Shown: piece by piece, positions 1-64,000 of the stretch
Layout of the letters: every line of letters starts with the position of its first letter
Numbering within the stretch: the stretch's first letter is position 1
NCBI RefSeq assembly: GCF_000725625.1
Contig: NZ_JOHS01000033.1
Location: 1 to 64,000, forward strand
From: Streptomyces sp. NRRL F-6676
Lineage (GTDB): Bacteria; Actinomycetota; Actinomycetes; Streptomycetales; Streptomycetaceae
Direction of reading: 5' to 3'
Length of the DNA: 64,000 bases
Made by a program: the position numbers and the translations under genes
Notes under the pieces: model-generated
Databases searched by the model: none
What the model saw: only the letters and a program-made list of their open reading frames with translations
Told to the model about the DNA's origin: nothing

Positions 1-40
1 CCCCCCCCCCAGCCGCCCCGCAGGGGCTGAGCCGCCTCCG

Positions 41-802
41 TCAGGACGCGCGCCGTTCCGGCGTGGGGTCGATCTCCACGCCGCCCGCGTCGCCGAATGT
101 CAGGCGGCAGGTGTCCGCCCGGTACGTGGCGACCGATACCGCCGCTGTGCGGCCGGCCGCGTAGAAGCGGGTGGTGACGACCAGGACCGGCGAGCCGGGG
201 AGCCGGTCGAGTTCCTTCGCGTCCTCCGCGCTCGCGGAGCCGAGCTCCACCGCGCGGTACTCGCCCTCCAGTTCCAGCCGGTGCAGCTCGCGCAGCACCG
301 CACGCGCGCGGGCCGCGCCGGAGGGGGCGTCGATGCCCGAGAGGGCGGGCACGGAGGCCTCCGGGACGTACAGCAGTTCGGCGGCCACGGGCTGGCCGTG
401 CGACACCCGGGTGCGTCGTACCGTGTGGACGTCCTCGTCGCGCCCGGTCTCCAGCAGTTCCGTCACCGCGGCCGGCGCCGGGGCGGCCTGGCAGTCGACG
501 GCCTGCCAGGCGTCGTCCCCCTCGCCCGGCCAGGTCTGTTCCTCGGAGCCGACGGCCACCCCCATGCGCGGCGGCGCGACCGTCGTGCCGACGCCCCGGC
601 GGCGCTGGAGCCTGCCCTCCAGTTCGAGCTGCTCGAGCGCCTGCCGCAACGTGGCCCGGGCGACGCCGAAACGCGCCGCCAGATCACGCTCGTTGGGCAG
701 GATCTCGCCCACCGAGAACTCCGAGTCGAGCGCCTCCGTGAGCACGTTCTTCAGATGCCAGTACTTCGGCTCCGGCACCGTCTCCAGCTGCGTGGTCCCC
801 AC
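41..802 (-). CDS. GntR-family regulator, HutC/DasR-like, with UTRA domain
   Basis: A 253-aa protein. Residues 12-76 form a GntR winged helix (recognition region around DLAARFGVARATLRQ). Residues from about 100 to the end match the UTRA ligand-binding fold that in this family senses sugar phosphates, histidine derivatives and similar effectors. The start is GTG at 802, chosen because GGAGGA lies just upstream on the minus strand. The promoter at 878-906 is embedded in palindromes, which suggests autoregulation. No target operon is visible in the window, so the effector is unknown. Family assignment is firm; a specific function is not claimed. Confidence 0.9.
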   Translation of the reverse strand: MGTTQLETVPEPKYWHLKNVLTEALDSEFSVGEILPNERDLAARFGVARATLRQALEQLELEGRLQRRRGVGTTVAPPRMGVAVGSEEQTWPGEGDDAWQAVDCQAAPAPAAVTELLETGRDEDVHTVRRTRVSHGQPVAAELLYVPEASVPALSGIDAPSGAARARAVLRELHRLELEGEYRAVELGSASAEDAKELDRLPGSPVLVVTTRFYAAGRTAAVSVATYRADTCRLTFGDAGGVEIDPTPERRAS

Positions 803-875
803 CCTGTCCTCCGCATTCGCCGTGACCCGGCGGCGTTTTGGCGCCCTTGTTTATTAAAGGTTGTTGCACTTCTCT

Positions 876-912
876 GGACCATAAAACGGTCCCCACCCTT
901 GGTCAAGACCAA
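876..912 (-). promoter_or_regulatory. Promoter of the GntR gene overlapped by dre-like palindromes
   Basis: On the minus strand a -35 TTGACC (906-901) and a -10 TATGGT (883-878) are 17 bp apart, about 75 nt before the GTG start. The -35 lies inside TTGGTCTTGACCAA (899-912), which matches 11 of 12 core positions of the TGGTCTAGACCA element known for DasR. A second inverted repeat, GGACC-N7-GGTCC (876-892), covers the -10. The hexamers and repeats are seen directly; that the GntR protein itself or DasR binds here is inference. The rest of the 803-1218 gap shows no gene; an AAGGAG ribosome site precedes 1219. Confidence 0.6.
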
Positions 913-1218
913 TCGGGCAACCCGGGAAATTCCCGGAGACTCGCGCTCGGCGCGGCCCGCCGGGCGTGCGCGCCTCCGGCATGGAAGACGTCGTCGACGC
1001 CCGCCAGGTCCCCCCACCCCACGAATTGCCGGCCCGGCCCCCTCCGGCACGCGCCCATCCCACCGTGCCGCCACCCAACGTGTCCAGGTGTCCACGAACG
1101 AGTGACCGGACATCGCCGTTGGTTGCGCGCGGTTCACGCCAACCAGGGGCTACCCGTCAGTAGCCGCTGCTGACAAGCTGTCTACGAGGTCGACCGCCCA
1201 CAGACAAGGAGCAGCAGC

Positions 1219-2045
1219 ATGGCCACGGTGTCCTTCGACGTCCCCTCGCCCCACGGTCCCCGCACCCTCACCCTCTCCTACGCGCGCGTGGGCACCGGTG
1301 AGCCGCTTCTGCTGCTGCACGGCATCGGGCACCACCGGCAGGCCTGGGACCCGGTCGTCGACATCCTGGCCACCGAGCGGGACGTCATAGCCGTCGACCT
1401 CCCCGGCTTCGGCGCCTCCGACCCGCTGCCCGACGGCCTGCGGCACGACCTGCCGACCGTGAAACCGCGCTCGGCGCGCTCTGCGAGGCACTGGGCCTCG
1501 ACCGCCCGCACGTCGCCGGGAACTCGCTGGGCGGTCTGCTCGCCCTGGAGCTGGGCCGCGAGAAGCGCGTACGGTCCGTCACCGCGCTGTCCCCCGCCGG
1601 GTTCTGGACGCCGGTCGAACGGCGGTACGCCTTCGGGATCCTGGCGGCGATGCGGCAGGCGGCGCGGCGGCTGCCGCTGCCGGTGGTGGAACGGCTGTCG
1701 CGGTCCGCGGCCGGGCGCACGGTGCTGACCAGCACCATCTACGCCCGCCCCGGCCGCCGTTCGCCCGAGGCCGTCGTCGCCGAGACACTCGCCCTGGCCC
1801 GCGCGCAGGGGTTCACCGAGACCCTGCGCGCGGGCGCCACCGTGCAGTTCACGGACGACCTCCCCGACCTGCCCGTCACCGTGGCCTGGGGCACCAAGGA
1901 CCGGCTGCTGGTCCGCCGCCAGGGCGTCCGGGCCAAGCAGATCATCCCCGGCGCCCGGCTGGTCCGGCTGCCCGGCTGCGGCCACGTCCCGATGAACGAC
2001 GATCCGGCGCTGGTCGCCCGCATCCTGCTGGACGGCAGCCGCTGA
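1219..2045 (+). pseudogene. Alpha/beta-hydrolase gene with an internal frameshift
   Basis: The first 80 or so codons (ATG at 1219 behind AAGGAG) encode an alpha/beta-hydrolase N-terminus with the oxyanion motif LLLLHGIG and DLPGFGASD. At about 1461-1468 one base appears to be missing. The remainder of the enzyme continues in another frame, with the nucleophile elbow GNSLGG at 1515-1535, the acid region AWGTKDRLL and the histidine in GCGHVPMND, ending at 2045. Joined, the two parts make a normal-length enzyme of about 275 aa. Either the gene is recently inactivated or the reference has a single-base error. Substrate unknown. Confidence 0.8.
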
Positions 2046-2084
2046 GGGCACGGCGAGCCGTCGGCCCGCACGCACCGCTCCGTT

Positions 2085-2106
2085 GTTCACTTGGCGTTAG
2101 CGCGGG
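2085..2106 (+). promoter_or_regulatory. PHO-box-like direct repeat upstream of phoD
   Basis: GTTCACTTGGC followed directly by GTTAGCGCGGG resembles the two 11-bp direct-repeat units (consensus GTTCACC plus four less conserved bases) bound by Streptomyces PhoP. The first unit is a good match, the second weak. The position 143 bp before a PhoD-type phosphatase start fits phosphate control. The motif is seen; PhoP binding is inferred. Confidence 0.4.
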
Positions 2107-2134
2107 CGCCGTGGGGCGCCAGTAGTTGTGGCTG

Positions 2135-2223
2135 TGCCCATCGGCCGTGCCTCGGCCGTGCCCACCGGTCGTACGCGTCGGCCGTGCCCCTCAGCCGTAC
2201 CCGCCGGCCGTGCCCGTCGCCCG
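2135..2223 (+). repeat. 13-bp tandem repeat array in the phoD leader
   Basis: Seven consecutive units follow the pattern TGCCCNNCGGCCG. Six are 13 bp and one is 11 bp. The array ends 11 bp before the AGGAGG ribosome site of phoD, so it lies in the untranslated leader. Two of the units start TAC rather than TGC. No function is assigned. Confidence 0.75.
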
Positions 2224-2248
2224 AGAGCCTCCCCAGGAGGGACCCGTC

Positions 2249-3835
2249 ATGCCACACCTCCCGTCACCGGCCCGCCGCAGCGTGCTGCGCGGTGCGCTCG
2301 CCGTCTCCGCCGCCTCCGCCGTGCCCACCGCGCTCGGCGCGGCGCCGGCCTTCGCCCGGTCCGGGCGGCCGGCGGCCTCCTGGGGCGTGCAGGCCGGGGA
2401 CGTCACCGCGCACTCCGGGCTGATCTGGGTCCGCTCGGACCGCCCTGCCCGGATGATCGTCGAGACCGCCGCCACCGAATCCTTCCGCGGTGCGCACCGC
2501 TGGCACGGCCCGCTCCTGGGCCCCGGCACCGACCTCACCGGCACCACCCGGCTGCACGGACTGCCCGCCGGCGAGCAGATCCACTACCGGGTGCTGCTCG
2601 CCGACCCGGACGATCCGCGCCGCACCGGCGAGCCGGTGACCGGCACCTTCCGCACCACCCCGGCGGGGCGCCGGCGCGGGGTGCGGTTCCTGTGGTCGGG
2701 CGACCTCGCGGGCCAGGGCTGGGGCATCAATCCGGACCTGGGCGGCTACCGCATCTACGACGCGATGGCGAGACTGGACCCGGACTTCTTCCTGTGCAGC
2801 GGCGACAACATCTACGCCGACGGGCCGATCTCCGCCACCGCCACCCTCCCCGACGGCTCCACCTGGCGGAACATCACCACGGAGGAGAAGTCCAAGGTCG
2901 CGGAGACGCTGGCCGAGTACCGCGGCAACTTCCGCTACAACCTGCTCGACGACAACCTGCGCCGGTTCAACGCGCAGGTGCCCTCGATCGTCCAGTGGGA
3001 CGACCACGAGGTGCGCAACAACTGGTATCCGGGCGAGGTGATCGCCGACTCGGTGACCGCGTACACCGAGAAGCGCCTGGACGTGCTCGCCGCCCGCGCC
3101 CGTCGCGCGTTCAGCGAGTACTTCCCGCTCTCCACGCTGTCGCCGGGCGACCGGAACGGCCGGGTGTACCGGGTCATGCGGCACGGCCCGCTGCTCGACG
3201 TGTTCGTCCTCGACATGCGCACCTACCGCAACGCCAACTCCCCGGACGCCCAGGCCACCGACCCGGTCGGCATCATGGGGGCCGAGCAACTGGCCTGGCT
3301 AAAGCGGGAGCTGAAGCGGTCGAGGGCGGTGTGGAAGGTGATCGCCGCGGACATGCCGCTCGGCCTGGTCGTGCCGGACACCACCGAGGGACGGCCGAAC
3401 TACGAAGCGGTCGCGCAGGGCGACCCCGGCAAGCCGCTCGGGCGGGAGTTGCAGATCGCCGAGCTGCTGCGGTACGTCAAGCACCAGCGGATCACCGGCA
3501 CGGTGTGGCTGACGGCGGACGTGCACCACACCTCGGCGCAGCACTACCAGCCCTCGCGGGCCGCGTTCACCGATTTCGAGCCGTTCTGGGAGTTCGTCTC
3601 GGGTCCGCTCAACGCGGGCGCGTTCCCGGCGAGCGACCTGGACGGCACGTTCGGCCCGGAGCGGGTCTTCGTGAAGGCGCCCACCGCGTCGAACGTGTCA
3701 CCGGCGGAGGGCTACCAGTTCTTCGGCGAGGTCGACATCGACGGCGGCAGCGGGGAGTTGACGGTCCGGCTGCGTGAGCAGGACGGCAGTGTGCTGTTCA
3801 CGCAGGTGTTGCAGCCGGGTCTGGTCGGTCAGTGA
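2249..3835 (+). CDS. phoD: Alkaline phosphatase D family (PhoD), Tat-exported
   Basis: A 528-aa secreted phosphodiesterase/phosphatase of the PhoD family, releasing phosphate outside the membrane. Residues 9-10 are the twin arginines (ARRSVLRG), followed by a hydrophobic stretch ending in APAFA, a Tat signal. A PhoD N-terminal beta domain spans about 43-140. The metallophosphatase domain follows, with SGDNIYAD near 183, WDDHE near 249 and DVHHTS near 424. The start ATG at 2249 is set by AGGAGG 8 bp upstream; longer readings run into the tandem repeat. Probably monocistronic, with a strong hairpin behind it. Phosphate-responsive expression is suggested by the PHO-box-like site upstream. Confidence 0.93.
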   Translation: MPHLPSPARRSVLRGALAVSAASAVPTALGAAPAFARSGRPAASWGVQAGDVTAHSGLIWVRSDRPARMIVETAATESFRGAHRWHGPLLGPGTDLTGTTRLHGLPAGEQIHYRVLLADPDDPRRTGEPVTGTFRTTPAGRRRGVRFLWSGDLAGQGWGINPDLGGYRIYDAMARLDPDFFLCSGDNIYADGPISATATLPDGSTWRNITTEEKSKVAETLAEYRGNFRYNLLDDNLRRFNAQVPSIVQWDDHEVRNNWYPGEVIADSVTAYTEKRLDVLAARARRAFSEYFPLSTLSPGDRNGRVYRVMRHGPLLDVFVLDMRTYRNANSPDAQATDPVGIMGAEQLAWLKRELKRSRAVWKVIAADMPLGLVVPDTTEGRPNYEAVAQGDPGKPLGRELQIAELLRYVKHQRITGTVWLTADVHHTSAQHYQPSRAAFTDFEPFWEFVSGPLNAGAFPASDLDGTFGPERVFVKAPTASNVSPAEGYQFFGEVDIDGGSGELTVRLREQDGSVLFTQVLQPGLVGQ

Positions 3836-3886
3836 CGCGTCGGCGCCCGGCGGGGCGGCGGCTCGCGTAGTCTCGGTCGTCACGTC

Positions 3887-3913
3887 GCGCACCGGAGTCA
3901 TCCCCCGGTGCGC
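3887..3913 (+). terminator. Hairpin after phoD
   Basis: GCGCACCGG (3887-3895) and CCGGTGCGC (3905-3913) form a perfect 9-bp stem with a 9-nt loop, 52 bp after the phoD stop. No T-tract follows, as is common for Streptomyces terminators. Confidence 0.55.
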
Positions 3914-4023
3914 GGCGTTCGGTTCCGGTCACGACATGCGCAATAAAGCGGACAGATCGACGCTTTACCGCACAGTCACAGAGCGTTCGTGATCACGCAA
4001 CACGTTTCCTCCACAGTGGTCCT

Positions 4024-5463
4024 ATGACACCGGACTTGTCGAACCTGTCGAAGGCAACGCGCACGAGGAACGGGCGTCCCGTCCACCACTGGCGGCGGGA
4101 CCTCGTCGAGCTGGCGGCGCTGTTCACGGCGGTCGCCGTGGCCGACGCCGTCGCCAACACGGTGGGGCACGGGCCGGACGGGCCCATGCTGCTCGTCCTC
4201 TCCGCCGTGGGCCTGGTCGCCACGGCCGTCTTCCACGTGTGGTGGTCACGCCGCCACGGTCACGCCCCGCCCAGTGGCGATACCGGCGCCCGGCCGCCCG
4301 CCCCCGGCGGTGCGGAGCGGGCCGGGCCGACCGGGTCCGACGCGGTGGCCGAGGCCACCGGGGCGGCCGCGCTGTGGCGGATGCGGACGACGGTACGGGA
4401 CGAGCCGGGCGCGCTCGCCGCGCTGTGCGCCGCGCTGGCCGGGCACGGCGTCGACATCCTGAGCCTGCAAACGCATCCGCTGGCCGAGGGCGTCGTCGAC
4501 GAGTTCCTGCTGCGCGGCCCCGCCGGGCTGACCGCCGCCGAGGTCACCCGGTCGGTGGCGGCGGCCGGCGGGCGGGGCACCTGGATCGAGCGCGCCGACG
4601 CCCACGATCTGGTGGACGCCCCCGCCCGGGTACTCGCCCTGGCCACCCGTACGGCCCTGGACGCGGCGGAACTCCCGCTCGCGCTGCGGCAGTTGCTGGG
4701 CCGCTGCACCATCCGCTCCATGCCCGCCGGCGCCGCCGGACGCGCCGTGCAGGACACGCCGGTGGAGGGCACCCTGGAGGAGACCGTCATGCGGCTGCGG
4801 GCGCCGGAGGGCGGAGTGATCACCGTGGAGCGGCCGTTTCCGCCGTTCACGCCGACGGAGTTCGCCCGGGCCCGGGCCCTGGTCGAACTGGACGCGCGGC
4901 TCGGCCCCCGGGTGCCGGACGGGCAGGACGTGCTCACGCTGCCCGAGGGCAACGCGCTCACCGTGCGCCGGGCCGACGTCTCCGACCTGCCGGCGGCCCG
5001 GGCGATGCACGAGCGCTGCTCGGCGCACACGCTGCGCATGCGGTACCACGGCCCGGTCGGCGACGCCGACCGCTACCTCGACCACCTGCTCAGCCCCCGG
5101 TTCGGCCGCACGCTGGCGGCCCGCACCGCGTCGGGGCGGATCGTCGGGCTCGGCCATCTGCTGTGGGACGGCGACGAGACGGAGGTCGCGCTGCTGGTCG
5201 AGGACGCCTGGCAGCGGCGGGGCGTCGGCGGCCTGCTCCTCGGGCGGCTGGTCGCGATGGCGGTGGAGGCGGGCTGCGAGAACGTGTACGCCGTGACCCA
5301 GGCGTCCAACACGGGCATGGTCGCCGCGATGCGGGCGCTGGGGCTGCCCCTCGACTACCAGGTCGAGGAGGGCACCCTCGTCGTCACCGCCCGCCTGGCG
5401 GCGGCCCCGGCGGTCGCCCACGACACGGCGGGGGCGCACGGCGACGGGGCCGTACGGGACTGA
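4024..5463 (+). CDS. Membrane-anchored ACT-domain plus GNAT acetyltransferase fusion
   Basis: A 479-aa protein with an unusual architecture. Two predicted membrane helices (about 27-48 and 54-75) are followed by a Pro/Gly linker, an ACT-type regulatory domain (about 120-190, starting LWRMRTTVRDEPGALAALCAAL), a middle region, and a C-terminal GNAT acetyltransferase domain (about 315-455; acetyl-CoA loop QRRGVGGLLL). ACT domains bind amino acids in known enzymes, so amino acid-controlled acetylation is plausible. The substrate is unknown and no partner gene is adjacent. Domain calls are from sequence pattern. The ATG at 4024 has no clear ribosome site; CACAGT lies 6 bp before it, so a leaderless message is possible. 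Confidence 0.8.
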   Translation: MTPDLSNLSKATRTRNGRPVHHWRRDLVELAALFTAVAVADAVANTVGHGPDGPMLLVLSAVGLVATAVFHVWWSRRHGHAPPSGDTGARPPAPGGAERAGPTGSDAVAEATGAAALWRMRTTVRDEPGALAALCAALAGHGVDILSLQTHPLAEGVVDEFLLRGPAGLTAAEVTRSVAAAGGRGTWIERADAHDLVDAPARVLALATRTALDAAELPLALRQLLGRCTIRSMPAGAAGRAVQDTPVEGTLEETVMRLRAPEGGVITVERPFPPFTPTEFARARALVELDARLGPRVPDGQDVLTLPEGNALTVRRADVSDLPAARAMHERCSAHTLRMRYHGPVGDADRYLDHLLSPRFGRTLAARTASGRIVGLGHLLWDGDETEVALLVEDAWQRRGVGGLLLGRLVAMAVEAGCENVYAVTQASNTGMVAAMRALGLPLDYQVEEGTLVVTARLAAAPAVAHDTAGAHGDGAVRD

Positions 5464-5497
5464 CCCGGCTGGTGCGGCCCCGGCTCGGCCGGAGGCC

Positions 5498-5835
5498 GCA
5501 CCGCCGTCACCCCGGGTCGGCCCGGGGCGGCACCACTCTCACCACGGGTGCGGCCCGGGGCCTCACCGCCGTCACTGCGGGGCCGCCCCGGGCCACACCC
5601 GTCACCGCAGGTCCGCCCGGGCCACCCCGCCGTCACCACAGGCCCGCCCGAGGCCGCACCCGTCACCACAGGTCCCGCCCGAGGCCGCACCCGTCACCGC
5701 AGGTCCCGCCCGAGCCCGCACCACTCTCACCACAGGCCCGCCCGGGGCCGCACCCGTCACCACAGGCCCCGCCCGAGCCCGCACCACTCTCACCGCAGGC
5801 CCGCCCGGGCCGGACCGCCGTCACCGCGCGGTTTC
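5498..5835. repeat. Array of about ten 31-32-bp GC-rich tandem repeats
   Basis: Between two convergent genes, about 10.5 degenerate units follow the pattern GCACC-(CG/ACT)-TCACC-N-CAGG-N-CCGCCCG-N-GGCC, directly adjacent with no unique spacers. The last unit runs into the 3' end of the transsulfuration gene. Variants alternate between CCGTCACC and ACTCTCACC forms. The array fills the whole 5464-5820 gap, which contains no gene. It may act as a bidirectional transcription stop or be a neutral expansion. Confidence 0.85.
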
Positions 5836-7056
5836 GCGGCCCGCCGCGATGCGTTCCTCCCCCGCGCCGGCCCCCAGCGCGCCGTCCAGATCCGTCCACA
5901 GATCCTCGACGTCCTCCAGGCCGACCGACAGCCGCAGCAGCCGGTCGGTGACGCCGGCGTCCCGGCGGTCCCCCGCGTCGACGATGCGGTGGCTGATCGA
6001 CGCCGGGTGCTGGATCAGCGTGTCGACGCTGCCCAGGCTCACCGCCGGGGTGATCAGCCGGACCCCGGCGATCACCTCGTGCGGGTCGCCGTGCACCTCG
6101 AAGGCGATCATCGCGCCGCCGATGCGCGGATAGCGGACGCGGGCCACGCGCGGGTCGGCCGCGAGCCGCCGGGCCAGTTCCGCGGCGGTGGCGGACGCCG
6201 CCCGCACCCGTACCGGCAGCGTCGACAGGCCCCGCAGCAGCAGATAACCGGCCAGCGGATGCAGGACACCGCCCGTGGCGAACCGGATCTGCCGCAGCCG
6301 CCGGGCGGACTCCTCGTCGCACGCGACGACCCCGCCCATCACGTCGCCGTGCCCGCCGAGGTACTTGGTCGCGCTGTGCAGCACCAGCCGCGCCCCCTGC
6401 CCGGCGGGCCGCTGGAGCACGGGCGTGGCGAAGGTGTTGTCGACGAGCAGCGGCACGGAACCGCACGCGTGGGCGACGGCCCGCAGGTCGGCCTCGGCGA
6501 GCGTGGGGTTGGCCGGGGTCTCGATCATCACGAGCCCGGTGTCGGGGCGCAGCGCGTCCGCGATGCCGGCCGGGTCGGTCCAGGTCACCTCGGAGCCCAG
6601 CAGCCCGGCGGTGAGCAGATGGTCGCTGCACCCGTACAGCGGCCGTACGGCGACGACGTGCCGCAGCCCGGCCGCGCCCCGGGCGAGCAGGACGGCGCTG
6701 AGCGCGGCCATTCCGGTGGCGAAGGCGACCGCGCTCTCGGTCCCCTCCAGCCGGGCGAGCGCGTGTTCGAACCGGGCGACGGTCGGGTTGCCGAGCCGCC
6801 CGTACACCGGCGGCCCCTCCGGCTCCGCGCCCTCCGCGGCGAAGGCGTCGATGCGGGCGGCCTCGCCCCGGCTGTCGGCGCTGGGATAGGTGGTGGACAG
6901 GTCGAGGGGCGGGGCGTGCAGCCCCAGGGCGGCGAGGTCCTCCCGTCCGGCGTGCACCGCCTCGGTGTCCGGGGACCGGGCGGGGAGGGGAACGGCGGAG
7001 AGGGCGTGCTCGTGCCGCCGCGGGCCGTCGTACGTGTCACGCGTACCGAAGTCCAT
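5821..7056 (-). CDS. Cys/Met-metabolism PLP enzyme (cystathionine gamma-synthase/lyase family)
   Basis: A 411-aa fold-type-I PLP enzyme of the transsulfuration family, which includes cystathionine gamma-synthase and lyase and methionine gamma-lyase. The PLP lysine is in SATKYLGGH at about residue 231. YGRLGNPTV near the N-terminus and the TSSTL-like region near the C-terminus (VSLGSVDTLIQHPAS) are family hallmarks. The ATG at 7056 is 60 bp from the divergent Lrp regulator, which probably controls it. The exact reaction cannot be told apart by eye. Its stop codon lies inside the last unit of the tandem repeat array. Confidence 0.85.
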   Translation of the reverse strand: MDFGTRDTYDGPRRHEHALSAVPLPARSPDTEAVHAGREDLAALGLHAPPLDLSTTYPSADSRGEAARIDAFAAEGAEPEGPPVYGRLGNPTVARFEHALARLEGTESAVAFATGMAALSAVLLARGAAGLRHVVAVRPLYGCSDHLLTAGLLGSEVTWTDPAGIADALRPDTGLVMIETPANPTLAEADLRAVAHACGSVPLLVDNTFATPVLQRPAGQGARLVLHSATKYLGGHGDVMGGVVACDEESARRLRQIRFATGGVLHPLAGYLLLRGLSTLPVRVRAASATAAELARRLAADPRVARVRYPRIGGAMIAFEVHGDPHEVIAGVRLITPAVSLGSVDTLIQHPASISHRIVDAGDRRDAGVTDRLLRLSVGLEDVEDLWTDLDGALGAGAGEERIAAGRETAR

Positions 7057-7116
7057 GCACGGCAGACTGAACAGCGGCCGGACTTTCGAGGGATGACTCC
7101 GTGCTACGTTCGCCGC

Positions 7117-7623
7117 ATGTCCGATTCCGTCGTACTGGATCCGGTGGACCTCCATCTGCTGCGGCTGTTGCAGAACGACGCCCGGACCCCCTACCGGGAC
7201 CTCGCCGCACAGGTCGGGGTGGCGCCGTCGACCTGTCTGGACCGGGTGAACCGGCTGCGCCGCTCGGGGGTGATCGTCGGCCACCGGCTGCGGCTGGATG
7301 TGGCCAGGCTGGGGCGCGGGCTCCAGGCCCTGCTGTCGGTGCAGGTCAGGCCGCACCGGCGGGAGCTGGTGGGGCCGTTCGTCGAACGGATCCGGGCACT
7401 GCCGGAGGCGCTGACGGTCTTCCACCTCACCGGACCCGACGACTACCTCGTGCATGTCGCCGTCGCGGACATGGCCGATCTGCAACGGCTGGTCCTGGAC
7501 GAGTTCACGGCCCGCCGTGAGGTGGCCCGGGTGGAGACCCGGCTGATCTTCCAGCAGTGGGAGTGCGGACCGCTCCTGCCGCCCAGGCGCGAGGCGCCGT
7601 CGGGGCCGACCGCACGGGGATGA
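7117..7623 (+). CDS. Lrp/AsnC-family regulator
   Basis: A 168-aa regulator. An AsnC helix-turn-helix occupies about residues 8-55 (LLRLLQNDARTPYRDLAAQVGVAPST), followed by the RAM/ActR ligand-binding domain containing LTGPDDYLVHVAVADM. It is divergent from the transsulfuration enzyme with a 60-bp gap flanked by GCACGG (7057) and CCGTGC (7099). Lrp proteins with this context usually sense an amino acid made or used by the neighbour. Start ATG at 7117 follows from the domain boundary. Confidence 0.9.
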   Translation: MSDSVVLDPVDLHLLRLLQNDARTPYRDLAAQVGVAPSTCLDRVNRLRRSGVIVGHRLRLDVARLGRGLQALLSVQVRPHRRELVGPFVERIRALPEALTVFHLTGPDDYLVHVAVADMADLQRLVLDEFTARREVARVETRLIFQQWECGPLLPPRREAPSGPTARG

Positions 7624-7698
7624 GTTCCGGGCAGTACGGACGGAGAGACACCGGCCCCCTGCTGACGCGGGCGGTCCTTCCGTACGAGGATGGTCCGC

Positions 7699-9387
7699 AT
7701 GTCTGACACCAACAGCCAGCTGCCCCGTCAGGTCGCCGACGCCTACGTCGACGCCCTCGTCCTCCTCGACCCCGTCACCGGCACCTATCTGGGTGTGAAG
7801 GAGAGTTCGAGCAGACTTCCGGACACCTCCCCCGCGGGGCAGGAGGCCCTCGCGGAGCTGGCGCGGGAGACCCTCGCGCGGCTCGACGAGGCGGAGCGCC
7901 TGCCGGGCGCGGACAGTGACATCGAGCGCCGGTGCGCGCGCCTGCTGCGCGAGCGGCTCACCGCCGAACTCGCCGTGCACGAGGCCGACGAGGGCCTGCG
8001 CGCGGTCAGCAACATCCACTCCCCCATCCATTCGATCCGCGACATCTTCACGCTGACGCCGACCGAGACCGAGGAGGACTGGGCGGCCGTCGCCGAGCGC
8101 CTGCGCGCGGTTCCGGCCGCGTTCGACGGCTACCGGGAGTCCCTCGCGCTCGGTCTGGAGCGCAAGCTGTACGGGGGCCCGCGCCCGGCCGCGACCTTCG
8201 TCGGACAGCTCACGGAGTGGGCGGACACCGGAGCGGGGCGCGGCTGGTTCGAGGACTTCGCCGCCGCCGGCCCCGAGGCGCTGCGCGCGGAGCTGGACAC
8301 GGCGGCCCGCGGGGCGACCGCGGCCGTCGTCGCACTGCGCGACTGGATGCGGGACGTGTACGTGCCCACCATCGAGGGCGCGCCGGACACGGTGGGCCGG
8401 GAGCGGTACGCGCGCTGGGCGCGCTACTTCAACGGCACCGACCAGGACCTCGACGAGGCGTACGCGTACGGCTGGTCGGAGTTCCACCGGCTGCTCGGCG
8501 AGATGCGGCAGGAGGCGGAGAAGATCCTGCCCGGCGCCGAGACCCCCTGGGTGGCGCTCGCGCACCTGGACGCGCACGGCACGCACATCGAGGGCGTCGA
8601 GGAGGTGCGCACCTGGCTGCAAGGGCTGATGGACGAGGCGATCGAGGCGCTGGACGGCACGCACTTCGAACTCGCCGAGCGGGTGCGCCGGGTGGAGTCC
8701 CGCATCGCCCCGCCGGGCAGCGCGGCGGCCCCCTACTACAGCGCGCCGTCGCCGGACTTCTCCCGGCCCGGGCGGACCTGGCTGCCCACGATGGGGCAGA
8801 CCCGGTTCCCCGTCTACGACCTGGTCTCCACCTGGTACCACGAGGGCGTGCCGGGCCATCACCTCCAGCTCGCCCAGTGGGCGCACGTCGCCGACGACCT
8901 CTCGCGCTACCAGGCGACCATCGGCGGGGTCAGCGCCAACATGGAGGGGTGGGCGCTGTACGCGGAGCGGCTGATGGACGAACTCGGGTTCCTCACCGAC
9001 GCCGAGCGGCGGCTGGGATATCTGGACGCCCAGATGATGCGGGCGGCGCGGGTCATCGTCGACATCGGCATGCACCTGGAGCTGGAGATCCCGGCGGACT
9101 CGCCGTTCCATCCGGGTGAGCGGTGGACGCCGGAGCTGGCGCAGGAGTTCTTCGGGGCGCACAGCAGCCGGCCGGCGGACTTCGTGGAGAGCGAGCTGAC
9201 GCGGTATCTGTCGATGCCGGGGCAGGCGATCGGGTACAAGTTGGGTGAGCGGGCGTGGTTGCTCGGCCGGGAGGCCGCGCGGAAGCGGCGCGGGGACGCC
9301 TTCGACGCGAAGGCGTGGCACATGGCCGCGTTGTCCCAGGGGTCGCTGGGGCTGGACGATCTGGTGGACGAGTTGTCGCGGCTGTGA
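7699..9387 (+). CDS. DUF885-family metallopeptidase-like protein
   Basis: A 562-aa DUF885 protein, a family related to M3/M32-type zinc carboxypeptidases. The HExxH-like signature appears as HEGVPGHH at about residue 381, and EGWALYAERLMDE follows at about 415, providing the likely zinc ligands and base. No signal peptide is visible, so it is probably cytoplasmic. ATG at 7699 is preferred over ATG at 7690 because GAGGA (7686-7690) is spaced 8 bp from the former. The gene stands alone after the Lrp gene; a physiological peptide substrate is not known. Confidence 0.88.
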   Translation: MSDTNSQLPRQVADAYVDALVLLDPVTGTYLGVKESSSRLPDTSPAGQEALAELARETLARLDEAERLPGADSDIERRCARLLRERLTAELAVHEADEGLRAVSNIHSPIHSIRDIFTLTPTETEEDWAAVAERLRAVPAAFDGYRESLALGLERKLYGGPRPAATFVGQLTEWADTGAGRGWFEDFAAAGPEALRAELDTAARGATAAVVALRDWMRDVYVPTIEGAPDTVGRERYARWARYFNGTDQDLDEAYAYGWSEFHRLLGEMRQEAEKILPGAETPWVALAHLDAHGTHIEGVEEVRTWLQGLMDEAIEALDGTHFELAERVRRVESRIAPPGSAAAPYYSAPSPDFSRPGRTWLPTMGQTRFPVYDLVSTWYHEGVPGHHLQLAQWAHVADDLSRYQATIGGVSANMEGWALYAERLMDELGFLTDAERRLGYLDAQMMRAARVIVDIGMHLELEIPADSPFHPGERWTPELAQEFFGAHSSRPADFVESELTRYLSMPGQAIGYKLGERAWLLGREAARKRRGDAFDAKAWHMAALSQGSLGLDDLVDELSRL

Positions 9388-9469
9388 GGCGGAGGGTGCG
9401 GCGGGGGAGTTGTCTCGCCCCCGCCGCCCCTTCCCGTCCCAACCCGGGGGCAAGCCCCCGGACCCCCAG

Positions 9470-9530
9470 AAGATGCGCGGTTCTCCGCGCCCCTCGCCCC
9501 TGACAGGCGCGCGGGGAACTGTGCGACAAG
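9470..9530. repeat. Short GC-rich Streptomyces intergenic repeat, copy A
   Basis: An inverted pair, GCGCGGTTCTCCGCGCCCC (9475-9493) and GCGCGCGGGGAACTGTGCG (9507-9525), sits between convergent genes. The GGGGCGCGGGGAACTGCGCGA theme recurs at 30058, 46231 (reversed) and 57092. The whole 9388-9560 gap is GC-rich palindromic sequence without a gene. Confidence 0.7.
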
Positions 9531-9560
9531 CCACGACGCACCCGCAGCCGCCGACACCGC

Positions 9561-12554
9561 TCAACCCACCCCCCGGTGGCGCACCCTCGACCCCGTCCGC
9601 TCCTTGACCACCTCCAGCTGCGCGTGCACCCGGCGGCGCAGATCGGGGACGTGACTGACGATGCCCACGCTGCGGTCGCGTTCGCGCAGGGCGTCCAGGA
9701 CGTCGAGGACCTCGTCGAGGGTCTGGTCGTCGAGGCTGCCGAAGCCCTCGTCGATGAAGAGGGTGTCGAGCCGCACTCCCCCGGCCTCGTCGGTGACGAC
9801 GTCGGCGAGGCCGAGGGCCAGCGCGAGGGACGCGAAGAACGTCTCGCCGCCCGAGAGCGTGGCGGTGTCGCGTTCGCGGCCGGTCCACGCGTCCACGACG
9901 TGCAGTCCGAGGCCGCTGCGGCCGCGCCCGGAACGGTCGTCGGAGTGGACCAGCGTGTACCGCCCGGACGACATCCGCCCCAGCCGTACGGTCGCGGCGG
10001 CGGCCACCTGTTCGAGACGGGCGGCGAGTACGTACGACTCCAGCCGCATCCTCCGTTCGTTGTCCGCGGAGGTGCCCGCGGTGAGGGAGGCGAGGCGGGC
10101 CACCCGGTCGTAGGCGTCGCGCAGCGGGGCCAGCCGGCGCACCGCGGTGGCGGCGTGCGCGGAGAGCCGGTCGAGCTCGGCGCACCGCCGGGCCGCCGCG
10201 TCCCGTGCGGAGGCGGCCTGCTGGAGGCGCCGGCCGGCTCGCTCGGCGGCCCGCTCGGCGGAGTCGACGTCGGCGGCCGGGCGTCGGGCGGCGGCCGCGG
10301 TCTCCGGTTCGGCGAGCACCGCGCGCACGGCGGCCTCCTCCTGCTGCCTGACGTCCAGGCGCCGTTGCAGCGCGCGGTGGGCGTCGTCGTCGAGGAGGGC
10401 GGCGGCCGCCTCGGCCGGGTTGTCGAAGCCGGCCCGGAACGCGGCGTCCGCGAGGCGGGCGTCGGCGGTCTTCAGCCGCTGCGCGGTGTCGTCCGCCACA
10501 CGGGCCGCCTCGGCCGCCTCAGTGAGCCGGGCGCCCTCGCGCTCCAGTTGGGCGGCGCGCGCGGCGACGCTGCCGGCGTCCCCACTGGCGCGGGACACCT
10601 CCTGCTCCAGCGCGGTCCGTTCGCGCTCCAGCGCGTCCCGGCGGGAGACCCGGGCGGCGGCGCGCAGGGCGGCCCGCTCCCGGGCGGCATCGCGGCGTTC
10701 GCGCTCCTGTTCGGCCCGGCGCAGCTCCTCCTGAGCGGGGTGCAGCGATGAGGCGGCGTCCCGGGCTCGCGTGTACTGGCTATCCAACTCGGCCGATCGG
10801 TGCGCGAGTTCGTCGACGGGGGTGTCGCCGGCCTCGGCTCCGGCGGCGGCCAGCGACTCGCGCAGGGAGCCGTGCCTTCGTTCGTCCTCGGCGCGCTCCT
10901 GCTCCGCCCGCCGGTACTCCGCGAGTGCCCGCTCCTCGGTCTCCCGGTCGACGTGGCCGGCGTCCTTGCGGGCGGGCGCGGGGTGGTCGGTGGCGCCGCA
11001 GACCGCGCAGGGTTCGCCGTCGGCGAGGCCGGCGGCGAGTTCGGCGGCGATGCCGCGCAGCCGCTGTTCCTTCAGGGTGAGCCAGTGCTCGTGGGCCTCG
11101 GCGGCACGCTCCCGGGAGGCGAGGGCGCGGGCGGCCGCCGCCTCGGTGTCGCGGGCGAGCCGGTCGCGCAGCCGGGCGGCGTCGAGCCGGGCGCGGGCCG
11201 GTTCGCGCTGGACGGCAAGCTGTTCGGCCCTGGTCGCGGCCTCCTGCGCGGCGTCGATCCGGCCCTGGAGTTCCTCGCGGACCGTCTCCCAGTCGGCGAG
11301 CCAGCTCTCGGCGTCCTGGAGTTCGGCGTCGTCGGCCGACTCCTCGCGGTCCAGCGCCGTCTGCTCGGTGGCGAGTTCGGTGAGCCGGTGTTCCGCGCGG
11401 CGGGCCGACTCCAGTTCCCCGCGCTCCTCGGCGGCCCGCCGGGAGGCGGCGGCGAGCCCGGAGGCATCCAGCCCGGCGAGGGGTTCCGGGAGCACGGCAC
11501 GCGCGGCCGTCTCCGCCCGGGCCGCGTGCGCGTGCTCGCGCTCGGCGGCCTCCCGCAGGTCGAGCGCCGGGGCGACCGCCTCGGCCTTGCGGGACCGTTC
11601 CATCCGCAGCCGGTCCTGCTCGGCGGCGTCGGCGTGCTCCCGGAGGCGGACGGCCCGCTCCTCGGCCTCCGCGAACCGGCGTTGCAGTCCGGCCAGTCGG
11701 CGGGCCTCCTCCAGCGCGCGGGCGGTGGCGACGGCGGCCGTCCCGGCGGCGGTGTGGGCGCAGGTCGCGATCGTGAGCCGTTCGCGGGCGGTGGTGCGGG
11801 CGAGCGCGGCCCAGGTCAGCACCGCCTCGGCGAGCCCCGGGTCGCCCGGGGTCAGCTCCGGCGGCGGGGTACCGTCGCCCGCCGCCTGCTGCATGCGGTG
11901 GGCGTCCGCGAGCAGCGCGGCGTCTCCCTCGCGCACGTCGGCCTCGGCGGCGCGCCGGCGTTCGGCGAGCCGCTTCTCGACGTCGGCGAAGCGGCGGGTG
12001 TCGAACAGCCGCCCGAGCAGCCGGCCGCGGGCCTCGGCGTCGGCGCGCAGGAACCGCGCGAAGTCGCCCTGGGGCAGCAGCACCACCTGGCAGAACTGTT
12101 CCCGGCTCATGCCGAGGAGCTGGGTGATCTCCTCGCCGATCTCCTGGTGGGAGCGGCTGAGGTCCTTCCACGCGGCGGCCCGGGTGTCGTATTCGCGCAG
12201 CCAGGACTGTGCCTTGTCGGTGGTCGTGCCCGTGCCGCGCTTCTTGGGGCGGGCCCAGGGCGGCTGCCGGGTGATCTCCAGGCGGCGGCCGGCGACGGTG
12301 AGGTCGAGCCGGACCTCGGTACGGGTGCCGGGCGGGGCGTGGTCGCTGCGCAGGGTGAGGCCCTGGCCGCTCTGCCGGGCGCCGGGCACGGCCCCGTAGA
12401 GCGCGTAGCAGACCGCGTCCAGGACGGAGGTCTTGCCGGCGCCGGTCGGTCCGTGCAGCAGGAAGAGCCCGGCGGCCGAGAGGGCGTCGAAGTCGATGCT
12501 CTGGGTGGTGCCGAAGGGCCCGAAGGCCGTGATGTCCAGCCGGTGCAGCCTCAT
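9561..12554 (-). CDS. sbcC: DNA repair exonuclease SbcC (SMC-like ATPase)
   Basis: A 997-aa Rad50-type ATPase of the SbcCD nuclease, which cleaves hairpins and protein-blocked DNA ends. A Walker A (GPTGAGKTS, about 34-42) and N-terminal ATPase half are followed by long Ala/Glu/Arg-rich coiled coils interrupted by a zinc hook CAVCG near residue 515. The C-terminal ATPase half has the signature LSGGETFFASLALALGL and Walker B DTLFIDEGFGSLD. The ATG at 12554 has GGAGGGGGAG upstream. It lies 64 bp after sbcD and is surely co-transcribed with it. Confidence 0.95.
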   Translation of the reverse strand: MRLHRLDITAFGPFGTTQSIDFDALSAAGLFLLHGPTGAGKTSVLDAVCYALYGAVPGARQSGQGLTLRSDHAPPGTRTEVRLDLTVAGRRLEITRQPPWARPKKRGTGTTTDKAQSWLREYDTRAAAWKDLSRSHQEIGEEITQLLGMSREQFCQVVLLPQGDFARFLRADAEARGRLLGRLFDTRRFADVEKRLAERRRAAEADVREGDAALLADAHRMQQAAGDGTPPPELTPGDPGLAEAVLTWAALARTTARERLTIATCAHTAAGTAAVATARALEEARRLAGLQRRFAEAEERAVRLREHADAAEQDRLRMERSRKAEAVAPALDLREAAEREHAHAARAETAARAVLPEPLAGLDASGLAAASRRAAEERGELESARRAEHRLTELATEQTALDREESADDAELQDAESWLADWETVREELQGRIDAAQEAATRAEQLAVQREPARARLDAARLRDRLARDTEAAAARALASRERAAEAHEHWLTLKEQRLRGIAAELAAGLADGEPCAVCGATDHPAPARKDAGHVDRETEERALAEYRRAEQERAEDERRHGSLRESLAAAGAEAGDTPVDELAHRSAELDSQYTRARDAASSLHPAQEELRRAEQERERRDAARERAALRAAARVSRRDALERERTALEQEVSRASGDAGSVAARAAQLEREGARLTEAAEAARVADDTAQRLKTADARLADAAFRAGFDNPAEAAAALLDDDAHRALQRRLDVRQQEEAAVRAVLAEPETAAAARRPAADVDSAERAAERAGRRLQQAASARDAAARRCAELDRLSAHAATAVRRLAPLRDAYDRVARLASLTAGTSADNERRMRLESYVLAARLEQVAAAATVRLGRMSSGRYTLVHSDDRSGRGRSGLGLHVVDAWTGRERDTATLSGGETFFASLALALGLADVVTDEAGGVRLDTLFIDEGFGSLDDQTLDEVLDVLDALRERDRSVGIVSHVPDLRRRVHAQLEVVKERTGSRVRHRGVG

Positions 12555-12618
12555 CGGCTCCCCCTCCCCCGTGACAGTGCCGGTGCCGGTGCCGTGGTGT
12601 CCCCGTGTGTCCCGGTGG

Positions 12619-13782
12619 TCATGGGGCGACCTCCCGGACCGTGGCCTCGGCGCGTACGGCGTCGAACGCGTCCTGGAGGACGAGCCGTTCGCGGTCATCG
12701 GGGGCGGCGCCGCGCACATGGGTCACGAAGTCCTCCGCGATCTCCTGGTCGGAGCGGCCGGCCAGCCGGCGGGCGTAGCTGACGCCGGGTTCCTCGGGGG
12801 CGCGGTCCGGGTCGAAGACGAGGCTGAGGGTGTGCGGGAACCGCTCGGTGAGCCGGGCCATGGGCTCGACGGGGCGGACCGGGTCGGTGAGGGTGGCCTC
12901 CACCCATGCCTCCTGGTGCCGGGCCAGTTCCGTGTCGGCGAGCAGTTCCTCCAGGCGGCCGCGGATCCGGGCGAGCGGGCGCGGCACCGGGCAGTCGACG
13001 CGCTCGGCGGTGACCGCTCCGTCCGCGCCGAGGTCGATGAGCCACATGCTCTTGCGGTGGCCGGACTCGGAGAAGGAGTACGGCAGCGGGGAGCCGGAGT
13101 AGCGGACGCGGGCGGTGAGCGTCTGGCTGCCGTGCAGATGGCCGAGGGCCACGTAGTCGACGCCGTCGAAGACCCCGGCGGGGACGGAGGCGACGCCGCC
13201 GACGGTGATGTCCCGTTCGCTGTCGCTGGCCTCGCCGCCGGTGACGAACGCGTGTGCGAGGACGACGGAGCGGGTGCCGGCGGGGCGGGCGGCGAGGTCG
13301 GCGCGGACCCGGTCCATGGCGGCGGCGAGCACCTGTTCGTGCCCGGCCTTCTCGACGCCGAACTGCTCGCGCACCAGGGCCGGTTCGAGGTAGGGCAGGC
13401 CGTAGAAGGCGACGTCCCCGTGGGCGTCGGCGAGGATCACCGGGGTGCCGCAGGCGGCGGGATCGGTGCGCAGATGTATGCCGGCCCGGCCGATGAGCCC
13501 GGCGCCGACACCGAGCCGGCGGGCCGAGTCGTGGTTGCCGGAGATCATCACCGTGGGCACACCGGCGTCGGCGAGGCGGTGCAGGGCGTCGTCGAACAGC
13601 TCCACGGCGGCCAGCGGCGGCACCGCGCGGTCGTACACGTCCCCCGACACGACCACCGCGTCGACCGCGCGCTCGCGCACGGTCGCGACCAGGTGAGAGA
13701 CGAACCCGGCCTGGGCGTCGAGCATGTTCACCCGGTGGAACGCCCGGCCGAGATGCCAGTCGGACGTGTGCAGAAGCCTCAT
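12619..13782 (-). CDS. sbcD: DNA repair exonuclease SbcD (Mre11-like nuclease)
   Basis: A 387-aa calcineurin-fold nuclease subunit. All metal-binding motifs are visible: DWHLGR near the N-terminus, SGDVYDR, SGNHDS, LAHAF and GHLHG. It provides the Mn-dependent nuclease of SbcCD, with the C-terminal capping region expected to contact the SbcC ATPase. It is the first gene of the sbcDC operon on the minus strand. Length is typical. Confidence 0.96.
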   Translation of the reverse strand: MRLLHTSDWHLGRAFHRVNMLDAQAGFVSHLVATVRERAVDAVVVSGDVYDRAVPPLAAVELFDDALHRLADAGVPTVMISGNHDSARRLGVGAGLIGRAGIHLRTDPAACGTPVILADAHGDVAFYGLPYLEPALVREQFGVEKAGHEQVLAAAMDRVRADLAARPAGTRSVVLAHAFVTGGEASDSERDITVGGVASVPAGVFDGVDYVALGHLHGSQTLTARVRYSGSPLPYSFSESGHRKSMWLIDLGADGAVTAERVDCPVPRPLARIRGRLEELLADTELARHQEAWVEATLTDPVRPVEPMARLTERFPHTLSLVFDPDRAPEEPGVSYARRLAGRSDQEIAEDFVTHVRGAAPDDRERLVLQDAFDAVRAEATVREVAP

Positions 13783-13912
13783 GATCCCCGAGACTAACGG
13801 GAGGGTACGACAACGCGGGCGGCTACTCCCGTATCGGACCGATATGCCCGACTCGTGGGACCCTTACGCCCCGACCGCCCCAACAGCCGCCGGATTTGCG
13901 CCCTTTGTCCGG

Positions 13913-14539
13913 CTATGCCGCCCCGTAGGCCTCTCCGCCCAGCTCGAAGTGGGCGGTTCCGGCGGTGAGGTCGGCGAGCCAGGCGCGGAAGGCGTCCACG
14001 TCGGCGTCCGGCAGCCCGATCTCCAGGGCGACGGCCTGCCCGTAGCGGACGTCGCGCACCTCGCGCCCGGTGGCCAGCAGCTCGTGTCGCACCTTGCCGG
14101 CGCGCTGGTGGTCGACGGTGACGGTGGCGAGCCGGAAGCGGCGCCGGGTGACCGTGCCGAGCGCGTCGAGGGCCTCGCCGACGGCACCGCCGTACGCCCG
14201 GATCAGTCCGCCCGCGCCGAGCTTGACGCCGCCGTAGTACCGGGTGACGACGGCGACGGCGTACCGCAGGTCGCGGCGCAGCAGCATCTGTAGCATCGGG
14301 ACGCCCGCGGTGCCGCCCGGTTCGCCGTCGTCGCTCGCCTTCTGCACGGAGGCGTCGGCACCGATGACGTAGGCGAAACAGTTGTGCGTGGCGTCGGCGT
14401 GCTCCTTGCGGACGGCGGCGACGAACTCCTGCGCCTCCCGCTCGGTGGCCGCGGGGGCGAGGGCGCACAGGAAGCGCGAGCGGTTGACCTCGGTCTCGTG
14501 CACGCCGGGGTGGGCGATCGTGCGGTACTCGTCCTGCAT
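13913..14539 (-). CDS. YigZ/IMPACT family protein (UPF0029)
   Basis: A 208-aa protein with an N-terminal IMPACT (UPF0029) domain containing DDGEPGGTAGVPML and VVTRYYGGVKLGAGGL, both family signatures, and a C-terminal DUF1949-type half from about residue 140. Bacterial YigZ function is not settled; nucleic acid binding has been proposed from structure and by analogy with eukaryotic IMPACT. It sits alone on the minus strand after sbcD, separated by 130 bp. Confidence 0.9.
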   Translation of the reverse strand: MQDEYRTIAHPGVHETEVNRSRFLCALAPAATEREAQEFVAAVRKEHADATHNCFAYVIGADASVQKASDDGEPGGTAGVPMLQMLLRRDLRYAVAVVTRYYGGVKLGAGGLIRAYGGAVGEALDALGTVTRRRFRLATVTVDHQRAGKVRHELLATGREVRDVRYGQAVALEIGLPDADVDAFRAWLADLTAGTAHFELGGEAYGAA

Positions 14540-14582
14540 ACGAGCAGCCTATGCGGTGGTCGTACCGCTCCCCCGGGGTCCG

Positions 14583-15266
14583 TCAGCCCCAGGCGCCGAT
14601 CTCCCGGGTCAGCTCCAGGCCGAGCAGCCGGTCGGCGTAGGCGTACGACTCGAAGCGGGCGCCCGGCGGCACGTCCTCGGCCTCCTCCAGGCGTCGCAGC
14701 ACCTCCAGGGCGGCGGGCAGGTCGAGATCGTCCTCCCAGGCGGCACGCAGTTGCCGCCGCACGGCGTCGGGGACGGGCCGGGAGGGGTGGTCCGCCCAGC
14801 CCGCGACCGAGCGGCGCCACCGGGCGAGCGTCTGCTGCGCCGTTGCCAGCGCACCGGTGCCCAGCTCCGCGGTGAGCCCCCGGGGGATGGTCAGCAGGGC
14901 GAGGCGGAGAGCGATGGGGTCGGGGGTGCCGGAGGGCTCGCCGGCGGGGGCCACCTCCAGGTGCGGTCCGTCCCCGGGGGCCGGCTGCCCGGCGCCGCGC
15001 ACGTGCAGGACGCGGCCTCCGGGCGGGGCCTCGGGCTCGGCGCGCCGGATCCCGAGCGCGTCGGCCCGGGCCCGCAGCTCCGGACCCGGACGGGCGACGG
15101 TGAGGGAGAGGCCGCCGTCGAGGTCCAGGGCACGCGCCAGCACGTCCGCCACGAGCAGCAGCCGCAGGGCGGAGGCGTCCGCACCCGCCGCATGGACATG
15201 GACGCGGGTCAGCCCGCGCGGAAGATCGGTGGGTTCGCCGCTCCGGGCGTCGGTGATGTGCAGCAC
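14583..15266 (-). CDS. Conserved protein of unknown function, possibly related to CysS/MshC C-terminal region
   Basis: A 227-aa protein with no signal or membrane segment. Its C-terminal third (AAWEDDLDLPAALEVLRRLEEAEDVPPGARFESYAYADRLL, given here in part) reminds me of the helical region after the catalytic domain of cysteinyl-tRNA synthetase and MshC ligases. The N-terminal half (LLLVADVLARALDLDG) could be a decayed nucleotide-binding core. No HIGH or KMSKS motif is present, so it should not be an active synthetase. The similarity is recognised from memory only. Confidence 0.55.
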   Translation of the reverse strand: MLHITDARSGEPTDLPRGLTRVHVHAAGADASALRLLLVADVLARALDLDGGLSLTVARPGPELRARADALGIRRAEPEAPPGGRVLHVRGAGQPAPGDGPHLEVAPAGEPSGTPDPIALRLALLTIPRGLTAELGTGALATAQQTLARWRRSVAGWADHPSRPVPDAVRRQLRAAWEDDLDLPAALEVLRRLEEAEDVPPGARFESYAYADRLLGLELTREIGAWG

Positions 15267-15333
15267 GGGGCCGAGCCTAAGGGCTGTCCCGTAATCCCTG
15301 GTGGATCAGCGTGCGGCGTCAGATGCGGTGCAT

Positions 15334-15391
15334 CGCAAGGCGGAGGGGTGCCCGGATACTGGATGTATCCGGGGTGCTCCCCGTCGTTGCG
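15334..15391. repeat. Long imperfect hairpin, probably a dispersed MITE-like repeat
   Basis: The arm 15334-15359 (starting CGCAAGGCGGAGGGG, ending CCGGATAC) pairs with 15365-15391 (starting GTATCCGGGG, ending CGTTGCG) across the 5-nt loop TGGAT, with only a few mismatches. It is preceded by GGGCTGTCCCGTAATCCCTG, which I recall as a motif repeated in Streptomyces chromosomes. It occupies most of the 15267-15457 gap. It may be non-autonomous mobile DNA. Confidence 0.6.
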
Positions 15392-15457
15392 CGTCACAGG
15401 CGTGTTCTCGTGCCGCACACCGTGTCACGCACCGCCCCGACGTCGAAGGAGCCCCAC

Positions 15458-15865
15458 GTGTACGGCGACAGCGCAACCATCCGCAGGATCCTCACGGAGC
15501 TGGGCGACACCTGGGCGGTCGTCGGTCTGTCGACCAACCAGAACCGGGCGGCGTACGGCGTGGCCGGGGTGCTTCAGCGGTTCGGCAAGCGGATCGTGCC
15601 GGTGCACCCCAAGGCCGAGACGGTCCACGGCGAGCGGGGATACCCCTCGCTGGAGGCGATCCCGTTCCCGGTGGACGTGGTGGACGTGTTCGTCAACAGC
15701 GAGCTGGCGGGCCCGGTCGCCGACCAGGCGGTCGCGATCGGCGCCAAGGGTGTCTGGTTCCAGCTCGACGTGATCGACGAGGAGGCGTACGCGCGCACCC
15801 GTGCGGCGGGTCTGGAGATGGTGATGGACCGCTGCCCGGCCATCGAGATCCCGCGCCTGGTCTGA
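15458..15865 (+). CDS. CoA-binding domain protein (YccU type)
   Basis: A 135-aa single-domain Rossmann protein of the CoA-binding family (VVGLSTNQNRAAYGVAGVLQ glycine-poor loop, IPVHPKAETVHG-like motif and GAKGVWFQ). These proteins resemble the CoA-binding part of succinyl-CoA synthetase but have no catalytic partner domain. The GTG at 15458 is chosen because GAAGGAG lies 7-12 bp upstream and the domain begins there. The role is unknown; it may sense or buffer CoA thioesters. Confidence 0.85.
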   Translation: MYGDSATIRRILTELGDTWAVVGLSTNQNRAAYGVAGVLQRFGKRIVPVHPKAETVHGERGYPSLEAIPFPVDVVDVFVNSELAGPVADQAVAIGAKGVWFQLDVIDEEAYARTRAAGLEMVMDRCPAIEIPRLV

Positions 15866-15934
15866 TCCGGCCGGCCTGATGCGGCCGGTCCGATGTGCCC
15901 GCCCCGATGTGCCCGGTCCGGCCCGGTCCGGGGA

Positions 15935-17047
15935 TCAGTGGCGGTGGGGGCCCTCCCGGTGCACCGGTCCGTGCGCCCGCTCGCAGTGCGGGCCGCGCGC
16001 CGGGGCGGCGTCCCCGGGGAGCGCCACCTGCAACAGCCGCTCGGGGGCGTGGTCGACCTGGAGCGTGGTGTGCGTGATGGCGTACTCCCCCCGCAGCACC
16101 TCCTCCAGATCGCGCCGCACTTCGTGGCACTCGCCGCCCGGCTCCACCAGGACGTGCGCCGAGAGCGCCGACTGCCCCGAGGTGATCTGCCAGACGTGCA
16201 GGTCGTGCACCTCGACGACGCCGGACCGGCCGGCCAGCCGGTCGCCGAGCACGTCCGGGTCGACGTCGGCGGGGGCGGCCTCCAGGAAGATGCGCCCGGA
16301 GTCGCGCAGCAGCCCGTACGCCGCCTTCACCATGAGGGCGACGACGACGAGCGTGGCCAGCGCGTCGGCGCGGGCGAAGCCGGTCAGCACGACGACGAGC
16401 GCGGCGACGGCGGTACCGATGAAGGCGAACAGGTCGTTGAGGATGTGCTGGTAGGCGCCCTCGACGTTGAGCGAGCCGCGGTTGGCCCGGGACAGGCACC
16501 AGGTGGCGGCCACGTTCACGGCGATGCCGACGAGCGCCGTGACCAGCATCAGTCCGCCCTCGACCGCCGGCGGGGAGATGAGCCGCCGCACCGCCTCGTA
16601 CGCCAGCCAGGCGCCGAGGAGCAGCAGGGTGAGGCCGTTGACCTGGGCGGACAGGATCTCCGCGCGCTTGAGCCCGTAGGTGAAGCCGCCGTGCGCGGGG
16701 CGCGCGGCCAGCCGCATGGCGACGAGCGCGAGCACGATGGACGCGGCGTCGGTGAGCATGTGGGCCGCGTCCGAGAGCAGCGCCAGCGACCCGGCGACGA
16801 GACCGACGGCGACCTCGGCGGCCATGAAGACGGTGATCAGCGCGAGCGCGGCGCCCAGCCAGCGGCGGTCGGCGTCGGCGGAGACACCGTGCGAGTGACC
16901 GGCGTGACCGCTGTGGCCGTCGTGACCGCCGCGGCTCCCGTGACCGGAGTGGCCGGCGTCACCGCCGTGCTCGCCCTGACTGACGTGGTCATGTGCGCGG
17001 ACGTCGTCGTGCTGCTGCTCGTCGGGCCGGTGGTCGTGGTCGCTCAT
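15935..17047 (-). CDS. Cation diffusion facilitator metal exporter (CzcD-like)
   Basis: A 370-aa membrane transporter that exchanges Zn, Cd or Co for protons. A His/Asp-rich cytoplasmic N-tail (residues 1-55) is followed by six membrane helices with SDAAHMLTDA in helix 2 and a matching HxxxD-type site later (HILNDLFAF). A C-terminal cytoplasmic ferredoxin-like domain contains HDLHVWQI and ends in another His-rich tail (HCERAHGPVHREGPHRH). The ATG at 17047 (MSDHDHRP) begins the His-rich tail, with GAAGG upstream. No metal-sensing regulator is adjacent. Confidence 0.92.
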   Translation of the reverse strand: MSDHDHRPDEQQHDDVRAHDHVSQGEHGGDAGHSGHGSRGGHDGHSGHAGHSHGVSADADRRWLGAALALITVFMAAEVAVGLVAGSLALLSDAAHMLTDAASIVLALVAMRLAARPAHGGFTYGLKRAEILSAQVNGLTLLLLGAWLAYEAVRRLISPPAVEGGLMLVTALVGIAVNVAATWCLSRANRGSLNVEGAYQHILNDLFAFIGTAVAALVVVLTGFARADALATLVVVALMVKAAYGLLRDSGRIFLEAAPADVDPDVLGDRLAGRSGVVEVHDLHVWQITSGQSALSAHVLVEPGGECHEVRRDLEEVLRGEYAITHTTLQVDHAPERLLQVALPGDAAPARGPHCERAHGPVHREGPHRH

Positions 17048-17306
17048 GTCGGATGCCTTCCCCCATTGCCGCGGACGCGTCGCACCCGGTCGGGGTGCGG
17101 TGCTCCGACTGCCACGCCCGGGCCGGCGGCGGCCGCCTCGCCCGGGCACCGCAGTGGGTGCCCCGACGGCAGTCAAACGCATCCGGACACGGAACGGCAA
17201 AGGCTGCACCGGTGACCGTTGTCATCTCCGTTAACACCGCCCTGACCTGCGGCGATACCGCCCGCCGACAGGACCGCGCGGAGGCGGTCCAGGAGGGGGC
17301 GCCCGC

Positions 17307-17960
17307 TCAGCCGGCTCCCGTGTGCCGCGCGACGAGGTCGCACCAGCCGGCCTCGACGCGCTCCAGGGGCATGCCCTCCCGGGCGACCAGGTGATCGACG
17401 AGGGAGATGTCCAGGAAGGCGAGCAGGGAGTGCGCGATCAGGTCGTGATCGCCACCGACCCTCGCCTCCCGGAGCAGCAGACGGAGGTGGCCGAGCCGCA
17501 GCCGGTAGGCCGGCACGGAGCGTTGGCGGCTGGTGTCGGCATGGGCGGCGAGGTAGATGTCGCGGTGGGCCTGCTCGTGGCGCAGCACCGCCGGGCCGAA
17601 GGCGCGCAGCCGTTCGGCGGCGGGGGCGCCTGGGCCGAGCGGCGGCGGGCCCGTGAGGAAGGCCGCCTGGAGATCGCGTTCGTGGCTGTCGAGCAGGGCG
17701 ATCATGAGCCCCGCCCGGTCGCCGAACCGCCGGAACACCGTGCCCTTGCCGACCCCCGCCCCGCTGGCGACCGCCTCCATCGTGAGCTTCGCGGCACCGC
17801 GCGTGGCGACCAGGTCGGCGGCGACCTCCAGCAGCCGGGTGCTGTTGCGGACGGCGTCGGCCCGCAGCCGGGGCGCCTCGCCCACGGGTTCGAGGATCAG
17901 GTCCGCCCGGCCGGCGGGGTCGTCCCGCGACGGGCGCGGGGAGGGGAGCGGCTCGGTCAT
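17307..17960 (-). CDS. TetR-family repressor of the divergent FMN reductase
   Basis: A 217-aa TetR protein. The HTH is at about residues 40-85 (LLEVAADLVATRGAAKLTMEAVASGAGVGKGTVFRRF). The C-terminal ligand-binding domain is not specific enough to name an effector. It is divergent from an NADPH-FMN reductase gene, and the 165-bp gap holds three copies of one inverted repeat. This strongly suggests that it represses the reductase and itself. Start ATG at 17960. Confidence 0.92.
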   Translation of the reverse strand: MTEPLPSPRPSRDDPAGRADLILEPVGEAPRLRADAVRNSTRLLEVAADLVATRGAAKLTMEAVASGAGVGKGTVFRRFGDRAGLMIALLDSHERDLQAAFLTGPPPLGPGAPAAERLRAFGPAVLRHEQAHRDIYLAAHADTSRQRSVPAYRLRLGHLRLLLREARVGGDHDLIAHSLLAFLDISLVDHLVAREGMPLERVEAGWCDLVARHTGAG

Positions 17961-17989
17961 GAAAAGAAGAGTAGCGCTCCGGGAAGAGA

Positions 17990-18089
17990 ACCGGACCGGA
18001 GTCCGTTACTACCGATGGACCACGGTCCGTTTGACACCCGGGCCTCGGCCCGCTTAGGTTGTACAACATTCAACGGACTTCGGTCCGTT
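17990..18089 (+). promoter_or_regulatory. Three TetR operators and the FMN-reductase promoter
   Basis: The inverted repeat AACGGAC-N4-GTCCGTT occurs perfectly at 18072-18089, with one mismatch at 17990-18007 and two at 18014-18031. Plus-strand -35 TTGACA (18031-18036) and -10 TAGGTT (18055-18060) are 18 bp apart. The middle operator abuts the -35 and the third lies just after the predicted start point, so repression by blocking RNA polymerase is expected. Repeats and hexamers are seen; binding by the adjacent TetR is inferred. Confidence 0.8.
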
Positions 18090-18125
18090 TATCCCCCCGC
18101 TCGTTCTACCTGGGAGTTCCTCACC

Positions 18126-18686
18126 ATGTCCGTTCGCATCCTCGCGCTCGTCGGCAGCCTCCGCGCCGGTTCGCACAACCGTCAGCTCGCCGAGGCCGCT
18201 GCGAAGCACGCCCCCGAAGGCGTCGAGGTGAACATCTTCGAGGGCCTGGCCGACATCCCCTTCTACAACGAGGACATCGACATCGAGGGTTCGGCGCCCG
18301 AGACCGCCACCGCCCTGCGGACGGCGATCGCCCAGGCGGACGGCCTCGTGCTGTTCTCCCCCGAGTACAACGGCACCATCCCGGCCGCGCTGAAGAACGC
18401 GATCGACTGGGCCTCCCGCCCGATGGGCGCCGGTGCCCTCGCGGGCAAGCCGGTCGCCGTGGTCGGCACCGCCTACGGCCAGTACGGCGGCGTGTGGGCG
18501 CAGGACGAGACCCGCAAGTCGGTCGGCATCGCCGGCGGCAAGGTCGTGGAGGAGGCCAAGCTCTCCATCCCGTCCTCCGTGATCCGCTTCGCCGAGCTGC
18601 ACCCGGCCGACGACGCCGAGGTCGTCGAGGGCCTGGGCAAGGTCATCGACCAGCTGGTCGCCCAGTCCGGCACCGCGGCTGCCTGA
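18126..18686 (+). CDS. NADPH-dependent FMN reductase / azoreductase family
   Basis: A 186-aa flavodoxin-fold reductase. GSLRAGSHNRQLAEAA forms the FMN phosphate-binding loop, and SPEYNGTIPAALKNAIDW is the conserved flavin/NADPH region. These enzymes reduce quinones, azo dyes or chromate using NADPH. It is controlled by a divergent TetR gene, so a toxic electrophile or quinone is a likely inducer. The ATG at 18126 fits the family start. A very strong hairpin ends the transcript. Confidence 0.93.
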   Translation: MSVRILALVGSLRAGSHNRQLAEAAAKHAPEGVEVNIFEGLADIPFYNEDIDIEGSAPETATALRTAIAQADGLVLFSPEYNGTIPAALKNAIDWASRPMGAGALAGKPVAVVGTAYGQYGGVWAQDETRKSVGIAGGKVVEEAKLSIPSSVIRFAELHPADDAEVVEGLGKVIDQLVAQSGTAAA

Positions 18687-18723
18687 TCCGGCGCACGGCG
18701 CCGGCGGACACGTACGGCACCCA

Positions 18724-18769
18724 CACGGCTGTGGGCCGGGACCGTCAGGGGTCCCGGCCCACAGCCGTG
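18724..18769. terminator. Perfect 20-bp-stem bidirectional terminator
   Basis: CACGGCTGTGGGCCGGGACC (18724-18743) pairs perfectly with 18750-18769 across a 6-nt loop. It sits between the convergent FMN-reductase and YbaK genes and can serve both. No T-tract. Confidence 0.85.
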
Positions 18770-18785
18770 TTCCGTTCCCGGCGGC

Positions 18786-19349
18786 TCAGCCGGCCGCGAC
18801 GCCCAGCCCCTCCAGCACCACCGCGTTCGGCAGCTCCGCGAACGCCTTTCCGGGCAGCAGCAGCTTGCCGCGCCGGCGGCCGCTGCCGACCAGGGCGTAC
18901 GGCAGGTCGACGACGGCCGCGTCCACGAGGAGCGGCCATTGGCCGGGCAGCCCGACGGGCGTGATGCCGCCGTACTCCATGCCGGTCTCCCCCGTCGCCG
19001 TGTCCATCGGCGCGAACGACGCCTTGCGGACGCCGAGCTGTCTGCGCACCACGCCGTTGACGTCGACGCGGGTGGTGGAGAGGGCGACGCACGCGGCGAG
19101 CGTCGTCTCGCCGCCGCGTCGCCCCGCGACGACGACGCAGTTCGCGGACCGCTCCAGCAGCTCCTGCCCGTAGTGCTGGACGAAGGTGGCCGTGTCGGCC
19201 CACTCCGGCTCGGTGTCGACGTACACCAGCTGCTCGGCGGGGACGGTGCCGCGCCAGTGGCGTACGGCGTCGGCGACCGGCCGCACGAGCGTGTCGAGGC
19301 ACTCGGGGGCGGGGCGGGCGGAGTCGAAGTCTCCGAGAGGGGCGCGCAT
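18786..19349 (-). CDS. YbaK/EbsC-family aminoacyl-tRNA deacylase
   Basis: A 187-aa protein of the YbaK/ProX editing family, which hydrolyses mischarged aminoacyl-tRNA in trans. Recognisable elements are VRKASFAPMDTATGETG, GGITPVGLPG and LVDAAVVDLP. It ends at a shared terminator with the convergent reductase. The ATG at 19349 (MRAPLGDF) is 35 bp after the XRE-cupin gene, so the two may be co-transcribed. The tRNA species edited is not predictable. Confidence 0.87.
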   Translation of the reverse strand: MRAPLGDFDSARPAPECLDTLVRPVADAVRHWRGTVPAEQLVYVDTEPEWADTATFVQHYGQELLERSANCVVVAGRRGGETTLAACVALSTTRVDVNGVVRRQLGVRKASFAPMDTATGETGMEYGGITPVGLPGQWPLLVDAAVVDLPYALVGSGRRRGKLLLPGKAFAELPNAVVLEGLGVAAG

Positions 19350-19384
19350 GGCGGCACGGTAACAGCCGTGCGGGGAGGCGGTGA

Positions 19385-19957
19385 TCAGCGGACCGGGGGC
19401 ACCGAGACGGTCATCACCATCTCCATCGGCTCCTCGCCGTCGTTGCCGTAGGTGTGCGCGAGGTGCGCCTCGAACGACGCGCTCGCGCCCGTCGGCACGC
19501 GGTGTTCCTCGCCGTCCACGGTGAGCGTCAGCCGCCCCCTGGTGACGTGCAGGATCTCGACCGTGCCGGCGGGATGGGGGTCCGAGGGGCTGTGCTCGCC
19601 CGGCATCAGCCGCCAGTCCCACATCTCCAGCGGTCCGGGCGCCTCCGTACCCGCGAGCAGCCGGCCGTGGCCGCCGGCCTCGCTGTGCCACATCCGGACG
19701 GCCTGGTCGGCGGGGACGACGCGGACGCGGGGGCCCTGCTCGTAGTCGAGGAGGGTGGGGATGCTGACGCCGAGCGCGTCGCCGATCTTGACGACCGTGC
19801 CGAGGCTGGGGTTGGTGCGGGCCTGCTCGATCTGGATGAGCATGCCCCGGCTGACCCCGGCGCGGGCGGCGAGCGTCTCGAGGGTGAACCCCCGCTCGGC
19901 GCGCCAGCGTCTGACGTTGCGCGCCAGGGACTGGGTCAGCAGGTCGAGGTCCGACAC
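19385..19957 (-). CDS. XRE-family regulator with C-terminal cupin
   Basis: A 190-aa protein. An XRE HTH spans about residues 10-65 (VRRWRAERGFTLETLAARAGVSRGMLIQIEQ), and a cupin_2 beta-barrel fills about 110-185 (PHPAGTVEILHVTRGRLTLTVDG). This layout is typical of regulators of amino acid, polyamine or antibiotic-stress genes, with the cupin sensing a small molecule. I chose GTG at 19957 (SDLDLLTQ) because the HTH follows at the usual distance. A longer reading from GTG 20083 adds an Arg-rich, unlikely leader. Confidence 0.85.
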   Translation of the reverse strand: MSDLDLLTQSLARNVRRWRAERGFTLETLAARAGVSRGMLIQIEQARTNPSLGTVVKIGDALGVSIPTLLDYEQGPRVRVVPADQAVRMWHSEAGGHGRLLAGTEAPGPLEMWDWRLMPGEHSPSDPHPAGTVEILHVTRGRLTLTVDGEEHRVPTGASASFEAHLAHTYGNDGEEPMEMVMTVSVPPVR

Positions 19958-20123
19958 GTTCCGCCCCGTGTTCCGTTCTGTCCGCCGTATCGCCGTGTGG
20001 CCGTGTGGCCGTTCCGTCCGCGCCCACCGCCGAATACGACGCGGTGCGCGGCGGCGGAACACCGACTGCACCCTATCGTCCACCAGGGTGTACCGGGCGG
20101 GCCCGTCGGGCGGGGTGCGCCGC

Positions 20124-20855
20124 TCAGGCCTCCGCCTCCAGTTCGGAGAGGGCCAGCAGCTGTTCCGGGGTGATGCCGTCGGGGATCGGCACCGGCGGCG
20201 GGGTGCGCAGCGGCGGCTGCCAGCCCTCCTCGGCCGTCCAGCGCCGCACCACCCGGGCGGGCGCCCCCGCGACCACCGCGTGGTCGGGCACCACCCCCCG
20301 TACGATCGCGCCGGCCGCCACCACCACGTTCCGGCCGATCCGGGCGCCCGGCAGGATCATCGCGCCGGTGCCGATCCAGCAGCCCGGGCCGATCGACACG
20401 GGCTCCATGCGCGGCCACTGCTTGCCGATGGGCTGGTGCGGGTCGTCGTAGGAGTGGTTGGTGGACGTCACGTAGACGTAGGGGCCGAAGTAGCAGTCGC
20501 TGCCGATGGTCACCGTGGTGTCGGCGATGACATGGCTGCCGCGGCCGAGGACGACGCCGTCGCCGATGCGCAGGATGGGCTCGGGGCCGAGGTCCAGGTC
20601 GGGCATCAGCCCCGCCGTCAGGGTGACCTGTTCGCCGACGATGCAGCAGGCCCCGAGGTGGATCCAGGGCTCGCCGAAGACCGTGCCCAGCGGGAAGGCC
20701 AGCCGTGTGCCCGCGCCCAGCGCCCCGAAGCGGAACCGGCCGGGGTGCTCCGCGGTGACGGAACCGGTGCGCTGCGCCCAGGCCCAGCCCGCGTGCACGG
20801 CGCGCTGGGCGAGGCGGCGCCGCCAGGACGACCACGTGTTCCTGCTGCTGAGCAT
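20124..20855 (-). CDS. Left-handed beta-helix acyltransferase
   Basis: A 243-aa hexapeptide-repeat protein of the maltose/galactoside O-acetyltransferase superfamily. Repeats run from about residue 60 to 205 (IGDGVVLGRGSHVIADTTVTIG, GPGCWIGTGAMILPGARIG). The catalytic histidine is likely in STNHSYDDP. It acetylates a sugar or another acceptor from acetyl-CoA. Unlike short CatB forms it has a 60-residue N-terminal extension rich in Trp and Arg. No glycan cluster is adjacent, so the acceptor is unknown. Confidence 0.85.
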   Translation of the reverse strand: MLSSRNTWSSWRRRLAQRAVHAGWAWAQRTGSVTAEHPGRFRFGALGAGTRLAFPLGTVFGEPWIHLGACCIVGEQVTLTAGLMPDLDLGPEPILRIGDGVVLGRGSHVIADTTVTIGSDCYFGPYVYVTSTNHSYDDPHQPIGKQWPRMEPVSIGPGCWIGTGAMILPGARIGRNVVVAAGAIVRGVVPDHAVVAGAPARVVRRWTAEEGWQPPLRTPPPVPIPDGITPEQLLALSELEAEA

Positions 20856-21003
20856 CCGCTCACGGTACTGAAGCCGGGCGGCGCGCAGGACGCCGTACGG
20901 CTGTGATCTTCACCCCAGGGGGTGAGCCGGGGATGGCGTACGGTGCCGGGACGGCCGCCGGGCGACGGACGGGTGGCCGACGGCCGGGAGCGAGGAGACG
21001 GTG

Positions 21004-21528
21004 ATGACGGACGGCGCGCTGATCAGGGGCATCGGGGGCAAGGAGCCGCGGCTGGGCGAGGAGGTGTTCCTCGCGCCGACGTCCGTCGTGCTCGGTGACG
21101 TGACGCTGGGGGCTGGTGCGAGCGTCTGGTACGGGGCGGTGCTGCGGGCCGACGTGGAGGGCATCGCGGTCGGCGCGCGGAGCAATGTGCAGGACAACTG
21201 CACGCTGCACGCCGATCCGGGCTTTCCGGTGAGCATCGGCGAGCGGGTCTCCCTGGGGCACAACGCGGTGGTGCACGGGGCGACGGTAGAGGACGACTGT
21301 CTGATCGGGATGGGCGCCACGGTGCTCAACGGGGCGGTGATCGGCGCGGGTTCGCTGGTCGCCGCGCAGGCGCTGGTCCCGCAGGGGATGCGGGTGCCGC
21401 CGGGGTCGCTGGTGGCGGGGGTGCCGGCGAAGGTCAAGCGGGCGTTGACGGAGGAGGAGCGGGAGGTCGTGACGCTCAACGCGACGATGTACGTGGACCT
21501 GGCGAAGGCCCACGGTGAGGTGAGGTGA
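21004..21528 (+). CDS. Gamma-class carbonic anhydrase family protein
   Basis: A 174-aa left-handed beta-helix of the gamma-carbonic anhydrase family (PaaY/YrdA group). VWYGAVLRADVEGIAVGARSNVQDN contains the conserved Arg/Asp/Gln. Zinc histidines are in CTLHADPG and LGHNAVVHG. These proteins hydrate CO2 or hydrolyse thioesters; activity varies in this subfamily. The ATG at 21004 is preferred to the adjoining GTG at 21001 because GAGGAG is then 6 bp away. Confidence 0.9.
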   Translation: MTDGALIRGIGGKEPRLGEEVFLAPTSVVLGDVTLGAGASVWYGAVLRADVEGIAVGARSNVQDNCTLHADPGFPVSIGERVSLGHNAVVHGATVEDDCLIGMGATVLNGAVIGAGSLVAAQALVPQGMRVPPGSLVAGVPAKVKRALTEEEREVVTLNATMYVDLAKAHGEVR

Positions 21529-21567
21529 CGGAGGCCACGCGCCCCTTGGGGGGCGCCGGGGCGCACG

Positions 21568-22224
21568 TCAGTCGGTGGCCGGGACCGGTTCCGGCTCCTC
21601 CGCCGTTTCGGACTTCCCGGCCGTCGCCTTCGCCGCGCGGCGCTTGACGATCAGCATGGAGGCGACGCCGACCAGGGCCGCGGCGACCAGGCCCAGGTAG
21701 GAGAACCGCTTGAGCCAGTCCTCGGCGACCACGCCCACGTAGTAGATGACCGCGGTCGTGCCGCCGGCCCAGATCACCCCGCCCAGCAGGTTGGCGATCA
21801 GGAACTTCCAGTAGGGCATGTGCAGCACGCCGGCCAGCGGGCCCGCGAAGATGCGCAGCAGGGCGATGAACCGGCCGAAGAAGACGGCCCACATGCCCCA
21901 CTTCTCGAACGACCGTTCCGCCGTGGCCACATGCCCCTCGCCGAAGTGCTTGGGGAACTTCTTCCCCAGCCAGGCGAGCAGTGGCCGTCCGCCCTTGCGG
22001 CCGATCGCGTAGCCGATGGAGTCGCCCACGACGGCGCCGGCGGTCGCGCAGGCACCGAGGATCACGGGGTTGATCTCGCCGTTCTGGGAGGAGAGCAGGG
22101 CCGCCGAGACGAGGACGATCTCGCCCGGCAGCGGAATGCCGAGGCTCTCCAGGCCGATGACCAGGGCCACCAGCGCGTAGATACTGACCGCCGGCACCGT
22201 CTCGAGCCATTCCTGGACGTGCAC
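21568..22224 (-). CDS. DedA-family membrane protein
   Basis: A 218-aa DedA/SNARE-associated family protein with about five hydrophobic segments. Hallmarks are ESLGIPLPGEIVL, GDSIGYAIGRKGG and FGRFIALLRIFAGPLAG (F/YxRxxP-like region). DedA members flip undecaprenyl phosphate or phosphatidylethanolamine and support proton-motive-force and envelope homeostasis. The GTG at 22224 follows GGAGGATCC. A TVP38 member of the same superfamily and uppP lie 7-9 kb away, hinting at shared polyprenyl-lipid biology, though not one operon. Confidence 0.92.
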   Translation of the reverse strand: MHVQEWLETVPAVSIYALVALVIGLESLGIPLPGEIVLVSAALLSSQNGEINPVILGACATAGAVVGDSIGYAIGRKGGRPLLAWLGKKFPKHFGEGHVATAERSFEKWGMWAVFFGRFIALLRIFAGPLAGVLHMPYWKFLIANLLGGVIWAGGTTAVIYYVGVVAEDWLKRFSYLGLVAAALVGVASMLIVKRRAAKATAGKSETAEEPEPVPATD

Positions 22225-22560
22225 GCCGGATCCTCCCGTGTTTCCAGTCCCCTGAAGCCGCGCCCCACCGCATTCGCCGGGCCGGCGCGCGCTTCCCCCT
22301 GCCGCTCCACGAGCGCGCATGGGAAGCCTACCGGTTCGGCGTTCGAGTCGTCCGCCGCGGCCGGCCGCCCGGAGCGCGCGCGGCGCCCGGCGGGCGGTCG
22401 CACGCCCCCTCGCGCGCCAATGGCACCGTTCCTCCGTTCCGTCCGTCAAACGACCGGCGCCAAGTCCCCTCGTACGTAGGCCCGTTGGGGGCCGGAGGGC
22501 GGGGAAGGGATCACCCCGGCCGGGACCGGCGCGCCACGCCGGGCCGGTGCCGTACCCGGC

Positions 22561-22600
22561 CGTACGCGGCCGTTCGTGGTCGTACGCGGCCGTTCGTGGT
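22561..22600 (+). repeat. Exact 20-bp tandem duplication in the CHAP gene leader
   Basis: CGTACGCGGCCGTTCGTGGT occurs twice without a gap, flanked by partial copies (CGTAC at 22551 and 22601). It ends 26 bp before the start codon. The rest of the 22225-22626 gap is GC-rich with no gene seen. Confidence 0.8.
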
Positions 22601-22626
22601 CGTACTCCGTCGGAAGGAACGTTGTC

Positions 22627-23193
22627 ATGCGCCGGCACACGTCGAGGAAGTGGTCGCGTCTCCTGGTGGCCGGGGTGGGTGCCGCGCTGGCGCTGTGCGT
22701 TCCCGGAGCCGCCGGGGGCGTCGCGGCGGCCTCCGCGACAGGGACCGAGACGGCCGGCGCGCGGGCGGCGCACGGTGTGGCGGTCGCCGCGCACCGGCTC
22801 GATCCGCACGCCTATCCGTGGCGGGGCGACGGAAGGACCTGGGAGGCCGACGGGCACGGCTACTTCGTGCGCTCGTGCGCGTCCTTCGCCGCCTGGGCGG
22901 TCCGGGCCGACGGCCGCCCCCGGCACCACTCCCCCGACTTCCTCGGCGACGCCCGCTCCTGGCGGGGCGCCGCCACGGTCCGGACCCCGCGCGCGGGGGA
23001 CATCGCGCAGTGGGACCCGGGGGCGGGCGGCGCGGGGCACCTGGGGCATGTGGCGTATGTCGCCGCGACCCGCGGCGCGCGGGTCACCCTCTACGAGTAC
23101 AACTTCCGCAGCGCCGCCAACGGCCACCGCCCGCGCGCCCTGAACGTCCGCACCGTCCCGGCCGGGAACCCCAGCCGCTATCTGCGCTTCTGA
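22627..23193 (+). CDS. Secreted CHAP-domain amidase/peptidase
   Basis: A 188-aa exported protein. Residues 1-35 form a signal peptide (RRHTSRKWSRLLVAGVGAAL, then an Ala-rich region). The CHAP domain has its cysteine in SCASFAAWAV and its histidine in LGHVAYV, the catalytic pair of peptidoglycan-cleaving cysteine peptidases. No cell-wall anchor or binding module is present, so it is probably a small secreted wall hydrolase. Start ATG at 22627 follows GGAAGGAAC. The leader carries a tandem repeat. Confidence 0.88.
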   Translation: MRRHTSRKWSRLLVAGVGAALALCVPGAAGGVAAASATGTETAGARAAHGVAVAAHRLDPHAYPWRGDGRTWEADGHGYFVRSCASFAAWAVRADGRPRHHSPDFLGDARSWRGAATVRTPRAGDIAQWDPGAGGAGHLGHVAYVAATRGARVTLYEYNFRSAANGHRPRALNVRTVPAGNPSRYLRF

Positions 23194-23222
23194 GCCGCCG
23201 GGACGAAAGAGGGTGGTGGGGG

Positions 23223-23675
23223 TCAGCCGTTGGGGCGCAGGGTCCAGACCACCGTCATCTCACCGGTGACGGCGCCGTCCGCGCGCCGCAGCGCGACGGA
23301 GACCGGGAACTCGGGGCGGCGGCCGGCGTCGAGCTCCGCGACGACCTCGGCCGCGGGCCGGCCGAGCGTCGCGGTGGCGGTGACCTCGCCCATCGCCAGC
23401 TTGCGGTAGGCGATCTCGGCGCCGACGGCGAGCGGCACGGCGCGCGAGAGCTGGTCCCCGAAGGCGGCCAGCACGACGGCACCGCTCGCCGACTCGCCCA
23501 GCGTGAACATGGCTCCGGCGTGCGGACCGCCGACGTGGTTGTGGTACTCGCTCTGGTCCGGGAGGGCCACCACGGCCTTCTCGGGGGAGGTCTCCAGGAA
23601 CTCCAGACGGAGGGTCCTGGCCATCGGCACGGTCGCGGCGAGCATCTCGCCGACAGACATCTGGTCTGCGCTCAT
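23223..23675 (-). CDS. Hotdog-fold thioesterase (PaaI/DUF4442 type)
   Basis: A 150-aa hotdog-fold protein. HVGGPHAGAMFTLGESASGAVVL forms the central helix with the conserved N/H-G-G motif, and VVALPDQSEYHNHVG precedes it. Such enzymes hydrolyse acyl-CoA thioesters; the acyl specificity is not visible. Monocistronic, minus strand, ATG at 23675. Confidence 0.85.
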   Translation of the reverse strand: MSADQMSVGEMLAATVPMARTLRLEFLETSPEKAVVALPDQSEYHNHVGGPHAGAMFTLGESASGAVVLAAFGDQLSRAVPLAVGAEIAYRKLAMGEVTATATLGRPAAEVVAELDAGRRPEFPVSVALRRADGAVTGEMTVVWTLRPNG

Positions 23676-23817
23676 GCCGTCACGTTACCCGCGAGTAGCC
23701 ACGGGCGGCCAGCCCCCGTCCGGCACGGGTTCCGTACGCGGCCGGTACCGGTCCGGTACGGGCCTGACGAAGGGAAGTGACCGAAACGTGTCATGGGCAG
23801 CACTAGTGTGACTACCC

Positions 23818-24900
23818 ATGTGGCCAGGACAGCAGCCGCCCGGGGGCGAGCAGAACCCGCAGGACCAGAACCAGAACCCGTACACCCAGCCGGGATATCA
23901 GCAGCCGGGACAGCCGGGGTACCAGCAGCCGAACCCGTACGCACAGCCGGGATATCCGCCGCAGACCCCCAACCCCTACACGCAACCGGCACAGCCGGGG
24001 CAGCCGGGGCAGCCGGGGCAGCCGGGGCAGCCGCAGTGGGGGGCTCCCACGCCGCCCGCCGGGTTCCAGACGCCGGGCGGGGGCGGCACCGGAGGCGGCG
24101 GCGGGAACCGTACGAAGATCGTGGCGATCGTCGCGGCGTGTGCCGTGGTCGTGGCCGCCGCGGTGACCGGGATCGTGGTGCTGGGCGGCGGCGACAAGGA
24201 CGACTCCGCGGACGGCAAGGACAAGGCGACGGCCTCCGCCGGCGCGTCGGCGGAGCCGGGGAAGTCCGCCACGCCGGAGAACAACCCGCGCGGCGGCGAG
24301 GAGGAGAAGGCCACGATCAAGGGCTGGAAGGTCGACATCAACCCCAAGTGGGGAGTCGCCTTCGACGTGCCGGCGGACTGGGAGGTCAAGTCGCCCAGCT
24401 ACATCACCGGTTTCGAGGACGAGAAGGGCGAACCGCTCATCGTGATGTCCGCGCCCGCCGTCCTCAAGGAGAAGTGGTGCACGACCGACGAGGACAAGGA
24501 CGGCCGCACCGAGAGCACCTCGCTCGCCGCGACGGGCGTCAAGGGCGCCAACGGCGCGAAGGACACCGACGAGGTCGCGATCGCGCAGTCGACCAACTGG
24601 GTCTACGGCGGTTACACGCAGCCCGACGAGAAGAGCCTGTCCCACGACAAGCCGAAGCCGTACACGACAACCTCCGGGATCAAGGGCAGCTACACCTGGG
24701 CCCGTTCCAAGAACACGCCCGCGAAGGGCAAGTGCGCGACCGACGGCAAGGCGATCAGCTTCGGCTTCAAGAACTCCAAGGGCGACTTCGTCTCCTGGAC
24801 GCTCTACGGTGCCACCGGCGTGGACGAGGAAGTGTCCGAGGACACGATCATGAAGATCCTCAGCACGGTACGGCTGCACGGCGACCCGACGGCGTCCTGA
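23818..24900 (+). CDS. Pro/Gln/Gly-rich single-pass membrane protein, unknown function
   Basis: A 360-aa protein. Residues 1-90 are a disordered N-tail of Pro, Gln, Gly, Asn and Tyr, including PGQPGQPGQPGQP and repeated QPGYQQP. Residues about 97-122 are one membrane helix (IVAIVAACAVVVAAAVTGIVVL). An Asp/Lys/Glu linker leads to an extracytoplasmic domain (about 165-355) with two cysteines, in WCTTDE and GKCATDG, that may form a disulphide. The ATG has no ribosome site, and TAGTGT (23804-23809) is 8 bp upstream, so the mRNA is probably leaderless. Streptomycetes have many such proteins; the function is unknown. Confidence 0.85.
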   Translation: MWPGQQPPGGEQNPQDQNQNPYTQPGYQQPGQPGYQQPNPYAQPGYPPQTPNPYTQPAQPGQPGQPGQPGQPQWGAPTPPAGFQTPGGGGTGGGGGNRTKIVAIVAACAVVVAAAVTGIVVLGGGDKDDSADGKDKATASAGASAEPGKSATPENNPRGGEEEKATIKGWKVDINPKWGVAFDVPADWEVKSPSYITGFEDEKGEPLIVMSAPAVLKEKWCTTDEDKDGRTESTSLAATGVKGANGAKDTDEVAIAQSTNWVYGGYTQPDEKSLSHDKPKPYTTTSGIKGSYTWARSKNTPAKGKCATDGKAISFGFKNSKGDFVSWTLYGATGVDEEVSEDTIMKILSTVRLHGDPTAS

Positions 24901-24998
24901 CCGCCCCGGTCCCCGACCCCCCGGCACGCCCTGGGCACCCGCGCCCGGCCCGTTCCCCGGCGGCGGATGGAGTGCGGTGAGGTGGACGGGCCCGCGGT

Positions 24999-25028
24999 TT
25001 GGCATCCGGACCCCATGGCGGCGATAGT
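24999..25028 (+). promoter_or_regulatory. Promoter giving a leaderless MFS transcript
   Basis: A -35 TTGGCA (24999-25004), an 18-bp spacer and a -10 GATAGT (25023-25028) precede GTG 25035 by only 6 bp. No Shine-Dalgarno sequence lies between, so transcription should begin at or near the start codon. Confidence 0.6.
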
Positions 25029-25034
25029 CGGCCG

Positions 25035-26393
25035 GTGACCTCTGCCGCCGACCCCGACCACCGTCCGGACCGTTCCCACCGCCCCCTCGGGGGCCGGCGC
25101 CCCCGGCGTCCCGAGTGGGCGGGGCGGAACTACGGCCTGCTGGCCGCCGCCGCGGTCGTCACCAACCTGGGCAGCAACGGGGCCCTGATCGCCGCCGCCT
25201 TCGCGGTCCTCGACGCGGGCGGCGACGCCGGGGACGTCGGGCTCGTGGCGGCGGCGCGCACGCTGCCGCTCGTCCTGTTCCTGCTGATCGGCGGCGCGGT
25301 CGCCGACCGGCTGCCCCGGCACCGGGTGATGGTCGCGGCCAACGCCCTCAACTGTGTGTCGCAGGCGGCGTTCGCGACGCTCGTCCTGGCCGGTGAGCCC
25401 CGGCTGTGGCAGATGATGCTGCTCACCGGGCTGGGCGCGACCGGCCAGGCGTTCTTCAACCCGGCCGCTGAGGGCATGCTGATGTCCTCGGTGCGCGGGG
25501 AGCAGGCGGGCCGTGCCTTCGCGGTGTTCCGGATGGCGATGCAGTCGGCGGCGGTCGGCGGGGCCGCGCTCGGCGGGGCGCTGGTCGCCGCGCTCGGGCC
25601 CGGCTGGGTGCTCGCGATCGACGCGGCGGCCTTCGCGGTGGCGGGTTCGCTGCGCTCCTTCCTCGACGTCGGGCACATCGCGCCGCGCGAGCCGGGTGGC
25701 GGCCTGCTGGCCGATCTGCGCGAGGGCTGGCGGGAGTTCAGCGGACGGCCCTGGCTGTGGGGGGTCGTCGCACAGTTCTCGATCGCCAACGCGGTGGTCG
25801 GCGCGGCCGACGCGGTCTACGGTCCGTTGGTGGCGGAGGAGAGCCTCGGCGGGGCAGGGCCGTGGGGGCTCGCCCTCGGCGCGTTCGGCGCGGGCACGGT
25901 CGTCGGGGCACTCGTGATGACCCGCTTCCGGCCGCGCCGACTGCTGCTGGTCGGCACCCTGTGCGTCTTCCCGCTGGCCGCGCCCTCCGCGGCCCTGGCG
26001 GTGCCGGTGCCGGTCGGCGTCCTGTACACGGTGATGTTCCTGACCGGGCTCTCGGTCGAGGTGTTCGGCGTGTCCTGGATGACCGCTTTGCACCAGGAAA
26101 TACCCGAGGACAAGTTGTCCCGGGTCTCGGCATACGACTGGTTCGGCTCGATCGCGATGCTCCCGCTCGCGACGGCCCTGGCAGGCCCCGCCGAGTCCTC
26201 CCTCGGCCGCGCGAACGCCCTGTGGGCCTGCGCCGCACTGGTCCTCGTCGTCACGGCGGCGGTCCTCTGCGTCCCAGAGGTACGCAACCTACGCCGCCGC
26301 ACACCGTCGGCCCTCGTGCCGGGTCCGACCCCGGGGCCGGCGAAGCAAGAGCCGCACCACGCCCAACCCCGCACCCAGCCCGGCACCGACTGA
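25035..26393 (+). CDS. MFS transporter, probable drug efflux
   Basis: A 452-aa major facilitator protein with about 10-12 membrane helices. The conserved loop between helices 2 and 3 is seen as GGAVADRLPRHRVMV, the usual proton-antiporter signature. The N-tail (Pro/Arg-rich) and C-tail (VLVPGPTPGPAKQEPHH-like) are hydrophilic. It belongs to the same broad group as enterobactin and macrolide exporters. The GTG at 25035 is chosen from the leaderless promoter context. No regulator is adjacent; substrate unknown. Confidence 0.88.
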   Translation: MTSAADPDHRPDRSHRPLGGRRPRRPEWAGRNYGLLAAAAVVTNLGSNGALIAAAFAVLDAGGDAGDVGLVAAARTLPLVLFLLIGGAVADRLPRHRVMVAANALNCVSQAAFATLVLAGEPRLWQMMLLTGLGATGQAFFNPAAEGMLMSSVRGEQAGRAFAVFRMAMQSAAVGGAALGGALVAALGPGWVLAIDAAAFAVAGSLRSFLDVGHIAPREPGGGLLADLREGWREFSGRPWLWGVVAQFSIANAVVGAADAVYGPLVAEESLGGAGPWGLALGAFGAGTVVGALVMTRFRPRRLLLVGTLCVFPLAAPSAALAVPVPVGVLYTVMFLTGLSVEVFGVSWMTALHQEIPEDKLSRVSAYDWFGSIAMLPLATALAGPAESSLGRANALWACAALVLVVTAAVLCVPEVRNLRRRTPSALVPGPTPGPAKQEPHHAQPRTQPGTD

Positions 26394-26429
26394 CGGCTCC
26401 TGCCGAACGGCACCCCACCTCCGCCCCGC

Positions 26430-26625
26430 CCCCGGGGGTCCAGGGGGCAGGGGCGGAGCCCCAAGAACGCGCCAGGGGGCGAAGCCCCTCACGCCTCCCG
26501 GGGGCGCAGCCCCCGAGGGAGGCCCGGGGCCGTAGACACCAGGCCCCCCGAGGGGGGCCAGCAGGCGCAGCCCCCAGGGAGGGGACGGGCGGGGGCGGCG
26601 GGGACGAGGAGAAACCCGGCGTCGA
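26430..26625. repeat. GC-rich palindromic intergenic repeat, copy B
   Basis: A run of short inverted repeats (GGGGCGGAGCCCC, GGGGCGAAGCCCC, GGGGCGCAGCCCCC repeated) fills most of the 26394-26661 gap between convergent genes. The GGGGCGGAGCCCC module recurs at about 30150. No gene is seen. It may serve as a transcription terminator. Confidence 0.7.
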
Positions 26626-26661
26626 GCCTCCCCACCGCACCCCCGACAACGACACACAGCC

Positions 26662-27507
26662 TCAGCCGATACCGAACGCCCCGTCCGGCGGCTCCGGCGA
26701 CGCCACCGCCTCCGTGTCATGAACCGGCCGGGCGGAGCCCATGAACACCCGCAGGGGATCCCCGTGCTCGACCCGCGCGGGAAACGCGTCCGCCGCAGCA
26801 CGCCGCACCAACGCCCCGACATCCGCCGCCCGGTGCGCCGCGTACAGCACCACGTTGCCGAACCGCCGCCCCCGCAACACCCCCGGCTCCGCGATCAACG
26901 CCAGCTCCTCGAACACCGTCCCGAGCGTGGCGAGCTGAGAGCGCAGAAAGGCGAAGGGCGTGGCATCCGCCAGATTCGCCACGTACACCCCGTCGCCCCG
27001 CAGCACCCGCGCCACGGCCCGCGCGTACTCGACCGAGGTGAGATGCGCGGGCACCCGGGACCCACCGAACACATCGGCGATCACCACGTCCGCCGAGCCG
27101 GCCGGCGCCGCCTCCAGCCAGGCCCGGGCATCCGCGCGATGCGGCGTGATGTCCGCCCCGGCGGGAAGCGGCAACCGTTCGAGGACGAGGGCAAGCAGCC
27201 CCCGGTCGGCCTCGACGACCTGCTGCCGCGAGCCGGGCCGGGTCGCGGCGACGTACCTCGGCAACGTGAACGCGCCACCGCCGAGGTGCAGCACGTCCAG
27301 CGGCACCCCCGGCCCGGCGGCCGTGTCCAGCACGTGTCCGAGCCGCCTGGCGTACTCGAACTCCAGGTGCTCGGGCGCGTCCAGGTCGACGTACGACTGC
27401 GGCGCCCCGTCCACGGTCAGCAGCCAGGCGCGCTCCCGGTCGACGTCGGGCATCAGCCGGGCGGTCCCGTGATCCACGTCCCGCACCACGGGTATCGCTT
27501 CGCTCAC
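26662..27507 (-). CDS. Spermidine-synthase-like methyltransferase-fold protein
   Basis: A 281-aa protein with the spermidine synthase Rossmann fold: LDVLHLGGGAFTLPRYVAA (nucleotide loop), VVEADRGLLAL (acidic residue after beta-2) and DVVIADVFGGSRVPAHLTS (catalytic-region Asp). Streptomycetes carry several such proteins that lack a partner decarboxylase, and their true substrate is unclear. GTG at 27507 is taken as start, with an in-frame GTG at 27525 as alternative; neither has a strong ribosome site. Confidence 0.82.
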   Translation of the reverse strand: MSEAIPVVRDVDHGTARLMPDVDRERAWLLTVDGAPQSYVDLDAPEHLEFEYARRLGHVLDTAAGPGVPLDVLHLGGGAFTLPRYVAATRPGSRQQVVEADRGLLALVLERLPLPAGADITPHRADARAWLEAAPAGSADVVIADVFGGSRVPAHLTSVEYARAVARVLRGDGVYVANLADATPFAFLRSQLATLGTVFEELALIAEPGVLRGRRFGNVVLYAAHRAADVGALVRRAAADAFPARVEHGDPLRVFMGSARPVHDTEAVASPEPPDGAFGIG

Positions 27508-27556
27508 GGGACCATTGTGCGGCACGGGGGCGCCCCGCAGGACGCCCCCGTCCGGC

Positions 27557-28738
27557 TCACTCCACGGAGGTCACCGTCCCCGCCCCGACCGTCCGGCCGC
27601 CCTCGCGGATCGCGAAGCCGAGCCCGGACTCCAGGGGCACGTCCCGGCCCAGCTCGACGGTCATGGTGACCGTCTCCCCGGGCCGGGCGACACCGGCCGC
27701 ACCGAGGTCGACGCCGCCGACCACGTCCGCCGTGCGAATGTAGAACTGCGGCCGGTAACCGCTGGTCACCGCCGTCGTGCGGCCGCCCTCGCGGGCCGAG
27801 AGCACATACACCCGCGCGGTGAACCGGCGGCGGGGCTCGACGCTGCCGGGCGCCGCGACGACGTGGCCGCGCCGCACCGCGTCCCGCGCCACCCCGCGCA
27901 GCAGCAGCGCCACGTTGTCCCCGGCCTGCGCCTCCTCCATCGGCCGGCCGAAGGTCTCGACCCCGGTCACGACGGTCTCGACGCCGGCCCCGAGCACCTC
28001 GACCCGGTCGCCGACGCGCACCGTGCCGCGCTCGACGGCGCCGGTGACGACCGTGCCGCGCCCGGTGATGGTGAGCACGTTCTCCACCGGCAGCAGGAAC
28101 GGCGCGTCCAGGTACCGCTCGGGGACCGGCACATACGTGTCGACCGCGTCGAGCAGCGCCTCGACGGCCGCCGTCCAGCGCGGGTCGCCCTCCAGCGCGC
28201 GCAGCCCGGAGACCCGTACGACGGGCACGGACTCGCCCGGGTAGCCGTGCGCGGTGAGCAGTTCGCGCACCTCCAGCTCCACGAGGTCGGTCAGCACCGT
28301 GTCCTCGCCGTCGCCGACGGCGTCGGCCTTGTTGAGCGCGACGACGATGTGGTCGACGCCCACCTGCCGCGCGAGCAGCACGTGTTCGGCGGTCTGCGGC
28401 ATGATCCCGTCGAGCGCGGAGACGACGAGAATCGCCCCGTCGAGCTGCGCGGCCCCGGTGACCATGTTCTTGATGTAGTCGGCGTGGCCGGGCATGTCGA
28501 CGTGCGCGTAGTGCCGGGTGTCGGTCTCGTACTCGACGTGGGCGATGTTGATGGTGATGCCGCGCGCGGCCTCCTCGGGGGCGCGGTCGATGCGGTCGAA
28601 CGGCACGAACGTGCCGGCGCCGCGGTCGGCGAGGACCTTGGTGAGGGCGGCGGTCAGGGTGGTCTTGCCGTGGTCGACATGGCCCATCGTGCCGATGTTG
28701 AGATGCGGTTTGGTGCGGACGTACGCCGTCTTGGACAT
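27557..28738 (-). CDS. tuf3: Divergent elongation factor Tu (Tuf3 type)
   Basis: A 393-aa EF-Tu homologue with all three domains. G-motifs are GHVDHGKT (G1), DMPGH (G3; ordinary EF-Tu has DCPGH), NKAD (G4; usually NKCD) and SGL (G5; usually SAL). The departures throughout show it is not the main EF-Tu. Streptomyces are known to carry a divergent tuf3, reported as poorly expressed in normal growth and linked to stress or amino acid starvation. It stands alone, away from any str operon. A strong hairpin lies about 100 nt upstream of its start. Confidence 0.93.
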
Positions 28739-28835
28739 GGCGGTACCTCGAAGTCTCTTGGGTGGTGACGCGTGAACGGCCCCGGGCGCGGCGCATGGGG
28801 CGCGCGGCCGGGACGGGGACCCCGAGAACCTGGCC

Positions 28836-28878
28836 GACCCTCCCCCTGGGGGGTCCGCCGGACGATCCGGGGAGGGTC
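28836..28878 (-). promoter_or_regulatory. Hairpin in the tuf3 upstream region
   Basis: GACCCTCCCC (28836-28845) and GGGGAGGGTC (28869-28878) are perfect 10-bp arms around a GC-rich interior that can pair further. On the tuf3 strand this lies 98 bp before the ATG, where it could be a leader hairpin or an operator. The remaining 28739-29230 sequence holds no convincing gene. Confidence 0.45.
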
Positions 28879-29230
28879 AGCTTCGGGCGCCGTCGACTGC
28901 GGCGAGGAGAGTGGGAACGGCAGCCTTCGGGGCATCCGCGGCGGCGGATGCTGCGAGGTGGAAGGCGTGCCAGAACATGCCCCGATCATGCCTCCGCCGC
29001 CCGTTCCGGGTCGAATGGTTTTCGCCCCGGGCGCGATCGGGGACGCGGAGATGTACGTCCGGTGCACAGCTGCCGTCGGTATCTCGGACACGGCCCCGAC
29101 ACGGCCCGCGTCGACCCGCCGGAGGGAACGTTCCCGCGGCCCTGGCCAGGGGACTGACGGGCGTTCAGCGCACCCCCCGTGAAATGGCCCATACGGCGAT
29201 CACATGCGTTCGTCGGTTAATGTCACCGAC

Positions 29231-30043
29231 ATGCTCGATGCCACCACCCGCTCGGGCGGCACCGCCACGGCCTCTCCCCGGGCCACCGCCACGAAGCCCA
29301 CCACCGACACGGCACCGGCCGTCTCCACGTCGCTGGTGAGCACCCCGGTCGCCGCAGCCGTCTCCCCCTCCCTCGCCGCGCGCTGCGGCAGAGCGCTGCT
29401 CTCTCCCTGGGCGCGCCTGGCCCTGCTCGTGGTGCTGCTCGCGACGGCCGCCACCTGCGTGCTGCTGTTCGAGCCGCAGAGGCTGCTGACGCACGGCTGG
29501 CCACCGCAGCTCGGCGGGGCCGCGGCCGCTTCGGTGTTCGCGGTGGCGTACGGACTGTGCACGGTCGCCTTCGTGCCGCGCCCGCTGCTCAACCTGGCCG
29601 CGGGCGCGCTGTTCGGTTCGCAGTTCGGCACGGGCAGCGCCCTGACGGGCACGGTGCTGGGCGCCGGGCTCGCCTTCGGCCTGGGCCGGCTGCTGGGGCA
29701 GGACGCGCTGCGACCGCTGGTGCGCGGCCGCTGGCTGAAGGCGGCGGACGGACAGCTCAGCCGGCACGGCTTCCGTTCGATGATGGCGGCCCGGCTCTTC
29801 CCCGGGGTGCCGTTCTGGGCGGCGAACTACTGCGCCGCCGTCTCCCGGATGCGTTCGGCGCCGTTCCTGATCGCGACGGCGCTCGGTTCGATCCCCAACA
29901 CCGCCGCGTACGTCGTCGCCGGCGCCCGCGCCTCCAGCCCCACCTCCCCCGCCTTCCTCATCGCCCTCGCCATCATCGCCGTCCCCGCCCTCGCCGCCAC
30001 GACCATCGCCTGGCGCAAACGCCACCACCTGCGCGCCCCGTAG
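29231..30043 (+). CDS. TVP38/TMEM64-family membrane protein
   Basis: A 270-aa membrane protein of the TVP38/DedA superfamily. A Thr/Ala-rich N-tail (about 50 residues) is followed by five or six hydrophobic segments. RLFPGVPFWAANYCAA and the preceding FGLGRLLGQDALR are the family's conserved reentrant-loop features. It may act in lipid transport. ATG 29231 is favoured because TAATGT (29218-29223) lies 7 bp upstream and there is no ribosome site, indicating a leaderless message; ATG 29204 is the alternative. Confidence 0.8.
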   Translation: MLDATTRSGGTATASPRATATKPTTDTAPAVSTSLVSTPVAAAVSPSLAARCGRALLSPWARLALLVVLLATAATCVLLFEPQRLLTHGWPPQLGGAAAASVFAVAYGLCTVAFVPRPLLNLAAGALFGSQFGTGSALTGTVLGAGLAFGLGRLLGQDALRPLVRGRWLKAADGQLSRHGFRSMMAARLFPGVPFWAANYCAAVSRMRSAPFLIATALGSIPNTAAYVVAGARASSPTSPAFLIALAIIAVPALAATTIAWRKRHHLRAP

Positions 30044-30205
30044 GGGGCGCCCCCGAAGGGGCGCGAGGAACTGCGCGAGAAGCCCCCACTCAACCGCACC
30101 CGCCCCACATACCCCACCCACCCGAGCTCTCAGGCGCCCGGGGTCCAAGGGGCGGAGCCCCTTGAAGGGACGGGAAGGGTAGGGGCGGCGGGGGCGAAAC
30201 CCCTG
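30044..30205. repeat. GC-rich palindromic intergenic repeat, copy C
   Basis: The gap 30044-30350 contains GGGGCGCGAGGAACTGCGCG (30058-30077), the same module as at 9507 and 57092, and further on GGGGCGGAGCCCC and GGGGCGAAACCCC, which are shared with copies B and D. No gene is seen in the 307-bp gap. The last 100 bp before uppP is ordinary sequence. Confidence 0.7.
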
Positions 30206-30350
30206 TGCCGGACCCGTCACTTGGGAACGCTACGCTGCCACCCGACACACCTGATCACCACACAGGATCCGGCGTGCCCACACAGCTCCCCCCGTTCACC
30301 AGACCCCACCTCACCCCTCTCCACGATCAGCGCTTGGACCTCCTGCCTCC

Positions 30351-31226
30351 ATGTCTTGGTTTGAATCCCTCGTCCTCGGACTCGTCCAGGGGCTGACCGA
30401 ATTCCTCCCGGTGTCCTCCAGCGCCCACCTCCGGCTGACCGCCGCCTTCGCCGGCTGGAAGGACCCGGGCGCGGCCTTCACGGCCATCACCCAGATCGGC
30501 ACGGAGTCCGCGGTACTGATCTACTTCCGCAAGGACATCGCCAACATCCTCTCCGCATGGTCGCGTTCACTGGTGAACAAGGAGTGGCGGCACCACCCCG
30601 ACGCCCGCATGGGCTGGCTGGTGATCGTCGGCTCCATCCCGATCGGCGTGCTCGGCGTGACGCTCAAGGACCAGATCGAGGGCCCGTTCCGTGACCTGCG
30701 TGTCACCGCGACGATGCTCATCGCCATGGGCGTGGTCCTGGGCGTCGCCGACCGGCTCGCCGCTCGCGACGAGAAGGGCGGCCGCCACCGCGCGCCCAAG
30801 CAGCGCAAGACGCTGGAGAACCTGAACACCAAGGACGGCCTGATCTACGGCATCTGCCAGGCGATGGCCCTGATCCCGGGCGTCTCGCGCTCCGGGGCGA
30901 CGATCAGCGGCGGCCTGTTCCTCGGCTACAGGCGGGAGGCCGCGGCACGGTACTCCTTCCTGCTGGCGGTTCCGGCCGTCCTGGCGTCCGGGGTGTTCGA
31001 ACTGAAGGACGCGGCGGAGAGCGGGCACGTGTCCTGGGGGCCGACCCTCTTCGCGACGGTGATCGCGTTCGGGTCCGGATATGTGGTCATCTCGTGGTTC
31101 ATGAAATTCATCAGCTCGAAGTCGTTCATGCCGTTCGTCTGGTACCGGATCGCCCTCGGCCTCCTGCTGTTCGTGCTGGTCGGGGCCGGCGTGCTAAGCC
31201 CACACGCGGGCGAATCCGGCGGCTGA
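30351..31226 (+). CDS. uppP: Undecaprenyl-diphosphatase (BacA/UppP) with a replaced C-terminus
   Basis: A 291-aa integral membrane phosphatase that recycles undecaprenyl pyrophosphate for cell-wall synthesis. GLTEFLPVSSSAHL (N-terminal catalytic motif with the conserved Glu and Ser) and PGVSRSGATISGGLFLG (second motif with the active-site Arg) are intact, and eight or so helices are visible. The final 33 codons (31128-31226) are duplicated in divergent form at 45752-45850. The copy here uses CTA, CCA and GAA codons unlike the rest, so I infer that an inserted element supplied this 3' end. Confidence 0.93.
   Translation: MSWFESLVLGLVQGLTEFLPVSSSAHLRLTAAFAGWKDPGAAFTAITQIGTESAVLIYFRKDIANILSAWSRSLVNKEWRHHPDARMGWLVIVGSIPIGVLGVTLKDQIEGPFRDLRVTATMLIAMGVVLGVADRLAARDEKGGRHRAPKQRKTLENLNTKDGLIYGICQAMALIPGVSRSGATISGGLFLGYRREAAARYSFLLAVPAVLASGVFELKDAAESGHVSWGPTLFATVIAFGSGYVVISWFMKFISSKSFMPFVWYRIALGLLLFVLVGAGVLSPHAGESGG
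31128..31153 (+). repeat. Left direct repeat (attL candidate) inside uppP
   Basis: The core reads ATGCCGTTCGTCTGGTACCGGATCGC here in two pieces: ATGCCGTT then CGTCTGGTACCGGATCGC. It differs from the right copy at one base (T for C at position 8). The 18-bp stretch after the mismatch is identical. It encodes MPFVWYRIA within UppP. Confidence 0.7.
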
Positions 31227-31475
31227 ACGAGGGCCGCACGGATAGTGCTCTCTCGCGTTTCCCAGCGCCTGATCGCAGCACCGAACCACCCGGGGCACGG
31301 GCCACCGGCCTGTCCGACCGGGTACACCCGGCCCGCCACGACCTGGCCCAGCGTCCCGTCGACGGCCGCTGCGCCCTGGCCTTCGCCGGCCGACCGACGG
31401 CCTGATCCACCGTGGCGGCCCGGACCCCGATGTCACCATGGAACTCGGCGCCGAGGCATGTGCTGCGAGGCCGGC
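31227..31475. other. Gene-free stretch at the left end of the island
   Basis: There are 249 bp between the uppP stop and the LacI-family gene end (convergent). I see no recognisable protein fragment, no recombinase remnant and no strong hairpin. Confidence 0.5.
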
Positions 31476-32492
31476 TCACGTCGTCGAGGGCCGCCCTGTC
31501 GTACCGCGGACCACGAGTTCCGGAACCGGTGTGCGGAGCACCAGGTCAGTCAGGGGAGCTCCGTCGATGTGGTCGAGCAGCATGGACGTGGCGGCGGCTC
31601 CCGCTTCTTGCAGCGGCATGCGTACGACTGTCACTGGCGGGCAGTACACCTCGGCCATCCAGGTGTCTTGGACAGCCACCACCGAGAGCTCCTCCGGAAC
31701 GCGTATTCCGGCGCGGCTCGCGCAGGAAACAACGCCCAAAGCGGCGTTGACACTGGCCACCACCAGGCCGGTGGGAGATGGGGACGTACCCAGCAGTCGC
31801 TTCGCAGCAGTCATGCCCGCGTCGGCCTCCCATCCCGCGGCGACGACGGCGGACTTGGCGACGGAGCGCCCGGCAGCGCGCATGGCGGCCCAGAATCCCT
31901 TGAGCCTGCGCGCCGCGGCGTCATGCCGAACGGTTCCGCCGACGAATCCGAGGTGCTCGTGCCCGAGGTCGAGCAGATGCTGGGTGGCGATCCTCGCGGC
32001 TTCGACGTCGTCGAGAACCACCGAACCGGTGCGGCCCTTCAGCCGGGAGTTGAACAGTACGACGGGTACGTCGATGTCCAGGGTCGCCGCCAGCATGCGG
32101 TCGGTGAAGTCCTCCCGCCGCTGGAGGACCACCCCGTCGACCCGGCCCTTCCCTACGAGCGCATCCAACTCATGCTTTCCCGCCCGCGGGCCATTGAGCT
32201 GTCCCAGCAGCACGCTCACGGACCGCGATGTCGCGACCTCGTCCACGCCGGCCAGCATAGGCGCGAAGACGGCGTTGTTGACATCGGGAACGATCAACGC
32301 CAGGGCCCCGGCCCTGGACATGCGCAGGGCGCGGGCACGGTGACTCGGGACGTACCCGATCTCCGCCGCGACAGCCAGGACCCGCTGACGCGTGTCGGGA
32401 TGGATCCGGGCCTTGGCGTCCGCGGTCAGCACGCGGGAGGCCACCGATATGGATACGCCGGCGGCCGCCGCGACATCTTTCAGTCCTGCCAT
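31476..32492 (-). CDS. LacI-family repressor
   Basis: A 338-aa LacI/GalR protein. The HTH is at residues 3-25 (LKDVAAAAGVSISVASRVL), with the hinge helix at about 48-60, followed by a full periplasmic-binding-protein-like effector domain. It is the third gene of a minus-strand set with a CoA-transferase and an enoyl-CoA hydratase; the gap to the hydratase is 64 bp. Two palindromes with the central CG typical of LacI operators lie upstream of the CoA-transferase, so feedback control of the operon is inferred. Effector unknown. Confidence 0.9.
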   Translation of the reverse strand: MAGLKDVAAAAGVSISVASRVLTADAKARIHPDTRQRVLAVAAEIGYVPSHRARALRMSRAGALALIVPDVNNAVFAPMLAGVDEVATSRSVSVLLGQLNGPRAGKHELDALVGKGRVDGVVLQRREDFTDRMLAATLDIDVPVVLFNSRLKGRTGSVVLDDVEAARIATQHLLDLGHEHLGFVGGTVRHDAAARRLKGFWAAMRAAGRSVAKSAVVAAGWEADAGMTAAKRLLGTSPSPTGLVVASVNAALGVVSCASRAGIRVPEELSVVAVQDTWMAEVYCPPVTVVRMPLQEAGAAATSMLLDHIDGAPLTDLVLRTPVPELVVRGTTGRPSTT

Positions 32493-32556
32493 GGTCAGGG
32501 CATCCTACAAGGAGGCTGAACCCGAAACCGGTGGTCGAGACATGGCCGAGAAGACG

Positions 32557-33354
32557 TCAGCGTGCACCGAACTTCGCCGGACGCTTCTCGACGAAGGCCC
32601 GAATGCCCTCCCGCGCGTCGGCCGTGTTCAACAGGGCGTGCAGGTGCTGTTGTTCAATCGTGAACCCGGCGGTGGCGGTGTGCCCCACGGCGGCCTTGAT
32701 CGCCGTGATCGCGTGGACCGGTCCCCGCGCGAACTCGTCCGCGATGTGCTGCGCGCGCAGGAGAGCGGTGCCGTCATCGCTGACATGGGTGACAATGCCG
32801 AGTGCGTGGGCCCGTTCGCTGGAGATCCGCGCACCCGTCATGATCATTTCCTTGGCGCGGTTGATTCCCACGTGCCGGGTCAGCCGCTGGGTGCCTCCCC
32901 ATCCGGGCATCAGGCCCAGCGAGATCTCCGGCAGGCCGAACGAGGCTGTGCTGTCGGCCACCACCAGGTCGCAACTCAGTACGACCTCGAAGCCTCCTCC
33001 CAGAGCCAGGCCGTGAACGGCGGCGATGACGGGGAGCCGGAGACCGGCGATCGTGTCGCACATGGTATTGGCACGTGTGGTGAACGCCTGGAACTCCTCG
33101 CTGTCAGCCCTCGCATACTCGCCGATGTCGGCGCCGGCGGCGAAGGCGGGGCCGCTGCCGGTGATGATCACGGCGCGTATGGCCGGATTGGCGTCGGCGT
33201 CGAGCAGTGACGAGGTGACCAGCTGGATCATCTCGGAGTTGAACGCGTTGTACTTGTGGGGCCGGTTCAACCGGATGGCCAGCGTCTGGTCACGGATCTC
33301 GGTCAGGACGGGCAGCTCCTCGGCCCTGGGCCTGCTTGTCCGCTCAGTCGGCAC
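32557..33354 (-). CDS. Enoyl-CoA hydratase/isomerase (crotonase family)
   Basis: A 265-aa crotonase. GPAFAAGADIGEY and HGLALGGGFEVVLSCDLVV carry the oxyanion-hole residues, and PEISLGLMPGWGGTQRL carries a catalytic Glu. It hydrates or isomerises an enoyl-CoA. The GTG at 33354 is inside the end of the CoA-transferase gene (stop at 33344), an 11-nt overlap indicating translational coupling. With the CoA-transferase it resembles CaiB/CaiD-type pairs, but the substrate cannot be read from sequence. Confidence 0.88.
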   Translation of the reverse strand: MPTERTSRPRAEELPVLTEIRDQTLAIRLNRPHKYNAFNSEMIQLVTSSLLDADANPAIRAVIITGSGPAFAAGADIGEYARADSEEFQAFTTRANTMCDTIAGLRLPVIAAVHGLALGGGFEVVLSCDLVVADSTASFGLPEISLGLMPGWGGTQRLTRHVGINRAKEMIMTGARISSERAHALGIVTHVSDDGTALLRAQHIADEFARGPVHAITAIKAAVGHTATAGFTIEQQHLHALLNTADAREGIRAFVEKRPAKFGAR

Positions 33355-34534
33355 GGTGCAGCGCCCCCTTCCGCACGAGGACATCGACTTCCTGCGCGGT
33401 GTAGCCCAGCGACTCCAGGACCGTCGCGGTATCGGCTCCGAGCGCGGGCGGTACGGCATGGACACCAGGACGCTTTCCGTCATAGGTGACCGGGTGGCCC
33501 AGCACGCGGACCGTGCCCGCGTCAGGGTGTTCGAAGCTGACGATCGAACGGTTGTGGACCACCTGCGGATCCGTGACGACGTCGGCGTAGGTGTTGACCT
33601 GTGAGAACCAGATCTTGTGGGCGGTCAGCCGGGCGGTCCAGTCCGCGGTCGTCCGTCGACGCATGTGCTTGGCGACTCGCGCGTTGACCTGCTCCCGGCG
33701 GGCGTAGGAGTCGTCTTCTGCGATGTCGTCGAACCATGGATCGTCGAAGAGCGTGTGCAGGGCGGGGAGGCTGGTGAGGGAGAGGCAGAGGTGGCTGTCC
33801 GCCGTCGCGAAGACGCCGTAGGGAGCCTTGTAGTACATGGACGAGACGCCGGAGGCGCTGCGCTCTCCCTGGAAACCGTTCAGATGGTAGGCGAGCGGTT
33901 CGATCTGAAGGTCGAGTGCCGCGTTCAGCAGGTTGCTCTCGACCTTGCAGCCCTCGCCCGTACGTTCGCGCCCCTGCAAGGCGGCCAGGATGCCCATGGC
34001 TCCGAGGACGGCGCCGTGTTGATCGACGAGCGACGCACCCACCGGCGTGGGAGGCCCGTCGGCGGTTCCCGTGGCTGCGGCCAGCCCCGAGAGTGCCTGA
34101 ATGAGGACGTCCTGGCCGGGCCGGTCGCGGTAGGGCCCGTCGGGGCCATAGCCCGAGAGGGAGCAGTAGACCAGCCGCGGGTTCAGGGACTTCAGCCGCT
34201 CGTATCCGAACCCCAGACGGTCCATCGCGCCGGGCCGGAAGTTCTCGACCACCACGTCTGCGGTGGCCAGCAGTCTGTCGAGCGCCTCGCGCGACTCCGG
34301 CGCCTTGAGGTCGACCGCGATGCTCTTGGTGTTCCTGTTCCCGAGAAGGAAGAAGACGCTGGTGTCACCCAGGTATGCGTCGGGGCCCGACCAGGTCCGC
34401 TCGAAGGCACCGCTCGGTGGTTCGACCTTGATGACCTCGGCCCCGAGGTCGGCCAGTATCTGGCTCGTCGAGGGGCCCTGGAGGAAATGAGTGAAGCTCA
34501 CGACGCGGAGACCCGAAAGCATGTGTTGTCCCAT
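33344..34534 (-). CDS. CaiB/BaiF-type (class III) CoA-transferase
   Basis: A 396-aa family III CoA-transferase. LEADLGAEVIKVE-like N-terminal motif (LADLGAEVIKVEPPSG), FFLLGNRNTKSIAVDLK, VVVENFRPGAMDRLG and the catalytic aspartate region GASLVDQHG are all present. These enzymes move CoA between carboxylic acids without a hydrolytic step. It is the first gene of an operon with the hydratase and LacI genes. Here it could activate the acyl acid released by the island's deacylase; that link is inference. Confidence 0.9.
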   Translation of the reverse strand: MGQHMLSGLRVVSFTHFLQGPSTSQILADLGAEVIKVEPPSGAFERTWSGPDAYLGDTSVFFLLGNRNTKSIAVDLKAPESREALDRLLATADVVVENFRPGAMDRLGFGYERLKSLNPRLVYCSLSGYGPDGPYRDRPGQDVLIQALSGLAAATGTADGPPTPVGASLVDQHGAVLGAMGILAALQGRERTGEGCKVESNLLNAALDLQIEPLAYHLNGFQGERSASGVSSMYYKAPYGVFATADSHLCLSLTSLPALHTLFDDPWFDDIAEDDSYARREQVNARVAKHMRRRTTADWTARLTAHKIWFSQVNTYADVVTDPQVVHNRSIVSFEHPDAGTVRVLGHPVTYDGKRPGVHAVPPALGADTATVLESLGYTAQEVDVLVRKGALHRAD

Positions 34535-34711
34535 CTGAGGTGATGCAGCGTCCGACTCCGACCGGCGCGGGAATGCCGACCCGACGGCTCTTCGGGCGCG
34601 GGCATCCGGGAGTCCCGGGGTGCGGCCCCCAGGACTTGTCTTCCTGAAGCGCCCTGTCAGTCGACGCGGAATCAGGTCGAAGCCAAGGACGAGCCGTGGC
34701 GACTTCGTTTC

Positions 34712-34840
34712 ACACTAGACGGCACGCTTTGGCCTCCGCAAGAGTGTGCGCAATCGATTGTCCGCAGGCACTTTCGTCGTGTCGCGCCCTGGCCTCCACC
34801 TCTATGACCGACACGCCGCACCCACCTGCACAATCGATTG
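34712..34840 (-). promoter_or_regulatory. Promoter of the CoA-transferase operon with two CAATCGATTG operators
   Basis: On the minus strand a -35 TTGCGG (34741-34736) and a -10 TAGTGT (34717-34712) are 18 bp apart. Perfect palindromes CAATCGATTG lie at 34751-34760, immediately upstream of the -35, and at 34831-34840, exactly 80 bp further. The second extends to TGCACAATCGATTGTTCA. A central CG and symmetric arms fit a LacI-family site. The 34535-34958 gap holds no gene; the transcript would have a leader of about 170 nt. Confidence 0.6.
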
Positions 34841-34958
34841 TTCAATGGTGCCGTCCCTGCGGATGTCCCGCGCGGGCCGGAGTGTTTCCCCACGCGTTAC
34901 CGACGCCGAGTCCGCCCGTGCGCGTCGAGCCGCCTGCCGGCCGCCGGCACAGGGTGCC

Positions 34959-36527
34959 TCAGTACGCGGCCCCCATGGCCCCGAGCTGGAGCCGGAGAGC
35001 CAGTCGTACGCGCGGCGAGGAAAGATCCACCGAAGCCACTTCCCCCAGGCGCCGCATGCGGTAACGCAACGTGTTGGGATGGATGCGCAGGGCGTGAGCG
35101 GCACTTCTGGGATCGCCGTGGAAGTCCAGCCACGCGGTGAGCGTCGCCAGGTGCGCGGTCCCGTGCTCCCTGTCATGGGCCGAGAGGGCTGCGAGCGGGC
35201 CGCCGAGCAGGCCCGCTTCGATTCGCGTCGCCGCCTGGGCCCGTTCCACCACGACGACGTCCCAGACGTCCTCCACCCGGATGAGTCCACCGGACGCGAC
35301 GGTCGGCAGTCGGCCCGCCGTGACCAACCGGCTGAGCTCGGCGGCCTCGCCACGCGAACGGGGAATCTCCTCGGGCGCGTGCGCCAGGCCGCCCATGACG
35401 GCGTACGCGCTTCGGTCGTGCGGGGAAAACTCGCCGAGGATGTTCCGCAGCCAGCGCACGGAACCCGGGCGAGGTGTCGTGGCAGGACCGTTGCCGCCGT
35501 CGCTCACCAGGCAGTACAGAAGGCCGTCGAACTCCACCGTGAGCGGCTGCTCCCAGCCGGCTCGACGGGCGACGGATTCCCAGACGAGGGCGTGCGCGCC
35601 CACGTCCCGCACCCCGTCCGGGGTGCCCAGAACGATGACGCGCCACGGGCCCGGCGGCAGCGCGAACGCCGCCTCCCGCTCCCCATGGCGCAGCACGGCG
35701 GAGAGGCGACCTTCCCGTATCCGGCGCCCCAAACCGGCGTCCGCGCGCAGGTGCAGCAGGTGCAGGGCAAGAGCGGACCCCACTCCTTCGAGTTCGCGAA
35801 TACGTTCCGGAGGCACCGGCTTCTCGGCCACGGCCCAGATCGAGCCGAGCCATTCGCCCGCGGCACGAACGGGAATGATCAGCCGTGGCAGCAGGCCGTC
35901 CGGCCCTGGAGGGGTCAGCACCGGCTCGCTGGAACTGGCGAGCCGGCGGTAGACGCCGCGGGCCCTGAAGTGCGCGGTCACCTCGGCAGGCACCCGTCGA
36001 CCCACGATCGTCGAGACCCGCACGGAGTCCGTGATCTCCTGGCGTGCGGAGTAGGCGAGGACGCGCGAGTGGGCGTCCTCCACGGTCACGGGGGCATCGA
36101 CGATGTCCGCTGCCGCATCCGCGAGGGCGAAGAGGGTGCCGCGCACACCCGCGGCATCCGTGTCCGTTCCCGCCCCGCGGTCGATGACACTGCGCAGCAG
36201 CCAGACAGCGCCCGTCCATGACACGTGCGGTTGCAGCTCCACGAGGGCCAGGCCGAGACGCTCGGCGATGTCGCCGATCCCCGAAGTCCTGATCACGGCG
36301 GCCTTCAGCACGAGTCCTTCCGCTCCAGCCGCGGCAGCTCGTTCCGCGAGCTCCGCAGCCGCATGCGGGTGTGTGACGCCCACGCCCAGGACGAGATCGC
36401 CCGGCTGTCCCGCGCCCTCACCGGGCTCCGCCAGCACGACATCGCGGATCTCGGCACCCGGCCCCGCGACGACCATGCGCAACAGTCCGGCACCGAGCGA
36501 GGTGACGAGATCGGTGAGAGTGATCAC
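34959..36527 (-). CDS. PucR-family transcriptional regulator
   Basis: A 522-aa regulator. The N-terminal PucR/purine-catabolism-like sensor domain spans about 1-120, the middle is GGDEF-like/CdaR-type (about 280-400), and the C-terminal HTH is HALRIHPNTLRYRMRRLGEV near residue 480. Members activate purine, allantoin or amino acid catabolism in response to metabolites. It is divergent from the DadA-type oxidase with a 175-bp gap holding a 17-bp inverted repeat. GTG at 36527 begins the conserved MITLTDLV. Confidence 0.88.
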   Translation of the reverse strand: MITLTDLVTSLGAGLLRMVVAGPGAEIRDVVLAEPGEGAGQPGDLVLGVGVTHPHAAAELAERAAAAGAEGLVLKAAVIRTSGIGDIAERLGLALVELQPHVSWTGAVWLLRSVIDRGAGTDTDAAGVRGTLFALADAAADIVDAPVTVEDAHSRVLAYSARQEITDSVRVSTIVGRRVPAEVTAHFRARGVYRRLASSSEPVLTPPGPDGLLPRLIIPVRAAGEWLGSIWAVAEKPVPPERIRELEGVGSALALHLLHLRADAGLGRRIREGRLSAVLRHGEREAAFALPPGPWRVIVLGTPDGVRDVGAHALVWESVARRAGWEQPLTVEFDGLLYCLVSDGGNGPATTPRPGSVRWLRNILGEFSPHDRSAYAVMGGLAHAPEEIPRSRGEAAELSRLVTAGRLPTVASGGLIRVEDVWDVVVVERAQAATRIEAGLLGGPLAALSAHDREHGTAHLATLTAWLDFHGDPRSAAHALRIHPNTLRYRMRRLGEVASVDLSSPRVRLALRLQLGAMGAAY

Positions 36528-36591
36528 GGCCGGACCCTGGTCCGGAGGACGACGGCTTCACTACGCATGCTGCGCATTCTGCATCACCCCT

Positions 36592-36608
36592 TTGTGCCCG
36601 TGGCACAA
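36592..36608. promoter_or_regulatory. Inverted repeat between pucR-like and dadA-like genes
   Basis: TTGTGCC-CGT-GGCACAA is a perfect 7-3-7 inverted repeat in the divergent intergenic region, 65 bp from the pucR start and 95 bp from the dadA start. It is a plausible site for the PucR regulator. Binding is inferred. Confidence 0.5.
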
Positions 36609-36702
36609 GCACCACGGCGGCCATGAGCGGATCACGACGAAGACAGCGGCGGCCCGCCCACCCAGGATCGACACCGTTGCCGTCGAAACGGAAGGAAGCG
36701 CA

Positions 36703-37962
36703 ATGCGGTCCTCCTCCCCCGGTCCTGACCGAGTCGCCGTCGTCGGCGCAGGCATGGTCGGCCTCTCCACTGCCTGGTTCCTCCAGGAACTCGGCGCCAC
36801 CGTCACCGTGCTCGAACGCGCTGACGTGGCCGCCGGATCCTCATGGGGCAACGCAGGATGGATCACCCCCGGACTCGCCACGCCCCTGCCCGAACCCGCC
36901 GTTCTGCGCTATGGCCTGCGGGCCGTACTGAGCCCTTCCTCGCCCGTCTATGTCCCCTTGAGCAGCGATTTCCGGCTGCTGCGGTTCCTGGCGGGTTTCG
37001 CACGCCACAGCACCACCGCCAGGTGGAAACGTGCGATGTGGTCGCTGGTGCCGATCAACCGGCTGGCGCTGTCGAGCTTTGACGCCCTGTCGGAGGGCGG
37101 CGTCGCTGCCGAAACCGTCCCCGCGGGCTCGTTCCTCGCCGCGTACGGCAGCGCACAGGAGCGCGAGGTGTTGCTGGACGAACTGGAGCACATACGGTCC
37201 TCGGGACAGAGCATCGAGTTCGATGTGCTCAGTGGTGACGAGGCTCGGGAGGTCGAACCGGCGCTGTCCGGGAAGGTCGGCGCGGCGCTGCGGCTGCACG
37301 GGCAGCGCTATGTCGACCCGGGGGCCTATGTGCGCGCCCTCGCCGCCGCGGTCCGTGCCCGTGGCGGCGAGGTCCGGATCGGTGCGGAGGTCACCGACGT
37401 GTCGGACGACGGCCGAGGAGTTCGAGTCCGCACGACGGACGGCAGAGTGGATCACGTCGACTCCGTCGTCCTCGCCAACGGTGTCTGGTTGCGTCGCCTC
37501 GGCCATCGGTTCGGCGTGCGCTCCCTCATCCAGGCCGGGCGGGGTTACAGCTTCAGCGTCCCCATGGAACGGGTGCCCTCGGCACCGGTGTACTTCCCCG
37601 CTCAGCGTGTGGCCTGCACGCCGCTGGAAGGTCAGCGCCTGCGGGTGGCGGGCATGATGGAGTTCCGGTCTCCTGAGGCGCCTTTGGACGCCCGCCGGAT
37701 CAACGCCCTCGTGGAAGCCGCCCGGCCGCTGCTGGACGGAGCGGACCTCGAGATGCGCAAGGACGAATGGGTGGGTTCGCGGCCCTGTACCCCCGACGGC
37801 CTGCCGCTCATCGGCGCCACTCGCTCGCCACGTGTGTTCGCCGCCGGCGGGCACGGCATGTGGGGCATGACTCTCGGACCGGCGACCGGTCGCCTGCTCG
37901 CGGAGCAGGTGGTCACCGGCCGTCGGCCGGCGGAACTGGGCCCCTTCGATCCGTTGCGCTGA
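36703..37962 (+). CDS. DadA-type FAD-dependent D-amino acid dehydrogenase/oxidase
   Basis: A 419-aa FAD protein. VAVVGAGMVGLSTAWFLQELGATVTVLER is the dinucleotide fold at residues 11-39 (quoted in two parts elsewhere in the family as GxGxxG). GSSWGNAGWITPG and SRPCTPDGLPLIGATR with GHGMWGMTLGPATGRL at the C-terminus are DadA hallmarks. It would oxidise a D-amino acid to an imino acid, then a 2-oxo acid. The ATG at 36703 follows GGAAGGAA. Placement next to an N-acyl-D-amino acid deacylase supports a D-amino acid as substrate; a glycine- or D-hydroxyproline-type oxidase is the alternative. Confidence 0.87.
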   Translation: MRSSSPGPDRVAVVGAGMVGLSTAWFLQELGATVTVLERADVAAGSSWGNAGWITPGLATPLPEPAVLRYGLRAVLSPSSPVYVPLSSDFRLLRFLAGFARHSTTARWKRAMWSLVPINRLALSSFDALSEGGVAAETVPAGSFLAAYGSAQEREVLLDELEHIRSSGQSIEFDVLSGDEAREVEPALSGKVGAALRLHGQRYVDPGAYVRALAAAVRARGGEVRIGAEVTDVSDDGRGVRVRTTDGRVDHVDSVVLANGVWLRRLGHRFGVRSLIQAGRGYSFSVPMERVPSAPVYFPAQRVACTPLEGQRLRVAGMMEFRSPEAPLDARRINALVEAARPLLDGADLEMRKDEWVGSRPCTPDGLPLIGATRSPRVFAAGGHGMWGMTLGPATGRLLAEQVVTGRRPAELGPFDPLR

Positions 37963-38005
37963 CGCGGGACGGCGGCCCGTAGCCGGTGCGCAGGCCCGTC
38001 GCCAC

Positions 38006-39043
38006 TCAGGCCGCGCCGGGCAGCATGCCCCACGGGTCCACCGGGATCACCTCGGTGGACCTGCCGTGCTCGTCCACCAGGCGTCCGTGCACCTTCACCT
38101 GACGGAGCACCAGACGACGTTCGGCGATGGTGACCTGCGGATGTTCCGCGGCCAGTCTGAGCACGATCTCGTCCAGGTGCTCCACCGAACGCAGGCTGAC
38201 GATCAGACACAGATTGGTGCGACTGACCACGGGCGCGCAGAAGCGCGTCTCCCGCCACTCCCCGATCGCCCGTCCGATGCCGCCGACTTCGGCGTCGGGT
38301 GCCGTCAGCCACAGCATCGCCATGGCGTGCCATCCGGCCAGGGGCCGCGCCACATCGCAGCGGAAGGCGATTTCGCCCCGTCGCTGCAACCGGTCGAGGC
38401 GGCGCTTGACCACCTGCGGCGAAGTCCCCAGGTCTTGTGCGACCTCGGTGTAACTGCGGCGCCCGTCCCTTCCCAGGGCGAGGTACAGCGCTCTGTCGTC
38501 GGCGCTGAGGGGACGCAGTTCCTTGGGAGGCGGCCCCAGGTCGCTACGGACCTGCTCGCGTTGCGCGCGATTGAGCACTCCGTGCCTCCAACGCCCCCCG
38601 CCCAGCATGCCCGTGTAGACATGGCTGCTCACCCGGGTGACGTCGGGGGTGATCGGCAGCCCGTCCAGCAGCACCGCGGAGATGGCATCGACCGTTGGGG
38701 CGACCACCAGGGCGAACAGGTCGTACTCGCCGACCGTGATGCCCACGGTGGCGATGTGCGGCAGCGGGGTGAAGGCGGCGGCCACGTCCACGGCCGTGCC
38801 GGGTTTGCAGGCCACCTCGACGATCGCTCCCCGGAAAGTGGGGCCTTCCAGGGTGATGCACGTCCATGCGGTGCGTGCCCGGACGAGCGCCTGCCATCTG
38901 CGGGCCAGGGTGACCGGGGACAGGTCGAGCACCTCGGACAGGGTGGTCCAGCTCACGCGTGGGTTCAGTTGCAGCGCATCGGTGAGGGCGAGGTCGGTCT
39001 CGTCCAGGATCGGGACTCCGCCCCGGCCGACAGAACTCGTCAT
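38006..39043 (-). CDS. Double-HTH Lrp/AsnC-family regulator
   Basis: A 345-aa protein that is two Lrp/AsnC units in tandem. The first HTH (about 8-55, LQLNPRVSWTTLSEVLDLSPVTL) and first RAM-like domain are followed by a second HTH near 180-225 (LGRDGRRSYTEVAQDLGTSPQVVKRRLDRL) and a second RAM domain. Ordinary Lrp proteins have one unit of about 150 aa. It is convergent with dadA and divergent from the transporter/deacylase pair, so it probably senses an amino acid product. ATG 39043 is preferred; GTG 39055 is in frame. Confidence 0.88.
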   Translation of the reverse strand: MTSSVGRGGVPILDETDLALTDALQLNPRVSWTTLSEVLDLSPVTLARRWQALVRARTAWTCITLEGPTFRGAIVEVACKPGTAVDVAAAFTPLPHIATVGITVGEYDLFALVVAPTVDAISAVLLDGLPITPDVTRVSSHVYTGMLGGGRWRHGVLNRAQREQVRSDLGPPPKELRPLSADDRALYLALGRDGRRSYTEVAQDLGTSPQVVKRRLDRLQRRGEIAFRCDVARPLAGWHAMAMLWLTAPDAEVGGIGRAIGEWRETRFCAPVVSRTNLCLIVSLRSVEHLDEIVLRLAAEHPQVTIAERRLVLRQVKVHGRLVDEHGRSTEVIPVDPWGMLPGAA

Positions 39044-39201
39044 AATCCGTCCCACCCGCGTGCTCGACGCAATTTTCCTTCATCTTGGCGGGCCGAACGT
39101 GATGCGGGAGCACCCTGAACGGCATCGCCGTCCACGCCGCCGTCATCTTTAACGCGGTGTTCATGCCCGCGCAAGTTCACTCACACATCCCGGAGGCTTC
39201 C

Positions 39202-40536
39202 ATGAGAGCCCTGTCCCCGCTCGCGGTGGAGCACGACGCCCGGCGCGATGCTCTGTACGCGAAAGCGGCACGGCGGATCATTCCGCTGCTGGTCGTGTGC
39301 TACACCTTCGCCTATCTGGACCGGGTCAACATCGGCTTCGCCAAGCTCCAGATGCAGCAGGACATCGGCATCAGCGAGCATGTGTACGGAGTGGCAGCCG
39401 GCATCTTCTTCCTCGGATACGTCATCTTCGAGGTGCCGAGCAATCTGTGGCTGGCCAGGGTGGGGACGCGCAAGACGGTCGTGCGCATCATGATCCTTTG
39501 GGGGATCACCTCGGCGGCCATGGTGTTCGTCCATGACGCCACCAGCTTCTACGCCATCCGCTTCCTGCTCGGTGTCTTCGAGGCCGGTTTCGCACCGGGG
39601 ATCATCTACTACCTCACCCTGTGGTTCCCGCCGGCCCGGATGGCGGCGGTCATGTCGTACGTCATGCTTCCCGGGCCCATCGGATCGATGGTCGGTGGCC
39701 CGCTGTCCACTTGGATCATGTCGACCCTCGACGGCGCCGCCGAACTTGCCGGATGGCAGTGGGTGTTCATCATCGAGGGCCTGCCCTGTGTCCTGCTCGG
39801 AGTCGTGGTCTGGAAGACGCTCGTAGACCGTCCGTCCGACGCCGGGTGGCTCACGGCCGAGGAGAAGGACATCATCACGGTCGACATCGGCAAGCGCCAG
39901 CAGGGCGGCAAGCACCGGCTCGGCGCGGCACTCACGGCTCCGCGGACCTACAGCCTGGCCCTCAGCTACTTCTGCCTCATCAGCGGCATCTATGCCGTGA
40001 GCTTCTGGCTTCCGACCATCCTCACGGAGAACGGTGTCCACGGCCTTTCCCGTGTCGGTGCCCTCTCCGCGGTCCCGTACCTGTTCGCCATCGTGTTCAT
40101 GCTGATCGTCGGCCGCCGTTCCGACCGCACCGGCGAGCGCCGGCTGCACAGCGCGATCCCGGCCGGGATCGCCGTCTTCGCACTGGCATGTGCCGCTGTG
40201 ACCGCGAGCCACTTCGTGGTGTCCTTCCTGTCGATCAGCGTGGCAATCGTCTGCCTCTGGGTGGCGTACACCGTCTTCTGGTCGATCCCGCCCTCGTTCC
40301 TCAAGGGGACGGCCGCAGCCGGAGGTATCGCGTTCATCAACTCGATCGGGCTCCTCGGCGGCTTCTTCAGCCCCATGATCATGGGATTCGTGAAAGAACG
40401 CACCGGGAGTACCGAGTGGGGGCTGCTGACGATGAGCGCGCTTGTCGCCGCTGGCACAGCGCTGCTGCTCGCGACCAAACCGACCCCCGCGCGCGTGGAG
40501 ACGGACATCGAACGCGAGGTGCCTGCCGGCACGTGA
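39202..40536 (+). CDS. MFS transporter, anion:cation symporter (ACS) family
   Basis: A 444-aa permease with 12 predicted helices. FAYLDRVNIGFAKLQM, GYVIFEVPSNLWLARVGTRK and the second-half GRRSDRTGERR are typical of the ACS family, which imports organic anions such as tartrate, allantoate, hydroxyphenylacetate and N-acyl compounds. The ATG at 39202 has GGAGG 6 bp upstream. The deacylase begins 41 bp after its stop, so they form an operon: import, then cleavage. The specific substrate is inferred from the neighbour. Confidence 0.9.
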   Translation: MRALSPLAVEHDARRDALYAKAARRIIPLLVVCYTFAYLDRVNIGFAKLQMQQDIGISEHVYGVAAGIFFLGYVIFEVPSNLWLARVGTRKTVVRIMILWGITSAAMVFVHDATSFYAIRFLLGVFEAGFAPGIIYYLTLWFPPARMAAVMSYVMLPGPIGSMVGGPLSTWIMSTLDGAAELAGWQWVFIIEGLPCVLLGVVVWKTLVDRPSDAGWLTAEEKDIITVDIGKRQQGGKHRLGAALTAPRTYSLALSYFCLISGIYAVSFWLPTILTENGVHGLSRVGALSAVPYLFAIVFMLIVGRRSDRTGERRLHSAIPAGIAVFALACAAVTASHFVVSFLSISVAIVCLWVAYTVFWSIPPSFLKGTAAAGGIAFINSIGLLGGFFSPMIMGFVKERTGSTEWGLLTMSALVAAGTALLLATKPTPARVETDIEREVPAGT

Positions 40537-40577
40537 TCGCGTCCTCCTTCCCCACCAGCCGTATCGGAGTGATTCCC

Positions 40578-42164
40578 ATGCCTGCTTCCACGCTCTTCCG
40601 CAAGGCCACCGTCGTCGACGGTTCCGGTGCCCCGGCCTACACCGCCGACGTCCATGTCGCCGACTCCCGGATCACCCGCGTGAGCGATCCACGTCCCGGG
40701 GCGGGGACGGCGGACCGTGTCATCGACGCCGAGGGACTCGTCCTGAGCCCGGGGTTCATCGACGTCCACTCACACGCCGACAACGCCCCGTTCCTGCATA
40801 CTGCCGATGTGTCCAAGGTGACCCAGGGGGTCACCACAGAGGTCGTCGGCAACTGCGGATTCAGCCTGGCTCCGGTGCACGATGCCCATCGGGACGCCTT
40901 TCGCTCCTTCACCCGCCGCATCTTCCCCCCACTGCCGTTCGACTGGTCGTCCATCGAGGAGTTCTTCTCCCGGGCTGACGAGGCCGGCCACGTCGTCAAT
41001 GTCGCCCATCTCATCGGCCACAACGCCCTGCGCATCGCTGCCATGGGACTGGAGGCCCGCGCACCCCGCCCCCAGGAGCTGGAGGCGATGCGGTCGCAGC
41101 TGCGCCGGGCCCTGGAGGCCGGAGTGTTCGGGCTCTCCACGGGACTCATCTACCCGCCCGGAGTGTTCTCCGAGGTCGAGGAACTCGTCGCACTCGCCGA
41201 GGTGCTGCCGCCCGGCCGTGTCTACGCCACTCACATGCGGGGCGAGGGACCGCAGTTGTTGCGGAGTGTCGCCGAGGCGGTGCACATCGCCGAACGCGCC
41301 GGGTGCCGCCTACAGGTCTCCCATCTCAAGGCGACGGGAAAGCAGGCCTGGGGAACCGTGAGCGACGCGCTCAAGGCTCTCGACGCGGCCCGGGCACGCG
41401 GCCTCGTCGCGCATCAGGACGTGTATCCCTACGAAGCCGCCGGCACGATGCTCACCGCCTGCCTCCCCCCGTGGTTCCAGGACGGCGGCAACCAGGCCTT
41501 CCTCGCCCGGCTCCGTTCCGAGGACGCTCTGACTCGCGCCAGGGCCGAGCTGGAGCGGCATGACGGCAGTTGGGAGAACTGGGTGGCCGCGGCGGGGTGG
41601 GACCGCATCGTCGTGGCCTCCTCCGCAACCCATCAGTACGACGGCATGACCCTCGCGCACATCGCCGCGCAGAAGGGAATCGCCTCGTTCGACGCCCTGG
41701 TCGGCGTGCTGCTGCAAGAGGAGCTCCAGGTCTCCATGACGGTGTTCGCCATGGACGAGAAGGACATCGCCGCGGCGATCGCCCATCCCAGCTCGATGAT
41801 CGGGTCCGACGGCATGCCACCGGGAAACGGTGGCAAGCCCCACCCCCGGATGTTCGGCACGTTCCCGAAGATCCTGGCCACATACGTCCGTGACACCGGT
41901 CTGCTGTCGCTGCCCGAAGCGATCCGGAAGATGACGTACTTGCCCGCCACCGCCTTCGGCATCCCCGACCGAGGACGCATCGCGGAGGGCTGTGCGGCCG
42001 ATCTCGTCCTCTTCGACGCCGGGACGGTCAAGGACCACGCGACCTATGAAGCACCGGATCGGCGGGCGGGGGGCATACGCACCGTCATGGTCAACGGGCG
42101 GATCGTGGTGGAGGACGGCGAATTCAGCGGGGAGCGAGCGGGAAGGCGTCTCACCCCGGCATGA
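40578..42164 (+). CDS. N-acyl-D-amino acid deacylase (amidohydrolase family)
   Basis: A 528-aa zinc amidohydrolase of the D-aminoacylase family. SPGFIDVHSHADN (metal histidines), VVGNCGFSLAP (the conserved metal-binding cysteine of D-aminoacylases), THMRGEG, VSHLKATG and the late Asp in GSDGMPPGN are all in place. It removes the acyl group from N-acyl-D-amino acids or related N-carbamoyl/peptidic amides. It follows the transporter gene. Together with the DadA oxidase this is the main evidence for the island's theme. Confidence 0.92.
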   Translation: MPASTLFRKATVVDGSGAPAYTADVHVADSRITRVSDPRPGAGTADRVIDAEGLVLSPGFIDVHSHADNAPFLHTADVSKVTQGVTTEVVGNCGFSLAPVHDAHRDAFRSFTRRIFPPLPFDWSSIEEFFSRADEAGHVVNVAHLIGHNALRIAAMGLEARAPRPQELEAMRSQLRRALEAGVFGLSTGLIYPPGVFSEVEELVALAEVLPPGRVYATHMRGEGPQLLRSVAEAVHIAERAGCRLQVSHLKATGKQAWGTVSDALKALDAARARGLVAHQDVYPYEAAGTMLTACLPPWFQDGGNQAFLARLRSEDALTRARAELERHDGSWENWVAAAGWDRIVVASSATHQYDGMTLAHIAAQKGIASFDALVGVLLQEELQVSMTVFAMDEKDIAAAIAHPSSMIGSDGMPPGNGGKPHPRMFGTFPKILATYVRDTGLLSLPEAIRKMTYLPATAFGIPDRGRIAEGCAADLVLFDAGTVKDHATYEAPDRRAGGIRTVMVNGRIVVEDGEFSGERAGRRLTPA

Positions 42165-42189
42165 GCCACCGGACCGCCCTGGCCGGTCC

Positions 42190-42490
42190 GCGCATGAGAC
42201 CTCTGGGAGCTGTGGGGACCGGCCATACCTCCCGTCGGAGGAGCTGCTGCCCTACGTGCGGTGGCCTGCGGCAGCTGCTGGTCGAGCAGCCGGTTCGCCG
42301 CCTCGTCGCCAGTGGGCCGACTTCGAGGCGCTCGTATCCCTTGTCGAACCCGGGCAGCGCGGCCGCGGTGCGGACTCCCACCAACGGGGTGACGGGTTCG
42401 CTGTCCATGCGTCGCGCCACGAAGGAGAGAATCTCCAGTGTTCCGCGATCGATCCACTGTGCGTCGTCGACAAGGTGCGTCTCGGACTCG
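42190..42490 (-). pseudogene. Remnant of a LuxR/LAL-family ATPase regulator
   Basis: On the minus strand, 42483-42313 encodes HLVDDAQWIDRGTLEILSF, a Walker-B segment typical of LAL regulators, followed by ARRMDSEPVTPLVGVR and PGFDKGYERLEVGPL. Similarity then continues in another frame (GDEAANRLLDQQLPQA), showing a frameshift. The P-loop, the rest of the protein and the LuxR HTH are missing. This is a decayed fragment inside the island. The rest of the 42165-42979 gap has no other recognisable gene. Confidence 0.75.
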
Positions 42491-42794
42491 CTCCAGAATT
42501 CTGCGGCGAGCGGTCCCCGCGAGCCCTTCCCGCATTTTCCAGGGAATCGAGAATTCCCAGACAATAGCGCGCCCGACCGTGACAGTGCCCGCAGGTCCGG
42601 CGTCACCGGGCTTGGGTCGTGTTGAGCCGGCGACGACACACGCATCGCCCGACATATTCCGCCCGTCGCCCGCCGGTTCGCCACAGTACCGCGCCCTGCC
42701 CATGCCCTACGGGCTCCCGGCCGGGCGTCGAGGTCGCCGCGGGGCAGAACCGGCAGGCGCACGCGCTCTCCGCCTGTGGGCGAACGGCACCGAT

Positions 42795-42843
42795 GCAGTC
42801 ATGTGACTGATACGGGTGTTTCCCATCTCAGTCACGTGACTGA
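42795..42843 (+). promoter_or_regulatory. Two palindromic operators upstream of the metallohydrolase
   Basis: TCAGTCACGTGACTGA at 42828-42843 is a perfect 16-bp palindrome. GCAGTCATGTGACTGA at 42795-42810 differs at two positions. Both are followed by TAC, and the centres are 33 bp apart, close to three helical turns. A third copy is at 44533. The cognate regulator is unknown. Confidence 0.7.
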
Positions 42844-42979
42844 TACCCGTTGACTGCTCCTTGAAGCACCATGGTCAAACCGGCCGTGATGACGTGAATG
42901 CGGCCTTGTCACAGTCCTGGCCGCCTCCAATGGCCGGCGCGCCAGGACATCTTGTGTGTACTTCATCGGAGTGCGAAAA

Positions 42980-44020
42980 ATGGACAGCGAAAATCGTTCA
43001 CGTTCCCTGAGCCGGCGCGGCTTCGTCGGAATGACCGCGGGCATCGGCGCGGCCGTCGGTGCCGGCAGCCTGTTCGGCAGCCGGCTCCCCGCGTCAGCCG
43101 CCGAACGCCGGACGCGGGTCCAGACGATCGAACTGGGCAGGGTCACCATCACCCGTGTCGTCGAGTTCAGCGGTCCGGTGGGCCTGACGTCGCGCCAGTT
43201 CTTCCCGGACAGCGCGCCGGAGCTGTGGCAGGAGAACGAGAACTGGCTGAGCCCGGACTTCTGGAACCCCAGCACCGACATGGTCGGCTCCGCCCTGCAA
43301 ACATGGGTCTTGCGTAGTGAGGGCAAGACGATCCTGATCGACACGGGCGCCGGAAACGACAAATTCCGCCCCTACGCCAAGCAGTGGCAGTACATGGACA
43401 CCGACTTCCTGCGCCGCCTCGCCCGCGCCGGGGTGCGCCCCGAGGACGTCGACGTCGTCGTGAACACTCACCTCCACAACGACCACGTCGGCTGGAACAC
43501 CCGGCGCGAGGACCGCGACTGGGTGCCGACCTTCCCCAACGCCACGTACGTGATCCCCAAGGTCGACTTCGACTTCTGGAACCCCCAGAGCCCGGTGCGG
43601 CCGAAGTACTGGCAGGGCAATCAGAACGTCTGGGAGGACAGCGTACTTCCGGTCCACAACGCCGGCCTGGTGAAGCTGTGGGAGGACTCGCACACCCTGG
43701 ACGGCAGCTTGAAGCTGCACCTCGCCCCCGGGCACACTCCCGGCTCCTCCGTCCTCCGGCTGGAATCGGGTAAGGAAAAGGCGCTGTTCACCGGCGACCT
43801 GCTGCACACCCCGCTCCAGCTCGAACACCCCGAATTCAACAGCTGCTTCGAGGAGGACGAGAAGAAGGCGCTCGCCACCCGGCGCCGCGAACTGGAGTGG
43901 GCCGCCGACAACAAGGCCCTCGTCCTGCCCGCCCACCTTCCCGGCCACGGCGCCGCCGAGGTGGAGCGCAACGGCAGCTACTTCAAGATCAAGGAGTGGG
44001 CGGGCTTCAGCCGCAGCTGA
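42980..44020 (+). CDS. Tat-exported metallo-beta-lactamase-fold hydrolase
   Basis: A 346-aa enzyme. Residues 10-45 are a Tat signal (LSRRGFVGMTAGIGAAVG, cleavage near PASAAE). The metallo-beta-lactamase motif THLHNDHVGWN (HxHxDH) follows at about 167, then APGHTPGSS and FTGDLLH, and PAHLPGHG near the end. The subfamily includes methyl parathion hydrolase and quorum-quenching lactonases, so an exported esterase, lactonase or amidase is plausible. ATG 42980 has GGAG 8 bp upstream. Two novel operators precede it. Confidence 0.88.
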   Translation: MDSENRSRSLSRRGFVGMTAGIGAAVGAGSLFGSRLPASAAERRTRVQTIELGRVTITRVVEFSGPVGLTSRQFFPDSAPELWQENENWLSPDFWNPSTDMVGSALQTWVLRSEGKTILIDTGAGNDKFRPYAKQWQYMDTDFLRRLARAGVRPEDVDVVVNTHLHNDHVGWNTRREDRDWVPTFPNATYVIPKVDFDFWNPQSPVRPKYWQGNQNVWEDSVLPVHNAGLVKLWEDSHTLDGSLKLHLAPGHTPGSSVLRLESGKEKALFTGDLLHTPLQLEHPEFNSCFEEDEKKALATRRRELEWAADNKALVLPAHLPGHGAAEVERNGSYFKIKEWAGFSRS

Positions 44021-44530
44021 ACCGGCCGGAAGGACCGTCCGGCATCGCGAGCCCGGCGCACCCTCCGTGTCGCGCCGCGGAACCAGGCCGTCACCTGCGA
44101 AGTCTCCCGGGATACGCGCCGTCAACCGCGGGCACGACCGTCCACAGGCGGAAGGATGACGGAGAGCTGTGCGTCGCCCGGAGCAGCGTCTGCTGCTGCA
44201 CATCGATCACCTCGACGCGACCTCGACCGTACTCGCACGAGCCTTGGACCCGCTCGCCCGGGAACCCGGCCACGCCCCGGGCCGTCGTCCGCACAGCACC
44301 GGGCCACGACCGGCCACACCACTTCACGGGACGTCCGCGGCTGCGGCCGTCCCCTGTGCCCACCGCGCGCAGACGGCGACCGACCGTGTTGCCCGCCGGA
44401 TCGAGCGGCCCCGAAGCCTTGTCGGCCGCCACTTCTCTCCCGGACGGCACGGGCCGGGGCATGGGCCGGTGGGCACGGGTCATCGATGAGGTGCGACTCC
44501 GTCCAGCGGCCGACGGTCCGTCGTGGCCAG
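44021..44530. other. Gene-free, probably degenerate stretch in the island
   Basis: Five hundred bases after the metallohydrolase contain only unsupported open frames on both strands. None shows a family motif I recognise. Decayed coding sequence is likely but cannot be identified by eye. Confidence 0.5.
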
Positions 44531-44532
44531 GT

Positions 44533-44548
44533 GCAGTCACGTGACGTA
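44533..44548 (+). promoter_or_regulatory. Third copy of the TCAGTCACGTGACTGA operator
   Basis: GCAGTCACGTGACGTA matches the palindrome at 13 of 16 positions, with the central AGTCACGTGAC intact. It lies about 85 bp before the RidA remnant, suggesting that the lost ridA gene belonged to the same regulon as the metallohydrolase. Confidence 0.6.
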
Positions 44549-44630
44549 TACCGCGGCCCGTGCCCGGTACCGCAGCATCGTGGTGGGGGGTCGCTCACGG
44601 AGCGGTCGTACTCGCCGGGAGGCGGCCGAG

Positions 44631-44750
44631 ATGAACCAGGCATACGCCGAGGCGGTGAGCGAGCCGTTCCCGGCCCGTACCACCGTCTACATGGCGCTTC
44701 CGCCCGGCATGCTGGTGGAGATCGACGCTCTGGCCGCCATCGATGGCTGA
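44631..44750 (+). pseudogene. C-terminal remnant of a RidA (YjgF) imine deaminase
   Basis: ATG 44631 behind GGGAGG opens a 39-codon frame, MNQAYAEAVSEPFPARTTVY then MALPPGMLVEIDALAAIDG. This is the conserved RidA C-terminus (MNEVYAEFF...PFPARTTV...LP.G..VEI.AIA). The first two-thirds, with the substrate arginine region and most of the barrel, are missing. RidA hydrolyses reactive enamines and imines such as those released by DadA-type oxidases, so it fits the island theme. Whether the short frame is still translated is unknown. Confidence 0.72.
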
Positions 44751-44897
44751 CCAGGGCCCGTCGCAGCGCGGCCGATCGGCTGCGACAGCCCGTCCCGGGT
44801 TGCCGCAGCCGATCGGCCGCGTCATGACATACGCCGCCCGCGAGCGCCGTCGCTGACCCGGTGGCACTCGACGGACGTCTTCGGAGAACGGAAAGGC

Positions 44898-45749
44898 ATG
44901 ACTGATCGGTTGCCGCAGGCGTGCCGCGCGCTCCGTGTCACCGGGGCCGACCTCGTGGACGCGGTGTGCGAGCTCTCGGGCCGGCCGGCGCCTCCCCGGG
45001 GAGCGCACCCTGTACGGGCTCTCTACCTGCGAGTCCTCGAAGTGGTCGCCACGACAGCGCCGGGGGCACTGCAACCGGGCGACATCAGCGCTGCCGCCAA
45101 CGTGCGCTCCGGCGTCCTCGACGTCGAAGTGCCGGGCCCGTCAGAGGTCGCGGCACAGTACATGGAGCAACTGGTGGACGACCTCGGCATCGGTGATCTC
45201 GCCCAGCTCGCCCAGCTCGCCGCGCTCACCTGGGAGGAGGCAGCCAAGGGCGCCGCCACTGTGCTCGGCTTCACTGGTCCGGACCTCGAGGAAACGCTGT
45301 GCGAACTCGGCGCCCAGTCCCTCGTCGACGACATCGCCGAACGCCCCCCACAGCACTGGGGCCGCCTCCACACGCAGGCGGTCCGCGCTGCCCTGTACCT
45401 CTGCCTGGCGGACCTGGCCGACGCCCTGATCGACGCCTCCGAGTCCACACCCACCCCGCTGCGGTGGAGGAGCGGCGCAGAACAGGGGCGGGAATCGGCA
45501 GAGGTTTGCGTCGGCGGAGTGGAGCGCCACCTCCTGGTCGACCGGGCGGAGGCTCTGCCGCCCCGGGAGATGCCGATCTGGAGCCATCCCGACGTCGCCC
45601 CCGTTCAGTTCACCTGGAGGTGGCAGCTGCGGCCGGGGACGTCCGAGCGCGTCACACACGGCTGCGGGACCTTTCCCACCCCGTTCGCGGCTCGCCACGC
45701 GGCCGAGTGTGCGATCACCGCCATGGCAGCCGGCCGTTGCGACCTGTGA
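44898..45749 (+). CDS. Unknown 283-aa protein abutting the right island repeat
   Basis: A soluble protein with no signal or membrane helix. The N-terminal 170 residues look all-helical and rich in Leu and Ala (LGIGDLAQLAQLAALTWEE, TLCELGAQSLVDDIAE). The C-terminal 100 residues contain Trp, His and Arg (FTWRWQLRPGTSERVTHGCG). I do not recognise the family; no recombinase, nuclease or excisionase motif is seen. ATG 44898 follows GGAAAGG. Its stop is 2 nt from the duplicated uppP core, the place where integrase or excisionase genes usually lie in integrative elements. Confidence 0.75.
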   Translation: MTDRLPQACRALRVTGADLVDAVCELSGRPAPPRGAHPVRALYLRVLEVVATTAPGALQPGDISAAANVRSGVLDVEVPGPSEVAAQYMEQLVDDLGIGDLAQLAQLAALTWEEAAKGAATVLGFTGPDLEETLCELGAQSLVDDIAERPPQHWGRLHTQAVRAALYLCLADLADALIDASESTPTPLRWRSGAEQGRESAEVCVGGVERHLLVDRAEALPPREMPIWSHPDVAPVQFTWRWQLRPGTSERVTHGCGTFPTPFAARHAAECAITAMAAGRCDL

Positions 45750-45751
45750 GC

Positions 45752-45777
45752 ATGCCGTCCGTCTGGTACCGGATCGC
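45752..45777 (+). repeat. Right direct repeat (attR candidate)
   Basis: ATGCCGTC followed by CGTCTGGTACCGGATCGC, identical to 31128-31153 except one base. It continues into the second copy of the uppP 3' end. Confidence 0.7.
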
Positions 45778-45850
45778 GTGGGGTGCGGCGAGCATCGGGC
45801 TGGTGGCGACGGGGGTGCTGAGTCCGCACGCGGCGGGGTCGGCGGGCTGA
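45752..45850 (+). pseudogene. Displaced 3' end of uppP
   Basis: Thirty-two codons plus stop encode MPSVWYRIAWGAASIG then LVATGVLSPHAAGSAG. This matches the C-terminus of the UppP at 30351-31226 at 20 of 32 positions and has exactly the same length. It has no ribosome site or N-terminal part, so it cannot be a gene by itself. All codons end in G, C or T in the local style, and the following sequence is core-like, so I infer this is the original uppP tail. Confidence 0.75.
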
Positions 45851-45955
45851 GGAGGGCGGAACGAGGAGTGTTCGGCGCCCGCCGTGACCCATTCCATAGC
45901 GGGTGCGTAGCCGAGCGGTAGCGGGCTGTCAGACCTTGCCCCTACGCTTGTCCAC

Positions 45956-46135
45956 ATGTCCCCCGAATCCGTGCCCCCTGGTTCCGTACGGTCCGCCGCC
46001 GACTTAAACGAGCGGATCCGTGCGCTGTGGATGCGTGCGGGCGGGTCTCTGACGGCCCAGGAGCGCGCGGAGTACGAGGCGCTGGTGATCCAGTGGGCGT
46101 CGGCGATCCGCCAGGACGTGATCGAGGCGGCGTAG
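45956..46135 (+). CDS. Small 59-aa helical protein with a TTA codon
   Basis: ATG 45956 to TAG 46133-46135 encodes MSPESVPPGSVRSAADLNER, then IRALWMRAGGSLTAQERAEY and EALVIQWASAIRQDVIEAA. It looks like two amphipathic helices with conserved-looking Trp residues. Codon 17 is TTA (46004-46006), so translation should depend on the bldA tRNA in Streptomyces. TACGCT (45943-45948) lies 7 bp before the ATG and no ribosome site exists, so it is probably leaderless. Strong third-position GC supports a real gene. Function unknown. Confidence 0.75.
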   Translation: MSPESVPPGSVRSAADLNERIRALWMRAGGSLTAQERAEYEALVIQWASAIRQDVIEAA

Positions 46136-46140
46136 GGCCC

Positions 46141-46262
46141 CCTGGGGTTTCCTCGCCCCCGCCGCCCCTGCCCTTCCCCTCCCCCAGGGGCTCCCGCCCC
46201 TTCGTCCCCGGCACGGGGCTTCGCCCCGTTTCGCGCGGTTCCCCGCGCCCCCGAACAGCACC
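46141..46262. repeat. GC-rich palindromic intergenic repeat, copy D (reversed)
   Basis: GGGGCTTCGCCCCG (46215) and TCGCGCGGTTCCCCGCGCCCC (46231-46251) are the reverse complement of the modules seen at 9507, 30058 and 57092. The 46136-46357 gap has no gene. Confidence 0.7.
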
Positions 46263-46357
46263 CCTTCCGGGCGCCGCCTGCCCATCCGCCCCGTTTGAGA
46301 TCTCCCCCACCGCGCACACTGAAAGCACACGCGGACGCACGCCGGGGAGGGGATCAC

Positions 46358-47962
46358 GTGAGGTTGCTGCCCGAACGGCGTACCGCGCGGCGGGGCCTCG
46401 CCGCCGCGCTCACCGGCGCGCTGCCGATGTTCGCCTTTCCCGCCCCCTCCCTCTGGTGGTTCGCGTACGTCGCCCTCGTCCCCTGGATGGTGCTGATCCG
46501 CTCCGCGCCGACCGCGCGCCGGGCGGCGTACGACGGCTGGGCCGGCGGCTTCGGCTTCATGGTCGCCGTCCACCACTGGTTGCTGCCGAGCCTGAACGTC
46601 TTCCTGTTCGTCCTGGCCGCCCTGCTGGGCGCCCTGTGGGCCCCGTGGGGCTGGCTGGTCCACCGCTTCCTCGCCCCCCGTGCGGGAGAACCGGGCGGCC
46701 CGCCGCCCGCGCTCCGCCTCGCCGCCGCCCTGCTCGTCGTCCCCTCCGGCTGGCTGCTGCCCGAACTCGTCCGCTCCTGGCAGGGGTTGGGCGGCCCGTG
46801 GGGGCTGCTCGGCGCCACCCAGTGGCAGGTCGGGCCGGCGCTGCGGCTCGCCTCCGTCGGCGGAGTCTGGCTGCTCAGCCTCCTGGTGGTGGCCGTCAAC
46901 GTGGCGGTGACCTCACTGCTCGCCACGCGCACATGGCGACGCCCGGTCGGCGCCGTCGTCGTGCCCGTCGCCGGCCTGGGCGCCGTCGCGCTCGCGACCT
47001 CGGCCGCCTGGGTGTGGGCGCCCCGCCCCGCCGTCGACGGGCACGTCCGCGTCGCCGTCGTCCAGTCGGGGATCGTCTCCGGCGACGACAGCCCGGAGCG
47101 CCGCTTCGACCGCGAGGAGTCGCTCACCCGCCGGCTGGCCGGCCAGGACGTGGACCTGGTCGTCTGGGGCGAGAGCAGCGTCGGCGTCGACCTCGACGAC
47201 CGCCCCGACCTCGCGCACCGGATCGCCGCCCTGTCCCGCCGCCTGGACGCCGACGTCCTCGTCAACGTCGACGCCCGCCGCGCCGACCGCCCCGGCATCT
47301 ACAAGAGCGCCCTCCTCGTCGGCCCCGACGGCCCCACCGGCGACCGGTACGACAAGATGCGCCTGGTGCCGTTCGGGGAGTACATACCGGCGCGTTCCCT
47401 GCTGGGCTGGGCCACCTCCGTCGGCAAGGCGGCCGGGGAGGACCGCAGGCGCGGTGACGAGCAGGTGGTGATGGACGTCGGGCACGGGCTGCGCGTCGGC
47501 CCGCTGGTCTGCTTCGAGACGGCCTTCCCGGACATGAGCCGGCACCTCGCGGCCGACGGCGCCGACCTGCTGCTCGCCCAGTCCTCGACGTCGAGCTTCC
47601 AGCACAGCTGGGCGCCCGCGCAGCACGCCTCGCTGGCCGCGCTGCGCGCCGCCGAGACCGGCCGTCCGATGGTGCACGCCACGCTGACCGGCGTCTCCGC
47701 GGTCTACGGCCCCGGCGGCGAGCGCCTCGGCTCCCGGCTCGGCACGGACGACGCCGGCGCCTCGGCGGTGTACGAGGTGCCGCTCGCGCACGGCACGACC
47801 CCGTACGTGCGCCACGGTGACTGGCCGGTCCACGCGGCGCTGCTGGTCCTGGCCGCGCTGTGCGTCACGGAGGGGGTGCGCGCCTACCGGGCGCACGCCG
47901 GCGTTCAGGACGTGGCGGACCGCTCCCGCACCGCGGTCACCACCCGTTCGCACAGTTCGTGA
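46358..47962 (+). CDS. lnt: Apolipoprotein N-acyltransferase
   Basis: A 534-aa membrane enzyme adding the third acyl chain to lipoproteins. About seven N-terminal membrane helices are followed by a nitrilase-type domain from about residue 228 (VRVAVVQSGIVSGDD). The catalytic triad is visible: Glu in VVWGESSVG, Lys in YDKMRLVPFGEYIP and Cys in LVCFETAFPD. The GTG at 46358 follows GGGGAGGGG. The last 58 bp overlap the convergent oxidoreductase gene. Actinobacteria often have more than one Lnt homologue. Confidence 0.93.
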   Translation: MRLLPERRTARRGLAAALTGALPMFAFPAPSLWWFAYVALVPWMVLIRSAPTARRAAYDGWAGGFGFMVAVHHWLLPSLNVFLFVLAALLGALWAPWGWLVHRFLAPRAGEPGGPPPALRLAAALLVVPSGWLLPELVRSWQGLGGPWGLLGATQWQVGPALRLASVGGVWLLSLLVVAVNVAVTSLLATRTWRRPVGAVVVPVAGLGAVALATSAAWVWAPRPAVDGHVRVAVVQSGIVSGDDSPERRFDREESLTRRLAGQDVDLVVWGESSVGVDLDDRPDLAHRIAALSRRLDADVLVNVDARRADRPGIYKSALLVGPDGPTGDRYDKMRLVPFGEYIPARSLLGWATSVGKAAGEDRRRGDEQVVMDVGHGLRVGPLVCFETAFPDMSRHLAADGADLLLAQSSTSSFQHSWAPAQHASLAALRAAETGRPMVHATLTGVSAVYGPGGERLGSRLGTDDAGASAVYEVPLAHGTTPYVRHGDWPVHAALLVLAALCVTEGVRAYRAHAGVQDVADRSRTAVTTRSHSS

Positions 47963-48816
47963 GTGGCCAGCGCGTCCCGGGCGCTGAGCACCTTCCCGGC
48001 GCGCACGGCGTCGAGGAAGGCCAGCACCGCCTGCTCGATGCCGCGCTGCCGGGCCACCGGCACCCAGTCGCCGCGTCGGCGCACGGTGGGCTGGCCCTTG
48101 TGGTCGATCGTCTCGGCGAGGTTGACCACCTGCCGCTTGCTGTCCTGCCCGGACACCTCGAGGATCTCCTCGGCCGAACCGCTCAGCCTGTTCATCACGC
48201 CGAGCGCCGTGAAACCCTCCCCGGCGAGCTGGAGCACGACATGGTGCAGCAGCCCGCCCTCGGTGCGCGCCCGCACGGTGACGTCGTCCACCTGACCGGG
48301 CACCAGGAACCGCAGGGTGTCGACGACATGGATGAAGTCGTCGAGGATCATCGTGCGCGGGTCCTCGGGCAGTCCGACGCGGTTCTTCTGCATCAGGATC
48401 AGCTCGCGGGGGTGGTCGGCGCACTGGACGTACCCGGGCGCGTACCGCCGGTTGAACCCGACCACGAGGCCGGTGTTCCGTTCCTCCGCGAGCGTCACCA
48501 GCCGCTCGGAGTCGGCCAGTTCGTAGGCGAGGGGCTTGTCGACGTACGTCGGCACACCCGCCTCCAGGAGCCGTGCGACGAGTTCGGGGTGGGCGGCGGT
48601 GGACGCGTGCACGAACGCCGCGTCGAGCCCCTGGTCCAGCAGGGTCCGCAGTTCGGTGTGGCGCTGTCCGGCGGGGAGGTGCAGGGCGTCGGCGACGCGG
48701 GTGAGCGTGGCGGGCGTGCGCGTGTGCAGGTGCGGTTCGACACCGGGCAGCGTGGCGAGCACCGGTAGGTAGGCCTTCTGCGCGATGTCGCCGAGTCCGA
48801 TGCAGCCGACCTTCAC
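47905..48816 (-). CDS. Gfo/Idh/MocA-family NAD(P)-dependent oxidoreductase
   Basis: A 303-aa oxidoreductase. VGCIGLGDIAQKAYLPVLA is the N-terminal nucleotide loop, VPTYVDKPLAYE contains the conserved EKP-like lysine (here DKP), and VGFNRRYAPGY follows. The C-terminal alpha/beta domain is complete. Substrate class is sugar-like or a related alcohol. GTG at 48816 is set by GAGGAG 8 bp upstream. Its 3' end overlaps the convergent lnt gene by 58 bp. Confidence 0.9.
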   Translation of the reverse strand: MKVGCIGLGDIAQKAYLPVLATLPGVEPHLHTRTPATLTRVADALHLPAGQRHTELRTLLDQGLDAAFVHASTAAHPELVARLLEAGVPTYVDKPLAYELADSERLVTLAEERNTGLVVGFNRRYAPGYVQCADHPRELILMQKNRVGLPEDPRTMILDDFIHVVDTLRFLVPGQVDDVTVRARTEGGLLHHVVLQLAGEGFTALGVMNRLSGSAEEILEVSGQDSKRQVVNLAETIDHKGQPTVRRRGDWVPVARQRGIEQAVLAFLDAVRAGKVLSARDALATHELCERVVTAVRERSATS

Positions 48817-48936
48817 CGGTGGTCTCCTCAAAGTGTTCGACGCGGGTTCCGGGGAAGCATACGGCGATCACCCGTGCGGGGCATTTCGCCCCCGTCCGCT
48901 GTCGCCGACCCCGCCCGGACCGCCAGAGTTGCCCGG

Positions 48937-49407
48937 GTGCATCGAACCACCACCGCAGCGCTCCTGGTCACGGTGACCGCGTCCGCCCTCGCCGGCTGTA
49001 CGACGGTCCAGCGGCCCGTCGCTCCGGGGCCGCCGCCCTCGCCGTCACCGTCCCGTACGACCGCACCGCGCCCGGACGGCAGCGCCGGGCCCCGGCCCGT
49101 CCAGGCCCCGGCGGACGAGGCCCTGGAACGCACCGGCCCCCGCGCACCGTCGGCCGACGACCCGGACGCCCCCGTACGCCCGTCGCACCCCCCGGCCCCG
49201 CCGGCGGCCCGGGCCCCCGCACCCCGGCGACCGCCGGCCGCCCCGCACCCCCGACAACCCCGCACCGAACACCGGGCCGCCCCACCACCCGCCGCCCCGA
49301 ACCCTCCCCCCGACAACGCGGGCATCTGCGACCTGGGCCGCAGCTACGGCGGCTGGCCCGCCGACAGCCCCCAGTCCAAGATCTGCGACAACACGTACGG
49401 CCACTGA
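48937..49407 (+). CDS. Pro/Ala-rich lipoprotein, unknown function
   Basis: A 156-aa lipoprotein. The signal (HRTTTAALLVTVTASALAGC) ends in lipobox LAGC at about residues 18-21. A long Pro/Arg/Ala-rich disordered stretch (about 30-125) leads to a short conserved tail with two cysteines (GICDLGRSYGGWPADSPQSKICDNTYGH in part). The Cys-containing tail resembles those of other streptomycete surface lipoproteins. GTG 48937 is 8 bp after CAGAGT with no ribosome site, so it is probably leaderless. Confidence 0.8.
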   Translation: MHRTTTAALLVTVTASALAGCTTVQRPVAPGPPPSPSPSRTTAPRPDGSAGPRPVQAPADEALERTGPRAPSADDPDAPVRPSHPPAPPAARAPAPRRPPAAPHPRQPRTEHRAAPPPAAPNPPPDNAGICDLGRSYGGWPADSPQSKICDNTYGH

Positions 49408-49417
49408 CCACCCGGTC

Positions 49418-49936
49418 TCAGGGCCGCCTCGGCGGCCCCACCGGTGGCCGGCCCCCCGTCGACAGCTCCCGCTCCAGCCGGTCCATCGCCGCCCGTACCC
49501 CCTCCCCGTACGCATCGTCCCCGAGCGCGTCCGCCGTGCCGCGGGCGCGGTGGAGATGCCCGCGGGCGTCCTCGCGACGGCCCAGCCTCGCGTAGTCCGC
49601 CGCGAGGTTGAGGTGCAGGGAGGGGAGGAAGCCTCGCACCACGTGCCGGCCGTCGTCCGTGGCGGGCCGGCTGTCGGTGAGTTCCTCGGCGGCCGACAAC
49701 GCCCGCAGGTCCCAGGCCAGTTCGTCGGCGGGCTCGTCCTGCGTGTCCGCCATGTAGTGCGCCAGCGTGCAGCGGTGGAGCGGGTCCCCGTCCTCCCCGA
49801 TCTCCGCCCACAACTCCAGGAACCGCCCGCGCGCCTCCTCCCGGTCACCGCCGTGGTGCAGCATGACGGCCTGCCCGATACGGCCCATCACGGCGTCGGC
49901 CGCCGCCTCCGCGCGTTCCTGTGGCTCCACCGTCAC
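49418..49936 (-). CDS. Tetratricopeptide-like helical protein
   Basis: A 172-aa all-helical protein with degenerate TPR-like repeats (MLHHGGDREEARGRFLELW, LNLAADYARLGRREDARGHL). Such small TPR proteins act as scaffolds or regulators; no partner is evident. GTG at 49936 is the only in-frame start with the full first helix. Confidence 0.8.
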   Translation of the reverse strand: MTVEPQERAEAAADAVMGRIGQAVMLHHGGDREEARGRFLELWAEIGEDGDPLHRCTLAHYMADTQDEPADELAWDLRALSAAEELTDSRPATDDGRHVVRGFLPSLHLNLAADYARLGRREDARGHLHRARGTADALGDDAYGEGVRAAMDRLERELSTGGRPPVGPPRRP

Positions 49937-50078
49937 GTCCTTCCGGTCCCGCCGAAACCGACCTTTCCGACGCTAGGGCCTGTCGTCCGGATCAGCTCGC
50001 AGACACGGGGTCCGGTGCGCACATCTGCCCCGTTGTCCTCCCCCGTCTTGCAGCCGCACGCACCCGGCCCGCCTGCGC

Positions 50079-50762
50079 TCAGCCCAGGTTCGGGATCGTC
50101 CAGTCGATCGGCTCGTGGCCCTGCGCCGCCACCGCCTCGTTGATCTGCGTGAACGGACGGGAGCCGAAGAACTTCTTCGCCGACAGCGGCGAGGGGTGCG
50201 CGCCCTTGACCACCACGTGCCGGGACTCGTCGATCAGCGGCAGTTTCTTCTGCGCGTAGTTCCCCCAGAGCACGAAGACCGCCGGGTCGGGCCGGCCGGC
50301 CACCGCCTTGATCACCGCGTCCGTGAACTTCTCCCAGCCACGCCCCTTGTGCGAGTTCGCCTCGCCCCCGCGGACCGTGAGCACCGCGTTGAGCAGCAGC
50401 ACGCCCTGCTCGGCCCACGGCATCAGATAGCCGTTGTCGGGGATCGGCGTGCCCAGCTCGGCCTGCATCTCCTTGTAGATGTTCCGCAGCGACGGCGGCG
50501 TCCGCACGCCGGGGCGGACCGAGAAGCACAGTCCGTGGCCCTGGCCCTCGCCGTGATAGGGGTCCTGGCCCAGGACCAGTACCTTCACCTTCTCGTACGG
50601 CGTGGCGTCGAGCGCCGCGAAGACCTCCTCGCGGGGCGGATACACGGGACCTTTCTCCCGCTCCTCCTCGACGAACTCGGTCAGCTCCTTGAAGTAGGGC
50701 TGCTGGAGCTCGTCCCCCAGAACGCCCTGCCAGGACTCGGGCAGCATGGCGATGTCGGTCAC
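50079..50762 (-). CDS. ung: Uracil-DNA glycosylase (family 1)
   Basis: A 227-aa enzyme removing uracil from DNA. GQDPYHG contains the catalytic Asp (about residue 61), LLLNAVLTV is the uracil-binding strand, and AHPSPLSA is the minor-groove/His loop. Length is normal. GTG at 50762 (TDIAMLPESW) has AAGGA upstream. No operon partner. The gap to the downstream TPR gene (49937-50078) holds nothing I recognise. Confidence 0.96.
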   Translation of the reverse strand: MTDIAMLPESWQGVLGDELQQPYFKELTEFVEEEREKGPVYPPREEVFAALDATPYEKVKVLVLGQDPYHGEGQGHGLCFSVRPGVRTPPSLRNIYKEMQAELGTPIPDNGYLMPWAEQGVLLLNAVLTVRGGEANSHKGRGWEKFTDAVIKAVAGRPDPAVFVLWGNYAQKKLPLIDESRHVVVKGAHPSPLSAKKFFGSRPFTQINEAVAAQGHEPIDWTIPNLG

Positions 50763-50868
50763 GTTCAACGTCCTTCGTCGTACGGTCACTTCCAGTTCTG
50801 AAGAACCTACCGGCGACCACTGACAACGGGCCTCCGCCCCCGGCCGTCGAGGGCCGGTATGCACGGGT

Positions 50869-50902
50869 GCGGGCGGCCCCGCCGGAAGGCGGAACCGCCC
50901 GC
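50869..50902 (-). terminator. Hairpin after the short-chain dehydrogenase pair
   Basis: GCGGGCGG (50869-50876) and CCGCCCGC (50895-50902) form an 8-bp stem around an inner GCC-rich loop, 21 bp after the end of the minus-strand dehydrogenase gene. Confidence 0.5.
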
Positions 50903-50922
50903 GCCCAGGAGCCCGGCCGCCG

Positions 50923-51681
50923 TCAGCCGACGCCCGCGTTGAGGAAGATGCCGCCGTCCACGACGAGCGTCTGCCCGGTGATCCAGTCCGACTGGCCGGA
51001 GGTGAGGAACGCCGCGGCCCCGCCGACGTCGGAGGGGACGCCGAGCCGGCCGAGCGGGTAGGAGGCGGCGGCCTCCGCCTCCCGGCCCTCGTACAGGGCC
51101 TGCGCGAACTTCGTCTTGACCACGGCGGGCGCGATCGCGTTGACCCGCACCGTCGGCGCGAACTCGTGCGCGAGCTGCTGCGTCAGGTTGATCATCGCGG
51201 CCTTGCTGACGCCGTACGCCCCGATGAACGGCGAGGCCGACAGCCCGGCCACGGAGGCGATGTTGACGATCGCCCCGCCGTTCTCCTTCTGCCAGGCGTG
51301 CCAGATCCGCTGGGCGAAGCCGAGCGCGGAGAGCACGTTGGTCTCGAAGACCTTGCGCACCACGTTCAGGTCGACGTCCGCGATCGCGCCGAACACCGGG
51401 TTGGTGCCGGCGTTGTTGACGAGGTAGTCGACGCGGCCGAACGCCTCCATGGTGCGCGCGACGGCGACGGCCTGGTGCTCCTCGTCGTGCGCCTTGCCGG
51501 CCACGCCGATGACGCGGTCGGCGCCGAGCGCCGTCACGGCCTCCGCGAGGGCGTCCTCGTTGCGGCCGGTGATGCAGACGCGGTCGCCGCGGGCGACGAA
51601 CGCCTCGGCGACGCCGTAGCCGATGCCGCGGCTGGCGCCGGTGACGAGGGCGACCTTGCCGGAGAGTTCCACCGATGTCAT
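50923..51681 (-). CDS. Short-chain dehydrogenase/reductase
   Basis: A 252-aa classical SDR. VTGASRGIGYG is the cofactor loop, NNAG follows, Ser is in NIASVAGLS, and YGVSK is the YxxxK motif. It lacks any membrane or acyl-carrier signature. It is 30 bp downstream of a FabG-like gene on the same strand, and the two probably act in one beta-oxidation or lipid pathway as an operon. Confidence 0.92.
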   Translation of the reverse strand: MTSVELSGKVALVTGASRGIGYGVAEAFVARGDRVCITGRNEDALAEAVTALGADRVIGVAGKAHDEEHQAVAVARTMEAFGRVDYLVNNAGTNPVFGAIADVDLNVVRKVFETNVLSALGFAQRIWHAWQKENGGAIVNIASVAGLSASPFIGAYGVSKAAMINLTQQLAHEFAPTVRVNAIAPAVVKTKFAQALYEGREAEAAASYPLGRLGVPSDVGGAAAFLTSGQSDWITGQTLVVDGGIFLNAGVG

Positions 51682-51711
51682 GTTCCCTGTTTCCCTGGTT
51701 CCTCGGTCGCC

Positions 51712-52473
51712 CTAGTCGAGCGGCCCGCCGGCCACGTACAGCACCTGGCCGGAGACGAATCCCGCGGCCTCGCCCGTGAAGAACGCGATGGCGTTGGCGA
51801 TGTCCTCGGGCTCGCCGACACGGGCGACCGGGATCTGGGTGGCGGCGGCGGCCTTGAAGTCGTCGAAGCCCATGCCGACGCGGTCGGCGGTGGCCTTGGT
51901 CATCTCGGTGGCGATGAAACCGGGGGCGACGGCGTTGGCGGTGACGCCGAACTTGCCGAGCTCCTTGGCGAGGGTCTTGGTGAAGCCCTGCAAGCCCGCC
52001 TTGGCGGCGGAGTAGTTGACCTGGCCGCGGTTGCCGAGCGCGGAGGACGAGGAGAGGTTGACGATCCGCCCGAAGTGCGCGTCGACCATGTGCTTCTGGC
52101 AGGCGCGGGACATCAGGAAGGCGCCGCGCAGATGCACGCCCATGACGGTGTCCCAGTCGGAGACGCTCATCTTGAACAGCAGGTTGTCGCGGAGCACACC
52201 CGCGTTGTTGACGAGGATCGTCGGCGCGCCCAGTTCCTGGACGACACGTTCGACGGCCGCCGCGACCTGCGCCTCGTCGGAGACGTCGCAGCCGACCGCG
52301 AGCGCCCGCCCGCCGGCGGCGGTGATCTTCTCGACCGTGTCCTTGCAGGCGGCCTCGTCGAGGTCGAGCACCGCGACGGCCCGGCCCTCGGCGGCCAGTC
52401 GTACGGCGGTGGCGGCGCCGATGCCGCGCGCCGCGCCGGTGACGACGGCTACCCGCGCTTCAGTGGTGGACAT
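51712..52473 (-). CDS. fabG: FabG-like 3-oxoacyl-ACP reductase
   Basis: A 253-aa SDR close to FabG. VTGAARGIGAA (NADPH loop), NNAGVLRDNLLFKM, LSSSSALGNRGQVNYSAAK (Ser, Tyr, Lys) and the C-terminal YVAGGPLD are typical. The NAGVLRD motif is found in the FabG4-like and PhaB-like subgroup, so a role in alternative fatty-acid or polyester metabolism is possible. ATG 52473 follows GAGGAG. First gene of a two-gene operon. Confidence 0.9.
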   Translation of the reverse strand: MSTTEARVAVVTGAARGIGAATAVRLAAEGRAVAVLDLDEAACKDTVEKITAAGGRALAVGCDVSDEAQVAAAVERVVQELGAPTILVNNAGVLRDNLLFKMSVSDWDTVMGVHLRGAFLMSRACQKHMVDAHFGRIVNLSSSSALGNRGQVNYSAAKAGLQGFTKTLAKELGKFGVTANAVAPGFIATEMTKATADRVGMGFDDFKAAAATQIPVARVGEPEDIANAIAFFTGEAAGFVSGQVLYVAGGPLD

Positions 52474-52649
52474 TGCTGCTTCTCCTCGTCCTGGGGAAGT
52501 CACCGGGCGGCCTCCGGGGTCCCGGAGGCTTCCGGAAGGTGGCGGCTCCTGCGGCACGCCCGGTGAGCGACCGCTTAGTACCTTCGACAGACGTGACGCT
52601 AGAAGCCCTGGCACCCGGTGTCAACGGCACACCGGGTCCGTGTGATCCA

Positions 52650-53033
52650 TTACCTCACCAGCAGCCCGAGCAATCGCTCCGCCTCGGCCGCCGGATCGGC
52701 GGTCAGACCCGTGTGCACCGGGCCGGGGCGCACGATCGTCGACCGGGGCGCGACCAGCCAGCGGAAGCGCCGCCCGGCGTCGTCCCCGGCCGCCGGGCCC
52801 GCCGCGCCGCCGCCCGCGCACACACCCTCGACGGCGCGCAGCGCGGCGCGCACGCCGGGCACGTCCGCCGTCGGGTCCAGTGCGCGCAGCCGAGCCTCGT
52901 CCAGATGGGTGCGTGCGGCCACGAAGGACCGGGCCCGGCAGTAGACGAGCACCCCCGCGTTGAGGCACTCACCGCGTTCGACGCGCGGTACGACCCGCAG
53001 CAGCGCGTACTCGTAGACGTCCCGGTCGTTCAC
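52650..53033 (-). CDS. DUF3037 protein coupled to a HipA-like kinase
   Basis: A 127-aa DUF3037 protein. DVYEYALLRVVPRVERGECLNAGVLVYC is its signature N-terminus. The start GTG (53031-53033) overlaps the stop of the HipA-like gene by 4 nt (GTGA), so the two are translationally coupled. DUF3037 and HipA-like proteins co-occur widely; the partner role is not established. Confidence 0.85.
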   Translation of the reverse strand: MNDRDVYEYALLRVVPRVERGECLNAGVLVYCRARSFVAARTHLDEARLRALDPTADVPGVRAALRAVEGVCAGGGAAGPAAGDDAGRRFRWLVAPRSTIVRPGPVHTGLTADPAAEAERLLGLLVR

Positions 53034-53809
53034 TTTTTCTCCTGCGGGGCGGTGGTGTCGAGGCCGGTGACGCGGGTGTGGATGTCGGAGGCCCGGGCCA
53101 GCAGCGGGGCCGCGTAGGCCCGGCGCACGTCGTCCGGGGTGCCGAAGCCGGGTTCGTCCGTCAGCCAGGCGTCGGGGATCTCGGCGGTCACCTCGGCCAG
53201 CAGCTCCGCCGTCACCCGCGGGGCCAGTTCGGCGGCGGCCGCGGCGACGTCCGGCGCGAAGGGGGCGAGGGCGTGGTCCGAGGCGTCGTAGGGCCGCGCG
53301 GCGGAGGTCTCGGCGGTGGGCCAGTTGTGCTGCCAGATCATGGTGGCCCCGTGGTCGATGAGCCACAGCTCGCCCCGCCGCATCAGCAGGTTGGGGTTGC
53401 GCCAGGAGCGGTCGACGTTGTTGACCAGCGCGTCGAACCAGACGATCCGCCCGGCCTCCGCGGGGTCCACCGGGAAGGCGAGGGCGTCGAAGCCGAGGGC
53501 GCCGCTGAGGAAGTCCATCCCGAGGTTGAGCCCGCCGCTCCCCCGCAGCAGCCCCTGCACCTGCTCGTCGGGTTCCCCGAGGCCCAGCACGGGGTCGAGG
53601 GCGACGGTGACCAGCGGGGGCGCGCGCAGTCCGAGCCGGCGCGCGAGCGTGCCGCACACCACCTCCGCGACGAGCGTCTTGCGGCCCTGCCCGGCGCCGC
53701 TGAACTTCAGCACGTAGGTGCCGAGGTCGTCCGCCTCGATCAGTCCGGGCAGCGAACCGCCCTCCCGCAGGGGCGTGATGTAGCGGGTCGCGGTGACTTC
53801 CTTGAGCAT
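53030..53809 (-). CDS. HipA-like kinase-fold protein
   Basis: A 259-aa protein of the HipA_2/PI3-4-kinase-like group. YVLKFSGAGQGRKTLVAEV corresponds to the nucleotide-binding lobe with the conserved Lys. WFDALVNNVDRSWRNPNLL is the catalytic loop (D-x4-N), and LWLIDHGA corresponds to the metal-binding DxG. It is shorter than classic HipA (about 440 aa) and has no HipB antitoxin beside it. DUF3037 is coupled downstream. Toxin, regulatory kinase or lipid kinase roles are all possible. Confidence 0.85.
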   Translation of the reverse strand: MLKEVTATRYITPLREGGSLPGLIEADDLGTYVLKFSGAGQGRKTLVAEVVCGTLARRLGLRAPPLVTVALDPVLGLGEPDEQVQGLLRGSGGLNLGMDFLSGALGFDALAFPVDPAEAGRIVWFDALVNNVDRSWRNPNLLMRRGELWLIDHGATMIWQHNWPTAETSAARPYDASDHALAPFAPDVAAAAAELAPRVTAELLAEVTAEIPDAWLTDEPGFGTPDDVRRAYAAPLLARASDIHTRVTGLDTTAPQEKK

Positions 53810-54050
53810 CGCCCCAGGTTATCGGGGCGGGGCGGGACCGGTTCCCGACCCCGGTGGCCGGATACCGGCGGCCTGCTGTCGATCTCCTGTCGATCGGGCG
53901 CGTCCTGAACAGGCGGCGCCCGTCCGCCGTAACCATGGTCGAAGCACCAGCAGTCACCGGCGGCGAGCCGGCGGCAGGACACGCATGCCGGTGGGCACGG
54001 GCGGGGGACGCCGGTGACCAGTGGCGGCAACCTTCGAAGGGAACGTCGGC

Positions 54051-54548
54051 ATGACCAGCGAATCGCTCCACCCCGCTCCGGCTCCGGCCCGTCGTACGGT
54101 CGTGGCGGCGGTCGGCGCGGCGGGACTCGCCGTGGCGCTGACCGCGTGCGGCGGCGGGGACGACGACTCCTCCTCCGCCAGTGCGAGCACCGGCGGCGGC
54201 ACGGGCGGCAACGACAGCGCCTCGCAGGACTCCGGGTCGGGTTCGGGCTCGGGCTCCGGCGGCGCCGAACTGGCGAAGACCTCCGACATCCCCGAGGGCG
54301 GCGGCAAGGTCTTCGGCGACCAGGGCGTGGTCGTGACGCAGCCGAGCGCGGGGGAGTTCAAGGCCTTCTCGTCCAAGTGCACGCACCAGGGCTGCGCGGT
54401 GAGCAGCATCAGCGACGGCGTGATCGTCTGCCCGTGCCACAACAGCCAGTTCTCCGCCAGCGACGGCAGCGTGAAGAAGGGCCCGGCGACCCAGCCGCTG
54501 GCCGCCGCGAAGATCACCGTGGACGGCGAGTCGATCAAGCTCGCCTGA
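54051..54548 (+). CDS. Rieske [2Fe-2S] lipoprotein
   Basis: A 165-aa exported iron-sulfur protein. An RR-containing signal (ARRTVVAAVGAAGLAVALTAC) ends in a lipobox, so it is likely a Tat-exported lipoprotein. A Ser/Gly-rich linker (about 40-75) leads to the Rieske domain with CTHQGC and CPCHNSQF binding the cluster. No cytochrome partner is adjacent. It may donate electrons to a membrane oxidoreductase. ATG 54051 follows GAAGGGAA. Confidence 0.92.
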   Translation: MTSESLHPAPAPARRTVVAAVGAAGLAVALTACGGGDDDSSSASASTGGGTGGNDSASQDSGSGSGSGSGGAELAKTSDIPEGGGKVFGDQGVVVTQPSAGEFKAFSSKCTHQGCAVSSISDGVIVCPCHNSQFSASDGSVKKGPATQPLAAAKITVDGESIKLA

Positions 54549-54640
54549 CCGGTGCGCGGCGGGTACCCGGCGGCAGCGGGCGGGTACCCGGGAGGAACGG
54601 AGCCGGAGGTACGGGGAAGAGGAACGGGGAAGGGGAACGC

Positions 54641-55108
54641 ATGTCCGTCACCCAGCGCCGGGGGCGCAGGATCATGATGACGCCGGCGGAGCTGGACGGG
54701 TTCCTCACCACCCAGCGCAACTGCCGGGTGGCCACGGTCTCCGCGAACGGCGCCCCGCACGTGAGCACCCTCTGGTTCGTGTGGGACGGCGCCTCGATGT
54801 GGCTGTACTCCGTGGTGCGCAGCAAGCGCTGGGCGGAGCTGCGCCGGGACCCGCGGGTCGCCGTCGTCGTCGACACCGGCGAGGAGTACGACGAACTGCG
54901 GGGTGTGGAGCTGTCCGGGACCGTGGAGTTCGTGGGCGAGATCCCGCGCACCGGCGAACTGCGCGCCGAACTGGACGTGCCGGAGACCCTGTTCGCCCGG
55001 AAGAACTTCGGTCTGGAGGAGATGCCGCACGACGGCCGGCACGCCTGGCTCCGGCTCACCCCGGAGAAGACGGTGTCCTGGGACTTCCGCAAACTGGGCC
55101 GGCGGTAG
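54641..55108 (+). CDS. PPOX-class flavin/F420-dependent oxidoreductase
   Basis: A 155-aa split-barrel protein. FLTTQRNCRVATVSANGAPH, STLWFVWDG and WAELRRDPRVAVVVDTG match the pyridoxamine-phosphate-oxidase-like group that in Actinobacteria mostly binds F420. Substrate unknown. ATG 54641 has GGGGAAGGGG upstream. Transcribed after the Rieske gene with a 92-bp gap, perhaps together. Confidence 0.87.
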   Translation: MSVTQRRGRRIMMTPAELDGFLTTQRNCRVATVSANGAPHVSTLWFVWDGASMWLYSVVRSKRWAELRRDPRVAVVVDTGEEYDELRGVELSGTVEFVGEIPRTGELRAELDVPETLFARKNFGLEEMPHDGRHAWLRLTPEKTVSWDFRKLGRR

Positions 55109-55113
55109 CGGCC

Positions 55114-56040
55114 TCACGCGCCCTCCCCGTCGCGGGACACCCCCACCGTCTCCGCCGCCTCCCGCAGTGCCGCGACCGCCGCCCGGATCGACGGGCGGCG
55201 GTCGGCGTCCGCCCGCCACACCACGTAGACATGGCGCCGCACCCGCTGCCGCACCGGCACGGTGACCACGCCCTCCGGCATCGGGTCCCGGCCGAGCAGC
55301 GGGGCGACGCACACGCCGAGCCCGGCGGCGACCATCCCGAGCTGTGTGTGCGTCTCGGCGGCCCGGTGGCCGATGATCGGCTCGACGCCCTTGGAGCGCA
55401 GGGTGAACATCAGCCACTCGTGGCAGAACTCGCCCTCGTTCCAGGTGATCCACTCGTCGTCGGCGAACTCCGCGAGATCCACCTCCCCACGGCCGGCCAG
55501 CCGGTGCCCGGCCGGCATGGCCACATCGGCCGGGTCGTCCAGGAGCGCGGCCTTGACCAGCCCGTCCGGCAGCGGCATCGGCTTGTTGTACCAGTCCAGG
55601 ACGACCGCGAGGTCGAGATCCCCGCGGACCACCCCGGCGACGCCGGCCTCCGGTTCCAGCTCGCAGGAGCGCAGCCGGAGCGAGGGGTGCCGGACGCGCA
55701 GCCCGGCGAGCGCCGCCGGGAACAGCCCGCGCGCCGCCGTGGGGAACGCCGCCAGACGCAACTCCCCGACCACGCGCCCCCGCTGGGCCTCCAGATCGGA
55801 GCGGGCCAGCTCGACCTGGGAGAGGATGCGCGCGGCGTGCTCGGCGAGCAGCCGCCCGGCGTCGGTCAGCCGTACGCCCCGCCCGTTCTTGGCGAGCAAC
55901 CGCTGGCCGACCTCGCGCTCCAGCTTGGCGAGCTGCTGCGAGACGGCCGAGGTCGTCACGTGCAGCCCTTCGGCGGCGGCGCTGACGGAGCCGTGCCGGG
56001 CGAGGGCGTCGAGGGTGCGCAGGCGCTCCAGGTTCAACAT
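55114..56040 (-). CDS. LysR-family regulator
   Basis: A 308-aa LysR protein. The HTH covers residues 3-62 (LARHGSVSAAAEGLHVTTSAVSQQLAKLE), followed by the two-lobed effector domain. It is divergent from an EamA/DMT exporter, 74 bp away, which it likely controls. The gap contains TGCTACGAG twice (56049-56057 and 56082-56090), 33 bp apart, a possible binding region. Confidence 0.92.
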   Translation of the reverse strand: MLNLERLRTLDALARHGSVSAAAEGLHVTTSAVSQQLAKLEREVGQRLLAKNGRGVRLTDAGRLLAEHAARILSQVELARSDLEAQRGRVVGELRLAAFPTAARGLFPAALAGLRVRHPSLRLRSCELEPEAGVAGVVRGDLDLAVVLDWYNKPMPLPDGLVKAALLDDPADVAMPAGHRLAGRGEVDLAEFADDEWITWNEGEFCHEWLMFTLRSKGVEPIIGHRAAETHTQLGMVAAGLGVCVAPLLGRDPMPEGVVTVPVRQRVRRHVYVVWRADADRRPSIRAAVAALREAAETVGVSRDGEGA

Positions 56041-56114
56041 GTAAGCGATGCTACGAGATATCGGGCGTCAATTCTCGATTGTGCTACGAGGTCGACTGCG
56101 CGAGGCTGGCCGCC

Positions 56115-57080
56115 ATGAGCACCGTCGCCTCGTCCCCCACCCCGGATTCGGTTCCGTCCGCCCCTCCCGCCGCCTCCGCTCCCGCCCCCGCCCCGGCGGG
56201 CCGTCCCGCGATCGACTGGCGGCTGCGCTTCGGCGCGCTGTCGCTGATCTGGGGCTTCAGCTTCCTGCTCATCAAGGTGGGCACGCACGCCTACGCCCCG
56301 TTCCAGGTGACGTTCGGCAGGCTGCTGTTCGGCACGGCGGTGCTGGTGGCCGCGATGGCGGTGAAGCGGCAGCGGCTGCCGCGCGGGGCCCGCGCCTGGG
56401 GGCATCTCGCGGTGGCGGCGCTGCTGCTCAACGCGCTGCCGTTCTCGCTGTTCGCGTACGCGGAACTGACCATTCCGTCGACGCTCGCGGGCATCTGCAA
56501 CGCGACCTCGCCGCTGTGGGGCATGGCCCTGTCGCTCGTGGCGCTCTCCGAGGACCGTCCGACCCGGCGCCGCTTCGCCGGGCTCGGCCTCGGCTTCCTG
56601 GGCGTGCTCACCGTCCTGGGCGCCTGGCAGGGCTTCCACGGTCTGGACGCCACGGGCACCGCGCTGGCCCTGCTCGCCTCGCTGAGCTACCCCGTCGGCT
56701 GGATCTACGTCCGCCGCACGCTGTCCGGCACCGGCTCCTCCCACCTCTCGCTCACCGGCGCCCAGCTGCTCCTGGCGACGGTGCAGCTCGCGGTGGTCAC
56801 CCCGCTCTTCACCGACGTGCCGAGCGGCCTTCCCGTGCTGCCGCTGCTCGCCGTCGTCGCCCTGGGCGCGCTCGGCACCGGCCTCGCCATGCTGGTGCAG
56901 CACAGCCTGGTCGCCGAGGTCGGTCCGACGACGGCGCAGATGGTCACGTACTTCATCCCCGTGATCGCCACGGCGGCGGGTGTGGCGGTCCTGGACGAGC
57001 CGCTCGCGTGGTCGACGCCCGTGGGAGCGGTGATCGTTGTGGCGGGCGCGGCCCTGACGCAGAGCCGGAAGCGGGCGTAG
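56115..57080 (+). CDS. EamA/DMT-family exporter
   Basis: A 321-aa permease with ten hydrophobic segments in two EamA repeats after a Pro/Ala-rich N-tail (residues 1-38). LSLIWGFSFLLIKVG and ATSPLWGMALSL are EamA signatures. It probably exports an amino acid or other small metabolite under control of the divergent LysR. ATG 56115 follows GAGG with normal spacing. Confidence 0.9.
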   Translation: MSTVASSPTPDSVPSAPPAASAPAPAPAGRPAIDWRLRFGALSLIWGFSFLLIKVGTHAYAPFQVTFGRLLFGTAVLVAAMAVKRQRLPRGARAWGHLAVAALLLNALPFSLFAYAELTIPSTLAGICNATSPLWGMALSLVALSEDRPTRRRFAGLGLGFLGVLTVLGAWQGFHGLDATGTALALLASLSYPVGWIYVRRTLSGTGSSHLSLTGAQLLLATVQLAVVTPLFTDVPSGLPVLPLLAVVALGALGTGLAMLVQHSLVAEVGPTTAQMVTYFIPVIATAAGVAVLDEPLAWSTPVGAVIVVAGAALTQSRKRA

Positions 57081-57084
57081 GCGC

Positions 57085-57114
57085 GCCCCAAGGGGCGCGG
57101 GGAACTGCGCGAAC
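57085..57114. repeat. Short GC-rich intergenic repeat, copy E
   Basis: GGGGCGCGGGGAACTGCGCG (57093-57112) between convergent genes is the cleanest copy of the module also found at 9507, 30058 and 46231. Confidence 0.75.
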
Positions 57115-57156
57115 ACCCCCCACCGGCCGGCACAGGCCACGGCGGGGCCAGAGCGG

Positions 57157-58497
57157 TCACACGTACCGCGGGCCGCTCGCCGGCCCGACCGCCGCGGCGA
57201 CGGCGTCCGCGACCGCCCCGGCCTCCTCCGGCGTGAGGGCCGAGACGGTGATCCGGATGCCGGGCGGGGCCGCCGCCCGGAAGCGGGCGCCGGGGGCGAC
57301 CGCCCAGCCCGCGTGCAGCAGCCGGGCCACCGCGCCGGTCTCGTCCGGCACCGGGACCCAGACGTTCAGGCCGCTGCGCCCGTGGGCGCCCACCCCGCGC
57401 TCCGCGAGCGCCCCGATCAGCGCCTCGCGCCGCTGCCGGTACGCCGCCGCCACCGCCGGCACGTCCACCGCGCCGTCGGCCCACAGCCGTACGACGGCCC
57501 GTTGCAGCAGCCGGCTCACCCAGCCGGGGCCGAGCCGCTGCCGGCCCTGCACACGGTCGATCGTGACCGGATCCCCGGTGAGCACGGCGAGCCGCAGATC
57601 GGGGCCGTACGCCTTGGCCACGGAGCGGACCAGCGCCCAGCTGCGGGTGGTCCCGGCCAGCGGGTGCAGGGGCAGGTCGACGATGGCGTGGCCGTGGTCG
57701 TCCTCGATCAGCAGGGTCTCCGGATGCGCGGCCAGCACGGCACGCAGGGCACGCGCGCGGGCGGCGCCCACCACGGCGCCCGTCGGGTTCTGCGCCCGCC
57801 CGGTGACGACGAGGGCCCGGGCCCCGGCGGCGAGGGCCGTGCGGACGTCCTCGGCCAGCGGCCCCTCGTCGTCGACGCGAACCGGGACCGTCCGCAGGCC
57901 GAGGGCGGGGACGAGGTCGAGCAGGCCGCCCCAGCCCGGGTCCTCGACGGCGACCGCGTCCCCGGGTCTCAGATGGGCGGTGAGCACCCGTTCGATCGCG
58001 TCGAGCGATCCGGAGGCCACGATCACGGGTCCGTCCGGCACACCGTCCGCGTCCAGTTCCGCGCGGGCGATCCGGGTCAGTTCCGGCTCCACCGCGTCCT
58101 CCCCGTAGAGCACGGGGGCACGGTCGGCCCGGCCGGCGGCCGCCGCGAACGCCTCACCCAGGGCGGGCAGGAGCGCGGGGTCGGGGTTGCCGTCGGCGAG
58201 GTTGCGCACCCCTTCCGGGACCTGGACCCGGACGTACTCCCGGGCAGTGGTCGCCGGCTTCGCCCGGACCCGGCTGCCGCGCCGCCCGTCGGTCTCGATG
58301 ACCCCGCGTTCCCGCAGGGTGCGGTAGGCGGCCGCGACGGTGTTCGGATTCACCCCGAGTGACGTCGCCAACTCCCGCATGGGGGGCAGCGGTTGGCCGG
58401 GGAGCAGGTCGCCGCTGCCCACCCCGCGTTCGATGCTCGCGGAAATCTCCGCCGCACGCCGGCCTTCGATCGGATATTCTCCTAGCACAAACGACAT
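57157..58497 (-). CDS. MocR-family regulator (GntR HTH plus aminotransferase domain)
   Basis: A 446-aa fusion. The N-terminal GntR winged helix (residues 10-80, LPPMRELATSLGVNPNTVAAAYRTL) is joined to a fold-type-I aminotransferase domain. The PLP lysine lies in VRSVAKAYGPDLRLAVL at about residue 290. MocR proteins such as PdxR and GabR use PLP or amino-PLP adducts as signals. The divergent gene encodes a pyridoxamine-oxidase-like protein, so vitamin B6 sensing is likely. ATG 58497 is 3 bp from a palindrome. Confidence 0.92.
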   Translation of the reverse strand: MSFVLGEYPIEGRRAAEISASIERGVGSGDLLPGQPLPPMRELATSLGVNPNTVAAAYRTLRERGVIETDGRRGSRVRAKPATTAREYVRVQVPEGVRNLADGNPDPALLPALGEAFAAAAGRADRAPVLYGEDAVEPELTRIARAELDADGVPDGPVIVASGSLDAIERVLTAHLRPGDAVAVEDPGWGGLLDLVPALGLRTVPVRVDDEGPLAEDVRTALAAGARALVVTGRAQNPTGAVVGAARARALRAVLAAHPETLLIEDDHGHAIVDLPLHPLAGTTRSWALVRSVAKAYGPDLRLAVLTGDPVTIDRVQGRQRLGPGWVSRLLQRAVVRLWADGAVDVPAVAAAYRQRREALIGALAERGVGAHGRSGLNVWVPVPDETGAVARLLHAGWAVAPGARFRAAAPPGIRITVSALTPEEAGAVADAVAAAVGPASGPRYV

Positions 58498-58499
58498 TA

Positions 58500-58511
58500 T
58501 GCACTAGTGCA
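58500..58511. promoter_or_regulatory. Palindromic operator between MocR and PNPOx-like genes
   Basis: TGCACTAGTGCA is a perfect 12-bp palindrome 3 bp upstream of the MocR start. Related half sites (CTAGCACAA at 58482, TGTGCAA at 58520) flank it. Binding by the MocR protein at this site would block both genes. Confidence 0.6.
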
Positions 58512-58561
58512 ATACATCCTGTGCAACTCAGTCAGTGAGATCCAAGGGGAGACCAGACGTC

Positions 58562-59347
58562 ATGTCGCACGCCACCGCGGCCACCGCGCCGGAGACCACC
58601 CCGCAGCCGCCGTCGGAGCCGCCCGCCGCCTACGCCCCGACCGACCGCACCGTTCCCACGCGCGCGGCGAAGCGCGCCTCGTACGACAAGGAGCTGGTGC
58701 ACTCGATACTCGACGAGGCCTACGTCTGCCACCTCGGCTTCGTGCGCGACGGGGCGCCGGTGGTGCTGCCGACGCTGTTCGGACGGGTCGGCGAACGGCT
58801 GTACGTGCACGGGTCGACGGGCTCGCGGCCGCTGCGGATGGCGGGGCGTGGACGCGAGCGGGGGCAGGAACAACAGGCGGAGCAGGGACAGGAACAGCAG
58901 GCGGAGCAGGGGCGGGAGCGGGCGGCGACGGGGCTGCCGGTGTGTCTGACGGTCACGCATGTCGACGGCCTGGTGCTGGCACGGTCGGCGTTCCACCACT
59001 CGCTCAACTACCGCTCGGTCGTGGTGCACGGCATCGCCGAACAGGTGACCGACCCGGAGGAGCGGCGGACGGCGCTGGACGCCCTGGTCGACCACGTGGT
59101 CCCGGGCCGCTCGGCCGACTCCCGCCCGGCCAACGCCAAGGAGCTGGCCGCGACCGCCGTGCTGCGCCTGGACCTCGGGGAGGTCTCGGCGAAGGTGCGC
59201 ACCGGCGGGGTCAACGACGAGCCGGAGGACCTCGGCCTGCCGTACTGGGCGGGCGTGGTGCCGGTCCGCCCGGCGTACGGGGCACCGGTGGCCGACCCCG
59301 GTCTGGCGCCGGGGACGGCGGTGCCGGGGTACCTGCCGGGACAGTGA
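58562..59347 (+). CDS. Pyridoxamine-5'-phosphate-oxidase-like flavin protein with an internal repeat
   Basis: A 261-aa split-barrel protein of the PNPOx-like FMN-binding group (LDEAYVCHLGFVRDGAPVVLPT, RLYVHGSTGS, TVTHVDGLVLARSAFHHS, SVVVHG). Residues about 101-117 are an inserted repeat, GQEQQAEQ twice (58861-58911), between strands of the barrel, absent from relatives I recall. Divergent from the MocR gene, which probably represses or activates it. ATG 58562 follows GGGGAGA. Confidence 0.87.
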   Translation: MSHATAATAPETTPQPPSEPPAAYAPTDRTVPTRAAKRASYDKELVHSILDEAYVCHLGFVRDGAPVVLPTLFGRVGERLYVHGSTGSRPLRMAGRGRERGQEQQAEQGQEQQAEQGRERAATGLPVCLTVTHVDGLVLARSAFHHSLNYRSVVVHGIAEQVTDPEERRTALDALVDHVVPGRSADSRPANAKELAATAVLRLDLGEVSAKVRTGGVNDEPEDLGLPYWAGVVPVRPAYGAPVADPGLAPGTAVPGYLPGQ

Positions 59348-59363
59348 CCGCTCCCGGGCAGCC

Positions 59364-60407
59364 CTAGCGGGGCGGCGACTCCTCCGTGCGGGCGGTCTCG
59401 GGCCGGGGTGCGGCGGCGGGCGGGTGCGCCCCGCCGGCCGCCACGGGTGCCGGTGCCGGCACCGCCCGCGCGGCCCGCTGGGCCACGTACGCCCCGGTCA
59501 GCACCACCGCGCCGCCGATCACCTGCGGCGCCGACAGGTGTTCGCCGAGCAGCACCCAGGCGAGCACCGTCGCCACCACCGCCTCCAGGCATGCCACGAC
59601 CCCCGCCACCTGCGGCGACAGCCGCCGCACGGCCAGGACGCCGGTGGCGTAGGCGAGGACGGTCGCGATGAGCACGATCCAGCCGAGCAGCAGCACCGCC
59701 GGCACCCGGGTGCCGTTCATGGCCGCGTCGCCGCCGAGCACGGACCACTCCATCTGCCACGGCCGTGCCACCGCCGTCAGGACGAGCGCCCCGCCCAGCA
59801 GCCCGTACGCGATCACGCCCAGCGGGTCCGGGGCCGCCTCCCCCTCCGCGTCGCCGCCGTGGTCGGACAGCACGAAGTAGCCGACCTGGCAGCAGGCCGC
59901 ACCGAGCGCGAGCACCAGCCCGAGCGCGTCGAAGGCCAGTCCCGACCACACCTCGACCACGCAGGCGAGCCCGCCGGCCGCGAGGACGACCCCCACCGCG
60001 GCCGACCGCGTCACGGGCCGCCGCTGCACGAACCGCACCCAGCCGAGGACCAGCGCGGGCGCGAGGTACTCCACAAGCAGCGCCACCCCGACCGGGATGC
60101 GGGAGATCGCGGCGAAGTAGCAGGCCTGGACACCGGCGACGGCGAGCAGCGCGAACCCGGCGAGCAGCACGGGACGCCGCCGCACCAGCGCGCGGTGCCG
60201 TACGGCGACGGGGAGCATCACGACGGCGGCGCCCGCGACCCGCAGCCACACCACGTGGAGGGGTTCGAGCCCCGCCTCGATCAGCGGCTTCGCCGCGACC
60301 CCCGAGCCGCCGAAGGCGACCGCCGAGCCGAGGGCGAGCCCCAGCGCCACACCGTGTCCACGGCCGCCCCGGCCGCCCCGGCCGTCTCCAGAGGTACGCA
60401 CCGGCAC
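59364..60407 (-). CDS. EamA/DMT-family exporter
   Basis: A 347-aa permease with ten hydrophobic segments (GLALGSAVAFGGSGVAAKPL, YFAAISRIPVGVALLVEYLAPAL in part). It has a Pro/Ala-rich C-tail. It resembles threonine/homoserine or other amino acid exporters. GTG 60407 gives the first helix a short soluble N-tail and matches the family, but no ribosome site is visible, so the start is uncertain. Confidence 0.83.
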   Translation of the reverse strand: MPVRTSGDGRGGRGGRGHGVALGLALGSAVAFGGSGVAAKPLIEAGLEPLHVVWLRVAGAAVVMLPVAVRHRALVRRRPVLLAGFALLAVAGVQACYFAAISRIPVGVALLVEYLAPALVLGWVRFVQRRPVTRSAAVGVVLAAGGLACVVEVWSGLAFDALGLVLALGAACCQVGYFVLSDHGGDAEGEAAPDPLGVIAYGLLGGALVLTAVARPWQMEWSVLGGDAAMNGTRVPAVLLLGWIVLIATVLAYATGVLAVRRLSPQVAGVVACLEAVVATVLAWVLLGEHLSAPQVIGGAVVLTGAYVAQRAARAVPAPAPVAAGGAHPPAAAPRPETARTEESPPR

Positions 60408-60512
60408 ATGATGACAGCCGCCGACAGGACCGTCACCCCCAATGGCCCCTGTCCCCCGCCACTCCCGGCCGGTGCGGCGGTTCCCGGTCACACAGGCGTC
60501 AGTTCCGGGCGA

Positions 60513-60649
60513 CGCACTCCGCCGCTCCCCGGCCGGGTACTCCACCGCTCCCCGGTCACGCACTCCGCCGGTCCCCGGCCACCTGCTCCGCCAGTCCCCG
60601 GTTACGCACTCCGCCGGTCCCGGCCGGGTATCCCGTCAGTTCCGTGTCA
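60513..60649. repeat. 23-bp tandem repeat array, six units
   Basis: Six adjacent units follow CGCACTCCGCCGGTCCCCGGCCA (written CGCACTCCGCC then GGTCCCCGGCCA). Five are 23 bp and one 22 bp; units starting CGCAC alternate with units starting GGTA or CCTG. The array ends inside the last codons of the Clp-N gene (stop at 60636). The stretch 60408-60512 before it holds a possible seventh, decayed unit. Confidence 0.82.
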
Positions 60650-61178
60650 CGTAATCCGTCAGCGCGATCCGCCCGAGCAGTACCGCGGGGTCGACGCCCA
60701 CCCGGCGCAGCACCTCCACCGCCCGCGAGCCGGGGGCCGCGGCCACCGCCGCGAGGACGTCCATCCCCCGTGTCGCACCGCGCCGGCCGCGCCGTGCGCG
60801 CCGCCGTGCCGCCGCCATCACCTCGGCCGCGGCCGGCGACCAGCCGCCGGGCCCGCCCAGCGCGGGAACCGCGCCGGAGTCCTCGACGCTGCTCTGCCAG
60901 CGCAGCCCGTAGCCGATGCTGCGCTGCACGAGGTAGCCGAGGAGCCGGGCCACCGTGCGGCGGTCCCCGATCGCGGCCCGCACCTCGGGGTCCGACTCGA
61001 GCAGGGCGTGCAGGAGGTGGGCGGTGTCGATCTGACGGTCGCCGTCGCGCACCGCCCGGCGGCGTGCCGCGGCGACGACGGACGTCAGGTCGTCGGTGAG
61101 CTGCGCGTCGAGGTCGCTGTGGCGCGGGCCGGGCACGGTGGCCGGCTGCCGGCACTGGGTGGTTGGCACATCCCCCAC
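60636..61178 (-). CDS. Clp-N domain protein
   Basis: A 180-aa protein with two Clp-N repeats (TDDLTSVVAAARRRAVRDGDRQIDTAHLLHALLE; SPAAAEVMAAARRRARRG-like second half). It has no AAA+ domain, so it cannot unfold proteins and may bind substrates or act as an adaptor for ClpC. The extreme C-terminus is encoded by the 23-bp repeat array. GTG 61178 is taken; GTG 61169 is possible. Confidence 0.83.
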   Translation of the reverse strand: MGDVPTTQCRQPATVPGPRHSDLDAQLTDDLTSVVAAARRRAVRDGDRQIDTAHLLHALLESDPEVRAAIGDRRTVARLLGYLVQRSIGYGLRWQSSVEDSGAVPALGGPGGWSPAAAEVMAAARRRARRGRRGATRGMDVLAAVAAAPGSRAVEVLRRVGVDPAVLLGRIALTDYVTRN

Positions 61179-61318
61179 CCCATCAACACCGGCACCCCCA
61201 CGTCATCCCCAGCCGGCAGCATTCGCGGATCCCACGCAAGGTGGGTCCTCTCCCGTGCGCCTCCTCCTTGCGGATGACACGGCCCCGCATTTCCCCCGGG
61301 CGGGAGGACACGCGAAAC

Positions 61319-61350
61319 GGCGTCCCGCGGACAGTGGTCCACGGGACGCC
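61319..61350 (-). terminator. Terminator after the PadR gene
   Basis: GGCGTCCCG (61319-61327) and CGGGACGCC (61342-61350) form a perfect 9-bp stem, 49 bp after the minus-strand PadR gene ends. Confidence 0.65.
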
Positions 61351-61398
61351 GTCGGGGCGCGCGGAGCCTGACGCACCGTCAGGTCCGGGGCGTCGCTG

Positions 61399-62064
61399 TC
61401 AGTCCTCGTCGGCGAGGATCAGGTACAGCTTCTTGCGCGCCTCGTTGATGACCGTCAGCGCCTTCTCGCGCTGCTCCTTGTTCCCGGTCTTCCAGACCTG
61501 GCCGAACGCCTCCATGAGGCCGAACCCGGCCTGCCGGATCTCGTTCAGCGCCTCCCAGTCGACCCCGCGCGAGGCCTCCTCCCAGGGCGCCTCGGGGCCC
61601 TCGTCGGCGGCGGCGCGGCCCTGCTCGGTGAGCGAGAACAGCTTCTTGCCACCCTCGGTCTCACTGGCGATCAGGCCCTCGTCCTCCAGCAGCTGGAGGG
61701 TCGGGTAGACCGAGCCGGGGCTGGGCTTCCACGCCCCGCCGCTGCGCTCGGCGATCTCCTGGATCATCTCGTAGCCGTGCATGGGCCGGTCCTTGAGCAG
61801 CGCCAGGATCGAGGCGCGCACATCGCCGCGCCGCGCCCGGCCGCGCGGTCCGCCCTTGCCGCGGCCGCCCCAGGGCCCGGGCCCGAAGCCCGGCCCGCCG
61901 AAGGGACCGTGCGGCCCACCGCCTCCGGGCCCGAACGGCCCGAACGCCGCCCGCACCCCCTCGAAGCCGGGCCCCCCGTGCCGTCCCTCTCCACCGTGCC
62001 GGCCGTGTCCATGACCGTGACCATGCTCGTGCTCGAACCCGAAGTCCTGTCCACGCGTACGCAT
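61399..62064 (-). CDS. PadR-family regulator with His/Gly-rich N-tail
   Basis: A 221-aa PadR protein. Residues 1-70 are low-complexity His, Gly and Pro (HEHGHGHGHGRHGG), which could bind metal. The PadR winged helix follows (RASILALLKDRPMHGYEMIQEIAERSGGAWKPSPGSVYPTL in part), then a C-terminal dimerisation helix. ATG 62064 is preceded by GGAAGTGG; ATG 62079 is in frame. A perfect palindrome 45 bp upstream suggests autoregulation. Confidence 0.9.
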   Translation of the reverse strand: MRTRGQDFGFEHEHGHGHGHGRHGGEGRHGGPGFEGVRAAFGPFGPGGGGPHGPFGGPGFGPGPWGGRGKGGPRGRARRGDVRASILALLKDRPMHGYEMIQEIAERSGGAWKPSPGSVYPTLQLLEDEGLIASETEGGKKLFSLTEQGRAAADEGPEAPWEEASRGVDWEALNEIRQAGFGLMEAFGQVWKTGNKEQREKALTVINEARKKLYLILADED

Positions 62065-62108
62065 CTTCACCACTTCCATTCCATCGTCGATCGTTCGCGA
62101 TGCCTCAA

Positions 62109-62118
62109 CGATATATCG
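62109..62118. promoter_or_regulatory. CGATATATCG palindrome upstream of padR
   Basis: A perfect 10-bp AT-rich palindrome in an otherwise GC-rich region, 45 bp before ATG 62064 on the minus strand. It probably overlaps the -10 region and would suit PadR autorepression. Confidence 0.6.
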
Positions 62119-62243
62119 GAAACGGGCTTACGGCAACCCCCTGCCGACCTGCGGCTTCAGCCTGCGCGCCCCGCGCCGAAGCAGTGCCACGCACCGCGGA
62201 TTGGCCTTGGCCGGTTCTGCCGCGGCCCGCTTAACGTCGTCCC

Positions 62244-63059
62244 ATGCGCATCCGAATCGTCGACGCCTTCGCCGCCCGCCCCTTCACCGGCAATCCGGCG
62301 GGGGTCCTGCTCCTGGACGGGGACGAGTTCCCGGACGACGGCTGGCTGGGGCAGGTGGCCCGCGAGGTCCACCACGCCGAGACCGCGTTCGCCCACCGTC
62401 TGCCCGAGGGCGGGGACGCCGACTGGGCCCTGCGGTGGTTCACCCCCGCCACCGAGGTCCCGCTGTGCGGCCACGCCACGCTCGCCACCGCCCACGTCCT
62501 GCACACCACGGGCGCCCACGAGGGCCCCGTACGCTTCGCCTCGCGCAGCGGCGTACTGCGGGCCGCGCCCGGCGCCGACGGCGCGGTCACGCTGGACTTC
62601 CCCACCGCACCGCTCACCGAGGAACCGGTTCCGGTCGGCCTCGCCGAGGTGCTGGGCGCCGCCCCGGTCGCCGCCTTCGGCACCGGTCCGAGCGTCGGCG
62701 AACTGCTCGTCGTCCTCCCCGACGAGAAGACCGTGCGGAATCTGACACCCGACCTGGACGCCCTCGCCCGCGGCTTCGAGCGCGGCGTCATCGCCACCGC
62801 CCGCGCCGACGATCCCGCCCGGGGCCACGACTTCGTCTCGCGCTGCTTCTTCCCGCGCATCGGCATCGACGAGGACCCGGTCACCGGGGCCGCCCACACG
62901 GCCCTCGCCCCCTACTGGTCGGCGCGCCTGGGCCGCATCACCCTCACCGGGCTCCAGGCCTCCGCCCGCTCCGGACTGGTCCGCACGGAGCTGCGCGGCG
63001 AGCGCACCCTGCTGACCGGCCACGCGGTGACCGTCATCGACGGCGAACTCCACGCCTGA
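62244..63059 (+). CDS. PhzF-family isomerase-like protein
   Basis: A 271-aa PhzF/diaminopimelate-epimerase-fold protein. VDAFAARPFTGNPAGV, HHAETAF (catalytic Glu), WFTPATEVPLCGHATLATAHVL and EDPVTGAAHTALAPYW are complete. Family members isomerise or cyclise small metabolites; it is not linked to a phenazine cluster here. ATG 62244 follows TAACGT (62232-62237) by 6 bp with no ribosome site, so it is probably leaderless. Confidence 0.92.
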   Translation: MRIRIVDAFAARPFTGNPAGVLLLDGDEFPDDGWLGQVAREVHHAETAFAHRLPEGGDADWALRWFTPATEVPLCGHATLATAHVLHTTGAHEGPVRFASRSGVLRAAPGADGAVTLDFPTAPLTEEPVPVGLAEVLGAAPVAAFGTGPSVGELLVVLPDEKTVRNLTPDLDALARGFERGVIATARADDPARGHDFVSRCFFPRIGIDEDPVTGAAHTALAPYWSARLGRITLTGLQASARSGLVRTELRGERTLLTGHAVTVIDGELHA

Positions 63060-63086
63060 CGGCGCCCGCCACCGCCCACGGCGGAC

Positions 63087-63887
63087 TCACGCCGTGGGCA
63101 GCCAGTCCACCTTCCCCGCGAGCAGCGCGTATCCGACGAACGCGCCGATGTCGAGCAGCGAGTGGGCCACCACCAGCGGCCCCACCCGGCCCCAGCGCCG
63201 GTAGAGGAGGACGAAGACGACGCCCATCGCCATGTTGCCGAGGAAGCCGCCGATGCCCTGGTAGAGGTGGTAGGAGCCGCGCAGCACCGCACTGCCGACC
63301 AGTGCGGTCCCCGGCGACCAGCCGAGCTGCCCGAGGCGGCGCAGCAGGTACCCGACCACGATCACCTCTTCGAGCACGGCGTTCTGCACCGCGGAGAGGA
63401 CGAGCACGGGGTACTTCCACCACACGTCGGGCAGCGCCTCCGGCACCACCGTGAGGTTGAAGCCGAGCCCGCGCGCGGCCAGGTAGAAGGCGATGCCCGT
63501 GCTGCCGATCACCGCGGCGATCACCGCGCCCCGCCCGAGGTCGGGCCAGGGGCGGGTGCGGTCGAAGCCGAGGGTGCGCAGCGACTGCCGCTCGCGCAGC
63601 AGCAGGTGGGCGACGAGGGCGACGGGGACCAGCGCGGTGGCGATCCCGAACAGCTGCCAGGCGAGGTCGAGCCAGGGGCGGCCGGGCGCGGCCGAGGCGT
63701 TGAGCGTGGCGGCCTGGTCCTTCAGCCCGCCGGGCTTGGTCACCGACCCGATGAAGCTGATCAGCGCGGAGACTCCGCTCGCCCCGAGCGAGAGCGCCAG
63801 CACGAGCAGCGTCTCGTCCCGCAGCGTCCGCCGCGCCGGCCGTTCCTCGGTCAGGAGATCCCCCGCCGGCTCCGCATCCACCCGCAC
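63087..63887 (-). CDS. CPBP-family intramembrane protease-like protein
   Basis: A 266-aa membrane protein with about seven helices. The CPBP (Abi) motifs are recognisable: VLEEVIVVGYLLRRLGQLGW (conserved paired Glu), SYHLYQGIGG and VVAHSLLDIGAF with the later histidine. The Arg usually four residues after the paired Glu is replaced (EEVIVVGY), so catalytic competence is uncertain. No bacteriocin genes are adjacent. The final 113 bp of the window hold no gene. Confidence 0.85.
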   Translation of the reverse strand: MRVDAEPAGDLLTEERPARRTLRDETLLVLALSLGASGVSALISFIGSVTKPGGLKDQAATLNASAAPGRPWLDLAWQLFGIATALVPVALVAHLLLRERQSLRTLGFDRTRPWPDLGRGAVIAAVIGSTGIAFYLAARGLGFNLTVVPEALPDVWWKYPVLVLSAVQNAVLEEVIVVGYLLRRLGQLGWSPGTALVGSAVLRGSYHLYQGIGGFLGNMAMGVVFVLLYRRWGRVGPLVVAHSLLDIGAFVGYALLAGKVDWLPTA

Positions 63888-64000
63888 ACCCGCCTCCGTA
63901 GCGCCGTCCCGCCTTCCCCCCCAGCTTGCCCGACGCGAGGGGAGGTCCGGCGAAGGGGGGCAGGTTGCGGCGGCGCCGACCGAGGGAGCGGCAGCCGGGG

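Follow-up and report, generated by a model that had tools for sequence, protein, structure and literature searches.

The segment that separates uppP (bacA) from its native neighbour in the 64,000-nucleotide stretch of Streptomyces sp. NRRL F-6676 analyzed here (hereafter, the window) is best explained, with a probability of about 0.9, as a sedentary and eroded island derived from an IntSt-type element that entered the 3' end of uppP site-specifically at TTCATGAA. The two gene names are synonymous, and TTCATGAA in bacA has been published as the attachment site used by IntSt-type elements, namely PAISt of S. turgidiscabies and its eroded relatives (PMC4057263). The landing site is thus already on record, and the island, a sedentary remnant without an integrase, is of an ordinary kind. 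An IntSt-type integrative element would have entered uppP by site-specific recombination at TTCATGAA, joining its own tail to the gene and displacing the native one, which has since decayed, to the opposite end of the island. Loss of the integrase gene and of the right palindrome would have followed, and a 342-bp deletion would have removed their last visible trace, leaving a 99-bp remainder.

The last 99 bp of uppP (31128-31226, copy A) recur at 45752-45850 (copy B) with 68/99 identical positions, in equal length, the same frame and the same orientation; the next best ungapped match to copy A on the plus strand of the window reaches 49/99. The prediction of a duplicated gene end of equal length was thus borne out, as was that of a 26-bp stretch with one differing base, which occupies the first 26 positions of the two copies. 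The duplication starts at ATGCCG, and copy B is decayed (MPSVWYRIAWGAASIGLVATGVLSPHAAGSAG). The 14.5 kb of DNA between the copies have a GC content of 0.688, versus 0.742 and 0.741 in the flanks. TTCATGAA has a single copy in the window, which lies in uppP at the left boundary of the island (0.03 occurrences expected in shuffles), and is found at the corresponding position of uppP in 107/109 loci. By comparison with other loci, the body of uppP appears to be native and its tail, from the palindrome onwards, is putatively element-borne. The cargo consists of catabolic and regulatory genes (Table 1), and none of the ten island ORFs scanned with Pfam is a transfer gene. The oxidoreductase is nearest to D-amino acid dehydrogenase, with a true start further in, and the 283-aa protein at the right end has 61 homologues at E up to 0.001, of which those with names are hypothetical proteins.

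Table 1. Coordinates of the island, its ends and its cargo in the window.
Feature	Position	Strand	Remarks
uppP (bacA)	30351..31226	+	291 aa; Pfam BacA PF02673, E 3.2e-86
TTCATGAA, attL palindrome, inferred crossover site	31098..31105	.	sole window copy; published crossover site in PMC4057263
Putative incoming, element-borne uppP tail, includes copy A	31106..31226	+	HAGESG class
Element left-end motif	31258..31277	+	18/20 to reverse complement of primer printed in PMC4057263
LacI-family regulator	31476..32492	-	Pfam
Enoyl-CoA hydratase/isomerase	32557..33483	-	Pfam; start codon uncertain, ORF overlaps next
CoA-transferase family III	33344..34534	-	Pfam
PucR-type regulator, C-terminal HTH_30 domain	34959..36527	-	Pfam
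FAD-dependent oxidoreductase from about residue 208 of ORF	36103..37962	+	Pfam and NCBIfam (below its cut-off)
Lrp/AsnC-type regulator, two HTH domains	38006..39055	-	Pfam
MFS transporter	39157..40536	+	Pfam
Amidohydrolase from about residue 320 of ORF, true start further in	39621..42164	+	Pfam and NCBIfam
MBL-fold hydrolase, lactonase-like	42956..44020	+	Pfam and NCBIfam (below its cut-off)
283-aa protein, island right end	44898..45749	+	no Pfam match
Deletion scar	45751..45752	.	342 bp of S. griseoaurantiacus right end absent
Displaced, decayed native uppP tail (copy B)	45752..45850	+	left part and palindrome lost
59-aa ORF, native neighbour downstream of uppP	45956..46135	+	61-444 bp after uppP in 76/109 loci

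If the island lies in the 3' end of uppP and its incoming tail completes the gene, then sites without an island are expected to carry the displaced type of tail. Empty sites, in which the 59-aa ORF follows uppP at the distance given in Table 1, account for 76/109 loci, or 72/104 once five duplicate pairs are reduced to distinct loci. In the window the same ORF lies 14.7 kb after uppP, with the island in between. S. griseoaurantiacus JCM 4763 carries the same island at uppP, and its displaced tail, which is less decayed than copy B, served as the native reference. Empty-site tails are nearer to this displaced tail than to copy A in 70/76 loci (66/72 distinct), and only 5/72 distinct loci show the reverse; judged against the window's own decayed copy B, 37/76 empty loci are nearer to the attached copy, which favours neither direction. 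On the comparison with the S. griseoaurantiacus tail, the predicted direction, in which the attached tail is incoming and the native tail displaced, is upheld. Additionally, the left-end motif, which starts 31 bp after the uppP stop in the window and matches at 18/20 bases, is present in 13/33 non-empty loci and 0/76 empty loci (12/32 and 0/72 without duplicates). The 33 non-empty loci include six with 0.9-1.5 kb inserts and no displaced tail (L034, L013, L103, L105, L106 and L042), which were not counted as att-type insertions. The tail classes themselves are no clean label, since the HAGESG tail occurs in only 12/33 non-empty loci and is also carried by displaced uppP ends in S. scabiei and S. 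stelliscabiei; it is found in 1/76 empty loci. Counting against the preferred explanation, 10 of 13 loci with a gap of 0.9-9.6 kb have tails nearer the native type.

Gene content and gene order agree between the window island and that of S. griseoaurantiacus (94.9% identity over window positions 31470-42274), but the S. griseoaurantiacus island, at 32 kb, is more than twice as long; its right end is fuller and it lacks the left-end motif, the latter being a point against entry of an IntSt-type element. Among 295 genomes searched, the interior block was found over its whole length in one genome besides the source (G242, 96%), and partial matches at 67-73% turned up in another three. G242, taken as S. 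griseoaurantiacus from its coordinates, has the block at uppP with a displaced tail, so the sole further whole-length carrier would also have the uppP duplication, in agreement with the original prediction. Eight island genes have a fourfold-site divergence of 0.061-0.110, compared to medians of 0.212 and 0.200 for 28 genes of the flanks; these genes come from a set of ORFs chosen by GC content at the third position, in which two gave no match and which did not include the island oxidoreductase and amidohydrolase. Island genes are thus approximately 2.4-fold less diverged than flanking genes, which argues that the island moved horizontally and, like the fuller right end, backs the island reading. 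The copy A tail is no closer to its S. griseoaurantiacus counterpart (0.917) than is the gene body (0.913; the gene-body value of L097, probably an indel artefact, was ignored), and there is thus no sign that the tail moved with the island between these two lineages.

Lower divergence in the island than in its flanks also fits chromosomal exchange, and the IntSt search found no integrase in the window island. It is nevertheless very unlikely that homologous recombination of flanking chromosomal DNA, or an illegitimate insertion, accounts for the island with no site-specific recombinase ever having acted here in the lineage: a plain exchange would account neither for another uppP tail, of a different type, at the opposite end of the island nor for the left-end motif common to IntSt-type elements. 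Homologous exchange of an already integrated island may, in contrast, have been the last move between the window and S. griseoaurantiacus lineages.

There is only a remote chance that another recombinase integrated the element with the 26 bp at 31128-31153 as its core. The start of the window duplication at ATGCCG fits such a core, and in one locus not closely related to the window island (L037), the displaced tail begins no more than 1 nt from that position. However, the displaced copy of the same island in S. griseoaurantiacus extends 30 bp further left, up to TTCATGAG, which is accompanied by approximately 20 bp of the end of an integrase gene. The duplication was therefore once longer leftwards, and the recombination point is neither 31128 nor 45752 but TTCATGAA. 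Window position 45751 aligns to S. griseoaurantiacus positions 34704 and 35047; 342 bp have been lost exactly at the right end of the window island, and the apparent 26-bp core is what this loss left behind. Displaced uppP tails were found in 20 genomes, at up to approximately 345 kb from uppP, and at 12/20 displaced ends TTCATGAA is intact at the corresponding place, with a degenerate version at 5. An IntSt-type gene or remnant is present at 16/21 displaced ends, a set that includes a 13-residue tail remnant (L047) outside the 20 genomes. L134 and L135 are one genome and were counted once; L136, in which the apparent displaced tail is the genome's own uppP cut off by the fetched region, was excluded. 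The 26-bp core, as a crossover site, is thus rejected. An origin by tandem duplication of the end of uppP in this genome, with the copies later split by ordinary gene gain, would fit the shared frame and orientation of the two tails but can practically be dismissed, as the copies are just 68/99 identical and nearest to different relatives, and it leaves the motif at +31 and the low island divergence unexplained.

As predicted, the element has no recognized integrase: a search of the window at E up to 1e-3 detected neither an IntSt-type integrase nor a remnant, and matches in the source genome were limited to two that are weak and partial (30% and 24% identity). The palindrome is likewise absent from the right-hand uppP copy of the window. 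Both the right palindrome and the IntSt remnant are thus read from relatives, which counts against derivation from an IntSt-type element. The window element itself nevertheless probably once carried an IntSt-type integrase, and the island is presumably no longer able to move by itself. Other candidates were tried and rejected. ARAGORN detected no tRNA in the window that could serve as target, and the source genome has no resolvase-family match; in S. scabiei and S. stelliscabiei, resolvase matches lie approximately 70 kb downstream of uppP. A plasmid origin of the cargo was represented by four records with partial matches, none covering 80%, and phage relatives of IntSt by 25-27% partial matches in four Gordonia phage records. 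PF00589 tyrosine recombinases were present, among the matches listed, in 28/28 genomes searched. The earlier description of uppP as essential finds no support, since an S. coelicolor bacA deletion strain is listed in PMC4057263 and the source genome has a second uppP homologue (46% identical).

The closest known systems include PAISs1 and PAISa1 (S. scabies and S. acidiscabies; colonization region), which are fixed in the bacA 3' end, with a partial bacA-end copy as boundary and an eroded palindrome (PMC4057263). The right ends read here in S. scabiei and S. stelliscabiei are TGTATGAA, the same as the published value for S. scabies 87-22 (PMC4057263). Like these sedentary islands, the window island lies between uppP and its neighbour, with TTCATGAA at its left end and, on the right, a partial repeat of the 3' end of uppP. 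PAISs1 and PAISa1 are approximately 105 kb in size, carry virulence genes and retain 21-65 aa of intSt (PMC4057263), whereas the window island comprises 14.5 kb with catabolic cargo, and has no right palindrome and no intSt trace, a remnant that is found beside the right end of the published islands but does not define them. Published bacA-end copies measure 138-141 bp, compared to 99 bp in the window. PAISt shares the target gene, the palindrome and the displaced bacA end with the window, and the left-end motif matches a primer site of the PAISt paper (PMC4057263); the span from the bacA primer to the motif is 446 bp, versus a 445-bp attL product (PMC4057263) if the two primers were paired as we infer. 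In contrast, PAISt is 674 kb in size, carries an active integrase, and both excises and transfers (PMC4057263); of the features of such mobile elements, the window has the left-end sequence but neither the right palindrome nor an adjacent integrase gene. A further parallel, by description, is with the bacA islands devoid of known virulence genes and the txt-null ICEs of PMC10711302, in which elements lacking known virulence genes occupy the bacA site, some of them with sugar catabolism cargo; their hosts are scab-associated strains.

Overall, the analysis assigns a puzzling island to a system already described and extends the record of displaced uppP tails, at the site where scab islands land, by 19 genomes. 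A more far-reaching reading, which we consider improbable, is that in numerous Streptomyces, for the most part ones not known to cause scab, IntSt-type elements repeatedly swap the UppP C-terminal end for their own allele, and that the tail matters to the host (e.g. for bacitracin tolerance or lipid-carrier recycling), such that its exchange is under selection. If so, tail exchange would be no mere by-product of a safe landing site, and the scab islands would represent a single branch of a tail-swapping family found throughout the genus. Pfam gave no match for 3/3 proteins of the IntSt integrase family and NCBIfam none for the single protein examined; therefore, standard annotation with these libraries can overlook the family. 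The window illustrates how far such an element can dwindle, here to a left-end motif and the decayed copy of a gene tail, and a second, displaced gene tail can reveal such islands once no integrase remains.

The last 99 bp of uppP (copy A) occur a second time downstream in the window (copy B), as the original prediction had proposed: the two copies match at 68/99 positions without gaps, and at 25/26 over the first 26, which thus differ at one base. Because the second-best ungapped plus-strand match of copy A within the window reaches 49/99, the duplication is not due to chance. The GC fraction is 0.688 between the copies versus 0.742 and 0.741 in the flanks. A second uppP homologue, 46% identical, is located elsewhere in the same genome (G000:C7:164901-165710, L002).

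Comparison was made with 109 related uppP loci (29 from genus genomes and 80 named loci), which are the best matches to the window uppP and hence a non-random set, and which include five duplicate pairs (104 distinct loci). A small neighbour ORF lies 61-444 bp after the uppP stop codon in 76 of these (72 without duplicates; "empty" sites), at 0.9-9.6 kb in 13 (13), and outside the compared DNA in 20 (19). Since this ORF directly follows uppP in most relatives and here lies 105 bp past copy B, the intervening DNA is an insertion that separates uppP from its native neighbour. One genome (G095) has two copies of the ORF on its uppP contig (C3:118151-118327 and 44334-44510), at 3.4 kb and 77 kb, and a displaced uppP tail precedes only the far copy.

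Coordinates of features at the uppP insertion site in the window
Feature	Coordinates	Remark
uppP	30351-31226	Pfam BacA
Palindrome TTCATGAA	31098-31105	single occurrence in the window; within uppP, 30 bp left of the 26-bp core
Copy A	31128-31226	attached uppP tail
Insertion	31227-45751	
Left-end motif	31258-31277	20 bases; starts 31 bp past the uppP stop
Copy B	45752-45850	displaced uppP tail
Neighbour ORF	45956-46135	small ORF; native neighbour of uppP

The gene uppP is bacA, and integration at this site has already been published. According to Huguet-Tapia et al. 2014 (PMC4057263), PAISt of S. turgidiscabies enters the 3' end of bacA at the palindrome via the tyrosine recombinase IntSt, the far end of PAISt lies within 141 bp that repeat the end of bacA, and the islands of S. 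scabies and S. acidiscabies have become fixed because their intSt and palindrome are eroded. The palindrome is at the same place in uppP in 107 of the 109 loci. In reverse complement, a primer listed in PMC4057263 matches the left-end motif at 18/20 bases. Measured from the bacA primer site of that paper to the motif end, the window gives 446 bp, against 445 bp for the published attL product, and the two primers probably form the attL pair. Counted at ≥15/20 bases and 28-31 bp after the uppP stop, the motif is present in 13/33 non-empty and 0/76 empty loci (12/32 and 0/72 without duplicates).

The same island is found in S. griseoaurantiacus, where uppP and the neighbour ORF are 32.2 kb apart. 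Window positions 31470-42274 align to it as one block (94.9%), and seven more plus-strand blocks follow in conserved order up to 45751. There, the displaced tail begins at TTCATGAG, just preceded by approximately 20 bp similar to an IntSt-type gene end. Window position 45751 aligns to both 34704 and 35047 in S. griseoaurantiacus, such that 342 bp are missing from the window; since these contain uppP-like sequence, the difference is a loss in the window rather than a gain in S. griseoaurantiacus. This loss explains both the start of the window duplication at ATGCCG and the missing palindrome on its right-hand side. The 26-bp core at the start of the copies, previously proposed as the crossover, is therefore abandoned: its start is the edge of the 342-bp loss. 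The left-end motif was not found in the S. griseoaurantiacus copy, and each of the two copies preserves one island end better.

Displaced uppP tails precede the neighbour ORF in 20 genomes, the window included; the ORF was searched in 80 genomes, many chosen as seemingly occupied, and this biased sample gives no genus occupancy rate. The right-end palindrome is exact in 12 of the 20, degenerate in five (S. griseoaurantiacus, G091, S. scabiei, S. stelliscabiei and G097/G137), and was not found in the window, L037 or G107. The S. scabiei right end, a positive control, reads TGTATGAA, as published for strain 87-22. An IntSt-type gene or C-terminal piece is present at 16 of 21 right-end regions (the 20 genomes plus L047), with no match at E up to 1e-3 in the right ends of the window, S. 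griseoaurantiacus, L037, L118 and L120; the window's genome has just two weak partial matches (30% and 24%). One full gene, that in L130 (Streptomyces sp. NRRL WC-3626), encodes the catalytic residues known from the literature, at positions 209, 375 and 407, and its product matches at 100% identity a 466-residue cluster named 'integrase [Streptomyces turgidiscabies]'. There are 484 homologues at E up to 1e-10, and none of the 120 listed has a precomputed Pfam domain; neither did three of three proteins scanned match Pfam (L115:586-2049, L130:560-2251, L133:610-2148), nor did the single one tested match NCBIfam.

In a different island (L037, S. hyderabadensis), the displaced tail, likewise without palindrome, starts at L037:9942, at most 1 nt from the window start at 45752, which may be coincidental or mark a preferred site of deletion. 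In L109 (19000-20150), close to its right end, two small adjacent ORFs look toxin-antitoxin-like by eye, and this segment is 94-96% identical among L016, L076 and L109.

Copy B is too decayed to decide alone which tail is native (37 of the 76 empty-site tails are nearer to copy A), and its better-preserved counterpart in S. griseoaurantiacus was used as the reference. Empty-site tails are nearer to this reference than to copy A in 70/76 cases, with five nearer to A and one tied (66, five and one of 72 without duplicates), in agreement with the original prediction that the displaced copy is native, the attached copy foreign, and tails like copy A not those of empty sites. The HAGESG tail, the type on the window uppP, occurs in 12/33 non-empty versus 1/76 empty loci (Fisher p 1e-6, ignoring relatedness), a comparison limited by its absence from 21/33 non-empty loci, by tails nearer the native type in 10 of 13 short-gap loci, and by the occurrence of HAGES in displaced tails too (S. 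scabiei and S. stelliscabiei). The nearness counts and HAGESG distribution thus indicate that the displaced tail is of the native kind and that the attached tail arrived with the element. S. canus (L045) fits this, with a uppP tail 89% identical to that of the window and a gene body at 82%.

At fourfold sites, the window and S. griseoaurantiacus diverge by 0.061-0.110 in eight island genes. The flanks are more divergent, with a median of 0.212 upstream (13 genes, uppP among them at 0.276) and of 0.200 downstream (15 genes), and one of the 28 flanking genes falls inside the island range (Mann-Whitney p 7e-8). This difference shows that the host lineages split earlier than the two island copies, and thus that the island moved horizontally. 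No such lowered divergence is seen in the uppP tail (0.917 identical; body, 0.913), and the last transfer may have been by integrase or by homologous recombination. The island encodes LacI-, PucR- and Lrp/AsnC-type regulators, an enoyl-CoA hydratase, a CoA-transferase, a D-amino acid dehydrogenase-like oxidoreductase, an amidohydrolase, an MBL-fold hydrolase, an MFS transporter and a 283-aa protein of unknown function; these families suggest a catabolic role. A search of 295 genomes for a 4.2-kb middle block showed that, besides the window genome, G242 (taken as S. griseoaurantiacus from its coordinates) has all of it at 96%, and three more have parts of it at 67-73%. At 42151-42762 (minus strand), frames resemble by eye a broken large ATPase-type regulator, with no Pfam match in the one frame scanned.

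At loci with a displaced tail, gap lengths calculated from coordinates are smallest in G107 (1.5 kb, with a 15-residue tail remnant) and L037 (4.0 kb), reach 88 kb in G118, 104 kb in both S. scabiei and S. stelliscabiei and 276 kb in S. tuirus (L090), and are largest, at ~345 kb, in NRRL WC-3626 (L067), where the right end of the gap carries the S. turgidiscabies-identical integrase gene (L130:560-2251); in 4/20 (G123, G129, G130, G097/G137) the neighbour ORF is on another contig, so the gap is unsized. Mechanism, site and erosion are already published for scab pathogens, bacA islands without virulence genes are reported in PMC10711302, and the palindrome data are repeated in PMC8369830. In the open literature (subscription journals were mostly outside the search), no title or abstract start announced a bacA-site survey across other Streptomyces. 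As two defining features of mobile IntSt elements were tested and found lacking, the window island is not classed with these, and is instead assigned to the known bacA-site islands as a new and strongly eroded example.
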